A stretch of 64,000 nucleotides of DNA, taken from positions 2,294,001 to 2,358,000 of the forward strand of contig OZ017797.1 in the NCBI GenBank assembly GCA_963969395.1, written 5' to 3'. The notes beneath the pieces are model-generated. The model had not been told where the DNA came from and made no database searches. It worked only from the letters and a program-made list of their open reading frames with translations. The stretch's first letter is position 1. Each line of letters begins with the position of its first letter. Below, piece by piece: positions 1 to 64,000 of the stretch. This DNA is from Pseudoscleropodium purum (lineage: Eukaryota; Streptophyta; Bryopsida; Hypnales; Brachytheciaceae). A program made the translations under genes and the position numbers.

Positions 1-31
<31 letters not shown>
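1..31. repeat. (AT)n microsatellite
   Basis: Uninterrupted alternating A/T from the first base of the window; it probably continues to the left, so its full length is unknown. Confidence 0.95.
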
Positions 32-33
<2 letters not shown>

Positions 34-3000
34 AATTCCTACATTCATCCAATCACTCAGATTTCTATACATTAAACACTCTTTATCATTCACTCATTAT
101 ACATAATTAATCAGCTTAAGCAATAAACAATTTTAGCACGTGCCGCTTAAAGCTCATTTACTGTAGACTCAACATATTTGCTTAAAGCGTACAACACTTA
201 CAAGTTTGCTTTGAGCCCATTCAAGAACACACATATATACTTAAGCAGATACCAATTGGTTCAACCATTTGAACAACATACTTACATACATTCCAATTAA
301 CAATTTTCTTTAAACCTCCACACAATTATACACACTCCTCCAAGCAAATACAACAATTAGTATGACTCGATCAAAAATAGATATACATTTCACAATAGCT
401 TTACATACAAATAATCAATAATCTTTCTCACAAGATATTACAAACACAATAAATGCCCAATCACTGGGACTTGTACACAATTTACAAAAATATATGCTTA
501 AAGCTTTATTATACAAAAGATTGTTCAGAGAACATTAATAAAATTGTAAAAACTCTGATACACACAAAACATTGAGAAAACAAGAAATAAAGAGTGAAAA
601 AAAGACATTAGGCCTTTAATACCTCTAGCTTGAAGCATCCTTCCAAATCCAACTTGATTAAAACCATTAAAAATTCAATACTTGCACACTCTTAGAATCC
701 CTTGGCAATACTTCAAATCAGTGACATTTAAACTCCTATCACCATGTATTCCTAAAACCAAGTCTTATTTGGACTCCATTCACACAACAAAACAAAACAA
801 TGTTTATTCGCATATTTCTCACTCTTACAATTGCCAATATTTTTTTCAACTGTTGTAGGAATAACACGATCTTCTTCATTTGATGCAATATGATGGTTGT
901 TCAAGTCTAAATTTTCATTACAAACTTATTGTATAGCATTAAGCACTTGCTTTGCAATCAAATAAAAAGTGTAGCTATTTCAAATAGCATAATTAACCAA
1001 TGAGGTAATGCTAACACTAAAATCTCTATTTTGGTTAGACAACACATACGGCAATGATGGCAATGAGTTGAAATAGGAATTGGTGATGCCAAATATGTTA
1101 TCACAATCACATAGCGATAATGACAAAGGATAGATCATGGTACACACTCCATCTATAGTAGACAAACTAGGTCTAGAATGTTGGGTTAAGTCTTGTGTCA
1201 AAATAATGTGCATTATTGATATAGGTAAATAAGTTCATTTGTCATTGAATTGTACTTCTTTACAAAAATTCCACCCACATACTAAATTTCCCAAATGAAA
1301 TCCTACATGATTCTAGAAATAAAGCTCAAAGGTATTGCTAAAAGTTTTCATTCCGTAAAGACCCACATTAGAATAAACGCTTAAAAAAACAATCCAATAT
1401 CTCATGTGGAAGATTTGCGGGAAGATTCAAATACTTTATGCAATGTTTCTTTTGTGTTTCATGACATTTAATCAATAGCTCTCCAATATACATTTAAATG
1501 CTAATAAATGTGATTCAAAACTTCAAAAACTTTCAATAAGAGCTGAAAATCCTGCATAAATAATAGAACCTTCTTGCATTTGACTTCAACGTCCAATGAC
1601 GATCTTCAACACATTATTCATGAATAAAAATTGTCAAGATTTGTCAGTTGCATTTGAATTATCTCAATATTGAGTAATTACATGGAAATTATCAAGTAAA
1701 ATACAACTTTGTGGAAATGTCTATAGAAACCACTAATAATCATCACAACATTTATCCAAATACATAAGATGATGAATATTTTGTGACCCTCAAAGTATCA
1801 CAACTTCAATTCTTTGGCCTATAAATTCTTCATTAGTTGTAGAATTAATCCACCGGTGAGCAATAATTTGATGTCATTCATTCATAATAACAAATAGTCT
1901 ATCTATGGGTGCAAATTTTTGGTCTATTGAAGGATCATCAATTTGCATTCTAGCTAGTATATTATGATGATGATTCACCACCAAATGTGAAGCTATTAAA
2001 CCACCTTCAAATCGTTGAAAGAATTCTTTTTATTGACTTGTTATGGTATCAAATATGGATGTTGCAATTTGCCTTAAGGAACTTAATGTTCCATTGAATC
2101 CATTGCAATGTTGAAAAAACATAGGAAAATCAAGAAAAGTCTCTTTAGTTGTAGTCTAAGAGTGTCCCTGTACTACCTCATTGTAATAATCAATATGTCT
2201 TTTTCATGCTATAGAGTACAACATAAAATAAGAATTTCGAGCTTTTTTTTTATCATGGCTATGTAATCATTATTTTTTGCATAACTTATTGTTAAATCAT
2301 ACATTGATTGAATTAAAGAAGTAGTCCAAATAATTATATGAAGTAGTTAAACAAGACATTGTAAAATTGTCTCATAAACAATGATGTTGTTTTTTAAAAC
2401 AACTTCTTCATCCATGATAGAAAACGTTGCACCACATTCATTTTGGGTTGCACAAATGTAAACTATGAATATAAAATAACAATCATATTGCAAATCATGA
2501 ACATGCCGTAGTGGTAAAGAAAATCCTTTGAATCTCATATAACCTTGTTTATGGTAAATTAGACACTTTTGTGAGCATATAGAAATGCTCAATTATTGTT
2601 CTAAATGCCAAATACTCAAGGGCTTCAATAAATAGTCATCTAAGCTTGACCACATAATCTGCCATGACTAGTGAAGGAGTTAGTCAATCATGAGGTGCTA
2701 GTCACATAGGACGGAGCGCCAACTACATAAGTAACATGTTGAATAGTGACACTTATACCGCCTCCACGACTTGACAAGGTCTCTTCAGCTATGGTGGTCT
2801 AATGGCTTGACACCGTGAGTTAACAATCCACAAATTTAGTAGCAAGGGCTCGATTGTTGGGTTGTTGTTGGGATGCTATCCTTGAGCTTGTAACAAAAGG
2901 TAGTGAAATCTAAGTTGTTCACTACCACGGCTGGAGACACCTTTTAAATAGCTCTAATACTAAGGTTTGGGACCACCTACTTTTTTTTTTCCATTTCTTT

Positions 3001-3659
3001 ATCTTGTTATTTTCTTCAACTTCTTAATCCAAACTCACTCTATTGAAGGAAGAAGGTGGGTTTGAAATTTTTTTTTGACTGTAGGACCTAATTTGCTACA
3101 ACAAAGACAGGCATGGTTTTTTCTTATTTCATTTTATTTTCACCTTTAGTTCCAAACTCACTTTATTGAAGGTAGAAGAATAGGTTTCCATATTTTGCAT
3201 CTATAGTTCCAATTCAACTTTGATTAAAGTGGATTTAAAATTAAAAAAAGAATAAATTATTTATATCTATAAATTCTTTTATCTAAAGCTAGTCGTTGAT
3301 GAAATATCTTCTTGTTACTTCTTCTCTAAAAGCTTAGAAGTTTGACTATATGATTCTTATTAAAAAAAATTGAAGCAAGAGTATGTCTGTTCTAATGTGA
3401 TATATTAGCTGCTAGATGGTCGCTACATGTGAGCACTAGATCTTATCATTTAATGCTCAAAGTTGTATTTTTTTTTTTTATCATTTGGGAACATTTTAGA
3501 GGGATATTTGAGGTTAATTAAGGATCTTTTAGTATTTTAATATTAAAAATTTTGTAGTTTTAAAGGTCAATAATGATTTTTGTGACAAATTTATATAAAT
3601 TTTATAAAAAATGTAGCGTGGAAGTAGGTTAGGGGGATAAATGTATTTTATTAAAAGCT
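32..3659. other. AT-rich DNA without a recognisable gene
   Basis: Only short open frames (up to about 80 codons) with no motif, no splice pattern and no similarity to anything I recognise. The first 500 bases are poor in G on the given strand (A/C/T-rich, many CACA and ATTC words). Several poly-T runs are present (2249, 2982, 3468). No terminal repeats or RNA genes were seen. Confidence 0.6.
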
Positions 3660-4090
3660 TTAGGATAGATGAGGAGTCAAAGCCTCAAAGATTTTAGGTG
3701 TTAGGGGTGTAAAAGATACAAGATGGGTAAATGATGTAAGGTGTGTAAGAAGTGTGTGAAAGTATAAGGAACAATTGAACTTTATGTAAAATGTAAGGTG
3801 TAAGAAGTGTAGAGTAAATAGAAGCAAATGAATGAAAAATAGAGGAGTCAAGGTCAAAAGTTTTTTACGTGTAAGATGTAAGTGGTAAGTGAACTTTATA
3901 TAAGATGTAAGGTGTTAAAGGTGTAGAATATATAGAAGCAAATGAGTGAAATGATAGTGGAGTTAAATTTTCTTATGTGTAAGATATAAAAGGTAGGTGA
4001 GTGTTGTGTAAGATGTAAGAAATTTGCAAAGAGTGTAGGATGTAAAAAAAATAAGGTGAAGTTTGATGTTAAGGTCAAAAAGCAAAAGTT
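3660..4090. repeat. C-poor degenerate tandem repeat, period about 113-116 bp
   Basis: Two good copies and a degenerate third. Each begins with GAACTTTATnTAA or a relative, followed by GATGTAAGGTGT, then TAGAAGCAAATGA, then GTGTAAGATGTAAG. Starts are near 3776, 3892 and 4000. The given strand is nearly free of C; the other strand therefore reads as open frames rich in Leu, Thr, His and Phe, which are artefacts of composition, not genes. Confidence 0.7.
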
Positions 4091-6840
4091 GAAGTCAAAG
4101 TTGAAAAAAATATAAAGAAAAGGAGAACAAACTTACGAAATTAACACTCTTAAAACTTTTGGATTTAAGGTGGTATCGAAATAAAAAAAATTTGTGAAAA
4201 AAAACAAATGCATAATTTTTCAATTATATACTAATCAAACTAATACTCTCATGCAAATGCCAAATACAATAAACGATATAAAAGATGTGATTGGTGACAT
4301 ATCAATTGAGGCAAATGTTGTGCCATTTATTAATCATGATGTTGTCAAGGACTATGAGAAGCAATGCAAAAAGGTAAAAAGCTTAAATTAAACTTACTAA
4401 CTAACTTACCCTAATAGGAAGCATCAATGGGCTTGCAATAGAATAAATTGGCACAAAGCCTCTAAACATTAGGATTGATCTAAATTTAGGATTTTGTTTG
4501 TTTGTCCACAAAACTATCCAAAATATGGAATTTTCTTATGTAACAAAAATGACATTATGAACTATTAATTTTGCTTTCAATTTGTCTACCTTGTTTTTTT
4601 AACTTTTTAGTATAGACTAGGGATCCAACGGGCTTGAATTCAACTAGTGTAGTATTCACTAAGAAAATTATATATTTTGTGATTTAGAACAATGTAGATT
4701 GGGATAATTTAAGAATTTATAAAGTCACTTAATAGTATATTAAATTTATTTTCAATGGGGAGTTTCAAATACAATTATAAATTAGTCTTTTCAAACCTAC
4801 CAAGCAACATAACCATAATATTTTGAATTTCAATTTCTTCTCATTAAGCCTAATTGCATTCTACACTCTACTCTTAATGGCCACTAAGGTTAGATCCTCG
4901 CACTTAATTCTTATATTATTTTATTTAAACTTTTATCCATTTCCTTATTCTCTTAATATTAACTCTTTAATTCTAAATTGGCTTTATAGCTTGACTTCCT
5001 AAATGGCTTCACCATTCCTTGCTAGTGCATCCAAGTTGGTCTTTATTGTTGCACAGCTTGGTACTACCAAATTGATCTTTATAGTTGATTGCTTATTTTT
5101 TTAATTTGGCTATATTACCTTGAGGCACAACAATGACTAAATCTTCTCACAATAGCTCTATTCTTGGTTTAATCGTCTATCATTGATTTTCCAAATTGAT
5201 CTAAGACTTTTGAGCCATGCATATAGCTTCAAAATAATTCTTTTCTCCACAAAATTGGCAACAATTCTTTTTCAAATTAAAACCACCTAGGCCTATTTGC
5301 ACACCACTCATTATCCTAAACTTCAATTGATTTATGAAATTCTTTCACATTCAGCACCTTCTAAAATTTGAAGACAAGGTTTCAATTTAAAATGGTTTGA
5401 TTTGGCTTCATTAGTCTTCCAGATATTATTTGATTTGGAATAGACTCTCAGAGACATTCAAAATCAAATACAAGGATAGATGACTTTCTAATTTCTACTT
5501 GCTTCAACTTCCAATCATAACATATAACCATTATACACTGACATAATAAAATCCCAATTTGACACACTTATTCTCACTGAACAACATGCGCAATAATAAT
5601 TCAATTTGGCTTCAACACTTACAAATACAATTACACTAAGATTCAATTAGAAACACTAATCCAGTACTTCTGATTAGGCAAACTTACACACTTATCCACA
5701 CATTAGACTCATAAATTCCACTATAGACACAAGATTCACATTTAAATCTCATCACATTGATATTGAATAATTTCTAACTAGACTAATGAAACCAAGCACT
5801 TAGATGAACACATTCTCAATTAGGCAATCTAGCACAAATATCACACAACACCAATCACACAGTATCCAATTTGATAATGACTCATTTTATTATAATCTGC
5901 ACAAGGAATATATATTTACTTATGCACAATCCTATTTGATTGAAAGTTTCTATAACACATTCTTACTCATCTATTACACAAACTACTCATCCAATTAGCA
6001 CTACACATACTCCAATCTAACACACTACAACGACAAACACAGAAAATCAAGGAAAAGTAGCCAAACTTGATTGAACTCCCACTTGCATCAGCACTGGGTG
6101 AAATTCCAAATGAGAAGGCAAAATCAAATAGGCAATAGGGGGGAGCCATGCACCAACCACCACCAACTAATTGATTCATCTAAAAGAATCTCCTCATTTG
6201 GCTATTCATTAATTGGCTTCCATTACTCAAAAGACAATCCAAAATAGGCAATTGGCTAATCATGTTGTTAATAAAAAAAATAGAGCTAATTCATCCTATT
6301 AGTTCCTTAATTGACAAACTACGAGTCAACTAGGTAAATATTGCAAAATTTTTTTAAGTTGATCAAAATTGAAATTTCCTACCCTATCTACAAACAAGTT
6401 TATTGATACATCTATCACATCTATCATTCTAGTGCATTATACTCTTAGCACTTTTTAGAAAATAGATTTGTGCTTAATTGTTGCAAATCATCGTGTTTCA
6501 AATGAATACTTTGCTCCAATTTGTTGTTAGATTGTCTTTTTTTGGATTTGTTTACATTTAAAAATATTGATGATACAAGTGAAGTGTATGAATTTCTACA
6601 ACAATAATTGTAGGCCTTTATATCCTTCTAACTTACATCTAGTCATTGTAAAAGTTGCATTGTTTAAAAATTCTACTGCTAAATAAGATGCTAAAATTTC
6701 AAATTTTCAAACCTAGGTGGAAAAGACTAGCCTTCTATAGATTCAAAATAAAAGAAGGTACACTTTTTTACACTCCATCATGCAAACTCATTTTTCTTGA
6801 GAGGCATTAATTGTAAATATATTGATTATTTATTTATTCA
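4091..6840. other. AT-rich DNA without a recognisable gene
   Basis: Short open frames only (for example 64-65 codons at 4194 and 5804). The stretch from about 5520 to 6050 is markedly poor in G on the given strand and full of CACA and CAAT words, resembling 10860-11340. No terminal repeats or conserved domain seen. Confidence 0.55.
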
Positions 6841-8695
6841 TTTAAAATAATAGATTATTAACAATTCAATAGAGATTCCAATTAGACAATAGGTTTGGAG
6901 ATTTTTCTTGATTAATAATAAGAATATTTATTGAAGATTTAAGATTATTACTATTTAATTAAGAATCCAATTAGGCAATTGGTTTGGTGGTTTTTCTTGT
7001 TCACTATTAGGATTATTCATTTAGGATTTAAGATTTCTTATTATTGAATAAAGACTCTATTTAGACAATTGGTTTGGTAGTTTTTCTTATTAAAAAATAA
7101 GATAATTTTTTTAGGATTTGTTTAGCAATTTGTTTAGCAATTTTTCTTCTTCAATAGTAGGATTATTCATTTAGGATTTTTAGTCTCTTACTATTGGATA
7201 GTGACTTGCGTTGGACAGTTGGTCTGTCATTTTTTTTAATTTTTTAGTAAGATTATTCTATTAAGATTTTAGGTTTCTTTCTATTGGAAAAAGACTCCAT
7301 AAGGATAGTTGGTTTGACATTTTTTCTTGTTTAACAATAGGATTATTCATTTACAATTATAGATATAATACTATTGGACAAAGATTCTAATTGGATGGTT
7401 CATTTGGCAAATTATATTGTTCGATAATAGGATTTTTCATTTAGGACTTTAGATTTCTTACTATTGGAAAGAGAATTTAGTTGCACAATCCGTCTAACCA
7501 TTTTTCTTAATTAGTAGTGGGATTAATTCTTTTTAAATTTATATTTTTTACTATTGGAAAGAAATTTCAATTGGATAGTTGGTTTGTCAATTGTTTTTTG
7601 TTTAGCAACAAGATCATTCATTGAAAATTTTAGATTTCTTCATATTGGACAAAGATTCCTATAGGACAATTGGTTTGGCAATTTTTCTTATTTAGTAGTA
7701 GAATTTTTCATTTTTCATTTTTTATTACTAGATAGAAATTCTAGGTGGATAATTGATTTTGTGATTTCCCTTGTTTGGTAGTAAAATCATTCATTTAGAA
7801 TTTTAGACCAATTACTCTAGTTGAAAAATTGGTCTAGTGGATTTTTTTATTTGGCAGTAGGATTGTTCATTTAGAATTTTAAGTCTCTTCTTATTAAAGA
7901 GAGACTCAAGTTGGATAGATGGTCTTGCATTTTTTCTTGTTCACTAGTAGGATTATTCCATTAAGATATTAGATTTTTTCTATTATATAGAAATTCCAAT
8001 TGGACAATTGGTGTGACATTTTTTCTTGTTTTGTAGTAGGATTTTTCATTTAGAATTAAGGTCTAGTATATTAGATAGAGATTTTAGATGGACAACTGGT
8101 TTGGTGATTTCCTTTATTTGGCAATAGGATCTTTCATTTAGAATTTAAGATTTTCTTACTATTGTACATAGATTCTAGTTGAACAATTAGTTTGGCAATT
8201 TTTTTCATTTGGTAGTAGGATCATTTATTTTGAATTTTAGAATTTTTTACTATTGGATATAGATTCTAGTTGGACAATTGGTCTAGTGTTTTTTCTTGTT
8301 TGGCAATAAGATCATTCATTTAGGATTTTAAATCTCTTAATATTAGATGGAGGCTCAAGTTGGACAGTTGGTCTAGCATTTTCTTGTTCAATAGTAGGAT
8401 TATTCTATTAAAATTTTAGATTTTTTTCTATTAGACAAAAAATCGAGGTGGACAATTGGTCTACCGATTTTCCTTCTTTAGTATTAGTATTATTCAATTA
8501 TGAATCTAAGATTTTTTACTATTGGATAGAATTCCACTTGGACAATTAGTCTCATGGTTTTTTTGTTTGGCAATAGGATCATTCATTTAAAAATTTAGAT
8601 TTCTTATTGTTGAACATAGGTTCTAGTTGGATAGTTGATTAGGTGGTTTTTCTTATTCAATAGTAGGATTATTCATTAAGGATTTTAATACTAAA
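6841..8695. repeat. Degenerate ~90-bp satellite, block 1
   Basis: About 20 copies of a diverged unit containing, in order: GGATTATTCATTTAGGATTT, AGATTTCTTACTATTGGA, AAAGATTCTAGTTGGACAAT, TGGTTTGGCAATTTTTCTTG and TTTGGTAGTA. Successive occurrences of the CAATTGGTTTGG word lie about 90 bp apart (about 6976, 7066, 7213, 7307 and onward to about 8625). No coding potential. Copies have diverged independently, so this is an old array. Confidence 0.85.
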
Positions 8696-9640
8696 TAGTA
8701 GATATAGAACAAAGTTGCAGTTACCATTTTAGAATTTTTGCATGCATTTTTATTTTTGCTACGTTTCTTACTAATGCATTTGGGGTCTCTAGTTTTTTGT
8801 TTGTGCTTTCTAGTTTTGCGTTTTAGCTTTGTTTTTGTTGGTGTTTTGAGGTACTTTGTGTTTTTCATTTTCAGTGTGATACTTGCAAGGAAGAGAAAAC
8901 TTAGAAAAATGTACACAATGCTATGGGAATCCTCTGTAAAGGGACAATGGTCACTAAAAAAAGAAAAAGTTCAAATTGAGCTTGTCAATTAGAGCGACGT
9001 ATGATGGAAATCAATCTATAGAAACATCCCTTTCTAGAAGTATTGACACACTATTGGCTAGTGTAAATAAAAAGTTTAAAGCAATAGAGTCAAAAATTGC
9101 TATAAATTCTACTAAGTTAAAGACTTAAAGGTAAGTGGTATTTTTTTCTATATCTTTGATAAACCATTCATGTTGTTTGTTCTCATTAATTTTAATAAAT
9201 TGGGTACTTGGTGATTTGGATATTGTTTTCAAATTGTAGAAGTTATAGTCAATGCAAAAGCACTTTATGAGAGAACGGGGGTTGATGTTAGCAAACAAAT
9301 TCATCGTGTTTTTGAGTCAAATTCATGGGACTGGAATGCTAAGAAAGTTTGACAAATGCTACCAAACTAGAAAGTTTAGCAAATTAGTTACAAATAAAGA
9401 TTTTGGTAGCAAATGTCTATTGTTTCTCAATGATGAAAACGATCCTAGGCAAAAGTCAACTATTGATATTTTCACCATGTTTAGCAACATTTGTGATACT
9501 AGAAACAATGAACTTTCAAATATAATGCTAAATATATTTTGTATGATCTTTTTAACATAGTGATACTACTAATTTTTTTTAAGTGAACCTCATTTAGACT
9601 TCTGCAAGTTTTAAATTTATGTTTTAATTTGCAAGGCTGA
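8696..9640. other. Interruption of the ~90-bp satellite; two small open frames of unknown nature
   Basis: The satellite stops near 8695 and resumes near 9641. Between them are open frames of 84 codons (8738-8992, plus) and 102 codons (9252-9560, plus). The first starts with a very hydrophobic Leu/Phe-rich segment caused by T-rich DNA. The second has no motif I recognise. The segment may be an insertion into the array, but I found no clear target duplication or terminal repeat. Confidence 0.4.
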
Positions 9641-10255
9641 TGAATATACAATCGGTCTATATTTTTTTCTTTTTTGGTTGTTGAATTATTTATTTAGGAT
9701 TTTAAGTCTCTTAGTATTGAATACAAACTTGAGTTGGTCAATCGATTTAGCATTTTTTTTATTGAGTATTAGGATTATTCTATTATACTTTTAGGTTTCT
9801 TTTAATTGGATAGAGAATCCAATTGGGCAATTGGTTTCACAATTTCTCTTGTTTGGTAGTAAAATCATTCATTTAGAATTTTAAATTTCTTATATTTTTG
9901 ACAAAGATTCCAATTGGACAATTAGTTTGGTGTTTTTTTTAAATCAAGAGTAGGACTATTCATTTAAGATTTAAAATTTTTTATTGTTAAACAAAGACTA
10001 AAGTAAGACAATTAGTTTGGTAATTTTTCTTATTCCATAGTAGGATTATTCATTGAGAATTATAGATTTAGTGCTATTGGACAAAGATTCTAAGTGGACA
10101 ATTAGTTTGTTTATTGTTTTTTTTTTGGAAGTAGGATTATTTATTTAGGATTTTTGACTTTTTACCATTTGATAAAGACTCCAATTGGAGAATTGGTTTG
10201 GTGTTTTTTTTATTTGGTAGTAGGATTATTCATTTAAGATTAAATTTTTTTAATT
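9641..10255. repeat. Degenerate ~90-bp satellite, block 2
   Basis: About seven copies of the unit of block 1, recognisable by CAATyGGTTT words near 9651, 9741, 9827, 9915, 10010, 10097 and 10190 and by TAGGATTATTCATTTAGGAT words. Same orientation as block 1. Confidence 0.8.
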
Positions 10256-11660
10256 ATTTGTGAGTAGGTTTTTATTTCATTTCTAAAACAAATACCTAAA
10301 AGTAGAGTTCAAACTCTAAGAGGTAATTTACATCTAATTAGAATCAAAATTACACCAAAAAGATCCAATTGCAAGATTCTCTCAAGTATAAATTCCATGC
10401 ATTGTATCAATCACCGTTGTTTTATAATCACATCATTAATTTGATTAGGTTTGGCATTTAATCTTTTGCTTCAATTCATCTTCTTGTTTATTTTTTTATT
10501 TCAAGATTCTCCACTTAGTAATTTAGCTTCAGCTTTTCACTATTGGCATTTTTATCTTTGTCTTCATAAAACTTTCCTTTTTAGTCTTGCACTTTATCTT
10601 TATATAAACTCATTGTTGGCAAAATATACACTTCTTTATTTTTATTTTAGAATATTTTCTATTCAATTTTTCTATTACTCATTTTTTCCAAATTCTAATT
10701 CTTGTTTTAATACTTATTGACATCTACTTTAATCAATCCTTTATAGTTGGTTCTATTTTTTGTTTATAATTATCAATCCAAGTTACCCCTATAGGATTTA
10801 TTTTAAATTCAAGCTTATCATAATATGGTTTGATTTAGCTCACCAACTTTTTTTATTGGCTTCATAGGGAGATTACAAATTTATTTAATCTCACTATTCT
10901 TTCAATACACAATTTTCCAATTGAGTCAATTCTTCACAGCCATTCAACAATCTTATCACATCAGTTACAATCTTAAAATCCAATTGTTACACTCACATTT
11001 CTCAATCTAATTTTACATGAATTAATTCCTCATAGTCTCTCAACACACAACCAACTCATTTAATCTCTCCAATTGGTACTCATAATCTTCTTATACACTC
11101 ATAGTTAATAACTTATCAATTAATCCATCTCATAACGACAATCTCTTATAATTCACTCCATCACAAATTACAATTTCTCCCAATCTCTCACTCACATTTA
11201 TTCACTCAAATTACACCAATCAAATTACCCATACTTAAACACACAATATTCAATCAATTCCAATTGGACACATACAAATATCGCACACATACATACAAAG
11301 TACACAATTAAACAATCTCACAATTGCAAACATTTGCTTTATTTTCATCAACTTAACAAAAGATTACAACACACAATCAAGGAGTATTGTGTACTAATTA
11401 TATGATGATTTTTGGTCAATTGTGTGCTAATTGTTTTACTTCCGACAATTCAAAGGAGCTCCTACAATATTGCAATGGATAACTAAAAATACAATTGGAA
11501 AACGCTAGCCTAAAAACCTAGCCACCCAAATGTCATAATTGCCAATTGAAAACTAATTTTTTTACATTTCAAATTAGATAAGTTCCAATCTCAATTTGTC
11601 GATTGGTAAAATTTACAAATAACCATACAAAACAAACAATTGACCAAAAAGAAAAATAGG
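10256..11660. other. Interruption of the satellite, including a G-depleted tract
   Basis: No gene recognised. From about 10861 to 11340 the given strand contains very few G residues (almost only A, C and T, rich in ACACA, CTCA and CAAT words). It resembles the G-poor tracts near 1-500 and 5520-6050. The tract is flanked by satellite of the same orientation, so it may be an insertion. Confidence 0.5.
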
Positions 11661-12150
11661 ATTTAGGCACACTATTGGAAAAAGATTTCAGATGGACAAT
11701 TCATCTAGTAGTGTTTCACATTTGGTAGTAGAATTATTCAATTAGGATTTTAGATTTTTGACTATTGGATGGAGATTCCAATTGGACAATTGGTTTCATG
11801 GTCTTTTTTGTTTGATAGGAAGAATATTGATTAAGAATTTTAGATTTCTTACTATTAGACAAAGATTCTAGTTGGACAATAGGTTTGGTAGGTTTTTTTA
11901 TTTGGTAGTAGAATTATTTATTTAAGATTTAAGTGTTTAATACTATTAGATAGAGATTGTAGATGGACAATTGGTTTAGTGGTGTTTCTTATTTAGCAAT
12001 AGGATTTCTTACTGGTAGCGTTTCTTGTTTGAAAACTTTAGATTTCTTACTATTGAATAGAGATTCTAGTTGGACTATTGTTCTAGCATTTTTTTGATTA
12101 GGAGTAGGATTGTTCATTTAGGATATTAGGATTTTTATTATTGAACTTGT
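11661..12150. repeat. Degenerate ~90-bp satellite, block 3
   Basis: About five diverged copies of the same unit as blocks 1 and 2 and in the same orientation (characteristic words near 11697, 11780, 11877, 11957 and 12075). The array ends near 12150. Confidence 0.75.
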
Positions 12151-13095
12151 AATTTTTATACTCTTTAAAGCATGTAGCTAATATGTCTTTGTTGACATGA
12201 TTTTTTTTTATAGAAATGCAAAAGCTTATATATGGACAAAATATAAAAGAGAAATGAAGAACAGAAAGAAAATTGAAAGATTCAATGGTTTGAAATTAGT
12301 AGTAAAAGTTTTTTCTTGAGTTCTTATAGAAAATATATAATTCAATTTTTTTTGTTTTCTTCAACATAATTAAATTAATATATTTTAAAAGTATTTGTTG
12401 TTGGATTAAGTATTAAAAATCAAATGGATGCTTTGGTAGATCCATATGTTGTTTCAAGAGAATGAAATTGCAACAATATAATTCATTTAATTCATCAAAT
12501 GAATGTTTTTGGATGAATTATATTTGAAATCTATTCTTACTAGCTTCTACCATATAACATGTAGAACAATAGTAGTTTAGGAATAAGAAATATGATATAT
12601 AATATTTGTTGTGAAATGTGTTTTTTTGAAGATATGACACTAAATGAGTTCAAAGAATGTAAAGAACCAACATCTTCATTGATAAGTATGAAGATAGGAG
12701 CTAGTTGAGTTAAGTGTAATTTCTATTTAAAAATAGGCAAAATATATACAGTTGGATGGCAAGGTATGTTGATAGTCAAAATTTAATTTTAATATTATTA
12801 TAATTAGATTTTTATATATGATTGTTCATATGAATTTTATTTTTTTGAGTATGAATTTAATTATGTAATGTTCAATGTGAATATGATCAAATAAAGGTTT
12901 GACTTTAATCCATTAAGGACTGTGGTCAATTAGGGGGGAGGGCAACGTGTTTTCTAGTCACAACTGATGAATGTAAATAACTTCAACTAGAAAGGGGATT
13001 TTGATGATCTGCTCGTACGAATGCATTCATTGCATGTTGCTTCTAGAGAGGCACTAAATTTCGAGGAGAAATGTGACATATTTCAGGATATTATA
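12151..13095. other. AT-rich DNA without a recognisable gene
   Basis: No open frame of note, no terminal repeats, no RNA gene seen. Composition changes near 12920 (a G-run, then more balanced base use), which marks the beginning of a different sequence unit. Confidence 0.5.
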
Positions 13096-13103
13096 AGTCA
13101 TCT

Positions 13104-14061
13104 ATGAGGCTGTATGTGCTCTACTCTTGGGTATACTCAACTGTTATGTCTTTGGTGCGTATTTCCTTACAACCATTTCTTTTTTGCCATGGAAGAGACA
13201 TGTGTTGCCTCAATGATGGTGAGGATGGTTATGGGGAAACAGATTGCCACAATGGAATGCTGTGGGAATGTTCCCAAAGAAAGCCACCTAGATGCACATT
13301 TTCACATTGGCAAAGTGTCCCCATTGACCTAAATTGAAGTAGTTGAACGACCTTCCCAAGTTGGAATAACAATAATACTCCCTCCCATGGTGACATTGAG
13401 TTGGGTAGGTCACTACAAGTAAAATTAGCCATGAAGTAACGAGGGGAATAAATAACAAATGCAAAAGAATGATACATACATTACGAAGCTGAAACAAAGC
13501 CTGTAAAACCCGATCTCATTCAACTGAAACAAAGATTGCAATGCAACAACCAGTCTTGTAAAGACATGGTGCATGCATACGAAAATGGTGACCTCTTTTT
13601 CCATTCAAGTGATCCACCTATGCAGGAGGCTACAAAACATCAAAATATTGGATGCATCTATTTTTCCCTCTATCTTGCTTACAACAATAGTTTTTCCCTC
13701 TACCTCGCTCACAACATCAAAATATTGGACACATCCATTTATCTACTACCTGCATACAATTCACATCAATAAGAAGCCAGAGCATGACATTGTTCAAAGG
13801 TCAATTTGCAAGAAATCCATTGATCCCTTTGAATTTCCACAAAATTGGTATGCACCATGCACATTCTTCCCTGCAAGAACTATAGACAACGAATGTTCAA
13901 AAATTAAAAAAATGATAGAACACTCCACCCTAAACCAAGATCACTACAATCTTGTCATGCACATGGGCATGGTCTACCTTCTAAAGGAACGACGATATTC
14001 TTCTCCATCCATTGGCATCACTCCACCATGTGAAATTGAGGGGAAATTTTTTTGGACATAG
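13104..14061 (+). pseudogene. Coding-like remnants of unknown family
   Basis: Base composition is more balanced than in the surrounding DNA and open frames are longer: 13104-13337 (77 codons) and 13573-14061 (162 codons). The second ends with a segment HYNLVMHMGMVYLLKERRY, followed by SSPSIGITPPCEIEGKFFW. I do not recognise the family. The frames overlap with open frames on both strands, so even the strand is uncertain. A short imperfect direct repeat (CATCAAAATATTGGA at about 13638 and 13713, each next to TTTTTCCCTCTA) lies inside the longer frame. Probably a decayed element or gene fragment. Confidence 0.3.
13411..13430 (+). mobile_element. CACTA-like terminal sequence (single end)
   Basis: CACTACAAGTAAAATTAGCC matches the well-known CACTACAAGAAA-type terminus of plant CACTA (En/Spm) transposons, oriented as a left end. 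No matching right end in inverted orientation was found. The CACTA end at 53871-53883 is not its partner, because the 3-bp flanks differ (GGT against TTT) and the inner sequences differ. Confidence 0.45.
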
Positions 14062-14339
14062 CTTCCAAATTGCAGACACCACCGCACATCTCTTCTACTA
14101 CAATGGACATTGTATGAAGTGTAGCCACTTGTGCCAACAATGTCAGAATTAGGGCCGCACCAAGTTTGAAACCACCGAGACTCCTCCTCCACCATGGTGG
14201 ACAATGCATGAAGCACAATCACATGCTTGCAACGCAAAATGAAAAATTAAATTGCTCCCCTTGAAGGCCCGAATGCTAAGCTCTACATGAAATTCTCTAA
14301 CCAATGTTTGTTCTCAAATGTGTAGGTTGGTATTGAACC

Positions 14340-17300
14340 ATGAACTCCCTCCCCCATTGTCGCAGCACAGGGCAGGTAAATTCCCCATTATACTCACAAA
14401 AATCGCTCTAGAGTATAACTAAGTGACTCTAAAGATCAAACCTACGAGATCCTGTGAAGTATCTAGCTCTATTAAGCAGTTAAGCTCAGTCAGTATCCCA
14501 ATCTTACTTTCCGGTCCTAGATCTAGAACCAGAAATACCACCACACCGGATAACTATAGACCGGATTACTCCTTTTTCCGATCCTATTAACTATCTGGTC
14601 TGTGCAAATATCCAAATCCCAGGATCTTACAACTTCCGGTCCTGGAAATCCGTCCTGACCAATCCGGTCCGGATGGTCATCATGTATCCGTAATCCTATC
14701 CGGTTTGGTTTTGCCTCTGTTTCACCATTAGAGGGGTCGCCACTTACATTTGAGAGTGGTAGGCCCACCACTCCTTCCGTGACTTATAGTGGCTGAAGAC
14801 CCACTGTCCTACTTCCTAAACTCCTAAGCTAATCCGGATCCGGTTTGGTCCTTCACAACAACCCAGATAGCAATCCGGGTTGTAGGTCACACAAAGACCC
14901 CACACTCGACCCTCTCATACTACAACAACCTTGATGTTACTTCCGATCCGTGCGAAGATAGGTGGTTACAAGTGTACCCGTCCGTTCCAATATCAACTAA
15001 AGTTCTTCCGCTTACCCACACGGGTGGTGAGACCTCACAGGAGATCGGACACTCGACTGGATTTCCCACCCGGGAGTTCTAGCGCAGCTAAGGAATCCCT
15101 CCCTACCCGCCTAGCCTAACAACGGCTTTCTCACCCGGAACCTGGAACTTTAGAAGTGCTGAGGAACTAAGTTCACTCCCAATTCTTAGATACCTACTCA
15201 CATGCATATAGAATCGGAAAAGAAAACACCAAGGGGAGAAATCACTCACAAACTGGCTCACACCATCCTAATTCCACATCATACAACCATGTCGCGCTGG
15301 AGAGAGACACACAATGAGGAGAAGAGGAAGGCACAAGAGATTTGCAAAATGAAGACTTCCAGTTCCCATCGCAGGAACCGATTTATATACAAAGGGTAAA
15401 AACCCTAAAAGTACAAAGCGGAGCGGAAAACCCGTGGGGGTCCGCCGCCACCCTAATTCAACTTCCGGTCTAACCTAATACTGTTGAGCCAGATCCGGAT
15501 CCGGATCCGCTCCTACTCCTAACTCAAATCAAAATCCTATCTACTCTACAACCCTAGATCCTACTGTCGGGCTTCTGCTCTGCGGATCCAGCTGCTCAAA
15601 GACTTCACTCAAGTTCCGGTTCTGTTCCCCCTCCACAGGGTTAGGAACCAGAATGCCTTGGTTGGATTCGGGTGAAGACTCTAGGTCGATTGTCCTACCC
15701 GGTCTCGTGCTCGGAGTCTCAGTCCGTGCAGACTTCTTGGACTCGGGAGTCCAATCCTTCCCACCCTTCGGAATGGACGCATCCGGAAAGGAATCCGGTA
15801 GCGAGAGGTCCGAGAGGTGTATCCCCTTGGAGCACGTTGCTCCAGTCAGCTTCCGGCTGCTTTCCTCAATCCGGTTCGCAACCTTCCGCCCCTCTATCAT
15901 CGCTGTCTCCACCTGCTCAGCAAAGTCGGTGAGAATCCGGACTATCCGGGAACCGGATAGTTTCTTCTCCTCGTGCATATTCTCGTCGAAGAGCTTCGCT
16001 TTGGTGGCGGCCGTTCCGGTCGCTCCCAGGGTGGCCTTGATTTGCTCGGCTATCTTCCGAGTCTCCTCCGCCATCTCCCGGGTGGCCGTCACGTCTTCCT
16101 GATAGGCAAAGAGGGTTGCCTTCAGGGTGTCCACTTCCTCCTGCAGCCGGAGAATCTCCGCTTCCTGTTTCTGGGTCTCTTCCGGATTGGTGATGCAATC
16201 CGCCACCCGTTCCGCCAACTGACTGTCCGGTGGCGCATCTACCAACTTCCCGATCGCCGAAAGCGTTCTCCGCTTGACCTCCCAATCCGCCCTGATGTTG
16301 CAGAGGAGGTTGATGAGGCCGTTGAACGGATCTTGCACTTCTGTGTCTTCCCCGGAAACGGTCTTCTCGACTTCCGGTCTTTCTTCCGGGGTTGGTTTGT
16401 CGTGACCGGAAGGTGTCCCGCGCTTGTGGGGAGGCGTCGTCTTCTGTCGCTTGGTGGGCGGCATCGGTGGCTCCTCCTCTTCCTCGCTTGACTCTTAGTC
16501 TGACCCGGAATCGGACTCGGCCTCGTCATCCGTTTCTGACTCCCCATACTTCAGGAGGACTTCTTGAGTCCTCCACACCTTCTCCTCCGCGTCGGTGAGG
16601 AGTTGGTGTTCCCGGTAGAGGTGGAAGAGGTAAGGGCATACTGGAGTGGCCCTCTTCTTCCCAACTCTACTAATGAGCTGGGCCACGAGATCGGAAATGA
16701 TCCGTGCCCAATCCACTTTCCGGTTACCACTTAGGGCACCGAAAATGGTATTGCCGAGGGTGATCGTCACCCTTGTCGGCTTTTCCGGGTGAAGGACCAG
16801 AACCAAGAACTGCAGAAGCCGACGGTGTCGGTCATCCACGCAATCCTCGACCGCGTACCCGTCCTTCGGATTGACGGCCCTTTGGAATTTGCCCCGGACG
16901 AACTCATCTTTCCGGTTTTCCATTCCTAACCCTCCTGCCCGGAAACCATAAACACCTCTCCACAATTCCTCGTTCCAGCGGCTAGGGGATCCTCTCACGG
17001 TGTTATCAAACTGGTTGGACAGTTTGCCGAGGAGTTCCTTGACCATTCTCTCCATAAAACCCCAGGGTTTCTCTGCAAACCCTAGGCAATCCATAGAGGT
17101 GAGGTCCTCCATGAGTTGAGATTTCTCCGGCTCTGTGGAGGGAATAACCGGAATGACTTTCCGGAGCTTCACCTCGCCTCCAGAGGGACTCGCTGGTCTC
17201 GCCCTACGTAGCGGCGGCATTCCCACTCCAATCTACCTCACTCTCTCCTAGCCGCACATCCCGTTCCTCACGTTCTCTCTCCGATCTCAACCGGAATCAA

Positions 17301-17629
17301 AGTTTGCAGCACACAAACGCAAAAAATACTCTACGACGCGCGCTCAAGGTCGAGTTTGTAAAAAGGGGTGCAACTACGAAGGCTCCTCCTTCTATAGTCT
17401 CTGGACCATTTCCGGTTTGGTCATCTTGAATCCGGTTCACCTATAATCCGGTCCTAGACCTAATCCGTGTTGCATTCCGTTTCCGTTGATAGTTACTCCT
17501 GATCGGATTAGATCTAAGAGGCCCACTACTTCATGTTCTGTGCTAGTTTTGAGTTTTCCTTCTTCACCTAATCGGATCCGGTTCCCTAATGGCTAGTTTT
17601 CGTTCCTATTTTGGTGCATGCTAAGAAAA
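14340..17629 (-). mobile_element. CCGG-motif-rich element carrying a Gag-like gene
   Basis: This stretch is clearly richer in GC than its surroundings and densely sprinkled with TCCGGT, ATCCGG and CCGGAT words, especially in the noncoding ends (14500-14870, 15450-15530, 17400-17600). It carries one long broken frame on the minus strand (15541-17226). It abuts the end of the DUF7869 copy A gene, whose stop codon is at 17630-17632. TTGTCGCAGC near 14358 and its reverse complement GCTGCGACAA near 17642 (inside copy A) are suggestive, but I could not fix the termini. No reverse transcriptase, integrase or long terminal repeat was seen, so this may be a non-autonomous retroelement or a DNA transposon with subterminal CCGG repeats. 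Confidence 0.5.
15541..17226 (-). pseudogene. Gag-like retroelement protein, split by one in-frame TAA
   Basis: Two minus-strand frames, 17226-16495 (243 codons) and 16464-15541 (307 codons), are in the same reading frame and separated by a TAA at 16495-16497. The stop falls inside an acidic Ser/Glu/Asp-rich linker that is continuous on both sides (ESDSGSD, stop, ESSEEEEE), so this was one protein of about 560 residues. The first part contains a segment with HPEKPTRVTITLGNTIFG and KVDWARIISDLVAQL. It reminds me of the Gag-like or putative transposon protein domain found in many plant retroelements; that assignment is from memory of the pattern. The second part begins with a basic patch (PPTKRQKTTPPHKRG), then a long predicted coiled coil (about residues 90-170 of that part: QKQEAEILRLQEEVDTLKA), then a Ser/Pro-rich tail. 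GC content is far higher than in neighbouring sequence. No polymerase follows it. Confidence 0.6.
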
Positions 17630-18994
17630 TCAAAATTTTAAGCTGCGACAATCATCTTCATGCATGGTTGCATGACCACTATCTCCAGCAATGTAGGCAT
17701 CTATAGATTGCTGGATTATGCTAATTTGTGCCTTCGGAATTTTGATTCGAGGATCAGAAGTCCCTGCTCTCACACGTGGCTTCCAAGCAGTCATTATACA
17801 ATCAATGTGCGTCCAACTTGGAGAAATAGCTTTATCCTCGCACCATAAATTTCCTTGCTTTAACTTCCACCCAGCATATGTTTCCTCGTCAATATGTTGA
17901 AAAGATGTAGGCGTCCAATACTGCAGTTGGATAGAATTTATATGTCCAGGATCCGGAGTAGGATTCGTGATTGCTCAAGCAAGCCAAAATGGACGAAGAT
18001 CACCATTAGCAGGCCGTATTGCAACAAAATAACCCGCAAAGACGTCACGACCAACACGAAATGAAGGTTGTGGACGGTCACGCCTACGACCAACGAAAGG
18101 AGCATCTTCAGCAAATTCCTCACGCACTGTGCCATCATCTAGATATTGGTCTTCTTCCTCATTCGAAATCATTGAATTTGGCCAGAATCCATCCCGTAAA
18201 CTCTCTCGCTGGTAAAGTGGATCTTCTAAAGCGCTTCTAACACCTTGCCAATATTTCATCACCGGCTCATTTTTCCTTCGAAACTCTCCAGACAAATCTT
18301 GATTAGCCATTGTTCCCCAAAATGCAATATATCCATCTAACCCCTTATACACTTCATCAAAACAACGCATTAGTTGTGGAGCTAGAGGTGCAGGACTCCC
18401 CCTTGGAACTCTAGGGCGCCCATTAGAAGTCTCCTTCCACAAACGAATTCCACCACCTTCCTTTGGCAACCAATCGCTGTCTGTACAGAGAATTTTGTAT
18501 TGCATCAAAGGCCATCCATTGGTATCTTTGTAAAATTTAAATTGTTGAGCTTGTGAATGGCCTTGAAGAGAATCATCGCCTGTATGTAGGTACCCCTCCA
18601 CAAATCCTTTAAAATTTGGAACTTCTTCAATGAGATGAGGAATCACAGGTTGCGTTTCACAATCCATGAAGGATTTCATCAACCTTGGAAGTGTTGGATA
18701 GTCATTTGTCTTCAACTTTGTGCTCCAACGACCAAATAGAGCATCAATGTCTTCGTGAGTGTGCCCGACAATGAGGAAATTAATGTAAATTTCACGAAAA
18801 ACGGCTTTGAATACAAGAAGAGAGCAAAAGGCAAAAACCCAATGATTCTTGTTGTCACCAGAAGCATTGTCAAGTTGAAGAGTCAATGTTGGAGGTAGAC
18901 ATTGAGGGTGGACTACTTCTTCAGGGCGAGGAGGTAAAGATTCTTCACAAATCTCAAAACCCTCTAGCACCGCTTTCGACAATTCATGAATTAA
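17630..18994 (-). pseudogene. DUF7869-type protein, 3' fragment (copy A)
   Basis: C-terminal part of a DUF7869-type protein. Family hallmarks are LQLDNASGDNKNHWVF, then INFLIVGHTHEDIDALFGRW, then the tail containing GEFRRKN, PFVGRRRDRP and a final SWTH/TAWKP segment. The D in LQLDN and the acidic residues of GHTHEDID resemble the second and third acids of an RNase-H-fold nuclease (inference). The frame runs from 18994 to the stop at 17630-17632 but is broken by a TGA at 17975-17977, exactly where copy B has Arg in PFWLARAI. The 5' end is cut at 18994/18995 by a transposon terminus (GGCCATATTCG...) next to TTAA. The missing 5' part matches in family and position the fragment ending at 45075 in the right arm of the inverted repeat. 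The 3' end is abutted by the CCGG-rich element. Confidence 0.75.
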
Positions 18995-19020
18995 GGCCAT
19001 ATTCGTTAATTTGAGACAAA
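18995..19020 (+). repeat. Terminal inverted repeat, left end of Element 1
   Basis: GGCCATATTCGTTAATTTGA, followed by GACAAA, directly after TTAA. The next 550 bp up to the copy B stop codon are noncoding and contain further TGAGAC words (about 19069, 19089, 19230 and 19250), which look like subterminal repeats. Confidence 0.65.
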
Positions 19021-19571
19021 GTGAGGTCTCATTTTCATACAACTTGAAAATGTAGAAAAAGCTCTACTTAAATTGAGACATTAGGGGAATATTGAGACTT
19101 TCAAATGTCAATTTCCATGTGTAATCATTTACTTATTGTTTTGGAAAGTGGCAAGTGCTTATTGAACATTTAAATTTTGCAAAATTTTATTATGAATATA
19201 GAAATACTGCAATTAATAAGACAGTAAAGTGAGACAATCCATTAAATTGAGACTTGCATGTGTTTAGATTTAGGGTCTAAAGACTCTTTATTCCATATTG
19301 TAATAAAAAGAAACATAATTATTTCTATCCCTTATGATTGTACAATACATTTGCAGAGAATTCAAAAACATCATAATAAGAAAAAAGACTTCATTGATAG
19401 AAATCAGTAGTCATCCGGCGCTAGATTGCTTTTGTATCATAACAAACTTAATACATTCATATATCCATGTGTAGAGCTCAAAATATGTAAAAACTAAAAA
19501 TAATATTTTCAACTATATAAACAACACTTCACTTATTTAAGTACGAATTCTTCATCCGTGGATTGAAGATT

Positions 19572-21057
19572 CTAACTAGTCTCTTCTTCAACCATAAAAG
19601 CTGCCAATGATGCTTTGATGATCTCAATTTGCTTTTTCGAAATTGATGCTCGCGGGTTTGCTGTTCCGTTTCTAAAACTAGGCTTCCATGCTGTCATAAT
19701 ACAATCTGTATTCGACCATGTTGGAGATATTATTGTGTCTTCACGCCATTGAATCCCTCCATTTGTGTCCCACCCACCATAAGTCTCTATGTCAATGTTT
19801 CGATCCGAAGCTGGTGTCCAATACTGAATTTGGATTTGTTTTATGTGCGATGGATCTGGATTCGGCTTTGTAATTGCCCTTGCAAGCCAAAATGGCTTTG
19901 GATCACCATCTGTAGGGCGCACTACAACAAATGAACCTGCATGCGTATCACGTACAATACGAAATGAAGGTGGAGGACGATCACGCCTACGTCCAACAAA
20001 GGGGCGATCCTCTGCTTCTTCTTCATTCATTGTGCCATCTCTTTGCCTTTGGTCAACGTCGTCATGAGTGACTCTAGAAGTAGGCCAAAAAACATCTAAT
20101 AGCCTCTCTCGCACTTGTAGAGGTGCATAAAATGCAGCTCTAACACCCACCCAATACTTCTTGATGGGATTGTTTTTTCGTCTAAATTCTCCAGAGGCAT
20201 CGTCGTTGGCAATTTGGTTCCAATAAGCAATGAAACCATTTAATCCTTTCTTTACCTCAACAAAGGCTTTAATCTGCTCCGGTTTTAGAGGTACTGGACT
20301 ACCATTAGGTACTTTAGGACGCCCATCTTCAGTCTCATTCCACAACCGAATTCCTTTGCCATTTTCTGGCAACCAGTCCTTGTCAGTGCAAAGGTCCTTA
20401 TACTCCATTATGGGCCATCCACATAATTCATAGAAAACTTGAACTGTTGGGAAAAAGAATGACCTTCTAAAAAATTTCCACCTGTGCCCAAATATCCATG
20501 CACAAATGTCTTGAAGTCCGGAACCTCCTCTATAAGATGAGGAATTATGGGGTGTGATTCACAATCCATAAATGATTTCATCAACTTCGGAAGTGTTGGG
20601 TAATCATTCATTTTCAACTTCGTGCTCCATCGACCAAAAAGAGCATCGATGTCTTCGTGAGTATGCCCAACAATAAGGAAATTTATGTATACCTCCTTGA
20701 AAATGCCTTTGTACACTAGCAAAGAGCAATAGGCAAAAACCCATCGGTTCTTGTTGTCTCCAGAGCAATTATCAAGTTGCAAAGTTAATATTGGTGGAAG
20801 AGGATGAGCCAAAAGTGATTCATCAAAAGGGGGAAGTAGTGAATCCAAGCAAGCTTTTGAACCACTCAAAAGCGCCTTTGTTAACAAGGATTGCCCTTCT
20901 TCTACTGAAAATAAATTGCGGGAAGAATTCTTTGGAGGTGTTTCTAAATCACGCAATAATTTTGCAATGGATCCAACAGTATGGTTTGAGTCTGTTGGAA
21001 ATATGTTGAGGCCATAGTGTGCATATCGGACATCACCATGACCATGTGCTATCATAC
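19572..21057 (-). pseudogene. DUF7869-type protein, 3' part with one frameshift (copy B)
   Basis: The frame enters at 21057 with GMIAHGHGDVRYAHYGLN and continues through NLFSVEEGQSLLTKALL, LQLDNCSGDNKNRWVF, INFLIVGHTHEDIDALFGRW and GYLGTGGNFLEGHSFSQQ. Near 20440 the frame shifts. Comparison with copy A (QFKFYKDTNGWPLMQYK) shows copy B needs a 1-2 nt correction there to read GWPIMEYK. It then continues in the second frame (from 20408) to the TAG at 19572-19574. About 490 codons of the C-terminal half are preserved. The 5' part is missing: the sequence jumps at 21057/21058 into the left arm of the giant inverted repeat. I take this to be Element 1's own DUF7869 gene, transcribed toward the left terminus. 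It is the only one of the three copies without a premature stop in the part present. Confidence 0.75.
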
Positions 21058-21239
21058 CCGATAATACAAGTAAATATAAAAGAAAAGCTATAGGTTGTAG
21101 AGATAATATAAATTGTATTTTCAAATGGAAATATCCACAATATAAAATGATTATACAAACACAACCATATAATGAAGAGTATTATACATTCTATCATTGC
21201 TGTGATACAAATTGGGGAGAAATTTATACAAAACTTTAG
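21058..21239 (+). pseudogene. Truncated C-terminal copy of the N-rich/Cys protein at 49883-50331
   Basis: The frame is open from the arm boundary (DNTSKYKRKAIGCRDN) to a TAG at 21237-21239. It is the inverted copy of the last ~60 codons of the frame that crosses the outer end of the right arm. Its upstream part is absent here because the arm begins at 21058. Confidence 0.6.
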
Positions 21240-21839
21240 AACTATGCTAGAGCATGAGTTATATTTCAATCTATTTCTTATTTTTCTTGATACAACCTCT
21301 CTTAAGACAAAATTGTCGTGAGAATTCCTTCAAATCATCCAAGAATGAGTTTTTTGTGCAAATCAAGAGTTTTTTGGAGCTATGGAAAGATGGTTTGTTG
21401 AACCGTAAGGGATATTTTATTTTGTTTTATTTTGAAAACAAATATTTCTTAGTTTGGGCATCCCATTGAGAAAAGAAAGGGAGCTGAAATTATATATCTT
21501 TTGGGCTTGAGGGGTTAATTAAAGTTGTTCCAATTTCCAATTTTTAATTCATGTAATTTGTTCATGAGCAAAAACTATTTTCATGTTTTTTTGGATAAGT
21601 TAGAAATTGTAAGAAGTTTTTTTTAATTGTTGATTCATTCATGAAGAATTGAAAAGAATTCTAGAAATTAAATGGTGATTTTGCGGAGACGGTGGAAGTA
21701 GAGGACAAGCAAATGTGGAGTTGGAGTCTGCCTAAGACTGTAAGAACTACAAGTTAGCTTCACTTGATGATTTTTAGATTATACGAATTTAAAATAGTTC
21801 AAGGTTTATTTTGTAGATCCAATGTATGTGATGCAAATG

Positions 21840-22890
21840 TTTTGGTAGGTAGAGGAGGCGCACTAGTGTCCTTCCAACATTCGGCATTTAGCCGACGCAC
21901 AAGCACTAAAAAGAGGAGGGTGCCGGCGGATGCTGGTGGAAACCGCCTGGCACCTTGACGGAACTCAGCCTGGCGGAGTTGAGACCCGCCAACGGCCTAC
22001 CGAGGTAAACTCCGGCTCTGGGGTTGTTTTTTAGGTTGTTCTTTCATCTTCGAGGTAAGTCTGTATTGATTTTCTCCTTCGTTGCAGGTGTTGTCAGTGT
22101 TGCTTTGCCGCATAGTATTGAAGGATTTCAATTTTTTTAGCTTTTAACTCTTCTCTTGCTTGGTAATTGATTTGAAAGACGTGTTTAGAGTGTTTAAAAT
22201 TAGGGGTAACAATTGAGGAAGATAATTTGGCAAGGTTATTGCTCACCACTAATGGCACATCGTCTCTAGTAATTGATTTGAAAAAATGCAAAAGAAGTTT
22301 TAGGTTTTCCCCAATTTCTCTTCATGTACTTGCCTTTCTTTCATTTTGACCATTTTTTCCAATTTGTTTTCAGAAAACTTTGAAGTAAGTTTATTTGCAT
22401 ATTAGAAGCTTCATGAGGAATCTCAGTTAATTTCTTTGAAGCTCCTATTGGCATTGAGATTATGCAGTCGTAGTACATACTTCTTGGCCATATGATTTTG
22501 CTTGGTGGATTACGTAACTGCGATCACATATGTGCTTCTCAGATCAAACAATATGTGGTACGCAATTTAGCAATTTCATTTGTGGGATCCATTTGTAAAG
22601 ACAAATTGTATGCACGTTCGTACACTGCAAAATCAAAATAGTAGCATTGTGTCGACGAACTAAATTAGACTGCAAAGAAGTGCAATCTCTAAATTTCCTC
22701 CTCAAAATCTTGATTTTAATAGAAATCAAATAACACCTGCACTTTTACTGTCGATGGCGGGGGCGTGGCTTGGCCAGGCGCTGGTCTGTGTGCGGTTCAA
22801 CCAGCCCGCCAACCCCATCTGAACCTTGAAAACCCGCGCAAAACTGCCATGTGGCCAAGCGGATGGCGGGTGGCATGGCGGAAAACTAGC
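21840..22890. promoter_or_regulatory. Two GC-rich islands upstream of the DUF7869 copy C gene (left arm)
   Basis: GC-rich segments at about 21845-22020 and 22745-22890 stand out in otherwise AT-rich DNA. Both contain GGCGG/CCGCC words (GGCGGGGGCGTGG, AACCGCCTGGCACC). They lie 1.6-2.7 kb upstream of the copy C start codon and may hold its promoter and a noncoding first exon; the start site cannot be fixed. The same islands are at about 48232-49282 in the right arm. Confidence 0.35.
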
Positions 22891-23810
22891 ATGTGCGTCT
22901 GCTCATTGACTTTGCACTTCTTTTTGTAGACGTTAACCTCTGACGTTTAATGCAGACACACCCTTTTTAGAATGTAGAATATCGAAACTGTAGCCGCAGC
23001 GGATTTTTGGCCATGATGTTGCAGGCCTTATTTTAGTTGACAAATAGTTTTACAGCTATCTCGTTCCTGAACTTTGGCATCGATCGAAAGTGCTTGCCGT
23101 CCTAAACATGGCAATTGACGTTCGCGCCTATTTTTTCCCGCTGCTCACTCTCCGCGCCTTTTCCCTTGCTGAGAAGATGTTTTCTCTTTCATTATTTTGC
23201 TACTCTTCTTTGAATTCGTACATTGGAACTCTGGTATGCATTTTTGATGTGTGGAAGTTTGATCGCACGCGTTCTTGTTGTTAGATTCGGAGTGTAGGAT
23301 TGTTCAGAAGTAGTGGAATTTCGTTGTGCAGACTGCGGATTTTACTTTCAACGGCGACCTTGTTTTCGCCATTGTTCAAAGTTTCGTGGGTTCCGTAGAG
23401 GCTGTGGAGTTCAAACAATTCGGAATTTATGTAAGGCTGATGCACCATGTTCTTTTCCCCTGAGACAAGTGATCATCATTCTGTTGTTCTTTCATTCTAC
23501 ACATTCTGTCTCGTAGTTATAGGTTTGGTTTCTTTTTGTTTATCTCATTCTTCAGTGCTTTGTATTCGTTGTAATTGTTATAGTCATTTGGTTTCTTGAT
23601 TTCGGATATGAGTGATTGCATTGTATTTTTTGTATCTTTGTAGTCGGTTGATCGTATGATTTCTGCACTTGGTGATTGCTCCGTAGCTAGTATTCTGGTT
23701 TGATCCCACTTCTGTGAATGGACGGACTTGATGAAGAGATCAAACCTCCGCTTTTTACGGAACATGATGAACCTGTTCAGTGAAATCACCTAACCTCAAG
23801 TCGAGCATAA

Positions 23811-24490
23811 TGAAATGAATACGGTGCATTGGAAATATCCGTCAAAGTCTATCCTCGAGTCGAGGATAGTCTGAATCAATAAAAGGTAATTGAATATGAA
23901 ATATGAAGAAAAAAGTAATGCAGTTTACGAACTTGATTGTATTGCAAGTATCCTCGATTCGAGGATATCATTAGTTGATTGTACCCACGTCCGTGTGGAT
24001 GCGTAGTGACTATCATTAGGTGAAGAAATTACGAAACCCCCTTTGTAAAGTTAAGAAGTTAGAATTTATGAATCTCCTTGTTCCATTATCCTCGACTTGA
24101 GGGTAATTGTATGTATTTGATACGTTAGAAATATTAGAAAATCATAGTTATCGTGGAGAAGGGGAAAGATGAAATTTTTTATTTCTAAAAATGTTCAGAC
24201 AAATGACAAATATCCTCGAGTCGAGGGTAGTTTTATTATTCATAAATAAACAATTGTCTTTATTACTAACAGTGAGGTACGCACATAACTGTAGTGTGCA
24301 TCAGAAGTCTTGATGCTCCCGAATAGATTTTACTGTGTCCTATGAAGTTCTTCTGTTGACAGAGCGAATACTCTATTTTGTTTGTAATGGAAAATGTGTA
24401 ATAATCAATATCTTCTGTTAATTAATTGAATCACTGAACGTAGTGAATATTATGAGTTTTGTGTTTGAAAACATCCTCGAGTCGAGGATA
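23811..24490. repeat. Six dispersed CTCGA-class palindromes (left arm)
   Basis: Palindromes of the form TATCCTCGAnTCGAGGATA at 23811-23830 (degenerate), 23850-23868, 23949-23967, 24086-24106, 24211-24229 and 24472-24490. Intervals are irregular (about 40-260 bp) and the sequence between them is unrelated, so this is not a tandem array. All lie between the GC-rich islands and the copy C start codon, and the last one ends 40 bp before the ATG, in front of a splice acceptor (TTGTGCAG at 24522-24529). They therefore probably sit in a 5' leader intron. Mirror copies lie at 46632-47311. Confidence 0.85.
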
Positions 24491-24530
24491 ATCTTTTCTT
24501 GTATCTAATTTGTCTTCATTGTTGTGCAGA

Positions 24531-26048
24531 ATGGATACTTCTGTACCAAATGAGTTCGCAGTGTCAGTGCTAGTATTGCCTCCTGGAGTTGCACCATGCG
24601 AGGGTATCCCTCGCACTGCTTGGTATACAAAGTGTGTTATTCTTCAAAGTGAATATGGGGTGGAGGTGGCCAAAGGAATTTGTCATAGCGTAGACGCCGA
24701 CCTCGTCATTGACATAGATGGAAAGCCTCTTGGTGACGATAGAGTCGCAATACAAATTGCAGAGTCTTTGTGTGAGACTGAAGTTCCATCTTCTTGGATG
24801 TGGTCAATGCGTTCTTGGCCAATTTCAAGGGTATATTTGAATGGAGCCAACTTGTATGACCATGATCAAACCTCTATCTTTAAAGCTGCAGTTAATGCAT
24901 CAAGGCGGCGAGTTCGGGTTGGAGTTCGTACCTATGAGAGCGCTCGGGAGAGGCAAGAGCCGAGGAGCCTTCCAAAGAAAGAAGCCCTCCTCACCCCTCA
25001 AGCAATTGCAGAAGTGTCTTCCAAGACTTGTTGTGCAAAGAATTGCTTGCAACCATTTCCACGTGGGCAAATTCAGGCCATTCGGTCTCAGATTCATGTA
25101 GAGGGTGGAGTATATTGGCGAAAATCGCGTCTTCTTGACGTGCACAAGCAAATACACTGTGATGCAAATGGGAAGGATATGATAACATTGGCTGCTCATG
25201 AAGTTTGTCCTACTGCATGGTGCACAATCCATGGAGTTTCAAGGGCTACCTTCGATAGATACAAGGAGAAGTCAAAGAATGATGAGAAAGCAAAGCATCA
25301 CGGTAATCTTGGGTTGAAGAAGCCACGATCACATACCTTGCAAGGAACAGTTACACTTCGATTGCTTCTTGAAAACAGTGCTGACCACATGCCACATAAA
25401 TCTCGTACACTTGCGTCGGGGGAGAAAGTTCCATCTATGATTTTGCCATCTGCTTTTCGTTGGAGGGACATCTTGCCAGAGATTAATATTGTGAATTTAG
25501 CATTCCAATTGCAATATATATCAACCAGTGGTTTGAGTAACATTCGACGTTCATCATTTCCAGAATATGCTCCAAAAGCTCGTGGTGATAGTTTTGCACG
25601 TTGTGGTGAGTGTGATAGATTGAAATAGTTGAAGAGTGCTTGTACTCCACGCTCGCGGGCTCAAGAAGTATGGACAAAGAAGCTGAAGATGCATCTTGCC
25701 GGACAACAAGCACATAGAGAGTTGTACTATGCAAATCGCATGATGTCTGAGAAGCACCCTGATAAGGTTCTGACCATCATCCATGACAAGATGGATCATT
25801 CAAAGACTGCTTCTCCTCATTTTTCTCATAAAAGCAAGGCCATTGATTCATTTATGAAGATGCCCATTGCTGTTACAGGTATGATTGCTCATGGTCATGG
25901 AGATGTGCAATATGCGCACTATGGGTTGGACATCTTTCCAACAGATTCTAATTATACTGTAGGATCCATTGCAAAATTATTATGAGACTTGGAAGCTGAA
26001 CCAAAGTTCTCATCGCGTGAGTTGTTTGCCACAAATGATCCAATTAAA
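24531..26048 (+). pseudogene. DUF7869-type protein, 5' part (copy C, left arm)
   Basis: I chose ATG 24531 because it follows directly after a pyrimidine-rich acceptor (TTGTGCAG). The N-terminal region is SAND/leader-like with no known motif. It is followed by a conserved Cys/His region (KTCCAKNCLQPFPRGQI, then HEVCPTAWCTIHGVSRATFD) typical of the part upstream of DUF7869, then KMDHSKTASPHF and GMIAHGHGDVQYAHYG. The reading frame is continuous but holds a TAG at 25626-25628 and a TGA at 25983-25985. It ends where a GGCCATATTCG transposon terminus interrupts it at 26048/26049, just after FATNDPI. The C-terminal half, with LQLDN and GHTHEDID, is missing here and corresponds to copy A. I infer this was Element 2's DUF7869 gene, duplicated into this arm after inactivation. 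Confidence 0.75.
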
Positions 26049-26098
26049 GGCCATATTCGTTAATTTGAGACAAAATGGTCATTTTGAGACTTTCAAAA
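26049..26098 (+). repeat. Transposon terminus (Element 1 type), left-arm copy
   Basis: GGCCATATTCGTTAATTTGA, then GACAAAATGGTCATTTTGAG and ACTTTCAAAA. TTAA lies at 26044-26047, one A away. The first 26 bases equal those at 18995-19020, and the following ~25 match the right-end sequence at 63875-63898 (AAATGGTCATaTTtAGACTTTCAAA). This is a mirror copy of the Element 1 right terminus at 45024-45073. Confidence 0.7.
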
Positions 26099-27403
26099 CA
26101 CAAGTGCAACGTTTTTTTGACAATATAGTTGTTCAATTCAATGATAAATAAAGTTTAGTATTGAATGACTAAGCAACCTTGAGACTGCGATTTCAAACAA
26201 ATGCAGCTAATGAAGGAAAATTACATTAGTACACCGTATAATTAGAAATTTTTGTTCACATCGAAGGAAAAATATTGAAAGAGTTTGCACTCAACAAGTT
26301 CAATTTACTTGGAATATTAGACTATATTATTCTATTCTGAATGGCTTGTAGCATTTCTTCATAAATGAACTTCTAATTTCTTAGAGTTTGTGTGTATATA
26401 CAAAGTGGTTGCTTGCTTTGTTTTTCAAAATACTAGATTTTTACATTATATCTACCTTATTAACCTATAAAGTCCCAAGGTATTTTTGAAGACAAAGACC
26501 ATTCAAAACTCCTATTTCTATTGCAAAGAGGAAGAGAGTATTCAAAGTCTTGCAAAAAATACTTGAAAATGTTTTTATTTCTATTGCAAAAGAGCAAAAA
26601 ATTGACTTTCTTTTAGATTTGACTACAGGATCTTGTACTACACTAGTATAAAAATGTGGAGTATGATGTTTCAAAAACTTTCACCACGTGGATATAAAGA
26701 TATTTACATTTAAAGGACAAGAAAACATGTATTTCCTAACCTTGCTTGGCAAGCTTTTTTGGCTTAGTTTGAATCTTCCTAACTTAAATAAATTTGTAGG
26801 ACACATTTTGATTTTATATTTTGGGATGTTGAACAACTGTGTTGAAAATGTAGACCATAGAAATTCAACAACAAAGTAATAAATTTTCACTCATTCAATT
26901 AATACTAAGCAGATGTAGATTCAAGGTTGAAATAAAAACTAAATTCTTAATAGTTCTAAGATGAAATTAAAACACAATAATTCCAATGGTCAAATTGTTG
27001 TAGCAAATATACCCAACCTATTTAACAATGTTTTTGGAAGAGGGTGTCAAAATTGCATTCAAATGTGAGTTCTATTAGTTGTTTTTTCCTGAAAATGCTC
27101 AAATTGTCACAAAAACAAGATTGTCCATAACTTTTTCATTACTTCTCCAAATGGATGAACCAAAGCTTCAAATATAAAGTGAACACAAATGTGACATACA
27201 AGAAAAAAATATCAAAGAATTTATTTCAATTTTATTGGGAATTTTTTGGACTGCTTGGTCTCCTCTAAGATTCAGCTAGCATAATGAATGCTTTCAGACA
27301 CCGATTGAAATAAAAATGAAATTTTCCTAAAGCTAATGGATTTCTCTATGTTATAGGAGTTTTTGAAAGTTTCACTAAATTTCTTGAGCTCATAGATATA
27401 GTA
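26099..27403. other. Subterminal noncoding DNA of Element 1 (left-arm copy)
   Basis: AT-rich, with only short open frames on both strands. No palindrome of the dispersed family and no RNA gene seen. It separates the terminus from the last exon of NGQH unit 1; the distance (about 1.35 kb) is close to that in unit 2 (about 0.5-1.2 kb depending on which stop is used). Mirror: 43719-45023. Confidence 0.5.
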
Positions 27404-27649
27404 CTAAACCACCCTTCTCTTGGGGGAACTATTGAAGACCCCGTCCTCCATGTTTCCCTTCGAGTAGTCTATGGCCGCAGACGCTGCATCGGAGGCGGAG
27501 CACAACAAGTACGGTTTGGAAAAAGGAGCAGTGTCACAACTGCCATCCATGGACTCGTTACAAGTTGAAAAAGACTTTTCTGATCTGGAAAGGAGGCTCT
27601 GCGTGAGCCTCCCATTTGTAGGAAGGCTTGCATCAAACGGGAGTCCAAC
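27404..27649 (-). pseudogene. Last exon of NGQH unit 1 (left-arm copy)
   Basis: Mirror of 43473-43718, described there. It begins after a TTGCTTCAG acceptor and contains the conserved stretch KPYLLCSASDAASAAIDYSK. Confidence 0.6.
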
Positions 27650-27881
27650 CTGAAGCAAGTACAAAATATTTAAATGCTTGAGACATGATCCTCCAACAAG
27701 CAACAACAATCGCTAATAGCACTAACCTAATTGGACACATAAGAAGAAATCCAAGGAATAGAATAAAAAATCTAAACTTTGAAATTTTTTTTCAATATTT
27801 ACAAAACATTATTTACAAAAGATTATTTCATACACAAATATAACATACCACTGCCATTTTAAATGTGGGTACATGGGATGT

Positions 27882-29664
27882 TCACTTCCTACGGCGGCCA
27901 CGCCTTATGACTAAACCTATCCCAGGAAGTTCATATCGTATACCGAAGGCTTTGCTGGACTCACTCATTGCTTCCACAATTTGTTTCATAGAGAGATCAC
28001 GAGCAGTGAAAGGGTTCACGCCAAGCCGGTTCTCTTTGACATAATCCCGCAATTCATAATCCCGCAATTCTTGGAAACAGACACCTTCGGATACACCACA
28101 CCACGATTTGTTCTGCCAATGAGGTGCTTTGCGAATTCCTCGAAGTCAGTATCAGTGAAGTGCCCAAAATGTCTGAAGAACTCTCGCTTCAAATTTTGAT
28201 TGTTCACCTTGAATCCTTTCTCTACTCTGAACGGTTCGTCGGTGAGGGGATTAATCAATTTGCCTTCAGCGTGCATGGTTAGGAATCGTTCCCAATGCAC
28301 CCATTTCTTCTCCGGTAATGTTATGATTTGGAGTTCATTCTTTAGGTCCGAAGTGGAGTTAATCTTGGAGCCATCTTTGTCAGGATTTATGTTTTGGAAC
28401 CTTTGAATAACAGCTAACGAGAAACTCTGCAGTTCAAAATTAAATGTCTTTAGAGTAGAGCACATAATTCATTTCTTGTACATCAACTTATCGTTGATTC
28501 AAGGATAAGTCCTAAATGCTAAGGAGAATGAAAAAATGTATGACTTCTAGACTATTGTAGTGCTCAAAAGAATGTATAGGTCAAAGCTAAATGTCTTGAG
28601 AGTAGAGCATGTCATTCATAGCATATACCACAACTTATCATTGACTCAAGGATAAGTCTCAAATGGAAAGAAATTGTAGCCATGACAAACTTCAAAACAT
28701 TCATTATGGCTCAGATTTTTAGCAAAGGAATCTATTCTTCACTACATAAGTTTGAAGGAATTGAACCTTACCTTGTAGTTATTCTCGTTGTAGACCGAGC
28801 CGTTGCCTCTGACCTTTGGCTCCAAACTATCGATCGCTGGGCATTTCAAAATGCTCCAAATGTTCTGACACGCAATTAACTGGTTGCCCCAAGTTGATTA
28901 GGCATGATGTAGGTGGTTGATGAGATTGTAGAACTTTGAGATGTTTCGAAGTTTATTTGGGTCTTGAGTCCAAACAATTAAGGCATCCCAATTTTGGAGG
29001 TCGGCTTTCCGGTCTTCATCGCATGCTTCATTCTGAAGTTGTTTTGAAGCCGTAATGCTATGCTGACCGTTGATAATCATAAATCGCATATTTTTAATGT
29101 CCTCTCATTTCTTTGGCTTTTCCTTCAAAAGCATTTTCCGATCATCAACTGGAGTGAGATACACTTTTTGGCGTTGACCTATTTCCACCATTTGAATAAG
29201 AACTCGCTTCATGTCATTCACCATATTCTGTTGTAGTGTGCGAATGACGTATTCGTCGCTCACTATAATACACTGTTCGATGTCGACTGTCACTATAACC
29301 ATGTCAAAGAGGAAGTAGTCCCTATGCTCCTTCCAAAAGTCTTTTTGGATTTTGCCAATTTCCTCAAAGTCTGGAATTGGACCTTTGAAGGCTGCTAACC
29401 CAACAGAGTTTGTAGTCAAACTTGAGCTTGAACTAGCTGCACCTTCTGTACCAACCATGAAACTCTTCCTTCTCTTTCGACTAGTTTCTGCTCCTACTGG
29501 TGCACCCCTCTTCTTTGGCTCAGATCTTGTGTTCCCTGACTTTGCTCTACTTCCGGATGTTGTGGGAGCAGACGGCCGTGGTGTTGCAAATCCAGTTTTC
29601 TACCTCCATCCTTGTGTTGTTCTTCGACCCACTAAATGCTTCATAAACAGTCTTCTAATATGAT
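27882..29664 (-). pseudogene. NGQH unit 1 (left-arm copy)
   Basis: Mirror of 41458-43240, described there. Every inactivating change (TGA, TAA, TAG, internal deletion) is shared with the right-arm copy, so decay preceded the duplication. Confidence 0.7.
28487..28656. repeat. Two TTGA-class palindromes in intron 1 of unit 1 (left-arm copy)
   Basis: CTTATCGTTGATTCAAGGAT plus AAG at 28487-28509, and CTTATCATTGACTCAAGGAT plus AAG at 28634-28656. Both lie in the intron separating the NGQH exon from the next exon. Mirrors: 42613-42635 and 42466-42488. Confidence 0.8.
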
Positions 29665-29723
29665 CAACTCTATATCACATCAATATACTGAGGTTCATAT
29701 TCTAAATTTCTAGAATTGTTTAG

Positions 29724-30490
29724 TTATCGGTGAGTTGACGATAACTTTGATGATAGAAAATAACATACAAAGTGATCATTTATATATTTCAGGCTAGCAA
29801 TTACAATTGATTATTGTGAAATGAACACACCCTCAGATTTGAGTAAAAGTTATCATTGACTCAACGATAACTTTGTATATATTTCACAAAAGTTGATTAT
29901 TGTGAAATGAACGCACCTTTGGATTCTACCAAAAGTTATCATTGACTTAACGATAACTTTGCATATATTTCTCGATAGTTGATTATTGTGAAACGAACGC
30001 ACCCTCGGATTTGAATAAAAGTTATCATTGACTCAACGATAACTTGGCATATATTTCACAAAAGTTGATTATTGTGAAATGAACGCATCTTTCGATTTGA
30101 ATAAAAGTTATCGTTGACTCAACGATAACTTTGCATATATTTCTTGACAATGGATTATTGTGAAATGAACGCACCTTTGGATTCTACCAAAAGTTATCGT
30201 TGACTCAATGATAACTTTGGATATAGTTCACAACAATTGACTATTGTAAAATGAATGCACCTTTGAATTCTACTAAAAGTTATCGTTGACTCAACGATAA
30301 CTTTGCATATATTTCTTGACAATGGATTATTGTGAAATGAACGCACCTTTGGATTCTACCAAAAGTTATCGTTGACTCAATGATAACTTTGGATATAGTT
30401 CACAACAATTGACTATTGTAAAATGAACGCACCTTTGAATTCTACTAAAAGTTATCGTTGACTCAATGATAGCTTTGCATATTTTTCACG
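29724..30490. repeat. 86-bp tandem array, eight units each with one long palindrome (left-arm copy)
   Basis: The word GTTATCnTTGACTnAAnGAT begins at 29849, 29935, 30021, 30107, 30193, 30279, 30365 and 30451, spaced by exactly 86 bp each time. The palindrome extends to 29 bp in the best copies (AAAGTTATCGTTGA, C, TCAACGATAACTTT). Between palindromes lies a conserved spacer with GATTATTGTGAAATGAACGC. A ninth, isolated palindrome (TTATCGGTGAGTTGACGATA) is at 29724-29744. The array is upstream of NGQH unit 1. Mirror: 40632-41398. Confidence 0.95.
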
Positions 30491-30539
30491 ACAGTTGATT
30501 ATAACTAATACAAAGCAGTATACCTCGCAATTATAACAT

Positions 30540-31500
30540 TCAAAAACACAATGCACTTCCAGATGGACCTAATATGGGTTCTTTTCACACAAATTTTGCT
30601 TCAACAACATCTACATGGGGCTACATGACCAAAGACTCTTTTCCGGTTGAGAAAATATGAGGAAGCGTATTTTGCAATTGGAACAATACAATGGACACCG
30701 CACTTCCTAACATGAATTCCTTTCATACTGATTTTGTTGGAGCGACATCCACATGGGGTTGCATGATCGAAGACTACAATGTGATCTACAAAAAATACGA
30801 AGTGTACTTCGCGCTTACAACAATGCAAAGTACACCACGCTTCCTTATGGATCCAACATAAAATCTGAATACTAATTTCTTAAGAGGAATATCTACAGGG
30901 GGTTGCATGACCAGAAACTACAATATTCTCCGCACAATAATTGAAAAGGAAATTTTGCAATTGCAACAACGCAAAAGACACTACGTTCTTCATACACTAA
31001 AAATGAATTCTTCCTATATCAATTTCATAAGAGCGGCATCTACATGGAGTTGCATGACGAAGGACTAAAATTTCCTCCGTAGAAAATATGAAGCGTACTC
31101 CAATTACAACAATGCAAAATACACTGCGCTCTCATGGACTCATCATAAATTCCGTTCATACCAATTTCTTAAGAGCAACATCTACATGGAGTTGCATGAC
31201 CGAAGACTACAATTTTCTCCAAACAATAATTGGAAGCATACTTCGCGATTACAACAATACAAAGACACCACCTTTCCTCATACACCTAACATGAATTCAA
31301 GACATACCAACTTCAAAATAGCAACATGTATATAGGGTTGCATGACCGAAGATTGCATTTCTCTCGGCGGAAATGAGAAAAGCAGTTGTGACACTTGTGA
31401 TTACAACATTGAAAACCTAAATGCGTCTCCTCACAGACCCAATATGAACTACTTCCACACCAATTTCTTAAGAGCAATGGCTACATGTATGCAGATGCTT
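30540..31500. repeat. ~145-bp degenerate tandem repeat (left-arm copy)
   Basis: Six to seven copies marked by GGnnTGCATGACCGAAGACT or relatives near 30613, 30758, 30902, 31048, 31191 and 31336 (spacing 143-146). Each also contains CATCTACATGGnGTTGCATG, ACAATGCAAAnnACAC and ATGAATTC. It lies next to the 86-bp array. Short open frames inside it are by-products. Mirror: 39622-40582. Confidence 0.85.
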
Positions 31501-31778
31501 CTATGTTTCAAAACAAACAACAACGGCAACACATTTGGTAATGCTACAACCTATTTGAGGATAATGGCACTTACTCGAAACTCATTGCAACGTCCACGCT
31601 CGCCACTGAAACTGTCAAACTTGGGCCAAAAGATGTTGGAATACAATACGCCGCAGTCCGCAAGAGTACAAGAAAGCTCAACAAAGGAAAATGAACAAAT
31701 CAGCTACAGAAAGATTGATTAATTTTGATGTGAAATTGGCATAGAAGATGGAGGTTCCGGAGAAGGTAGACAGAGCTT

Positions 31779-32012
31779 CTAGAGAGTAGGCGCGGAAATA
31801 CTTGAGCAAAATGTTCTGGATTTTTGTATTTCCTTCAAATTCCTCAACATCATTCCACATCGGCGTACAACTTCTCTAACATCACTTAATGCTTTGAGCA
31901 ATGTCAGCACATTCCTTGTCAGGTTTACACCATTGGAGTGCGACGCCTTTAGTATGGAATCAACAACAGATTTGCCAACATTATAATGTTTATTAATAGT
32001 GTATATATTTAT
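31779..32012 (-). other. Possible exon of unknown protein (left-arm copy)
   Basis: Mirror of 39110-39343, described there. Confidence 0.25.
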
Positions 32013-32159
32013 TCACATTCTTTGGATGATATTTGATGAATTTATGAAGGGCTGACATACCATGAAACAATACTTCCCAACAACTACACAATTAAAGTAG
32101 GGGGCTCAAAAATCATTCATCTAAAGAAAAAGATGCATTTTTATTATTTTCGTTATTTT

Positions 32160-32430
32160 TGATATTTCGTTACAATATAACAAAATAACAAAATAACATA
32201 AATAACAAAATAACAATATGACAAAATTAAAAAATTAAAAAAACAAGTATTACTCAAATAAATACTAAAAATAAAAAAAAATTTAATTTTAATTTTAAAT
32301 AAATTTTAAATTTTAAATTTAAATTCAAATTCAAAATTTTAAAATTTATAATTAACAATATAATAAAATAACAATGTAAAAAAATAACAATGTAACAATA
32401 TAACAATCATACTACTAAAATCATAACTCC
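32160..32430. repeat. AT-rich low-complexity tract, AACAAAAT-type (left-arm copy)
   Basis: Runs of AATAACAAAATAACA and AATTTTAAATTTAAATT words. No coding content. Mirror: 38692-38962. Confidence 0.8.
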
Positions 32431-33840
32431 CATTGTAATATTGCAAATGCTACCATTAATACTAAGGACTACTGCTTGTTATGTTACGCATTCATTGTAT
32501 CACATTGGTAAAATTATGATACATTTCAATAGAATGCATGATAATGATTTCAATAAGTCTTTAAAATAATTATTTTAAATTTTTGGTAAAAGTACTTTCA
32601 ATTATGCATACGTAGATATCATATTTTTTCACAATGTGATATTTCAGAAATACAGTAGCAATTTGCATCACCTTTGTAATATCACTTATTACAAAGAGTG
32701 ATATTATAGAAATAATATAGTTGTTGCAATTAAGGTGATATTAAAGAAGATTTGTAGGGTGATATTATAGAGGTAGCAATTCCATTGCCTCTCTTGGCTT
32801 ACATTTCTATGATTTTGTGCTTTTGTGAGTTTTGAGCTTTCATGATTTCCATTTTCAATTGCTATTATCAAATGATTTTGAGAAATTTATTCAATTCAAG
32901 CAATTTTGAATTTCACAACAATTAAGCTATTTACAAAGTTTTTGATATTTATAAGTTTTTTTTTTCAATTCTTCAATTTGAGGTGCCATTCTTTGTAAAA
33001 TATTGAGTCAAATTTCTAATGCATTCTAATATACGTGTATCCCTCATAGTATTCACTATTGCATATATTTCATTCATCATTCCATAAATTCCTATTGTAC
33101 ATTTCAATATATGCTTACTTGTACAGGAAATTATACAAAGATTTTTGTAAATTTTAATTAAAGATTTATTGAATTTTTTTCGCATTTTAGGTAGAAAGTG
33201 AATACGCTCAGCGAGACGTAGTCGGAATTGAAACGGAGTGTTTTTTTCTTTGGAAAATGACAGTGCTTTCATGAAAACACAGAGAGAACAAACAATTAGG
33301 CTGGCTCACTCAGCAAACTAATTAAATGAACCGGTAACTAAATTAATAAAATGAAATATGGTGTTAAGGCAGGTACCCCAAAAATCGCCACTTTTATGAA
33401 TTGTGTCTAGTTATTATTGTTAGACTAGTCAAATTTTTATATTTTCCTATTGGCAAGTGAAAGGAAGTTCTAGTGTACTAAAAAACATGACACTTGGATA
33501 CCATATGCATAAGTTATGGAGGGTCAAAGTTCTTTTTGGTAGATGTTCTCAAATCATTTATTCAACATATGTACATATTGATTTGGGATATGTACACAAA
33601 GAGATGGTGATGGTTTTAAGTAGGGTGCAATTTTGGGTGTACTCACCTTAGTTCTTTATATTGATGAAGTGTCCGGAATTTCCCAATCCTTAGAAGAAAT
33701 CCTCTCTACAACCCACAATCACCAACATGGGTAAGTAACTCCACAATAGTTTGTCAAGGACTTGGGATTATAAATTCATTTTCAAGCTAATTATGTAATT
33801 ATAAAGAGTGAATTATTATTGTTAGTAATTTTTTGAAAAA
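32431..33840. other. AT-rich DNA without a recognisable gene (inner part of left arm)
   Basis: Contains open frames of 99 codons (32973-33272, minus) and 64 codons (33457-33651, plus) without known motifs. The arm ends at 33840 within TTTTTTGAAAAA. Mirror: 37282-38691. Confidence 0.45.
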
Positions 33841-35321
33841 AAATAGGTTGATATAATATAAAAATAATATATAAGAGTAATTCCTTTGATACAAAAATTA
33901 GAGGTTGAATTTTTCAAGGATACACACACACAAGCTCACTTTTCCATTGTACAATTTGATGCAAGGTAAATGAAACTGTGACAAGCAAAACGTCCAATGT
34001 AGAAACCCAAAAAATGACACATCATAGTGGCTTATATCAACTCTTGACAAAAAATGTGCAATAATAGAGATTTGAGCTAATTAGTTAGGATTAGTGGCCA
34101 CAATCAATGTCTTGATTGATGGTGAAGGAATTATTAGTAACTGTAGAAGGAACTTCCATTTTTTTAGTATAAATTTGTGACAAGAAAGGAACTTTTTTAT
34201 TCCTTCATATCATGGTCATGTTAGAAAATATTGTGACTATTGTAGGTGGTGAGATGGCCATTATACATACACTTTGGGGGGGGTTTGGGGATCGTCTAAG
34301 GATTGTTTTGGGCTAATTGGGCAACAAACTTCAAAAAAATTATAACAAATTCATACTTTGTAAAAGAAAAATATTTTTTTTTCTCCATTTTCCACATATG
34401 TCTTTATATAGAATTTTAAAAAAAAAATTCAATAATGTCAACAAAGGAAACCAATCATTCTGCATGTTATAGGTTGATGTATCTATTCATGAACCCTTAG
34501 ATGTTGAGGGAATAATTAACATATTTGCATTGCTTCTAAGAGTCATTTGACAATAAGAAAATCTCATGTTAAGCTTACTTTAGGGTTAAGTTGTAGGAGG
34601 CAACCCATCCCTAACTAACACCTCATTCTAGCAATGTAAGCTATTTTTTTTTTGTATAGAACACAAAAGTGATGACTAATTATGGCACATTTCCCAATGC
34701 AATTGTGGCTCATTATAATTAGCTAACAAGATTATCAATATTGCAAACACCCTTGGTGAATTTTGCAACCAGCCCTTAGTTGGAAAGAGGAAGGTCTATA
34801 TCACTGACATGCAAGAAAGCCTATCTTCCACTAAAAAATTCTTAGTGATTTTGTGTTGTGGAAAAAAAATCCAGAAAATTATGCATACCTTCTATTGCCT
34901 ATTTTTACACATGTGAAAATTTAGCCTATGAAGAAACCCGCCTTGCAAGTAGCCTTTCGAGGTTGACAACAAAGTAGGTCCTAGCGATGAAGCGATCCGT
35001 ATCGTCCAGTGAGGAACTCACGACGCAGATTAACCCTCCTCAATAAATTCCAGGGATGGAAAGTTATAACTTAATCTATAACTTAGAAGCACTTGCAAGT
35101 ACAGTCATTCAACTGACAACGCAACAAGGTATCGACAACAACAGATGCTACAATCAGAATGCGGAAAGCACAAACCCAGAAACAGGGACAAATTTCTTAA
35201 GTTATAACAAGGAATGGTGAACTTCATTAATTAAATTGGCACGATTCCAGCTCCAAAAATTGTGACAAATATGCACATAATGGTCAAAAATCTAGGACTA
35301 GTAGGCATTAACGATTCAGAA
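33841..35321. other. Left part of the spacer between the arms: no gene recognised
   Basis: AT-rich up to about 34900, then more balanced base use. G-run GGGGGGGG at about 34276. No terminal repeat or RNA gene seen. Confidence 0.45.
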
Positions 35322-35672
35322 CTAAAGTGTTGGAATATCAAAATTGACATTCAGGATCTCCCATTGTGCCCAAATTTTTTTCTCTCTTAAAATTCGCAAT
35401 TGTAATCCCCCAATGAGACTCCAGATCGAACCCTCCCGTCCTTCGCAAACAACTTGAAGAAGATTGCCATCGGGCTCAGCATTATAGATCAAACATGGAG
35501 GAGCTAGAAATTCACTGCCGCAATTAAACATGTGCGTTATCGTCCTCAGAATATGGTTGAAATCGGCCGGTTTGAACACCTGAATCGATCTTTGAGGGTA
35601 CAAAATAGTTGCCTTTGAAGCTGGGTACAGCTGCCCTAGAAAATAATAAGCTTGACGTAACTGCATTGTCAT
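35322..35672 (-). CDS. Hypothetical protein exon in the spacer (C-terminal part)
   Basis: 116 codons from ATG 35672. The frame also stays open upstream to about 35733 (PPRIAEFQTFSQCKKR), and an AG after GTTCC at about 35697 could be a splice acceptor. It contains YPQRSIQVFKPADFNHILRT and FNCGSEFLAPPCLIYNAEPD, followed by a Trp-containing tail (EKKIWAQWEILNVNF). I do not recognise the family. Balanced codon composition and Cys/Trp/Pro content look like real protein rather than chance. It is the only longer gene-like sequence not duplicated by the arms, and is possibly a later exon of the same gene as 36589-37281. Confidence 0.4.
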   Translation of the reverse strand: MTMQLRQAYYFLGQLYPASKATILYPQRSIQVFKPADFNHILRTITHMFNCGSEFLAPPCLIYNAEPDGNLLQVVCEGREGSIWSLIGGLQLRILREKKIWAQWEILNVNFDIPTL

Positions 35673-36588
35673 TCGCTTTTTACATTGACTAAATGTCTGG
35701 AACTCCGCTATCCTTGGTGGAAAACTTTATCTCCACTCCCACTGGAAACAGAGTTTAGAGACCGTTGCAAGTGAATTCAAAGGCTTCCTTCACAATCCTG
35801 ATGACTTAAAGCATCTACAAATTGCATAATGAGTGCACTGTCATCACATCAGAACCCACCCCCAACCGTAACGATAGGATACGAGTGTAGCAAGGGAATC
35901 ACAAGCAACCAAGTGTTCGAATCTCCCTCAAACATCAACACCTTTTTGTTACTCATTGAATTTAGGGTTGGAGAAAATCAACATTCCAGCACATTACATT
36001 ACAAGCAAGGGGAACTACATCGCTCGAAGGACAGGACATCAATTCCAGTCAATCGAACTGCTTGAGAAGTAATCTAACCTAAGCATGTTCTATATGGAAC
36101 ACGAAACTTGTATTTGATAATAAACACACACCAACAATAATTACACACCAAAAAAAGTTGAATCTACAGATTTGAATATACATAGATTCAATGAAGAACA
36201 CAAAGTCTGCACATACTCCGCAAAGCCTGCATTTAATCCTGAAAAAGTTTACATCTCCCATAATAGCCATCCAAATGGATTCTTCATAAAACTAATCTCC
36301 CAGTTGACCTGGTGTTGACTACCTAGCCTCAACAACAAGTTTAATGTCGCCTAATCAATACTAAACGAGAATGTGCATCTTGTTCCCTTCCATGAATCTG
36401 ATTCAATGATGAAGGAATTGAAATAAAAGCAGAGATATATAAGGAAATACTAATAAGCATTGGTCCAAAGAGCAACATCGATTAGCTTTTTCAACTACTT
36501 TCAATTCTATCAATATGAAGCATTACATCTTCTGTTCAACATGGCCTTCTGCTAAGCCCAATGACAATGAGGATGGAATAAGAACATA

Positions 36589-37281
36589 CTATCGCACTGC
36601 AATGTTTTCTCCATCACCTTGGAGGAGCACAAGGTCTTCGTTGAGGTAGTCAAGAGTAGAAGCTGCATGAAAATACAACCATTCCCGTCTCCAATCGAAA
36701 TTTTCAAGGATAGGCATTTCAGAGCCAATTATTTTCTTCAATCGCATTGTTAAATGCTTTGCCGTTGATATATCCAAATTCTTGAAAGTTTCACTTCTTA
36801 TCAAACTCGACTTAAATAAATGATGACTTACAAAATCTTCATATGTTAGTGTACAGTTGCCCCAAAGATCCTGTAATTTCCTACTAAACTTCACCTGATG
36901 AACAAAGATAGTCTCATTTTCATATTGTGTAACAAAGGCAGTACACCTAGTGTGAAACATGTAAGGGAATGTACCTTGAAGCTCTTCATCTTCTAGTGTG
37001 ACCCTATTATTAAACCCTGCTCTTCTAAAAGCTACGAAGCATTCTCTAGTGATGAAGAAATTGGTACTATTAATAGGAATTGATTTGGGCAGGTAATTGA
37101 GTTCATCAGAAGTTAAACCCACTCCAATACTTTTCAACCATCCAAACAATCGATACGTTTCTCCTCGAAGTATCGGCTTGAACGTATTTAAAACCAACAA
37201 GGCCATCTTGGAGTGCAAAGATTGCCACCAATCCATGACCATGAATATGATATTTGGCAAGGTGAGGCCTAAAGCCTATTC
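36589..37281 (-). CDS. Hypothetical protein exon in the spacer (N-terminal or middle part)
   Basis: More than 220 open codons ending at 36589. The frame has no ATG at its beginning (it would start at TTG). An AATAG acceptor-like site lies directly at the inner boundary of the right arm (about 37277-37281), giving an exon start ALGLTLPNIIFMVMDWW. Downstream features include FKPILRGETYRLFGWLK, NFFITRECFVAFRRAG and FHTRCTAFVTQYENETIFVHQ. I do not recognise the family. It has mixed hydrophobic/charged composition, no stops, and length well beyond chance in this AT-rich context. Upstream exons, if any, would lie in the arm or have been lost at the boundary. Confidence 0.45.
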
Positions 37282-38691
37282 TTTTTCAAAAAATTACTAA
37301 CAATAATAATTCACTCTTTATAATTACATAATTAGCTTGAAAATGAATTTATAATCCCAAGTCCTTGACAAACTATTGTGGAGTTACTTACCCATGTTGG
37401 TGATTGTGGGTTGTAGAGAGGATTTCTTCTAAGGATTGGGAAATTCCGGACACTTCATCAATATAAAGAACTAAGGTGAGTACACCCAAAATTGCACCCT
37501 ACTTAAAACCATCACCATCTCTTTGTGTACATATCCCAAATCAATATGTACATATGTTGAATAAATGATTTGAGAACATCTACCAAAAAGAACTTTGACC
37601 CTCCATAACTTATGCATATGGTATCCAAGTGTCATGTTTTTTAGTACACTAGAACTTCCTTTCACTTGCCAATAGGAAAATATGAAAATTTGACTAGTCT
37701 AACAATAATAACTAGACACAATTCATAAAAGTGGCGATTTTTGGGGTACCTGCCTTAACACCATATTTCATTTTATTAATTTAGTTACCGGTTCATTTAA
37801 TTAGTTTGCTGAGTGAGCCAGCCTAATTGTTTGTTCTCTCTGTGTTTTCATGAAAGCACTGTCATTTTCCAAAGAAAAAAACACTCCGTTTCAATTCCGA
37901 CTACGTCTCGCTGAGCGTATTCACTTTCTACCTAAAATGCGAAAAAAATTCAATAAATCTTTAATTAAAATTTACAAAAATCTTTGTATAATTTCCTGTA
38001 CAAGTAAGCATATATTGAAATGTACAATAGGAATTTATGGAATGATGAATGAAATATATGCAATAGTGAATACTATGAGGGATACACGTATATTAGAATG
38101 CATTAGAAATTTGACTCAATATTTTACAAAGAATGGCACCTCAAATTGAAGAATTGAAAAAAAAAACTTATAAATATCAAAAACTTTGTAAATAGCTTAA
38201 TTGTTGTGAAATTCAAAATTGCTTGAATTGAATAAATTTCTCAAAATCATTTGATAATAGCAATTGAAAATGGAAATCATGAAAGCTCAAAACTCACAAA
38301 AGCACAAAATCATAGAAATGTAAGCCAAGAGAGGCAATGGAATTGCTACCTCTATAATATCACCCTACAAATCTTCTTTAATATCACCTTAATTGCAACA
38401 ACTATATTATTTCTATAATATCACTCTTTGTAATAAGTGATATTACAAAGGTGATGCAAATTGCTACTGTATTTCTGAAATATCACATTGTGAAAAAATA
38501 TGATATCTACGTATGCATAATTGAAAGTACTTTTACCAAAAATTTAAAATAATTATTTTAAAGACTTATTGAAATCATTATCATGCATTCTATTGAAATG
38601 TATCATAATTTTACCAATGTGATACAATGAATGCGTAACATAACAAGCAGTAGTCCTTAGTATTAATGGTAGCATTTGCAATATTACAATG

Positions 38692-38962
38692 GGAGTTATG
38701 ATTTTAGTAGTATGATTGTTATATTGTTACATTGTTATTTTTTTACATTGTTATTTTATTATATTGTTAATTATAAATTTTAAAATTTTGAATTTGAATT
38801 TAAATTTAAAATTTAAAATTTATTTAAAATTAAAATTAAATTTTTTTTTATTTTTAGTATTTATTTGAGTAATACTTGTTTTTTTAATTTTTTAATTTTG
38901 TCATATTGTTATTTTGTTATTTATGTTATTTTGTTATTTTGTTATATTGTAACGAAATATCA
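38692..38962. repeat. AT-rich low-complexity tract (right-arm copy)
   Basis: Mirror of 32160-32430: ATTGTTATTTTGTTAT and AATTTAAATTTAAAAT words. Confidence 0.8.
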
Positions 38963-39109
38963 AAAATAACGAAAATAATAAAAATGCATCTTTTTCTTTA
39001 GATGAATGATTTTTGAGCCCCCTACTTTAATTGTGTAGTTGTTGGGAAGTATTGTTTCATGGTATGTCAGCCCTTCATAAATTCATCAAATATCATCCAA
39101 AGAATGTGA

Positions 39110-39343
39110 ATAAATATATACACTATTAATAAACATTATAATGTTGGCAAATCTGTTGTTGATTCCATACTAAAGGCGTCGCACTCCAATGGTGTAAACC
39201 TGACAAGGAATGTGCTGACATTGCTCAAAGCATTAAGTGATGTTAGAGAAGTTGTACGCCGATGTGGAATGATGTTGAGGAATTTGAAGGAAATACAAAA
39301 ATCCAGAACATTTTGCTCAAGTATTTCCGCGCCTACTCTCTAG
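39110..39343 (+). other. Possible exon of unknown protein (right arm)
   Basis: An open frame without an ATG at its start: YNVGKSVVDSILKASHSNG, followed by VNLTRNVLTLLKALSDVREV and VRRCGMMLRNLKEIQ, and a TAG at 39341. It looks like an amphipathic helical segment and has composition unlike the surrounding AT-rich DNA. It lies about 2.1 kb upstream of NGQH unit 1 on the same strand, so it could be an upstream exon of that gene or an unrelated remnant. No family recognised. Confidence 0.3.
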
Positions 39344-39621
39344 AAGCTCTGTCTACCTTCTCCGGAACCTCCATCTTCTATGCCAATTTCACATCAAAAT
39401 TAATCAATCTTTCTGTAGCTGATTTGTTCATTTTCCTTTGTTGAGCTTTCTTGTACTCTTGCGGACTGCGGCGTATTGTATTCCAACATCTTTTGGCCCA
39501 AGTTTGACAGTTTCAGTGGCGAGCGTGGACGTTGCAATGAGTTTCGAGTAAGTGCCATTATCCTCAAATAGGTTGTAGCATTACCAAATGTGTTGCCGTT
39601 GTTGTTTGTTTTGAAACATAG

Positions 39622-40582
39622 AAGCATCTGCATACATGTAGCCATTGCTCTTAAGAAATTGGTGTGGAAGTAGTTCATATTGGGTCTGTGAGGAGACGCA
39701 TTTAGGTTTTCAATGTTGTAATCACAAGTGTCACAACTGCTTTTCTCATTTCCGCCGAGAGAAATGCAATCTTCGGTCATGCAACCCTATATACATGTTG
39801 CTATTTTGAAGTTGGTATGTCTTGAATTCATGTTAGGTGTATGAGGAAAGGTGGTGTCTTTGTATTGTTGTAATCGCGAAGTATGCTTCCAATTATTGTT
39901 TGGAGAAAATTGTAGTCTTCGGTCATGCAACTCCATGTAGATGTTGCTCTTAAGAAATTGGTATGAACGGAATTTATGATGAGTCCATGAGAGCGCAGTG
40001 TATTTTGCATTGTTGTAATTGGAGTACGCTTCATATTTTCTACGGAGGAAATTTTAGTCCTTCGTCATGCAACTCCATGTAGATGCCGCTCTTATGAAAT
40101 TGATATAGGAAGAATTCATTTTTAGTGTATGAAGAACGTAGTGTCTTTTGCGTTGTTGCAATTGCAAAATTTCCTTTTCAATTATTGTGCGGAGAATATT
40201 GTAGTTTCTGGTCATGCAACCCCCTGTAGATATTCCTCTTAAGAAATTAGTATTCAGATTTTATGTTGGATCCATAAGGAAGCGTGGTGTACTTTGCATT
40301 GTTGTAAGCGCGAAGTACACTTCGTATTTTTTGTAGATCACATTGTAGTCTTCGATCATGCAACCCCATGTGGATGTCGCTCCAACAAAATCAGTATGAA
40401 AGGAATTCATGTTAGGAAGTGCGGTGTCCATTGTATTGTTCCAATTGCAAAATACGCTTCCTCATATTTTCTCAACCGGAAAAGAGTCTTTGGTCATGTA
40501 GCCCCATGTAGATGTTGTTGAAGCAAAATTTGTGTGAAAAGAACCCATATTAGGTCCATCTGGAAGTGCATTGTGTTTTTGA
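39622..40582. repeat. ~145-bp degenerate tandem repeat (right-arm copy)
   Basis: Mirror of 30540-31500. Confidence 0.85.
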
Positions 40583-40631
40583 ATGTTATAATTGCGAGGT
40601 ATACTGCTTTGTATTAGTTATAATCAACTGT

Positions 40632-41398
40632 CGTGAAAAATATGCAAAGCTATCATTGAGTCAACGATAACTTTTAGTAGAATTCAAAGGTGCGTTCATT
40701 TTACAATAGTCAATTGTTGTGAACTATATCCAAAGTTATCATTGAGTCAACGATAACTTTTGGTAGAATCCAAAGGTGCGTTCATTTCACAATAATCCAT
40801 TGTCAAGAAATATATGCAAAGTTATCGTTGAGTCAACGATAACTTTTAGTAGAATTCAAAGGTGCATTCATTTTACAATAGTCAATTGTTGTGAACTATA
40901 TCCAAAGTTATCATTGAGTCAACGATAACTTTTGGTAGAATCCAAAGGTGCGTTCATTTCACAATAATCCATTGTCAAGAAATATATGCAAAGTTATCGT
41001 TGAGTCAACGATAACTTTTATTCAAATCGAAAGATGCGTTCATTTCACAATAATCAACTTTTGTGAAATATATGCCAAGTTATCGTTGAGTCAATGATAA
41101 CTTTTATTCAAATCCGAGGGTGCGTTCGTTTCACAATAATCAACTATCGAGAAATATATGCAAAGTTATCGTTAAGTCAATGATAACTTTTGGTAGAATC
41201 CAAAGGTGCGTTCATTTCACAATAATCAACTTTTGTGAAATATATACAAAGTTATCGTTGAGTCAATGATAACTTTTACTCAAATCTGAGGGTGTGTTCA
41301 TTTCACAATAATCAATTGTAATTGCTAGCCTGAAATATATAAATGATCACTTTGTATGTTATTTTCTATCATCAAAGTTATCGTCAACTCACCGATAA
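40632..41398. repeat. 86-bp tandem array with eight palindromes, plus one isolated palindrome (right-arm copy)
   Basis: Mirror of 29724-30490. In this orientation it lies immediately upstream of NGQH unit 1 (first open codons at about 41458). Each 86-bp unit has TTATCGTTGAGTCAACGATA or a relative. The isolated palindrome at 41378-41398 is closest to the gene. The position suggests a regulatory or protein-loading site for the gene or element. Confidence 0.95.
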
Positions 41399-41457
41399 CT
41401 AAACAATTCTAGAAATTTAGAATATGAACCTCAGTATATTGATGTGATATAGAGTTG

Positions 41458-43240
41458 ATCATATTAGAAGACTGTTTATGAAGCATTTAGTGGGTCGAAG
41501 AACAACACAAGGATGGAGGTAGAAAACTGGATTTGCAACACCACGGCCGTCTGCTCCCACAACATCCGGAAGTAGAGCAAAGTCAGGGAACACAAGATCT
41601 GAGCCAAAGAAGAGGGGTGCACCAGTAGGAGCAGAAACTAGTCGAAAGAGAAGGAAGAGTTTCATGGTTGGTACAGAAGGTGCAGCTAGTTCAAGCTCAA
41701 GTTTGACTACAAACTCTGTTGGGTTAGCAGCCTTCAAAGGTCCAATTCCAGACTTTGAGGAAATTGGCAAAATCCAAAAAGACTTTTGGAAGGAGCATAG
41801 GGACTACTTCCTCTTTGACATGGTTATAGTGACAGTCGACATCGAACAGTGTATTATAGTGAGCGACGAATACGTCATTCGCACACTACAACAGAATATG
41901 GTGAATGACATGAAGCGAGTTCTTATTCAAATGGTGGAAATAGGTCAACGCCAAAAAGTGTATCTCACTCCAGTTGATGATCGGAAAATGCTTTTGAAGG
42001 AAAAGCCAAAGAAATGAGAGGACATTAAAAATATGCGATTTATGATTATCAACGGTCAGCATAGCATTACGGCTTCAAAACAACTTCAGAATGAAGCATG
42101 CGATGAAGACCGGAAAGCCGACCTCCAAAATTGGGATGCCTTAATTGTTTGGACTCAAGACCCAAATAAACTTCGAAACATCTCAAAGTTCTACAATCTC
42201 ATCAACCACCTACATCATGCCTAATCAACTTGGGGCAACCAGTTAATTGCGTGTCAGAACATTTGGAGCATTTTGAAATGCCCAGCGATCGATAGTTTGG
42301 AGCCAAAGGTCAGAGGCAACGGCTCGGTCTACAACGAGAATAACTACAAGGTAAGGTTCAATTCCTTCAAACTTATGTAGTGAAGAATAGATTCCTTTGC
42401 TAAAAATCTGAGCCATAATGAATGTTTTGAAGTTTGTCATGGCTACAATTTCTTTCCATTTGAGACTTATCCTTGAGTCAATGATAAGTTGTGGTATATG
42501 CTATGAATGACATGCTCTACTCTCAAGACATTTAGCTTTGACCTATACATTCTTTTGAGCACTACAATAGTCTAGAAGTCATACATTTTTTCATTCTCCT
42601 TAGCATTTAGGACTTATCCTTGAATCAACGATAAGTTGATGTACAAGAAATGAATTATGTGCTCTACTCTAAAGACATTTAATTTTGAACTGCAGAGTTT
42701 CTCGTTAGCTGTTATTCAAAGGTTCCAAAACATAAATCCTGACAAAGATGGCTCCAAGATTAACTCCACTTCGGACCTAAAGAATGAACTCCAAATCATA
42801 ACATTACCGGAGAAGAAATGGGTGCATTGGGAACGATTCCTAACCATGCACGCTGAAGGCAAATTGATTAATCCCCTCACCGACGAACCGTTCAGAGTAG
42901 AGAAAGGATTCAAGGTGAACAATCAAAATTTGAAGCGAGAGTTCTTCAGACATTTTGGGCACTTCACTGATACTGACTTCGAGGAATTCGCAAAGCACCT
43001 CATTGGCAGAACAAATCGTGGTGTGGTGTATCCGAAGGTGTCTGTTTCCAAGAATTGCGGGATTATGAATTGCGGGATTATGTCAAAGAGAACCGGCTTG
43101 GCGTGAACCCTTTCACTGCTCGTGATCTCTCTATGAAACAAATTGTGGAAGCAATGAGTGAGTCCAGCAAAGCCTTCGGTATACGATATGAACTTCCTGG
43201 GATAGGTTTAGTCATAAGGCGTGGCCGCCGTAGGAAGTGA
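41458..43240 (+). pseudogene. NGQH unit 1: deleted paralogue of the NGQH/methylase-like gene
   Basis: Exon 1 (about 41458-42350) has a basic N-terminal region with a TAG at about 41519, then the region homologous to unit 2: IQKDFWKEHRDYFLF, YLTPVDDRKML, a TGA at 42015 where unit 2 has TGG, then MRFMIINGQHSITASKQLQ, NWDALIVWTQDPNKLRNIS, and a TAA at about 42222 where unit 2 has CAG. The donor is GTAAGG at 42351 and the acceptor TGCAG at 42695. Exon 2 (42696 onward) contains NPDKDGSKINSTSDLKNE and REFFRHFGHFTDTDFEEFAK. After PKVSVSKN the gene jumps, through an internal deletion at about 43050, to the C-terminal segment FGIRYELPGIGLVIRRGRRR ending at 43240. The whole methylase-like core and acidic coiled-coil region of unit 2 are missing, as is its N-terminal ~220-residue region. 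A 15-bp word GAATTGCGGGATTAT is tandemly duplicated at the deletion point. Clearly defective. Confidence 0.75.
42466..42635. repeat. Two TTGA-class palindromes in intron 1 of unit 1 (right arm)
   Basis: CTTATCCTTGAGTCAATGAT plus AAG at 42466-42488, and CTTATCCTTGAATCAACGAT plus AAG at 42613-42635, inside the 42351-42695 intron. The homologous intron of unit 2 also holds exactly two palindromes, of the CTCGA class. Confidence 0.85.
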
Positions 43241-43472
43241 ACATCCCATGTACCCACATTTAAAATGGCAGTGGTATGTTATATTTGTGTATGAAATAAT
43301 CTTTTGTAAATAATGTTTTGTAAATATTGAAAAAAAATTTCAAAGTTTAGATTTTTTATTCTATTCCTTGGATTTCTTCTTATGTGTCCAATTAGGTTAG
43401 TGCTATTAGCGATTGTTGTTGCTTGTTGGAGGATCATGTCTCAAGCATTTAAATATTTTGTACTTGCTTCAG

Positions 43473-43718
43473 GTTGGACTCCCGTTTGATGCAAGCCTTC
43501 CTACAAATGGGAGGCTCACGCAGAGCCTCCTTTCCAGATCAGAAAAGTCTTTTTCAACTTGTAACGAGTCCATGGATGGCAGTTGTGACACTGCTCCTTT
43601 TTCCAAACCGTACTTGTTGTGCTCCGCCTCCGATGCAGCGTCTGCGGCCATAGACTACTCGAAGGGAAACATGGAGGACGGGGTCTTCAATAGTTCCCCC
43701 AAGAGAAGGGTGGTTTAG
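43473..43718 (+). pseudogene. Last exon of NGQH unit 1, or separate small gene (right arm)
   Basis: Begins after a CTTGCTTCAG acceptor with GTTGG, exactly as in unit 2 at 62513. It encodes VGLPFDASLPTNGRLTQSLL, then a Ser-rich stretch and KPYLLCSASDAASAAIDYSK, ending with TAG at 43716-43718. The homologous exon in unit 2 is longer (to 63409). It is unclear how it is joined to the preceding exon, because both units have a stop at 43238 or 62270; a donor-like GTATGT at 43274 follows that stop. Confidence 0.6.
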
Positions 43719-45023
43719 TACTATATCTATGAGCTCAAGAAATTTAGTGAAACTTTCAAAAACTCCTATAACATAGAGAAATCCATTAGCTTTAGGAAAA
43801 TTTCATTTTTATTTCAATCGGTGTCTGAAAGCATTCATTATGCTAGCTGAATCTTAGAGGAGACCAAGCAGTCCAAAAAATTCCCAATAAAATTGAAATA
43901 AATTCTTTGATATTTTTTTCTTGTATGTCACATTTGTGTTCACTTTATATTTGAAGCTTTGGTTCATCCATTTGGAGAAGTAATGAAAAAGTTATGGACA
44001 ATCTTGTTTTTGTGACAATTTGAGCATTTTCAGGAAAAAACAACTAATAGAACTCACATTTGAATGCAATTTTGACACCCTCTTCCAAAAACATTGTTAA
44101 ATAGGTTGGGTATATTTGCTACAACAATTTGACCATTGGAATTATTGTGTTTTAATTTCATCTTAGAACTATTAAGAATTTAGTTTTTATTTCAACCTTG
44201 AATCTACATCTGCTTAGTATTAATTGAATGAGTGAAAATTTATTACTTTGTTGTTGAATTTCTATGGTCTACATTTTCAACACAGTTGTTCAACATCCCA
44301 AAATATAAAATCAAAATGTGTCCTACAAATTTATTTAAGTTAGGAAGATTCAAACTAAGCCAAAAAAGCTTGCCAAGCAAGGTTAGGAAATACATGTTTT
44401 CTTGTCCTTTAAATGTAAATATCTTTATATCCACGTGGTGAAAGTTTTTGAAACATCATACTCCACATTTTTATACTAGTGTAGTACAAGATCCTGTAGT
44501 CAAATCTAAAAGAAAGTCAATTTTTTGCTCTTTTGCAATAGAAATAAAAACATTTTCAAGTATTTTTTGCAAGACTTTGAATACTCTCTTCCTCTTTGCA
44601 ATAGAAATAGGAGTTTTGAATGGTCTTTGTCTTCAAAAATACCTTGGGACTTTATAGGTTAATAAGGTAGATATAATGTAAAAATCTAGTATTTTGAAAA
44701 ACAAAGCAAGCAACCACTTTGTATATACACACAAACTCTAAGAAATTAGAAGTTCATTTATGAAGAAATGCTACAAGCCATTCAGAATAGAATAATATAG
44801 TCTAATATTCCAAGTAAATTGAACTTGTTGAGTGCAAACTCTTTCAATATTTTTCCTTCGATGTGAACAAAAATTTCTAATTATACGGTGTACTAATGTA
44901 ATTTTCCTTCATTAGCTGCATTTGTTTGAAATCGCAGTCTCAAGGTTGCTTAGTCATTCAATACTAAACTTTATTTATCATTGAATTGAACAACTATATT
45001 GTCAAAAAAACGTTGCACTTGTG
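43719..45023. other. Subterminal noncoding DNA of Element 1 (right end)
   Basis: AT-rich with only short frames; mirror of 26099-27403. Nothing recognisable. Confidence 0.5.
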
Positions 45024-45073
45024 TTTTGAAAGTCTCAAAATGACCATTTTGTCTCAAATTAACGAATATGGCC
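45024..45073 (-). repeat. Terminal inverted repeat, right end of Element 1
   Basis: Inverted relative to 18995-19020, and the outer 26 bases are the same. Followed by T and TTAA, then the reverse-oriented 5' fragment of the DUF7869 copy C gene. Confidence 0.7.
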
Positions 45074-46591
45074 TTTAATTGGATCATTTGTGGCAAACAA
45101 CTCACGCGATGAGAACTTTGGTTCAGCTTCCAAGTCTCATAATAATTTTGCAATGGATCCTACAGTATAATTAGAATCTGTTGGAAAGATGTCCAACCCA
45201 TAGTGCGCATATTGCACATCTCCATGACCATGAGCAATCATACCTGTAACAGCAATGGGCATCTTCATAAATGAATCAATGGCCTTGCTTTTATGAGAAA
45301 AATGAGGAGAAGCAGTCTTTGAATGATCCATCTTGTCATGGATGATGGTCAGAACCTTATCAGGGTGCTTCTCAAACATCATGCGATTTGCATAGTACAA
45401 CTCTCTATGTGCTTGTTGTCCGGCAAGATGCATCTTCAGCTTCTTTGTCCATACTTCTTGAGCCCGCGAGCGTGGAGTACAAGCACTCTTCAACTATTTC
45501 AATCTATCACACTCACCACAACGTGCAAAACTATCACCACGAGCTTTTGGAGCATATTCTGGAAATGATGAACGTCGAATGTTACTCAAACCACTGGTTG
45601 ATATATATTGCAATTGGAATGCTAAATTCACAATATTAATCTCTGGCAAGATGTCCCTCCAACGAAAAGCAGATGGCAAAATCATAGATGGAACTTTCTC
45701 CCCCGACGCAAGTGTACGAGATTTATGTGGCATGTGGTCAGCACTGTTTTCAAGAAGCAATCGAAGTGTAACTGTTCCTTGCAAGGTATGTGATCGTGGC
45801 TTCTTCAACCCAAGATTACCGTGATGCTTTGCTTTCTCATCATTCTTTGACTTCTCCTTGTATCTATCGAAGGTAGCCCTTGAAACTCCATGGATTGTGC
45901 ACCATGCAGTAGGACAAACTTCATGAGCAGCCAATGTTATCATATCCTTCCCATTTGCATCACAGTGTATTTGCTTGTGCACGTCAAGAAGACGCGATTT
46001 TCGCCAATATACTCCACCCTCTACATGAATCTGAGACCGAATGGCCTGAATTTGCCCACGTGGAAATGGTTGCAAGCAATTCTTTGCACAACAAGTCTTG
46101 GAAGACACTTCTGCAATTGCTTGAGGGGTGAGGAGGGCTTCTTTCTTTGGAAGGCTCCTCGGCTCTTGCCTCTCCCGAGCGCTCTCATAGGTACGAACTC
46201 CAACCCGAACTCGCCGCCTTGATGCATTAACTGCAGCTTTAAAGATAGAGGTTTGATCATGGTCATACAAGTTGGCTCCATTCAAATATACCCTTGAAAT
46301 TGGCCAAGAACGCATTGACCACATCCAAGAAGATGGAACTTCAGTCTCACACAAAGACTCTGCAATTTGTATTGCGACTCTATCGTCACCAAGAGGCTTT
46401 CCATCTATGTCAATGACGAGGTCGGCGTCTACGCTATGACAAATTCCTTTGGCCACCTCCACCCCATATTCACTTTGAAGAATAACACACTTTGTATACC
46501 AAGCAGTGCGAGGGATACCCTCGCATGGTGCAACTCCAGGAGGCAATACTAGCACTGACACTGCGAACTCATTTGGTACAGAAGTATCCAT
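45074..46591 (-). pseudogene. DUF7869-type protein, 5' part (copy C, right arm)
   Basis: Mirror of 24531-26048, same TAG and TGA stops. One amino-acid difference from the left copy (Phe here, Ser there, at 45375/25747). On this strand it runs into Element 1's right terminus, and beyond Element 1's left terminus the same family continues as copy A (18994-17630), in the right order and orientation to be the two halves of one interrupted gene, though the frames are offset by one base. Confidence 0.75.
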
Positions 46592-46631
46592 TCTGCACAA
46601 CAATGAAGACAAATTAGATACAAGAAAAGAT

Positions 46632-47311
46632 TATCCTCGACTCGAGGATGTTTTCAAACACAAAACTCATAATATTCACTACGTTCAGTGATTCAATTAA
46701 TTAACAGAAGATATTGATTATTACACATTTTCCATTACAAACAAAATAGAGTATTCGCTCTGTCAACAGAAGAACTTCATAGGACACAGTAAAATCTATT
46801 CGGGAGCATCAAGACTTCTGATGCACACTACAGTTATGTGCGTACCTCACTGTTAGTAATAAAGACAATTGTTTATTTATGAATAATAAAACTACCCTCG
46901 ACTCGAGGATATTTGTCATTTGTCTGAACATTTTTAGAAATAAAAAATTTCATCTTTCCCCTTCTCCACGATAACTATGATTTTCTAATATTTCTAACGT
47001 ATCAAATACATACAATTACCCTCAAGTCGAGGATAATGGAACAAGGAGATTCATAAATTCTAACTTCTTAACTTTACAAAGGGGGTTTCGTAATTTCTTC
47101 ACCTAATGATAGTCACTACGCATCCACACGGACGTGGGTACAATCAACTAATGATATCCTCGAATCGAGGATACTTGCAATACAATCAAGTTCGTAAACT
47201 GCATTACTTTTTTCTTCATATTTCATATTCAATTACCTTTTATTGATTCAGACTATCCTCGACTCGAGGATAGACTTTGACGGATATTTCCAATGCACCG
47301 TATTCATTTCA
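46632..47311. repeat. Six CTCGA-class palindromes in the leader of DUF7869 copy C (right arm)
   Basis: Mirror of 23811-24490 at 46632-46650, 46893-46911, 47016-47036, 47155-47173, 47254-47272 and 47292-47311. Confidence 0.85.
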
Positions 47312-48231
47312 TTATGCTCGACTTGAGGTTAGGTGATTTCACTGAACAGGTTCATCATGTTCCGTAAAAAGCGGAGGTTTGATCTCTTCATCAAGTCCGT
47401 CCATTCACAGAAGTGGGATCAAACCAGAATACTAGCTACGGAGCAATCACCAAGTGCAGAAATCATACGATCAACCGACTACAAAGATACAAAAAATACA
47501 ATGCAATCACTCATATCCGAAATCAAGAAACCAAATGACTATAACAATTACAACGAATACAAAGCACTGAAGAATGAGATAAACAAAAAGAAACCAAACC
47601 TATAACTACGAGACAGAATGTGTAGAATGAAAGAACAACAGAATGATGATCACTTGTCTCAGGGGAAAAGAACATGGTGCATCAGCCTTACATAAATTCC
47701 GAATTGTTTGAACTCCACAGCCTCTACGGAACCCACGAAACTTTGAACAATGGCGAAAACAAGGTCGCCGTTGAAAGTAAAATCCGCAGTCTGCACAACG
47801 AAATTCCACTACTTCTGAACAATCCTACACTCCGAATCTAACAACAAGAACGCGTGCGATCAAACTTCCACACATCAAAAATGCATACCAGAGTTCCAAT
47901 GTACGAATTCAAAGAAGAGTAGCAAAATAATGAAAGAGAAAACATCTTCTCAGCAAGGGAGAAGGCGCGGAGAGTGAGCAGCGGGAAAAAATAGGCGCGA
48001 ACGTCAATTGCCATGTTTAGGACGGCAAGCACTTTCGATCGATGCCAAAGTTCAGGAACGAGATAGCTGTAAAACTATTTGTCAACTAAAATAAGGCCTG
48101 CAACATCATGGCCAAAAATCCGCTGCGGCTACAGTTTCGATATTCTACATTCTAAAAAGGGTGTGTCTGCATTAAACGTCAGAGGTTAACGTCTACAAAA
48201 AGAAGTGCAAAGTCAATGAGCAGACGCACAT

Positions 48232-49282
48232 GCTAGTTTTCCGCCATGCCACCCGCCATCCGCTTGGCCACATGGCAGTTTTGCGCGGGTTTTCAAGGTT
48301 CAGATGGGGTTGGCGGGCTGGTTGAACCGCACACAGACCAGCGCCTGGCCAAGCCACGCCCCCGCCATCGACAGTAAAAGTGCAGGTGTTATTTGATTTC
48401 TATTAAAATCAAGATTTTGAGGAGGAAATTTAGAGATTGCACTTCTTCGCAGTCTAATTTAGTTCGTCGACACAATGCTACTATTTTGATTTTGCAGTGT
48501 ACGAACGTGCATACAATTTGTCTTTACAAATGGATCCCACAAATGAAATTGCTAAATTGCGTACCACATATTGTTTGATCTGAGAAGCACATATGTGATC
48601 GCAGTTACGTAATCCACCAAGCAAAATCATATGGCCAAGAAGTATGTACTACGACTGCATAATCTCAATGCCAATAGGAGCTTCAAAGAAATTAACTGAG
48701 ATTCCTCATGAAGCTTCTAATATGCAAATAAACTTACTTCAAAGTTTTCTGAAAACAAATTGGAAAAAATGGTCAAAATGAAAGAAAGGCAAGTACATGA
48801 AGAGAAATTGGGGAAAACCTAAAACTTCTTTTGCATTTTTTCAAATCAATTACTAGAGACGATGTGCCATTAGTGGTGAGCAATAACCTTGCCAAATTAT
48901 CTTCCTCAATTGTTACCCCTAATTTTAAACACTCTAAACACGTCTTTCAAATCAATTACCAAGCAAGAGAAGAGTTAAAAGCTAAAAAAATTGAAATCCT
49001 TCAATACTATGCGGCAAAGCAACACTGACAACACCTGCAACGAAGGAGAAAATCAATACAGACTTACCTCGAAGATGAAAGAACAACCTAAAAAACAACC
49101 CCAGAGCCGGAGTTTACCTCGGTAGGCCGTTGGCGGGTCTCAACTCCGCCAGGCTGAGTTCCGTCAAGGTGCCAGGCGGTTTCCACCAGCATCCGCCGGC
49201 ACCCTCCTCTTTTTAGTGCTTGTGCGTCGGCTAAATGCCGAATGTTGGAAGGACACTAGTGCGCCTCCTCTACCTACCAAAA
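48232..49282. promoter_or_regulatory. Two GC-rich islands upstream of DUF7869 copy C (right arm)
   Basis: Mirror of 21840-22890. In this arm the islands, palindromes and coding start keep their original context, because this arm is continuous with the flank at 50065. Confidence 0.35.
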
Positions 49283-49882
49283 CATTTGCATCACATACAT
49301 TGGATCTACAAAATAAACCTTGAACTATTTTAAATTCGTATAATCTAAAAATCATCAAGTGAAGCTAACTTGTAGTTCTTACAGTCTTAGGCAGACTCCA
49401 ACTCCACATTTGCTTGTCCTCTACTTCCACCGTCTCCGCAAAATCACCATTTAATTTCTAGAATTCTTTTCAATTCTTCATGAATGAATCAACAATTAAA
49501 AAAAACTTCTTACAATTTCTAACTTATCCAAAAAAACATGAAAATAGTTTTTGCTCATGAACAAATTACATGAATTAAAAATTGGAAATTGGAACAACTT
49601 TAATTAACCCCTCAAGCCCAAAAGATATATAATTTCAGCTCCCTTTCTTTTCTCAATGGGATGCCCAAACTAAGAAATATTTGTTTTCAAAATAAAACAA
49701 AATAAAATATCCCTTACGGTTCAACAAACCATCTTTCCATAGCTCCAAAAAACTCTTGATTTGCACAAAAAACTCATTCTTGGATGATTTGAAGGAATTC
49801 TCACGACAATTTTGTCTTAAGAGAGGTTGTATCAAGAAAAATAAGAAATAGATTGAAATATAACTCATGCTCTAGCATAGTT

Positions 49883-50331
49883 CTAAAGTTTTGTATAAAT
49901 TTCTCCCCAATTTGTATCACAGCAATGATAGAATGTATAATACTCTTCATTATATGGTTGTGTTTGTATAATCATTTTATATTGTGGATATTTCCATTTG
50001 AAAATACAATTTATATTATCTCTACAACCTATAGCTTTTCTTTTATATTTACTTGTATTATCGGAAATTAGTTCAAAAAGAGGGGTTTCTTCATGGTCAT
50101 TGTTGTTTCTTTGATTTTCACTTGTAATATTGTAAATTAATCCCAAAGGCTTGGTTTTTGATGGTCATTGTTGTTTTGTGTTGACTCTTTATCATTGTTT
50201 TTGTTAGGAGGGTTGTTGTTTTGATTGCTCTCTGATTTGTCATGCTTTTCAGGCTTCATCCCTTTTTGATTCATTTTCTTTTTCTTTGAACGATTATTTC
50301 CCATCATGAGAATATAGGGCTCACAAAACAA
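49883..50331 (-). pseudogene. N-rich, Lys-rich protein with a Cys/His-containing end; crosses the arm boundary
   Basis: A minus-strand frame from ATG near 50304 (MGNNRSKKKKMNQKG) is rich in Asn, Lys, Glu and Asp. It needs a -1 shift near 50140 to continue as NITSENQRNNNDHEETPLFE and then KAIGCRDNINCIFKWKYPQY, ending FYHCCDTNWGEIYTKL at 49883. The Cys/Cys ... His/Cys spacing could be a small zinc finger, but I do not recognise the family. The NNNDH stretch occurs twice, so a local duplication may explain the frame change. It continues without interruption across the right arm's outer end (50064/50065), which marks this side as original sequence. Confidence 0.4.
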
Positions 50332-53300
50332 ATAGAATAATAATGAGCAAAATGTATATGAAATTTTGAAAATAATTATCTATATGATTACAAAAATATT
50401 CATTCAATTAAACAAAAATATATATAATAATGCTAAATGATAATGACACTTTTTATGCATCATTTTTGAACTTATAAGAATTTAAAAATCTAGAAAAGCT
50501 AAAGTAAAAGTGAAAATGTTGAAAAACAAAAGTTAAAATCTAGAAAGTAAACGATATGTTATAATGTAAATTATTACTACTTACTTTAGATAATTCAATA
50601 ATTAAAAATATGATTTTTGTCTTAAAAGGTATAAAAAAATTCTTAAGAAAATTATTGCAACATAAATAGGCAAGAATTTGGTTCTACTAGCTTGTATTGA
50701 AAATAGAGTGGAAATAAAATTTATTAGATTTTGTTTTCTTAACTTAAATGAAGATAAAATTAATAGATACTTTGAAAGTTACAATTAAGTTTCACCAAGT
50801 ATCATATATTTTTTAGAGATGGAGACCATTAAGCATTAAGTGTCTAAAGTTGATTAGTGATCCTTGACCAAAAGACAACCTTATACACAATAGCATTTGA
50901 AATTGCTTTATTGTGAAGCAATTTAACAAAGTACTCATGTAGTATTGAAGAACATTCAATTATATATTTGTATGCAAAGTTCCAATAAGAACTAGAGGTG
51001 CAAAATGATGATTATTACAATTAAAATTGAACAAAATTGTCAAAATTAGATGTCCTAAGAGAAAAAAATTGGTATTTAAATCCAATTTTTTTTGTTTTTG
51101 CATGTCAATAATATATGAATTATTTTCAAGCACAATGGAATGCAAGCATAAATAAATTCAACTTATTACAAAGAATTTGTAAAGGTATAATCCATAAATA
51201 TCCAAGTGGTTCTCCCTCCAAAATTATTTCTTGGACCCCTTAATTTCAAATAATATATAGTAAATTTTAGGAACTTTTACTAAGTAGATTGCAAGATGTC
51301 TGCATTTAAAATGAAGTAAATAAGTTTTTTAATTGGATTTTGAGCATATTTTGTGACTAGATTATTTGACTTTGAATCTTTTTTTTATTTAAAATTTTTG
51401 TACAATATACTTTGAATTACAAAAAATTTATGATGAAGATTTGAGTTGAAAGTCTAGAAAAAAAGTTCCAAAAAAATCGATGATTTTCATTCTATAAAGA
51501 ATTGATAAATAGAACCATGTTCAAAATTCAAGGAAAGACTAAATTGGCAATAGCTTTTAAATGGAATTGAAGCACACTACTCCCCAATGGTAAGATTGTT
51601 CTAGCAAGCATATTTAATCTTGTGAATTTTTTTAATTTTTTAATTGTAAAAAATGAGTTCAAAAACAAATCTCATATGTTATTTCTTCAATTAATTTTTA
51701 TGATTGTAGCCTATAAAACAAAAACTCCACAACTTTCACATTACTAATCCAAATAGAATGAATCAAAGTTTTCCATATAGACAAAAATACTATCAATGAG
51801 AAAAATGAGAAAATTTTTTGTAGATATTTTTACTATATGATCTTCTACTTTTTGAGCTTATTGTGGTATAATTTTTGTTCCTTGGCATTGATTGGAATAA
51901 AAATTTGATTATGTAAAAGCTATTATGTTTTCTAATCTGATTTAAGAAAAAGTTTCAAAAAATCATTTCAAACTTTAGATTACAATATTATGTGAGCCTA
52001 TCCAAAATTTATCTTGTCCCCCAAAGGGACTTTAGAAATAAGGACTACATTAGTAGACAGTCCAAATTTCCCAAATTGTGAAGATGTATTGTAATATGAA
52101 GTTTAGAATAATAATAGTTGATGATTAATCTCAAAATATAGTTGTGAAAAATTATTAATGAATCATATCCATGTGCTTAAATCAATTAGTTTATAAAGTG
52201 ATACTTTTGAATAAAATTTGAGGCCATAAATTAGAAATTCTTTCTTAAATCAATTGTAGATTGAAAATTGGTGATTCTCTCTAAGGAAAAATTTATTGAA
52301 AGTTAAAATTATTTAGTTCTAATCATATTGATTTTTGAAGATTTTTAATTTATTTTTTATTCAACTTGTATTTGAAGGGTCATAACTATTAGTATCTACT
52401 AAATTATACGTACAGTATTTGCAAAGCAAAGTTTTCAAAATCAATACTTTATAAATGTTAACAACAAAACTAAAAAAAGAATCTTTAAAAAAATTATGGA
52501 TTAAAAAAAGCATTTTCTATATTTGAAATGTGTTTGCAATCATCTATTGTTCAAAATTTGAACTCCTAATCCTTATGAGGTTAAGGTTTCCCTTTTAAAT
52601 TGAATATGTAATTGATATTTTAAATTATTTAAGAAAATCACATTATAGAATATTTTGCATTGCTATCACATTCATCTACCCTCCAATTTTTAAAGAATAG
52701 TATTCTTGATATTTTTTTAATCATGCAATATAACTTTTTGTAGCCATATCTCAAAATTTCTACAAAATAAAGTTTTTCTAATGTGCAAATGCAATAAGGA
52801 TAGTTGAGAGCATGCACTAAATTTTCTATATGAATTGGATCAAGGGAGATTTTGTTGAAAAACCTAATATTCAACCAATGAGCATTTGCCTACTTCTACA
52901 ATGTCTAGAATATTTTATTGCATGATCATTAATTAGCTAGGTTTCTCTTTGAAAACAGCTCGTAATTAATACATCTTTGAAGTATTTGAGTTTAACCCTT
53001 GAGTGTCAATACAAATGTTTGGTGTCCAATGGATGGTAAGGAATTTTTCTAGTAGAACAAAATTTCAACTATCCATCCTTGGAATTTTCACTACTTCAAA
53101 GTTGTTGCTAGTTTGCTATTGTTTTTTAGTTGTTGTCTCTTAATTATTGCTTTAAAATTGTTACTTCAAGGTTGTTTTAAGATTTTTGCTTCAAGTTGGA
53201 TCTTAATTCTTGCTTAATTGTTGTTTTTTAGACATTTTTTTCTATTCTTTGTTATTTCTTGCCTCTTATTATCTTTTATTGCATTTTTACTTGTCTTATT

Positions 53301-53395
53301 CTTGCTTCTTATTGAGTTTTAGTTTTAGTTTTTGTTGCCTCATGTTATATCTTAGCTTTTACTTCTTACTATCTTTTAGTACTAACTTGAACAAA
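50332..53395. other. AT-rich DNA without a recognisable gene
   Basis: Very AT-rich with short frames only. Part of it may be the interior of a non-autonomous CACTA element whose right end is at 53883, but no left end was found here. Confidence 0.5.
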
Positions 53396-53860
53396 AAAAT
53401 GACTCACTATAGTCATATGCTACATCAACCAAAATATGACTCACTACAATCATATCCCATATCACTCAAAATATGACTCGCCATAGTCATATTTCATATC
53501 ACTCAAAATATGACTTACTACAATCATATTCCATATTACTCAAAATATGACTCATTGCAATTATATTCCACGTTAGCCAAAATATGACTTTGGTGAGTCA
53601 TATTCCACGTAGTATTTTTTTATTTTGCCCGGGCAGCTCATGAAAAAGTCAAACCTTCATGAATGGTCAACATATATGCCATATTGGCAAAATACATCTA
53701 AAAATGGTTTATTATACTTTCAAATCTATATGACTCCAAATATAACTCACCAATCATATGACTAAAAGTGAATGACTCAATACAAGTCATCTATAGTGTT
53801 TTTTGCTTAAATCACATTTTTTTGATTTTGTGACTCACTGCAATCATATTTTGCTGTTAC
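53396..53860. repeat. CACTA subterminal repeats, 37-bp period
   Basis: Five to six copies of AAAATATGACTCACTACAAT followed by CATATTCCATATCACTC, with starts at about 53395, 53432, 53469, 53506, 53543 and 53579. Within each, TATGACT and AGTCATAT form a short inverted repeat. More isolated ATGACTCA and CAATCATAT words follow up to 53850. Their position directly inside a CACTA terminus fits transposase-binding subterminal repeats of that superfamily. Confidence 0.75.
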
Positions 53861-53870
53861 AAAACAATCA

Positions 53871-53883
53871 TTTTCTTGTAGTG
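53871..53883 (-). mobile_element. CACTA transposon right terminus
   Basis: TTTTCTTGTAGTG is the reverse complement of the classic CACTACAAGAAAA end. It is preceded by the subterminal repeats above. The left end was not identified in this window. Confidence 0.75.
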
Positions 53884-54476
53884 TTTGTTGTAAGAAAGAC
53901 ATGTCTTCTACAATAATTTGACTTCCTATAAGTGATTTTCCAATTTTTTAAGCCAATTTTTCACAAGATAGTGAAAAAAGATGATTTCCAAAGTCATCCG
54001 TTCATCCATTAGGGGTTAAAAAAATCTTTGAAGGTAGAGTTTTTGACAAATAAAATTTTATTTTGGTTATAAAAAGATGTCCAAAGAAACTACACAAATA
54101 AAACTTTATCTTTTATATTTTATTTTTGGGGTCCATGCCTTATGTCAAATAGGGAAAATAACTTGAACATGGTCATTTGGGTTTTAGGAATTAAAACCAT
54201 AAATTTTTTTCAAACCAATTGTGGTTTTAGAGAAATTTTCTATTACACTTCGCAAAAATCTTAAATATTCGAAATTGTTGGAGAATCAATGAATTTTTTT
54301 ATCTACAACCCTATTTTTTTGGATACTTAGGGTTATATGTATAGGGGGAGGGGGCAGGTTACCTTTTCTTTTGGCGGATTAGGCGGCGGCGCTAGGCAAA
54401 TGGAGGGCTTCCACGTGGCAACGCGGGCAGCTTCGTCGTCGGTGGCACGGTGGCTTCTTCGACGGAGCTGGTAATC

Positions 54477-54492
54477 AGGGTTTAGGGTTTTT
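54477..54492 (+). promoter_or_regulatory. Telo-box-like motif
   Basis: AGGGTTTAGGGTTTTT. AAACCCTAA-type telo-boxes are common in plant promoters, particularly of genes active in dividing cells (established knowledge). Here the motif is in the GC-rich region upstream of unit 2. Confidence 0.5.
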
Positions 54493-54508
54493 GTTGCAGC
54501 TTCCATCT

Positions 54509-55003
54509 CTAACTCCCTGCACCTGCCGCTGCTGCCGCTGCCACTTACGTCAAGTGTTTGCACGCACGGGACCTGCGAAGATTCGTTGGGAGGTGCCACA
54601 ATTTCTGGAGCGCTCTGGGAAGGCTCTCGGTGGATCCTAGGATTGCACCAGTCGGAGTTCAGGTTGTTTCAGCTTTCATCCCTGACTCCCTGCACCTGCC
54701 ACTGCTGCCGCTGCCACTTACGTCGAGTGTTTGCACGCACGGGACCTGCGAAGATTCGTTGGGAGGTGCCACAATTTCTGGAGCGCTCTGGGAAGGCTCT
54801 CGGTGGATCCTAGGATTGCACCGGTCGGAGTTCAGGTTGTTTCAGCTTTCATCCCTGACTCCCTGCACCTGCCGCTGCCACTTACGTCGAGTGTTTGCAC
54901 GCGCGTGTACCTGCGAAGATTCGTTGGGAGGTGCCACGATTTCTGGAGCGCTCTGGGAAGGCTCTTGGTGGATCCTCGGATTGCGCCGGTCGGAGTTCAG
55001 GTT
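54509..55003. repeat. 173-bp tandem repeat, three copies
   Basis: Copies start at 54509, 54682 and 54855. Each contains CTCCCTGCACCTGCC, CACTTACGTC, CGAAGATTCGTTGGGAGGTG, TCTGGAGCGCTCTGGGAAGG and TCGGAGTTCAGGTT. The third copy lacks about 9 bp of the GCTGCTGCC part. Copies differ at few positions, so the duplication is recent. Confidence 0.9.
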
Positions 55004-55559
55004 CATGCATACTCCGACTTGATTAGGGTTTAGTGTTTTCTTGGAGGTTAGGAGTGCTAGAATGACGTGCTAGTGTGTGACGTTTTGGTTTGGGCGTTAT
55101 TGGAGGGTTTTGGATGCATTGGTGTTCATTTGAGGTTAGGGTGAGAGCGTTGTTGTAGACGCTGGAGTCTTGCTTGTTTTGCTTTTCGTGTTTTGCTTTT
55201 CACAACCATTCTGGTCTGCGATGACTTCGGTGAGAGTGTCGCCTAGATCGCTCTCAATTTTCAATTTCCTGGGATCTGTGTGAGAGATGTTCGCGTTTCA
55301 CGTTTCAAGCCAATCGCGTCGTACTGATCCATTGGCTTCCATGTTGTAGATCCTGGGCGTGAAGAGGAGGCAAGTGTCGTTAGGGACAGGCTCACGGTCA
55401 AGGGAGAAGCTGGTGATCGTGTTCCAGATCAATGAGATTTCTTGGATTTCCCGTTTCGTGTTTCCTCCCTTGATTCAGTTTCGTTGGGTTTCGCGTTTCA
55501 GCTCACTGAGATTTGTGGGAAGACAGATGTGGGAAGACAAGTGCGGGAGGTCAAGTGTG

Positions 55560-55732
55560 GTAAGTTTGCTTCTGTGGCATGATTTGCATCGCAGTCCTTG
55601 TTCTCGTGTGTTCGAATTTTATGAGTTTTGGGAATCTCTTGCCACTTATCTTTGTAGTTGTTGTTTCATTGCTTGAGTTGCACGTCAAGTTGTAGAATTT
55701 GATGTTAGTTTTTTTTTATTGTGTATTTGCAG
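55560..55732 (+). other. Predicted 5' leader intron of unit 2
   Basis: Donor GTAAGTTTG at 55560 and acceptor after a long T tract (TTTTTTTTATTGTGTATTTG, then CAG) ending at 55732. Both sites are close to plant consensus. No protein frame crosses it. Confidence 0.55.
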
Positions 55733-56127
55733 GTGTAAGTGTGATTTGCATTGATATTGCTTGGAAGAATTCGAAGTTCTGTTTGGCAGTTGCGTGGGGA
55801 ATTTGCAATTGATTGCAGACAGTTTGCGGTGGGTGCTTCAGCAATTCACATTGGTGTCAAACTTCTTTTGTTTTTGGTACGCAAGCTGCATCTTGATTCA
55901 GTTTTCATTTAATTTTGGTTCAATTTGTAGAGTGCTCATCCAACTAAGTGATGCTTTGCTTCCATTTGTAGAGTGCTAATGGTTTGGTTCAGTTTGTAGA
56001 GTCCTTTGGTTGAGTTATGGTTCAGTTTGTAGAGTGCTAATGCAATAAGAATAATATGCAAAAGGCCTGTAGAGCTCTGATAAATTTTAGGGTTTTGGTA
56101 CCAGGATCGTCCCAGCTTCTTATTTAC

Positions 56128-56668
56128 TTATCCTCGACTCGAGGATAAAAACCTTGAGACCAAAACTTCATCAAAAATTTTAATCAATTATCCTCGACTC
56201 GAGGATATCCTAGAAGACCCCTTCTTCCAGGAATTAATGAAAAATCTCAAATAATAAATCTGGAAGATCAAATTACAGAATGGAATCATCTAATTCCACC
56301 ACATAATTCTGTGTAACGACATATCTAGAACACTAGAACACAAAACGAGCAAGAAGGAAATGACTAAAAACAGTTATCCTCGACTCGAGGATAAAGAGGA
56401 GCTGTCAATAATGACCCCCCACAAAATCCAGAAATAGAATTTCCTATTAAAAAATAAATTGACTACACCATGTCAATTGTATTTCTATCAATCTAGAATG
56501 TCTCTGCTATATTCATGAAGGGGAAAATCACTTAGATCGATAAAAGGATGTATCCTCGAATCGAGGATATCATGCCTGTAATTATCACACTCGACTGAAG
56601 TTAGTTCTAGATGTACCTAAGCCAGTATTCAGTACATAGCCATGAAAAATATCCTCGATTCGAGGATA
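56128..56668. repeat. Five CTCGA-class palindromes upstream of the unit 2 start codon
   Basis: TATCCTCGAnTCGAGGATA-type sites at 56128-56148, 56188-56207, 56374-56394, 56551-56569 and 56650-56668; a half site (CACTCGACTG) is near 56588. The last ends 30 bp before ATG 56699, which follows a TTACAG acceptor, so the group probably lies in a leader intron, as in the DUF7869 copy C gene. Confidence 0.9.
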
Positions 56669-57340
56669 AAAACAGATGTAATACATTAAGCTTACAGCAT
56701 GTCCTTATTGCGTATGACAGGGTCCCAGAAAATAGAAGAAAACAACCAGACCTCAACAAATGACTATTTCCACATGGAGCTCCTCATTGAACCCTTCCAG
56801 AATCCTTTGGGAGAAGTGCCATTCTTCGAGGAAATGGCTGAAAACTACGGGGAGCTGTGGAAGTTCAAAGATGTAGTTAATCAGTGGAACTTTGGAGTAA
56901 ATCGACAGAAGAACTACGTCTTCCTCAGATACCAGCCAGAGGGAACAATCAGGTTCATGCCATGGAACCTTAATGAGAAGGTGACTCTGATCGAGCAACA
57001 CCGATCAGATTACCTTGTAATCATTCTCCAAGAAGTAGATGGAAGTGGTCACCCCCTCCCACACGTCCATTCAATTGTTTGCAATGTTGGACTTGAGTTA
57101 GGGGGGTTCGATTTAGCAGAGTTATTATCATACCTCACAGGGACGCACTTAGACTTCTTGGCGGATGAGTTCGAAACCAAATTCTGGTCGTGGAATCATG
57201 TGTCCTCCACAGCCCACATCCGTCGAGTGGCTGCGATATTCCTTTCTCTTGATTGCTTTGCTCTGGAAACCTTCTCTAGAAGTCACCAGAAGCTTACAGG
57301 GAAATCAAATGAACGCGCTCTTGCTAAAGAGAAATCTGGG

Positions 57341-57421
57341 GCACCACCTGGGAGCAGGAACACGAGAGCACCACCTGGGAGCGGGAGCACGAGGGCACCA
57401 CCTGGGAGTGGGAGCACGAGG
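57341..57421 (+). repeat. 27-bp coding tandem repeat in unit 2
   Basis: Three copies of GCACCACCTGGGAGCGGGAG plus CACGAGG at 57341, 57368 and 57395, encoding (A/T)APPGSGSTR-type units just before the basic stretch KRKAVER. A flexible, positively charged linker is likely. Confidence 0.9.
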
Positions 57422-58220
57422 ACACGACCTCGATCAGAAAACTAGAAGAGGAAGGCAGTAGAGCGTACAGAAGGCGATACAAATAGTAAGCGCAAAAAGT
57501 CTAACCTAGTCGAAAAGACTCGAACAGCCGGGAGTTCAGGATCAATATTGACTGACCTCCCTGGTGCAGGGGAGCAGCCTGTACGAGAAAAGGAAGATCA
57601 CGAGGAGTTTACGAAGTACCAGAAGGAGTTCTGGGATAACCATCAGAAGTGCTTTCTTTTTTATGGTAAAACTTTCGATATTTCCATTGAGAAATGCATT
57701 CTGGCGAAGGACACATACATCGTGAGGAAGCTGGAGCGGAACATGGTTGACGTTGTCAAGAAAAAGCTTGTGGAACTTGGAGACGCAAAAACTCAAAGGC
57801 AAAAGCTGTGCCTGACTCCTGTGGATGAAAATGGCAAACTCCTAAAGAGTGCCCCAAAATCGTGGGATGACATCAAGTCTGGAGAATTCATGATCATCAA
57901 CGGGCAGCACAATGTGATGGCCTCAAAAGAGCTTCAAATTAGAGGGTGTGGAGAGAAGCGACGAAAGGAGCTCTAGACATGGAACGCAAGTATTGTATGG
58001 GCTACTGATCCCGTGAAGCTGACGAATATCTCCGAGTTCTACAATAAAACCAACCACATTAACCATGCCCAGCCGACCTGGGGAAATCAGATTATCAGCT
58101 TACGCAACGTGTGGGTGGACTTAGGGAGACCCTACCTCCTCTCAAACGAACCAGTGAATCGCAAGAACTCATCCGTAGCCAGTTTGACGCAGTATGCGGT
58201 ATGTCAATTCCATCTCTGGC

Positions 58221-58368
58221 TATCCTCAAGTCGAGGGTAATGATCATATGCCTTTTATCATGTGTTTGATAGTTTTTAGAATTGTGCAGAACTGTGAAGT
58301 AAGACTTGGCTTAGAAGAAGTGACTTCGATTTCGTCTCTGTCTCACACTCATCCTCGGCTCGAGGATA
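58221..58368. repeat. Two CTCGA-class palindromes in intron 1 of unit 2
   Basis: TATCCTCAAGTCGAGGGTAA at 58221-58240 and CATCCTCGGCTCGAGGATA at 58350-58368, inside the 58199-58425 intron. The intron is homologous to the one in unit 1 that holds two TTGA-class palindromes. Confidence 0.85.
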
Positions 58369-59781
58369 ATTCTTGTTGTCTAGTCTAAATTTACTTGCCT
58401 CACATAGTTCATGTATGCTATGCAGAAATTCACAACCTTGGTCCTGACACGATATCGAAACATCAATCCTGAGAAAGATGGGGCAACAATCAAGAGCACC
58501 ACCGACGTGAAGAACGAGATAAAGATTATCACCCTACGTGATGAGATTTATGAACTCTGGGATGAATTTCTTGTAGGCTACTCCGAAGGTAGATTGATAG
58601 ATCCCTTAACCAGACAAGAGTACAGGGCAGACAAGAAGTTTAACCCTAAATCATGTTCGCTAAAGAGGGAGTTCTTCAGGCATTGTGGCCATTTCACGGA
58701 CAGAGATCTTAAGGATTTTGCTCTGCATTTGCTACACAAGACTCTGGAGCGGACACGGCCATACCCAAAGGTCTTAGTTAGTAAAACAAGAATTCTGATT
58801 GAAGACAATCAGAACGCTGCAGATTGGGTCGACCGTCGGAAGCGGAAGAGAGTGATTCACGAAGAATTGCTCGCTGTGAAGAAGACTCTAGTCTTCAGGG
58901 ACGACTCTGGAGACGTCGTCGACAAGACCTGGAAGCCGTGGAAACGGAGGCACCGGTTTTCAACAGCAACATGGAACTTCTTGCTTGCTACCACTCCAAT
59001 CCCCTATTTCACAAAGCGGCTCACAAATGAAGGCAAACTAAAACGAGTAGAAGATTTCAGTGAGAAGTTTCCCGACCTTCTGCCCATGTTTCAGCGCTTC
59101 GTCAAACTCAAGTATCGTCTAAGGCAGCCATTTGGAGATGTCGACATTCGGGGATTTGAGAGAGTTGCCATGTCTGTGGTGGCGAATTCGTCATGGAAGT
59201 ACAATAACGGGTATCTGGGTTTTGGAATACTCGATCTCCGCAAGGCACCCAAACAAAAGGCTAGCAAGTCAAGTACTTCTGGCATACTTCTACCATTCCT
59301 GAACTACCTGTCTACCCACTTGGATCCCAAGTTTGACACTCCCAATGTCTGGCTCTGGATTGTTGGGGATTCTCTGGATATGGAGACTGTATCTAACTTC
59401 ATTGCGGTTAAAATGCAAGATTACGACTCAAAGCTCTCTTGTTACATTCCGGGTAAGGCAGAGAGAATAAACAACATATCCAGCCGGGCAAGCGCGACTC
59501 AAGTGTACCTCATCTTTTTGTTCAAGAAGAATGACGCCAACGCTAAGCTCCTTGAAATCGGTGTGAAGGACGAGTATAGGACGCCGAAAGATATGGCGTA
59601 CTATGATGATTCCGCGAGAAACAATGAGGCGAAGTGGAGAATCTATCCATCGAAACTGAGGATGGAGTTCTATTTGGATATGCTGTCCACATTTGTGAGT
59701 CCGGGTGAGAATGTGTTGGGAATCTACACCGGATCCAAGTGCATGCTAGCTGCACAGGTAATAGCTCCGCTCAAGTGCATA

Positions 59782-59878
59782 TATCCTCGATTCGAGGATA
59801 CTATAAGCTTATGTTGATTTTTTTATGTTCTCCACTTTGTTTTTAGTGATAACTTATGTCATCCTCGACTCGAGGATG
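59782..59878. repeat. Two CTCGA-class palindromes in intron 2 of unit 2
   Basis: TATCCTCGATTCGAGGATA at 59782-59800 and CATCCTCGACTCGAGGATG at 59860-59878, inside the 59758-59953 intron. In the second copy both outer bases differ from the consensus but still pair with each other (C with G). Confidence 0.9.
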
Positions 59879-60945
59879 ATCTGACGGAGATGATTCTAAT
59901 TGATGAAATCAGAGATACAAGAATGTACTGATTGCCATTCCTCTCTAATGTAGATGTACGGTGTATTCTTCTACGGTATTGACGACAGCGTCGTCTATAA
60001 GAGGGAGAGAGGAATGGCGAAGTTCGCTGACAGATTAGACATGAATGACTTTCTCCATTTGAATTCACCCTATGGGAATTACTTCGTTCAGCCGGCACTT
60101 CTGGCGGCTGCGGATCATGCGGCTGCATCCACATGTGAAGACGATGGCAGCTCGGATTCAGAGCACTCTCAAGAGGCAAGTGTAGACGAAGACAATCCTT
60201 CCATCGACGAATTTGGGACAAACAGGTCACCTAGTTCGCTTGCTCGAGAGAATATGGAAGATGTGGACGTTGCGTAGGAGGATGTTGAAATTCACCTCCT
60301 AGAGGACGGCGGGCAAGAGATGCCACGAAATAGTAGTGTGCAAGCGCCGGCACAAGATGAAGGCCTGCAAATACTAGCGGAGGCTCATGAATGGGACTTG
60401 CAGCGTTTGGATGATCTTGCACTAGAGGCACAGAGGCAGGTAGTTTCTCGTGTGCGAGATGGAGAAACAGGCAATGAGGATCGTCGCACTCAGTGCTCTA
60501 TGTCAATGGTTGGGTTGGCCACTGAGACTCCCGTTCTCATTCTCAGTGACAGTGACGATGACACTGAGATCATCGAGAAGTCTGTTGTGAGACCAGAAGT
60601 TGGAGATTCTGCACGATTAGTCTCGCCGAGGTCAACGGAGATCGTTGCAAGTATCAAAGAGGAGTATGACTGGTGGGATAAAGAATTGGAGAAACAGAAA
60701 AGAAAGGACGAAGAGGATAGGGAGAAGGAGCGTAAGCTGAAAGAGGTCATGGATTATTCGGAGAGTCAGAAATGCGAGAATGAGGCATTGAGACTGAAAT
60801 TAGAGGCACTTCAATCGCAAATATCCTCCCAGACAACTCAGTCGCAACCTGATCAGGGTTCACAGCAGCCATGTGGTGCAGAGGTAGTGGACGTTTGCAC
60901 ATCTCAGGATCCCAAGCTCCATAGAACTCCCCTCACTACGTTCAA

Positions 60946-60965
60946 TTATCCTCGGCCCGAGGATA
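60946..60965. repeat. CTCGA-class palindrome inside exon 3 of unit 2
   Basis: TTATCCTCGGCCCGAGGATA, read in frame as part of NYPRPEDR. It is the only palindrome of the set lying in coding sequence. Confidence 0.8.
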
Positions 60966-61351
60966 GATCACAAGATTCCACTGGAGAGGCTGCAGAAGTC
61001 AATGTTAATAATTCTGTGGCTCAACATTTTGATGAAAGATCCTCTGATCAGCCGCAACTGAAGTTGTGCTCCTCAGCTGACAGTCCAACCACTACAACTG
61101 GGAAACCAAATCTTGTAGAGAAGGACAACAAGCAAGAATTTGAGAACATAGAGCCACAAGCAGTCACTGAGGGGGGTAAAGAGGGTGAGGATGACCATCT
61201 AGGATTTGACGAGGAAGACTTGCATTACTCGAATCCTTTGTTAGACGAGCAGCTCGTCGACTACGAGGGAGATGATGCTGCAGATGCTACAGAAGAAGAA
61301 AAAAAATCCAGGATGGTCGTCGACAACACCTGCGCAAGCGAAGTAATTGAG

Positions 61352-61888
61352 GTACACATTCCAAACTCCCTCCCTACTGAAAATTTGATCTGTGTCTACA
61401 AATTGCTATGTCATGGTTGCACGTGTTCTCTAATTTGCATGAACCTGCCTCATCTAATTGGGGGTCCTCATATGTATTTATTCTGGTTGACAGGAGGGGT
61501 TCACCAGTCCTTGATTGTGTGGCGCGGACGATGAATCCATATGTGATTGGATTATGTAGAGGAGTGTAATAGAGTCGTCATAGCGTACTATTTTTTTGCT
61601 CAAATAGCGACTGGCTTAATGTAAGAAATCATCTTTCGTACGCGGCATAATATGAAATTGGCGGTGTTTTTTGCCCAATAGAAAATTGCAATCTGAAGTC
61701 TGCAAATCGTATTGTAGTTTGGAGTTCAATGTTGAAGAGAAATGAAGAGGCTGTGGCAGAATTCCTTTCTCAGTGCTCTAAGCCTCCCTTCGACATTCTA
61801 GGACAAGAGCTATGTGGGAAATTTGAAACCTCTGGGAGGAAACTCCTCCACCACCCTGAAAATGCATACGAACTCATTTTCCTAACAG
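61352..61888 (+). other. Predicted intron 3 of unit 2
   Basis: Donor GAG/GTACAC at 61352 and acceptor TTTTCCTAACAG ending at 61888 keep the reading frame (phase 0 on both sides). An alternative is that the open frame 61729-61914 is an exon followed by a frameshift. No palindrome was seen in this intron. Confidence 0.45.
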
Positions 61889-62455
61889 TTCTGGCTGATC
61901 TCTCATCCTTGTGATGGGTCGTCTTCTAGCAAAGACAATACTCTTCTCACTGATGACTTCCCAGAGAAGAATGTGTGCAATGAACGCGATAATGCTATGT
62001 TTCTCAAGCCATTGGACCATGAACTTCGTGGGGATAATTTGCTCATGGGAAGTCGAGCCTTCTAGCTTCGTCAATTGCAGGAAAGCTGTGACCCGAGCTA
62101 CTTGTGCAAACCTGTGGAGACTCATAAGATTGGTGTTGCACCAATGACGAATTCAGATCACCTAGTGCGGAATATTTTGAAGGGAACGAGAGAGTCTGTT
62201 GCAACCCTTGGCACTTGTTACGAGCTACCAAGGATTGATTTAGTGATCGAGTCTGGGACGTCTAGAAAATAGAGACGTTTAGGGAATGGAGAACTGTATA
62301 TAACTGACTTTGGACATTAAGTGTTTTTTTATTGATCATTCAGTAAATTTTGCCCGGGCTGAATTGTATGATTTTGATTGCAAACTGTAATTGTGATGAA
62401 TGTTTTGTATGACCATATTTCCTTTTTTTACTGGCATTACTTTTTGTTCACCTCA

Positions 62456-62476
62456 TTATCATCGGATTGAGGATAA
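62456..62476. repeat. Degenerate CTCGA-class palindrome before the last exon of unit 2
   Basis: TTATCATCGGATTGAGGATA plus A, 36 bp before the acceptor at 62511. Confidence 0.7.
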
Positions 62477-62512
62477 TTTGTGCCTCATTCCTATATACTT
62501 TTATTCATTCAG

Positions 62513-63409
62513 GTTGGTCAATCACTTCTTCGCTCGCTACCCAAGCAGAGGCTAACGAAGAGTCTGCTTTCTGGATCGGGAACGTCTCTCTCAAGGATGT
62601 CTAAATCAGATGGAGGAAGCTGCTTTGGGGACCTTCATTCAAAGCCTTATGTGATGTGTTCAGCCACAGATGCGGCATCGGCAGCCATTGACTTCTCCAA
62701 GGGAAATGTAGAAGAAGGTGTCGTGAACAGCCCTCCTGGAAGTTGAGGAGCAGTGAAGACACCGCTTTGCTCCCCATCTCCGTTGAAGCGGGCACAATTT
62801 TCACCAAGTGATGTGGATTTGTGTTTGCCAAACTCACGTAACCAGATTACCTCGAATAGAAAACTCTATACTCATATTGAGGAAGGTGTTGAATCTTTTC
62901 GACTCGACAATAAAATTTCGACCAACAATGCATCAACTCTTGCACTAGTGAAGGTCAGCAACTTTATCACAGATACCATGGCAAAGGGCAGAAATAAGAT
63001 CACCCAGCGGAAATCATATAGTGCAAGTCAGATCCCTTGCTTTTGGGGGGTAAGCTCTTTATCTGAATAGTCTATTAGTGGCGGGTCTACACCATCAACA
63101 AGAAGTATATTTCAACATAGGGTTCTAGGTGGAGTTTTTTCACTTGGAAATAGACAAGCGTTCAAGCACAATGTCAAAAGATCGGGGCTTACACCGTCTC
63201 CGCCAGTTTCTAGATCTCTTTCAAATTCAAGAAATCCTCGAAGCAATTTAAAGCGAAAAGTGGATGGTAGTGATTCACGCTCAATAGAGACAAGTAGCAC
63301 GTTCAATATTAGAAGTATACCAACGGGGACCTCTCGATACGAAGATATTATGAGAGGCCGGGCAAAGATTCGTGCAGCGGAGGCAACAAACAACTCTTCA
63401 GAAACTTGA
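62513..63409 (+). pseudogene. Last exon of unit 2, or separate downstream gene
   Basis: Starts after TTCATTCAG with GTTGG, as in unit 1. One frame is open to TGA 63407-63409 except for TGA at 62744-62746 and TAG at 63068-63070 (299 codons). It contains KPYVMCSATDAASAAIDFSK (unit 1 has KPYLLCSASDAASAAIDYSK), then SPSPLKRAQFSPSDVDLCLP, then, after the TAG, a Ser/Arg/Pro-rich tail with FSLGNRQAFKHNVKRSGLTP and EDIMRGRAKIRAAEA. No known domain; low complexity and basic charge suggest a nucleic-acid-associated or disordered protein. A GTAAGC donor at 63049 could remove part of it. Confidence 0.55.
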
Positions 63410-63837
63410 ACCGATGCTTTGATAAACAATTTATGTTTACTGAGTACTCCGAACAAATAAATACTTTTTTTAGTATCAATAGTATTTTTAGGTACATACA
63501 AAAATCAGTAATAGAATTCCTTATTTAAATGGAAGCAATAGATTTTGCACTCGATTGCCCATAATTCCAATTACATAGTCTTTGAATAGAACTTTATTGT
63601 GAGAGGCATAAATTGTTCTATATGTTCATCGATTATCAAATGATTCAATTTTGAAAAATGTCGTATGTTTTGTAGTTTGTTGTGTACATTCTGATTGTTT
63701 ATTTCTTGTGCCCTTGCATATGTGTATTTCAATGTTGTTTGACTTCATGAACATTGTACATTTCTTGGGGTATTTTATGTAATGTATATTTTAAATTTGT
63801 AATTTATTCTATTATTAGACATAGAGTTGTCTATATT

Positions 63838-63864
63838 TATCCTTGATTTCAACAACTTATCCTT
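63838..63864. repeat. Two TTATCCTTGAT half-palindromes near the right terminus
   Basis: TTATCCTTGATTTCAACAAC at 63838, followed by TTATCCTTGATAAG at 63856. These are half sites of the dispersed palindrome family, about 60-85 bp inside the terminus at 63924. Confidence 0.55.
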
Positions 63865-63874
63865 GATAAGAAGG

Positions 63875-63924
63875 ATTTGAAAGTCTAAATATGACCATTT
63901 TGTCCCATTTTAATGAATATGACC
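63875..63924 (-). repeat. Transposon terminus, right end of Element 2
   Basis: Read on the minus strand from 63924: GGTCATATTCATTAAAATGG, then GACAAAATGGTCATATTTAG, then ACTTTC. It agrees with the Element 1 terminus at 21 of the first 26 positions and with its inner part (AAATGGTCATxTTxxGACTTTC). It is directly followed by TTAA (63925-63928). Confidence 0.65.
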
Positions 63925-63928
63925 TTAA

Positions 63929-64000
63929 TTTGCCCAAAGCTAATATGACAAAAGTATTGATGTCCATATAATGGTATTTGCATTGAGATATTCTACTAGA
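63929..64000. other. Right flank of Element 2
   Basis: 72 bp of AT-rich sequence after the TTAA; too short to classify. Confidence 0.5.

Follow-up and report, generated by a model that had tools for sequence, protein, structure and literature searches.

Clustered 21-bp palindromes of two-gene moss transposons come in family-matched versions and may be read by an element-encoded protein

A 64,000-nucleotide stretch of the moss Pseudoscleropodium purum (contig OZ017797.1; hereafter the window) is dotted with 21-bp palindromes, which raises the question of what these sites belong to and which protein might read them. We found 39 sites in the window at ≤2 mismatches, whereas 100 shuffles gave 0.01 on average, and chance was judged an unlikely source. 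Fifteen of them are copies produced by a 12.8-kb inverted duplication, and the remaining 24 lie inside two nested transposons: element 2 has 13 and element 1, outside the duplicated arm, has 11, leaving none for other parts of the window. The exact pattern, TTATCNTYGANTCRANGATAA, had 18 matches, and since eight of these fall within the inverted copy, 10 are independent. An earlier, sequence-only reading had counted at least 17 different sites; the palindrome family is real, but the independent exact sites number 10, and the eight sites of an 86-bp array are tandem duplicates. Across the assembly (313 Mb, 52 contigs), a wider pattern detected 748 sites compared with 3 for a reversed control. 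A TTTAGGG run is also present in the assembly, as would be expected of a plant. Palindrome matches in viral_contigs (30 stretches, a single site each) were taken as chance.

The elements carrying the sites are large TIR transposons, about 26 kb in length, whose two divergent genes encode a DUF7869 protein and an 'NGQH' protein. Element 1 (18993..45075; ends AAGGCCATATTCGTTAATTTGAGACAAA) lies within the DUF7869 gene of element 2, and has matching ends in the form of a 25-bp terminal repeat at 18993 and 45051 (0 mismatches), an AATT target duplication with one extra T on the right, and an empty site in a second copy of element 2. The left piece of element 2 (17650..18992, minus strand) holds the 3' half of its DUF7869 gene (copy A) and is 98.4% colinear with that second copy; its left terminal repeat was not found within the window. 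The right piece (45077..63926) reaches the right terminal repeat at 63902-63926, in blocks colinear with C41:2,421,485-2,447,547 (mostly 97-99%), and includes a segment (48317-50005) that is missing from the second copy. In the latter, terminal repeats occur at 127485 and 153523 (coordinates of the stretch around this copy; 4 and 5 mismatches to the element 1 repeat), flanked by a TTTG target duplication recognized by eye. Copy C and copy A adjoin there as a single gene, so what had been read as separate DUF7869 copies are two halves of one gene. The inverted duplicate of 37275-50064 occupies 21058..33847 (5 mismatches/12,790 bp) so that copy C and unit 1 are each present twice. Only the two elements of this locus have established terminal repeats, and a search for the repeat core in family 4 found none; in families 1, 3, and 4, we infer from nearness and orientation that both genes belong to a single element. 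Candidate superfamily names for such elements are Sola, KDZ, and Academ.

Palindrome clusters are located in the leaders and inferred introns, that is, in the non-coding parts of the element. In element 2, the 5' half of the DUF7869 gene (copy C, 45140..46630, minus strand; duplicate 24492-25982, plus strand), delineated from two ORFs with one in-frame stop between them, is preceded by a leader (46631..47332; duplicates 23790-24491) with sites at 46631, 46892, 47016, 47154, 47253, and 47312, which belong to the CTCGA class as proposed but deviate from the pattern as originally written by 2 to 4 mismatches. The NGQH leader (56128..56669) carries CTCGA-class sites at 56128, 56188, 56374, 56550, and 56649. 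It is followed on the plus strand by unit 2 exon 1 (56699..58198; in-frame TAG at 57443 and 57974), inferred intron 1 (58199..58425; sites 58220, with 3 mismatches, and 58349; splice signals by eye plus homology), exon 2 (58426..59757), and inferred intron 2 (59758..59953; sites 59781 and 59859; by eye). Toward the window end, a genuine but decayed site (62456..62476, 2 mismatches) lies upstream of a late unit 2 exon. Another decayed site, at 60946, falls in an open frame. Several leaders resemble 5' UTR introns.

In element 1, the NGQH leader (40650..41398; duplicate 29724-30472) combines the 86-bp tandem array, which has eight GTTGA-class sites, with a further site at 41378. The unit 1 NGQH gene is decayed (41523..43715, plus strand; duplicate 27407-29599, minus strand), shares 43-56% amino acid identity with the unit 2 pieces, and holds sites 42467 and 42614 in inferred intron 1 (42351..42695, plus strand; duplicate 28427-28771; by eye and homology). 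Of the element 1 DUF7869 gene, the 3' half is present (copy B, 19575..21057, minus strand) and matches the class-1 gene in L056 at 89% over 100 aa; at the border of the inverted duplication, the 5' half and the leader are absent. The proposed class split held, with TTATC(G/A/C)TTGA in unit 1 and TTATCCTCGA in the copy-C leader and unit 2, with two exceptions in unit 1, a decayed TTAA half-site and an odd site (29724/41378). On inspection, CpG decay is an unlikely origin of the GTTGA class: in element 2 the opposite form TCAA has arisen by decay as well (sites 47016 and 58220), all but one (TTAA) of the half-sites in the unit 1 array and intron read TTGA, and position 6 changed too.

Genome-wide, the sites come in more than the two versions first described, with a constant length of 21 bp, a single-base centre, and a core that is mostly GANTC. 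In the four element families for which both leaders were read, both genes of one element carry the same version, one per family: TTATC(G/A)TTGA, TTATCCTCGA, TTATCTT(T/C)GA, and TTCAGCGCGA; the palindrome of one family is quite unlike the rest. The leader-pair agreement ranks 1 of 24, which is weak taken alone, and a strict filter leaves a single site for the family 3 NGQH gene. The classes recognized include TTCAGCGC beside the TTATC versions. The notion of an element-specific reader thus fits the shared version in four families and the divergent family, but is less clear-cut in further leaders (L060, L059, the mid-group L064, L065, L067, L068, and L069) that mix TTATC versions, having half-sites with T and with C at position 6.

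We then turned to the NGQH protein as a candidate reader. Its namesake motif, N361-G-Q-H364, is invariant across 45 NGQH rows, with S mostly following (GQH[S/N]). A ParB-CTPase (Srx) fold is predicted on the L001 homologue, corresponding to exon 1 in unit 2, and a permuted, degenerate beta-class DNA amino-methyltransferase fold is predicted for the C-terminal half of the exon 2 product; these successive exons probably form one protein. The suggestion of ParB therefore stood at the level of the predicted fold, but the arginine of the ParB P motif, GxxR (PMC12704722), is absent. Likewise, DPPY occurs in 0/13 rows on the strand assigned to motif IV, with D-x-(R/Q)-x-x-P in 11/13, and the last G of motif I (FxGxG) is K in 10/10 rows covering that position; family 4 has DFQSLP and FTGGK at the methyltransferase motif positions. 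Profile searches against Pfam, NCBIfam, and PDB returned nothing significant for NGQH (best hint, arginine methyltransferase, E 0.35), a ParB-like PHROG was matched by 1/45 members (E 0.019), and tblastn found no NGQH relatives in viral_contigs. A NIF-like (phosphatase) ORF lies beside the ParB-like and methyltransferase-like parts.

Taken together, the palindromes are best read as clustered, dyad-symmetric putative binding sites belonging to the transposon family itself, placed in the leaders of both divergent genes and in NGQH introns. An element protein, most likely NGQH, would bind each site as a dimer and control the expression of both genes, probably by keeping the element open to transcription (anti-silencing) and possibly by autoregulation too, and families would have altered the positions flanking the GANTC core together with their reader. 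Based on sequence and fold models, we give this explanation about an even chance, having lowered it from slightly above even because of the leaders with mixed versions.

The strongest competitor, which we consider possible but doubtful, is that the DUF7869 protein binds the palindromes, for autoregulation or for assembly of a transposition complex. Judging from its sequence, this protein is the probable transposase, perhaps of DDE type: its consensus has conserved acidic residues and the motifs IHDKMDH, QLDN, and HTHDDID, which resemble those of DDE enzymes. Among 20 ORF pieces of the window, DUF7869 alone passes its Pfam cut-off; no sequence match was found in PDB and no relatives in viral_contigs by tblastn, and a literature search under this name returned no paper, which does not establish absence from print. 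Sites occur in the DUF7869 gene's own leader in all four families examined, but most are clustered in leaders and introns rather than subterminally; in the second element-2 copy, the distance of sites (≤2 mismatches) to the terminal repeats is at least 3.7 kb on the left and ~7.5 kb on the right, so the earlier likening to transposase sites, taken as sites at the ends, is not supported and transposase end-binding is disfavoured. Less probable is a host transcription factor or insulator protein, with families drifting or being recruited to different host factors. TTATC/GATAA is similar to plant GATA/I-box sites, leaders and introns are usual locations of host regulatory sites, and mixed versions in single leaders would suit a tolerant reader; however, a host factor would give no reason to expect that both leaders change together while the 21-bp design stays constant, and the 200 kb flanks outside the second element-2 copy contained 0 sites (≤2 mismatches), contrary to the equal abundance outside the elements that the sequence-only reading had named as its refutation. 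More unlikely still is that the palindromes are debris of tandem repeats or duplications, with agreement inside an element arising by leader copying (concerted evolution) and no reader involved. The unit 1 array sites are tandem copies, and agreement in family 1 could reflect leader copying because both leaders share an identical 86-bp array; against this, the two element 2 leaders have no flanking similarity, symmetry is maintained, and the CTCGA version is also present in another source at 43% protein identity, and simple tandem-repeat debris was judged unlikely as a full explanation. Least credible is action at the RNA level, through leader-intron hairpins that influence splicing or the production of small RNAs, since the single base at the dyad centre allows hardly any loop and leader sites may not be transcribed, even though many sites lie within inferred introns, some just 3' of the 5' splice site (L001 3396; family 4 12992).

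Binding by NGQH would have partial precedents. In En/Spm, TnpA is a second element protein that reads repeated 12-bp subterminal motifs near its own promoter; the moss palindromes are similarly repeated near promoters but are not subterminal. Bacterial ParB-parS likewise combines a ParB/Srx fold, here predicted, with palindromic sites near its own gene, but NGQH lacks GxxR and parS is a different palindrome. A further parallel is VANC anti-silencing in Arabidopsis VANDAL elements, where short motifs cluster in introns, upstream, and in other non-coding parts, grow by tandem repeats, and have family-specific versions, with a second gene beside the transposase (PMC5735166). In the moss elements, the motif is instead a dyad of 21 bp whose GANTC core is mostly constant, ParB-like and methyltransferase-like folds are predicted for the second protein, and DUF7869 is the transposase candidate. 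The same fold pair, a ParB-CTPase fold fused to an N6_N4 methyltransferase, is described in phages, also mobile elements, whereas here it occurs in a eukaryotic transposon with degenerate methyltransferase motifs and on successive exons (PMC12704722). The nearest solved fold by Foldseek to the methyltransferase-like part is the beta-class methyltransferase CcrM, whose site GANTC is the main palindrome core, although DPPY and FxGxG are lost in NGQH (PMC6787082).

A further reading, which we regard as speculative, is that a plant-type transposon lineage uses phage-style ParB plus methyltransferase self-recognition, with the methyltransferase-like part reading the constant GANTC core and another part reading the family-specific flanks. 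If so, each family would activate only its own copies, and the constant core with fast-changing flanks would form a two-part address code; were the NIF-type phosphatase domain in the same protein, the reader could act on transcription. To our knowledge, there are few cases of a transposon regulator and its DNA sites changing together. A literature search on ParB, eukaryotes, and transposons revealed no such system by title or abstract start among the matches listed, which does not establish absence from print. The findings extend the settings of the ParB fold to a eukaryote, where it is accompanied by methyltransferase-like and phosphatase domains, and give DUF7869 a clear context as a transposon protein. 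Moreover, many families in one genome share the site design, so the specificity code is open to direct testing by protein and site swaps.

The two elements in the window are nested. Element 2 (17650-18992 and 45077-63926) was colinear with a second copy in the flank except for insertions, the biggest of which (26 kb, within the gene of the DUF7869 protein, a probable transposase) is element 1 (18993-45075). The 25-bp ends of element 1, AAGGCCATATTCGTTAATTTGAGAC, are identical, and its target duplication is AATT plus one additional T. Its empty site is visible in the second element-2 copy, which measures 26.06 kb between ends related to those of element 1 and carries a TTTG duplication. This comparison showed that DUF7869 copies A and C are the halves of a single gene and that copy B is a remnant of the element 1 gene. 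A search of the window for the left end of element 2 found none. The DUF7869 gene and the gene of the second protein, NGQH, are divergently transcribed. We further found that 21058-33847 duplicates 37275-50064 in inverted orientation (5 mismatches, arms separated by 3.4 kb); this duplication is either a recent event or an assembly error.

Further repeats were present. One, which is bounded by TGTCGCAGC...GCTGCGACA and contains two ORFs (14357-17651; in the flank, in window coordinates, 133444-136730 and 148495-152308), has been inserted several times in these elements, its pieces being 84-98% alike. An AT-rich array with a period of ~90 bp occupies 6810-12145, and a 173-bp tandem repeat (3 copies) lies inside element 2 at 54491-55003. 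A short interstitial TTTAGGG run, of the plant telomere type, at flank position 132890 (window coordinate) falls where the two element-2 copies differ by 1.7 kb.

The 21-bp palindrome TTATCNTYGANTCRANGATAA had 18 exact matches in the window and 39 at ≤2 mismatches, versus 0.01 expected. Fifteen of the 39 are products of the 12,790-bp inverted duplication, and the remaining 24 are divided between element 1 (11) and element 2 (13); no palindrome at ≤2 mismatches was found in the window outside the two elements. Across 200 kb of flanks (20 stretches of 10 kb), such sites were confined to 3 stretches, all belonging to the second element-2 copy. The wider form TTATCNNNGANTCNNNGATAA occurred 748 times in the 313-Mb genome, versus 3 for a reversed control; the 50 matches listed, all on contig C1, were grouped in 9 places, one of them single-site.

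Within elements, palindromes occur in both gene leaders, up to ~1.1 kb from the gene start, and in NGQH introns. Given a splice-acceptor-like AG at the start position or ≤2 bases away in 6 of 9 leaders inspected by eye, the leaders look like 5' UTR introns. One decayed site (60946) falls inside an open frame, and another, 62456, comes within 1.5 kb of the right end of element 2; in the second copy, no site at ≤2 mismatches lies closer than 3.7 kb to the left end or ~7.5 kb to the right one.

Of 78 sites drawn from ten loci and from the window, where a single arm was counted (filter, 9/10 outer bases and 8/10 pairs), 62 had the GANTC core. Independently, the TTATC-to-GATAA gap was 11 in 64 cases, with other lengths up to 39 occurring at most 3 times each. 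We scanned eight leaders from four families, requiring nothing more than near-perfect palindromes with ≥5 G/C, and counted 6, 8, 3, 3, 1, 6, 3, and 5, versus 0.01-0.09 in shuffles, in regions drawn from loci already known to hold sites. Both leaders shared a half-site consensus in family 1 (TTATCGTTGA, with the same whole 86-bp array common to both), family 2 (TTATCCTCGA), and family 4 (TTCAGCGCGA), the families with clean version sets. The two family 3 leaders gave TTATCTTTGA and TTATCTTCGA, the NGQH leader having a single site under the strict filter. The best match of every DUF7869 leader was its own element's NGQH leader (pairing rank 1 of 24); in families 1, 3, and 4, the two genes were assigned to a single element solely by their proximity and orientation. 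TTATC-type versions partly grade into one another, since seven leaders (L059, L060, L064, L065, L067, L068, and L069) contain both T and C at position 6. Family 4 is the most distant (NGQH identity ~30%; an open DUF7869 frame of 887 aa), and its palindromes, in NGQH intron 1 likewise, keep 21 bp, a single-base centre, and mostly GANTC.

The genome holds at least 150 NGQH matches (150 of 264 candidates were scored), some of which are fragments of a single copy. In ten additional leaders, TTATC-type sites were present in 7 of 7 from the 38-44% group (looser filter) and TTCAGCGC-type sites in 3 of 3 from the distant group (just one in L063). Some 50 distant matches in the genome, mostly 28-33% identical to unit 2 (the element 2 NGQH gene), include many with long open frames; this group is possibly a recent family. 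At locus L072, an ORF at 4063-4890 resembles a NIF-like phosphatase (PF03031, E 1e-18) and reads DLNG in place of the usual DxDx. An apparently intron-bearing NGQH gene (L001; 43% identical to unit 2), with four TTATCCTCGA sites in its leader and one in intron 1, lies on a contig filed under the cyanobacterial genome AVDCRST_MAG81, where it is probably eukaryotic contamination.

Both in-frame stops in unit 2 exon 1 are TAG (57443 and 57974), the latter aligning by eye with a CAG codon in L001. C-to-T decay in methylated DNA would be expected to leave such stops, although this reading is weak because those of unit 1, the element 1 NGQH gene, are TGA and TAA.

The sequence-only reading had proposed that each element's own protein reads its own palindrome. 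The dyad site is two helical turns long, and the likeliest candidate to read it is the NGQH protein, which would bind as a dimer and control both genes of its own element; we infer binding, reader identity, and direction of control alike. The nearest analogue of the proposed mechanism is VANC, which is described as binding motifs particular to the family within the non-coding sequence of its VANDAL and as counteracting silencing (PMC5735166).
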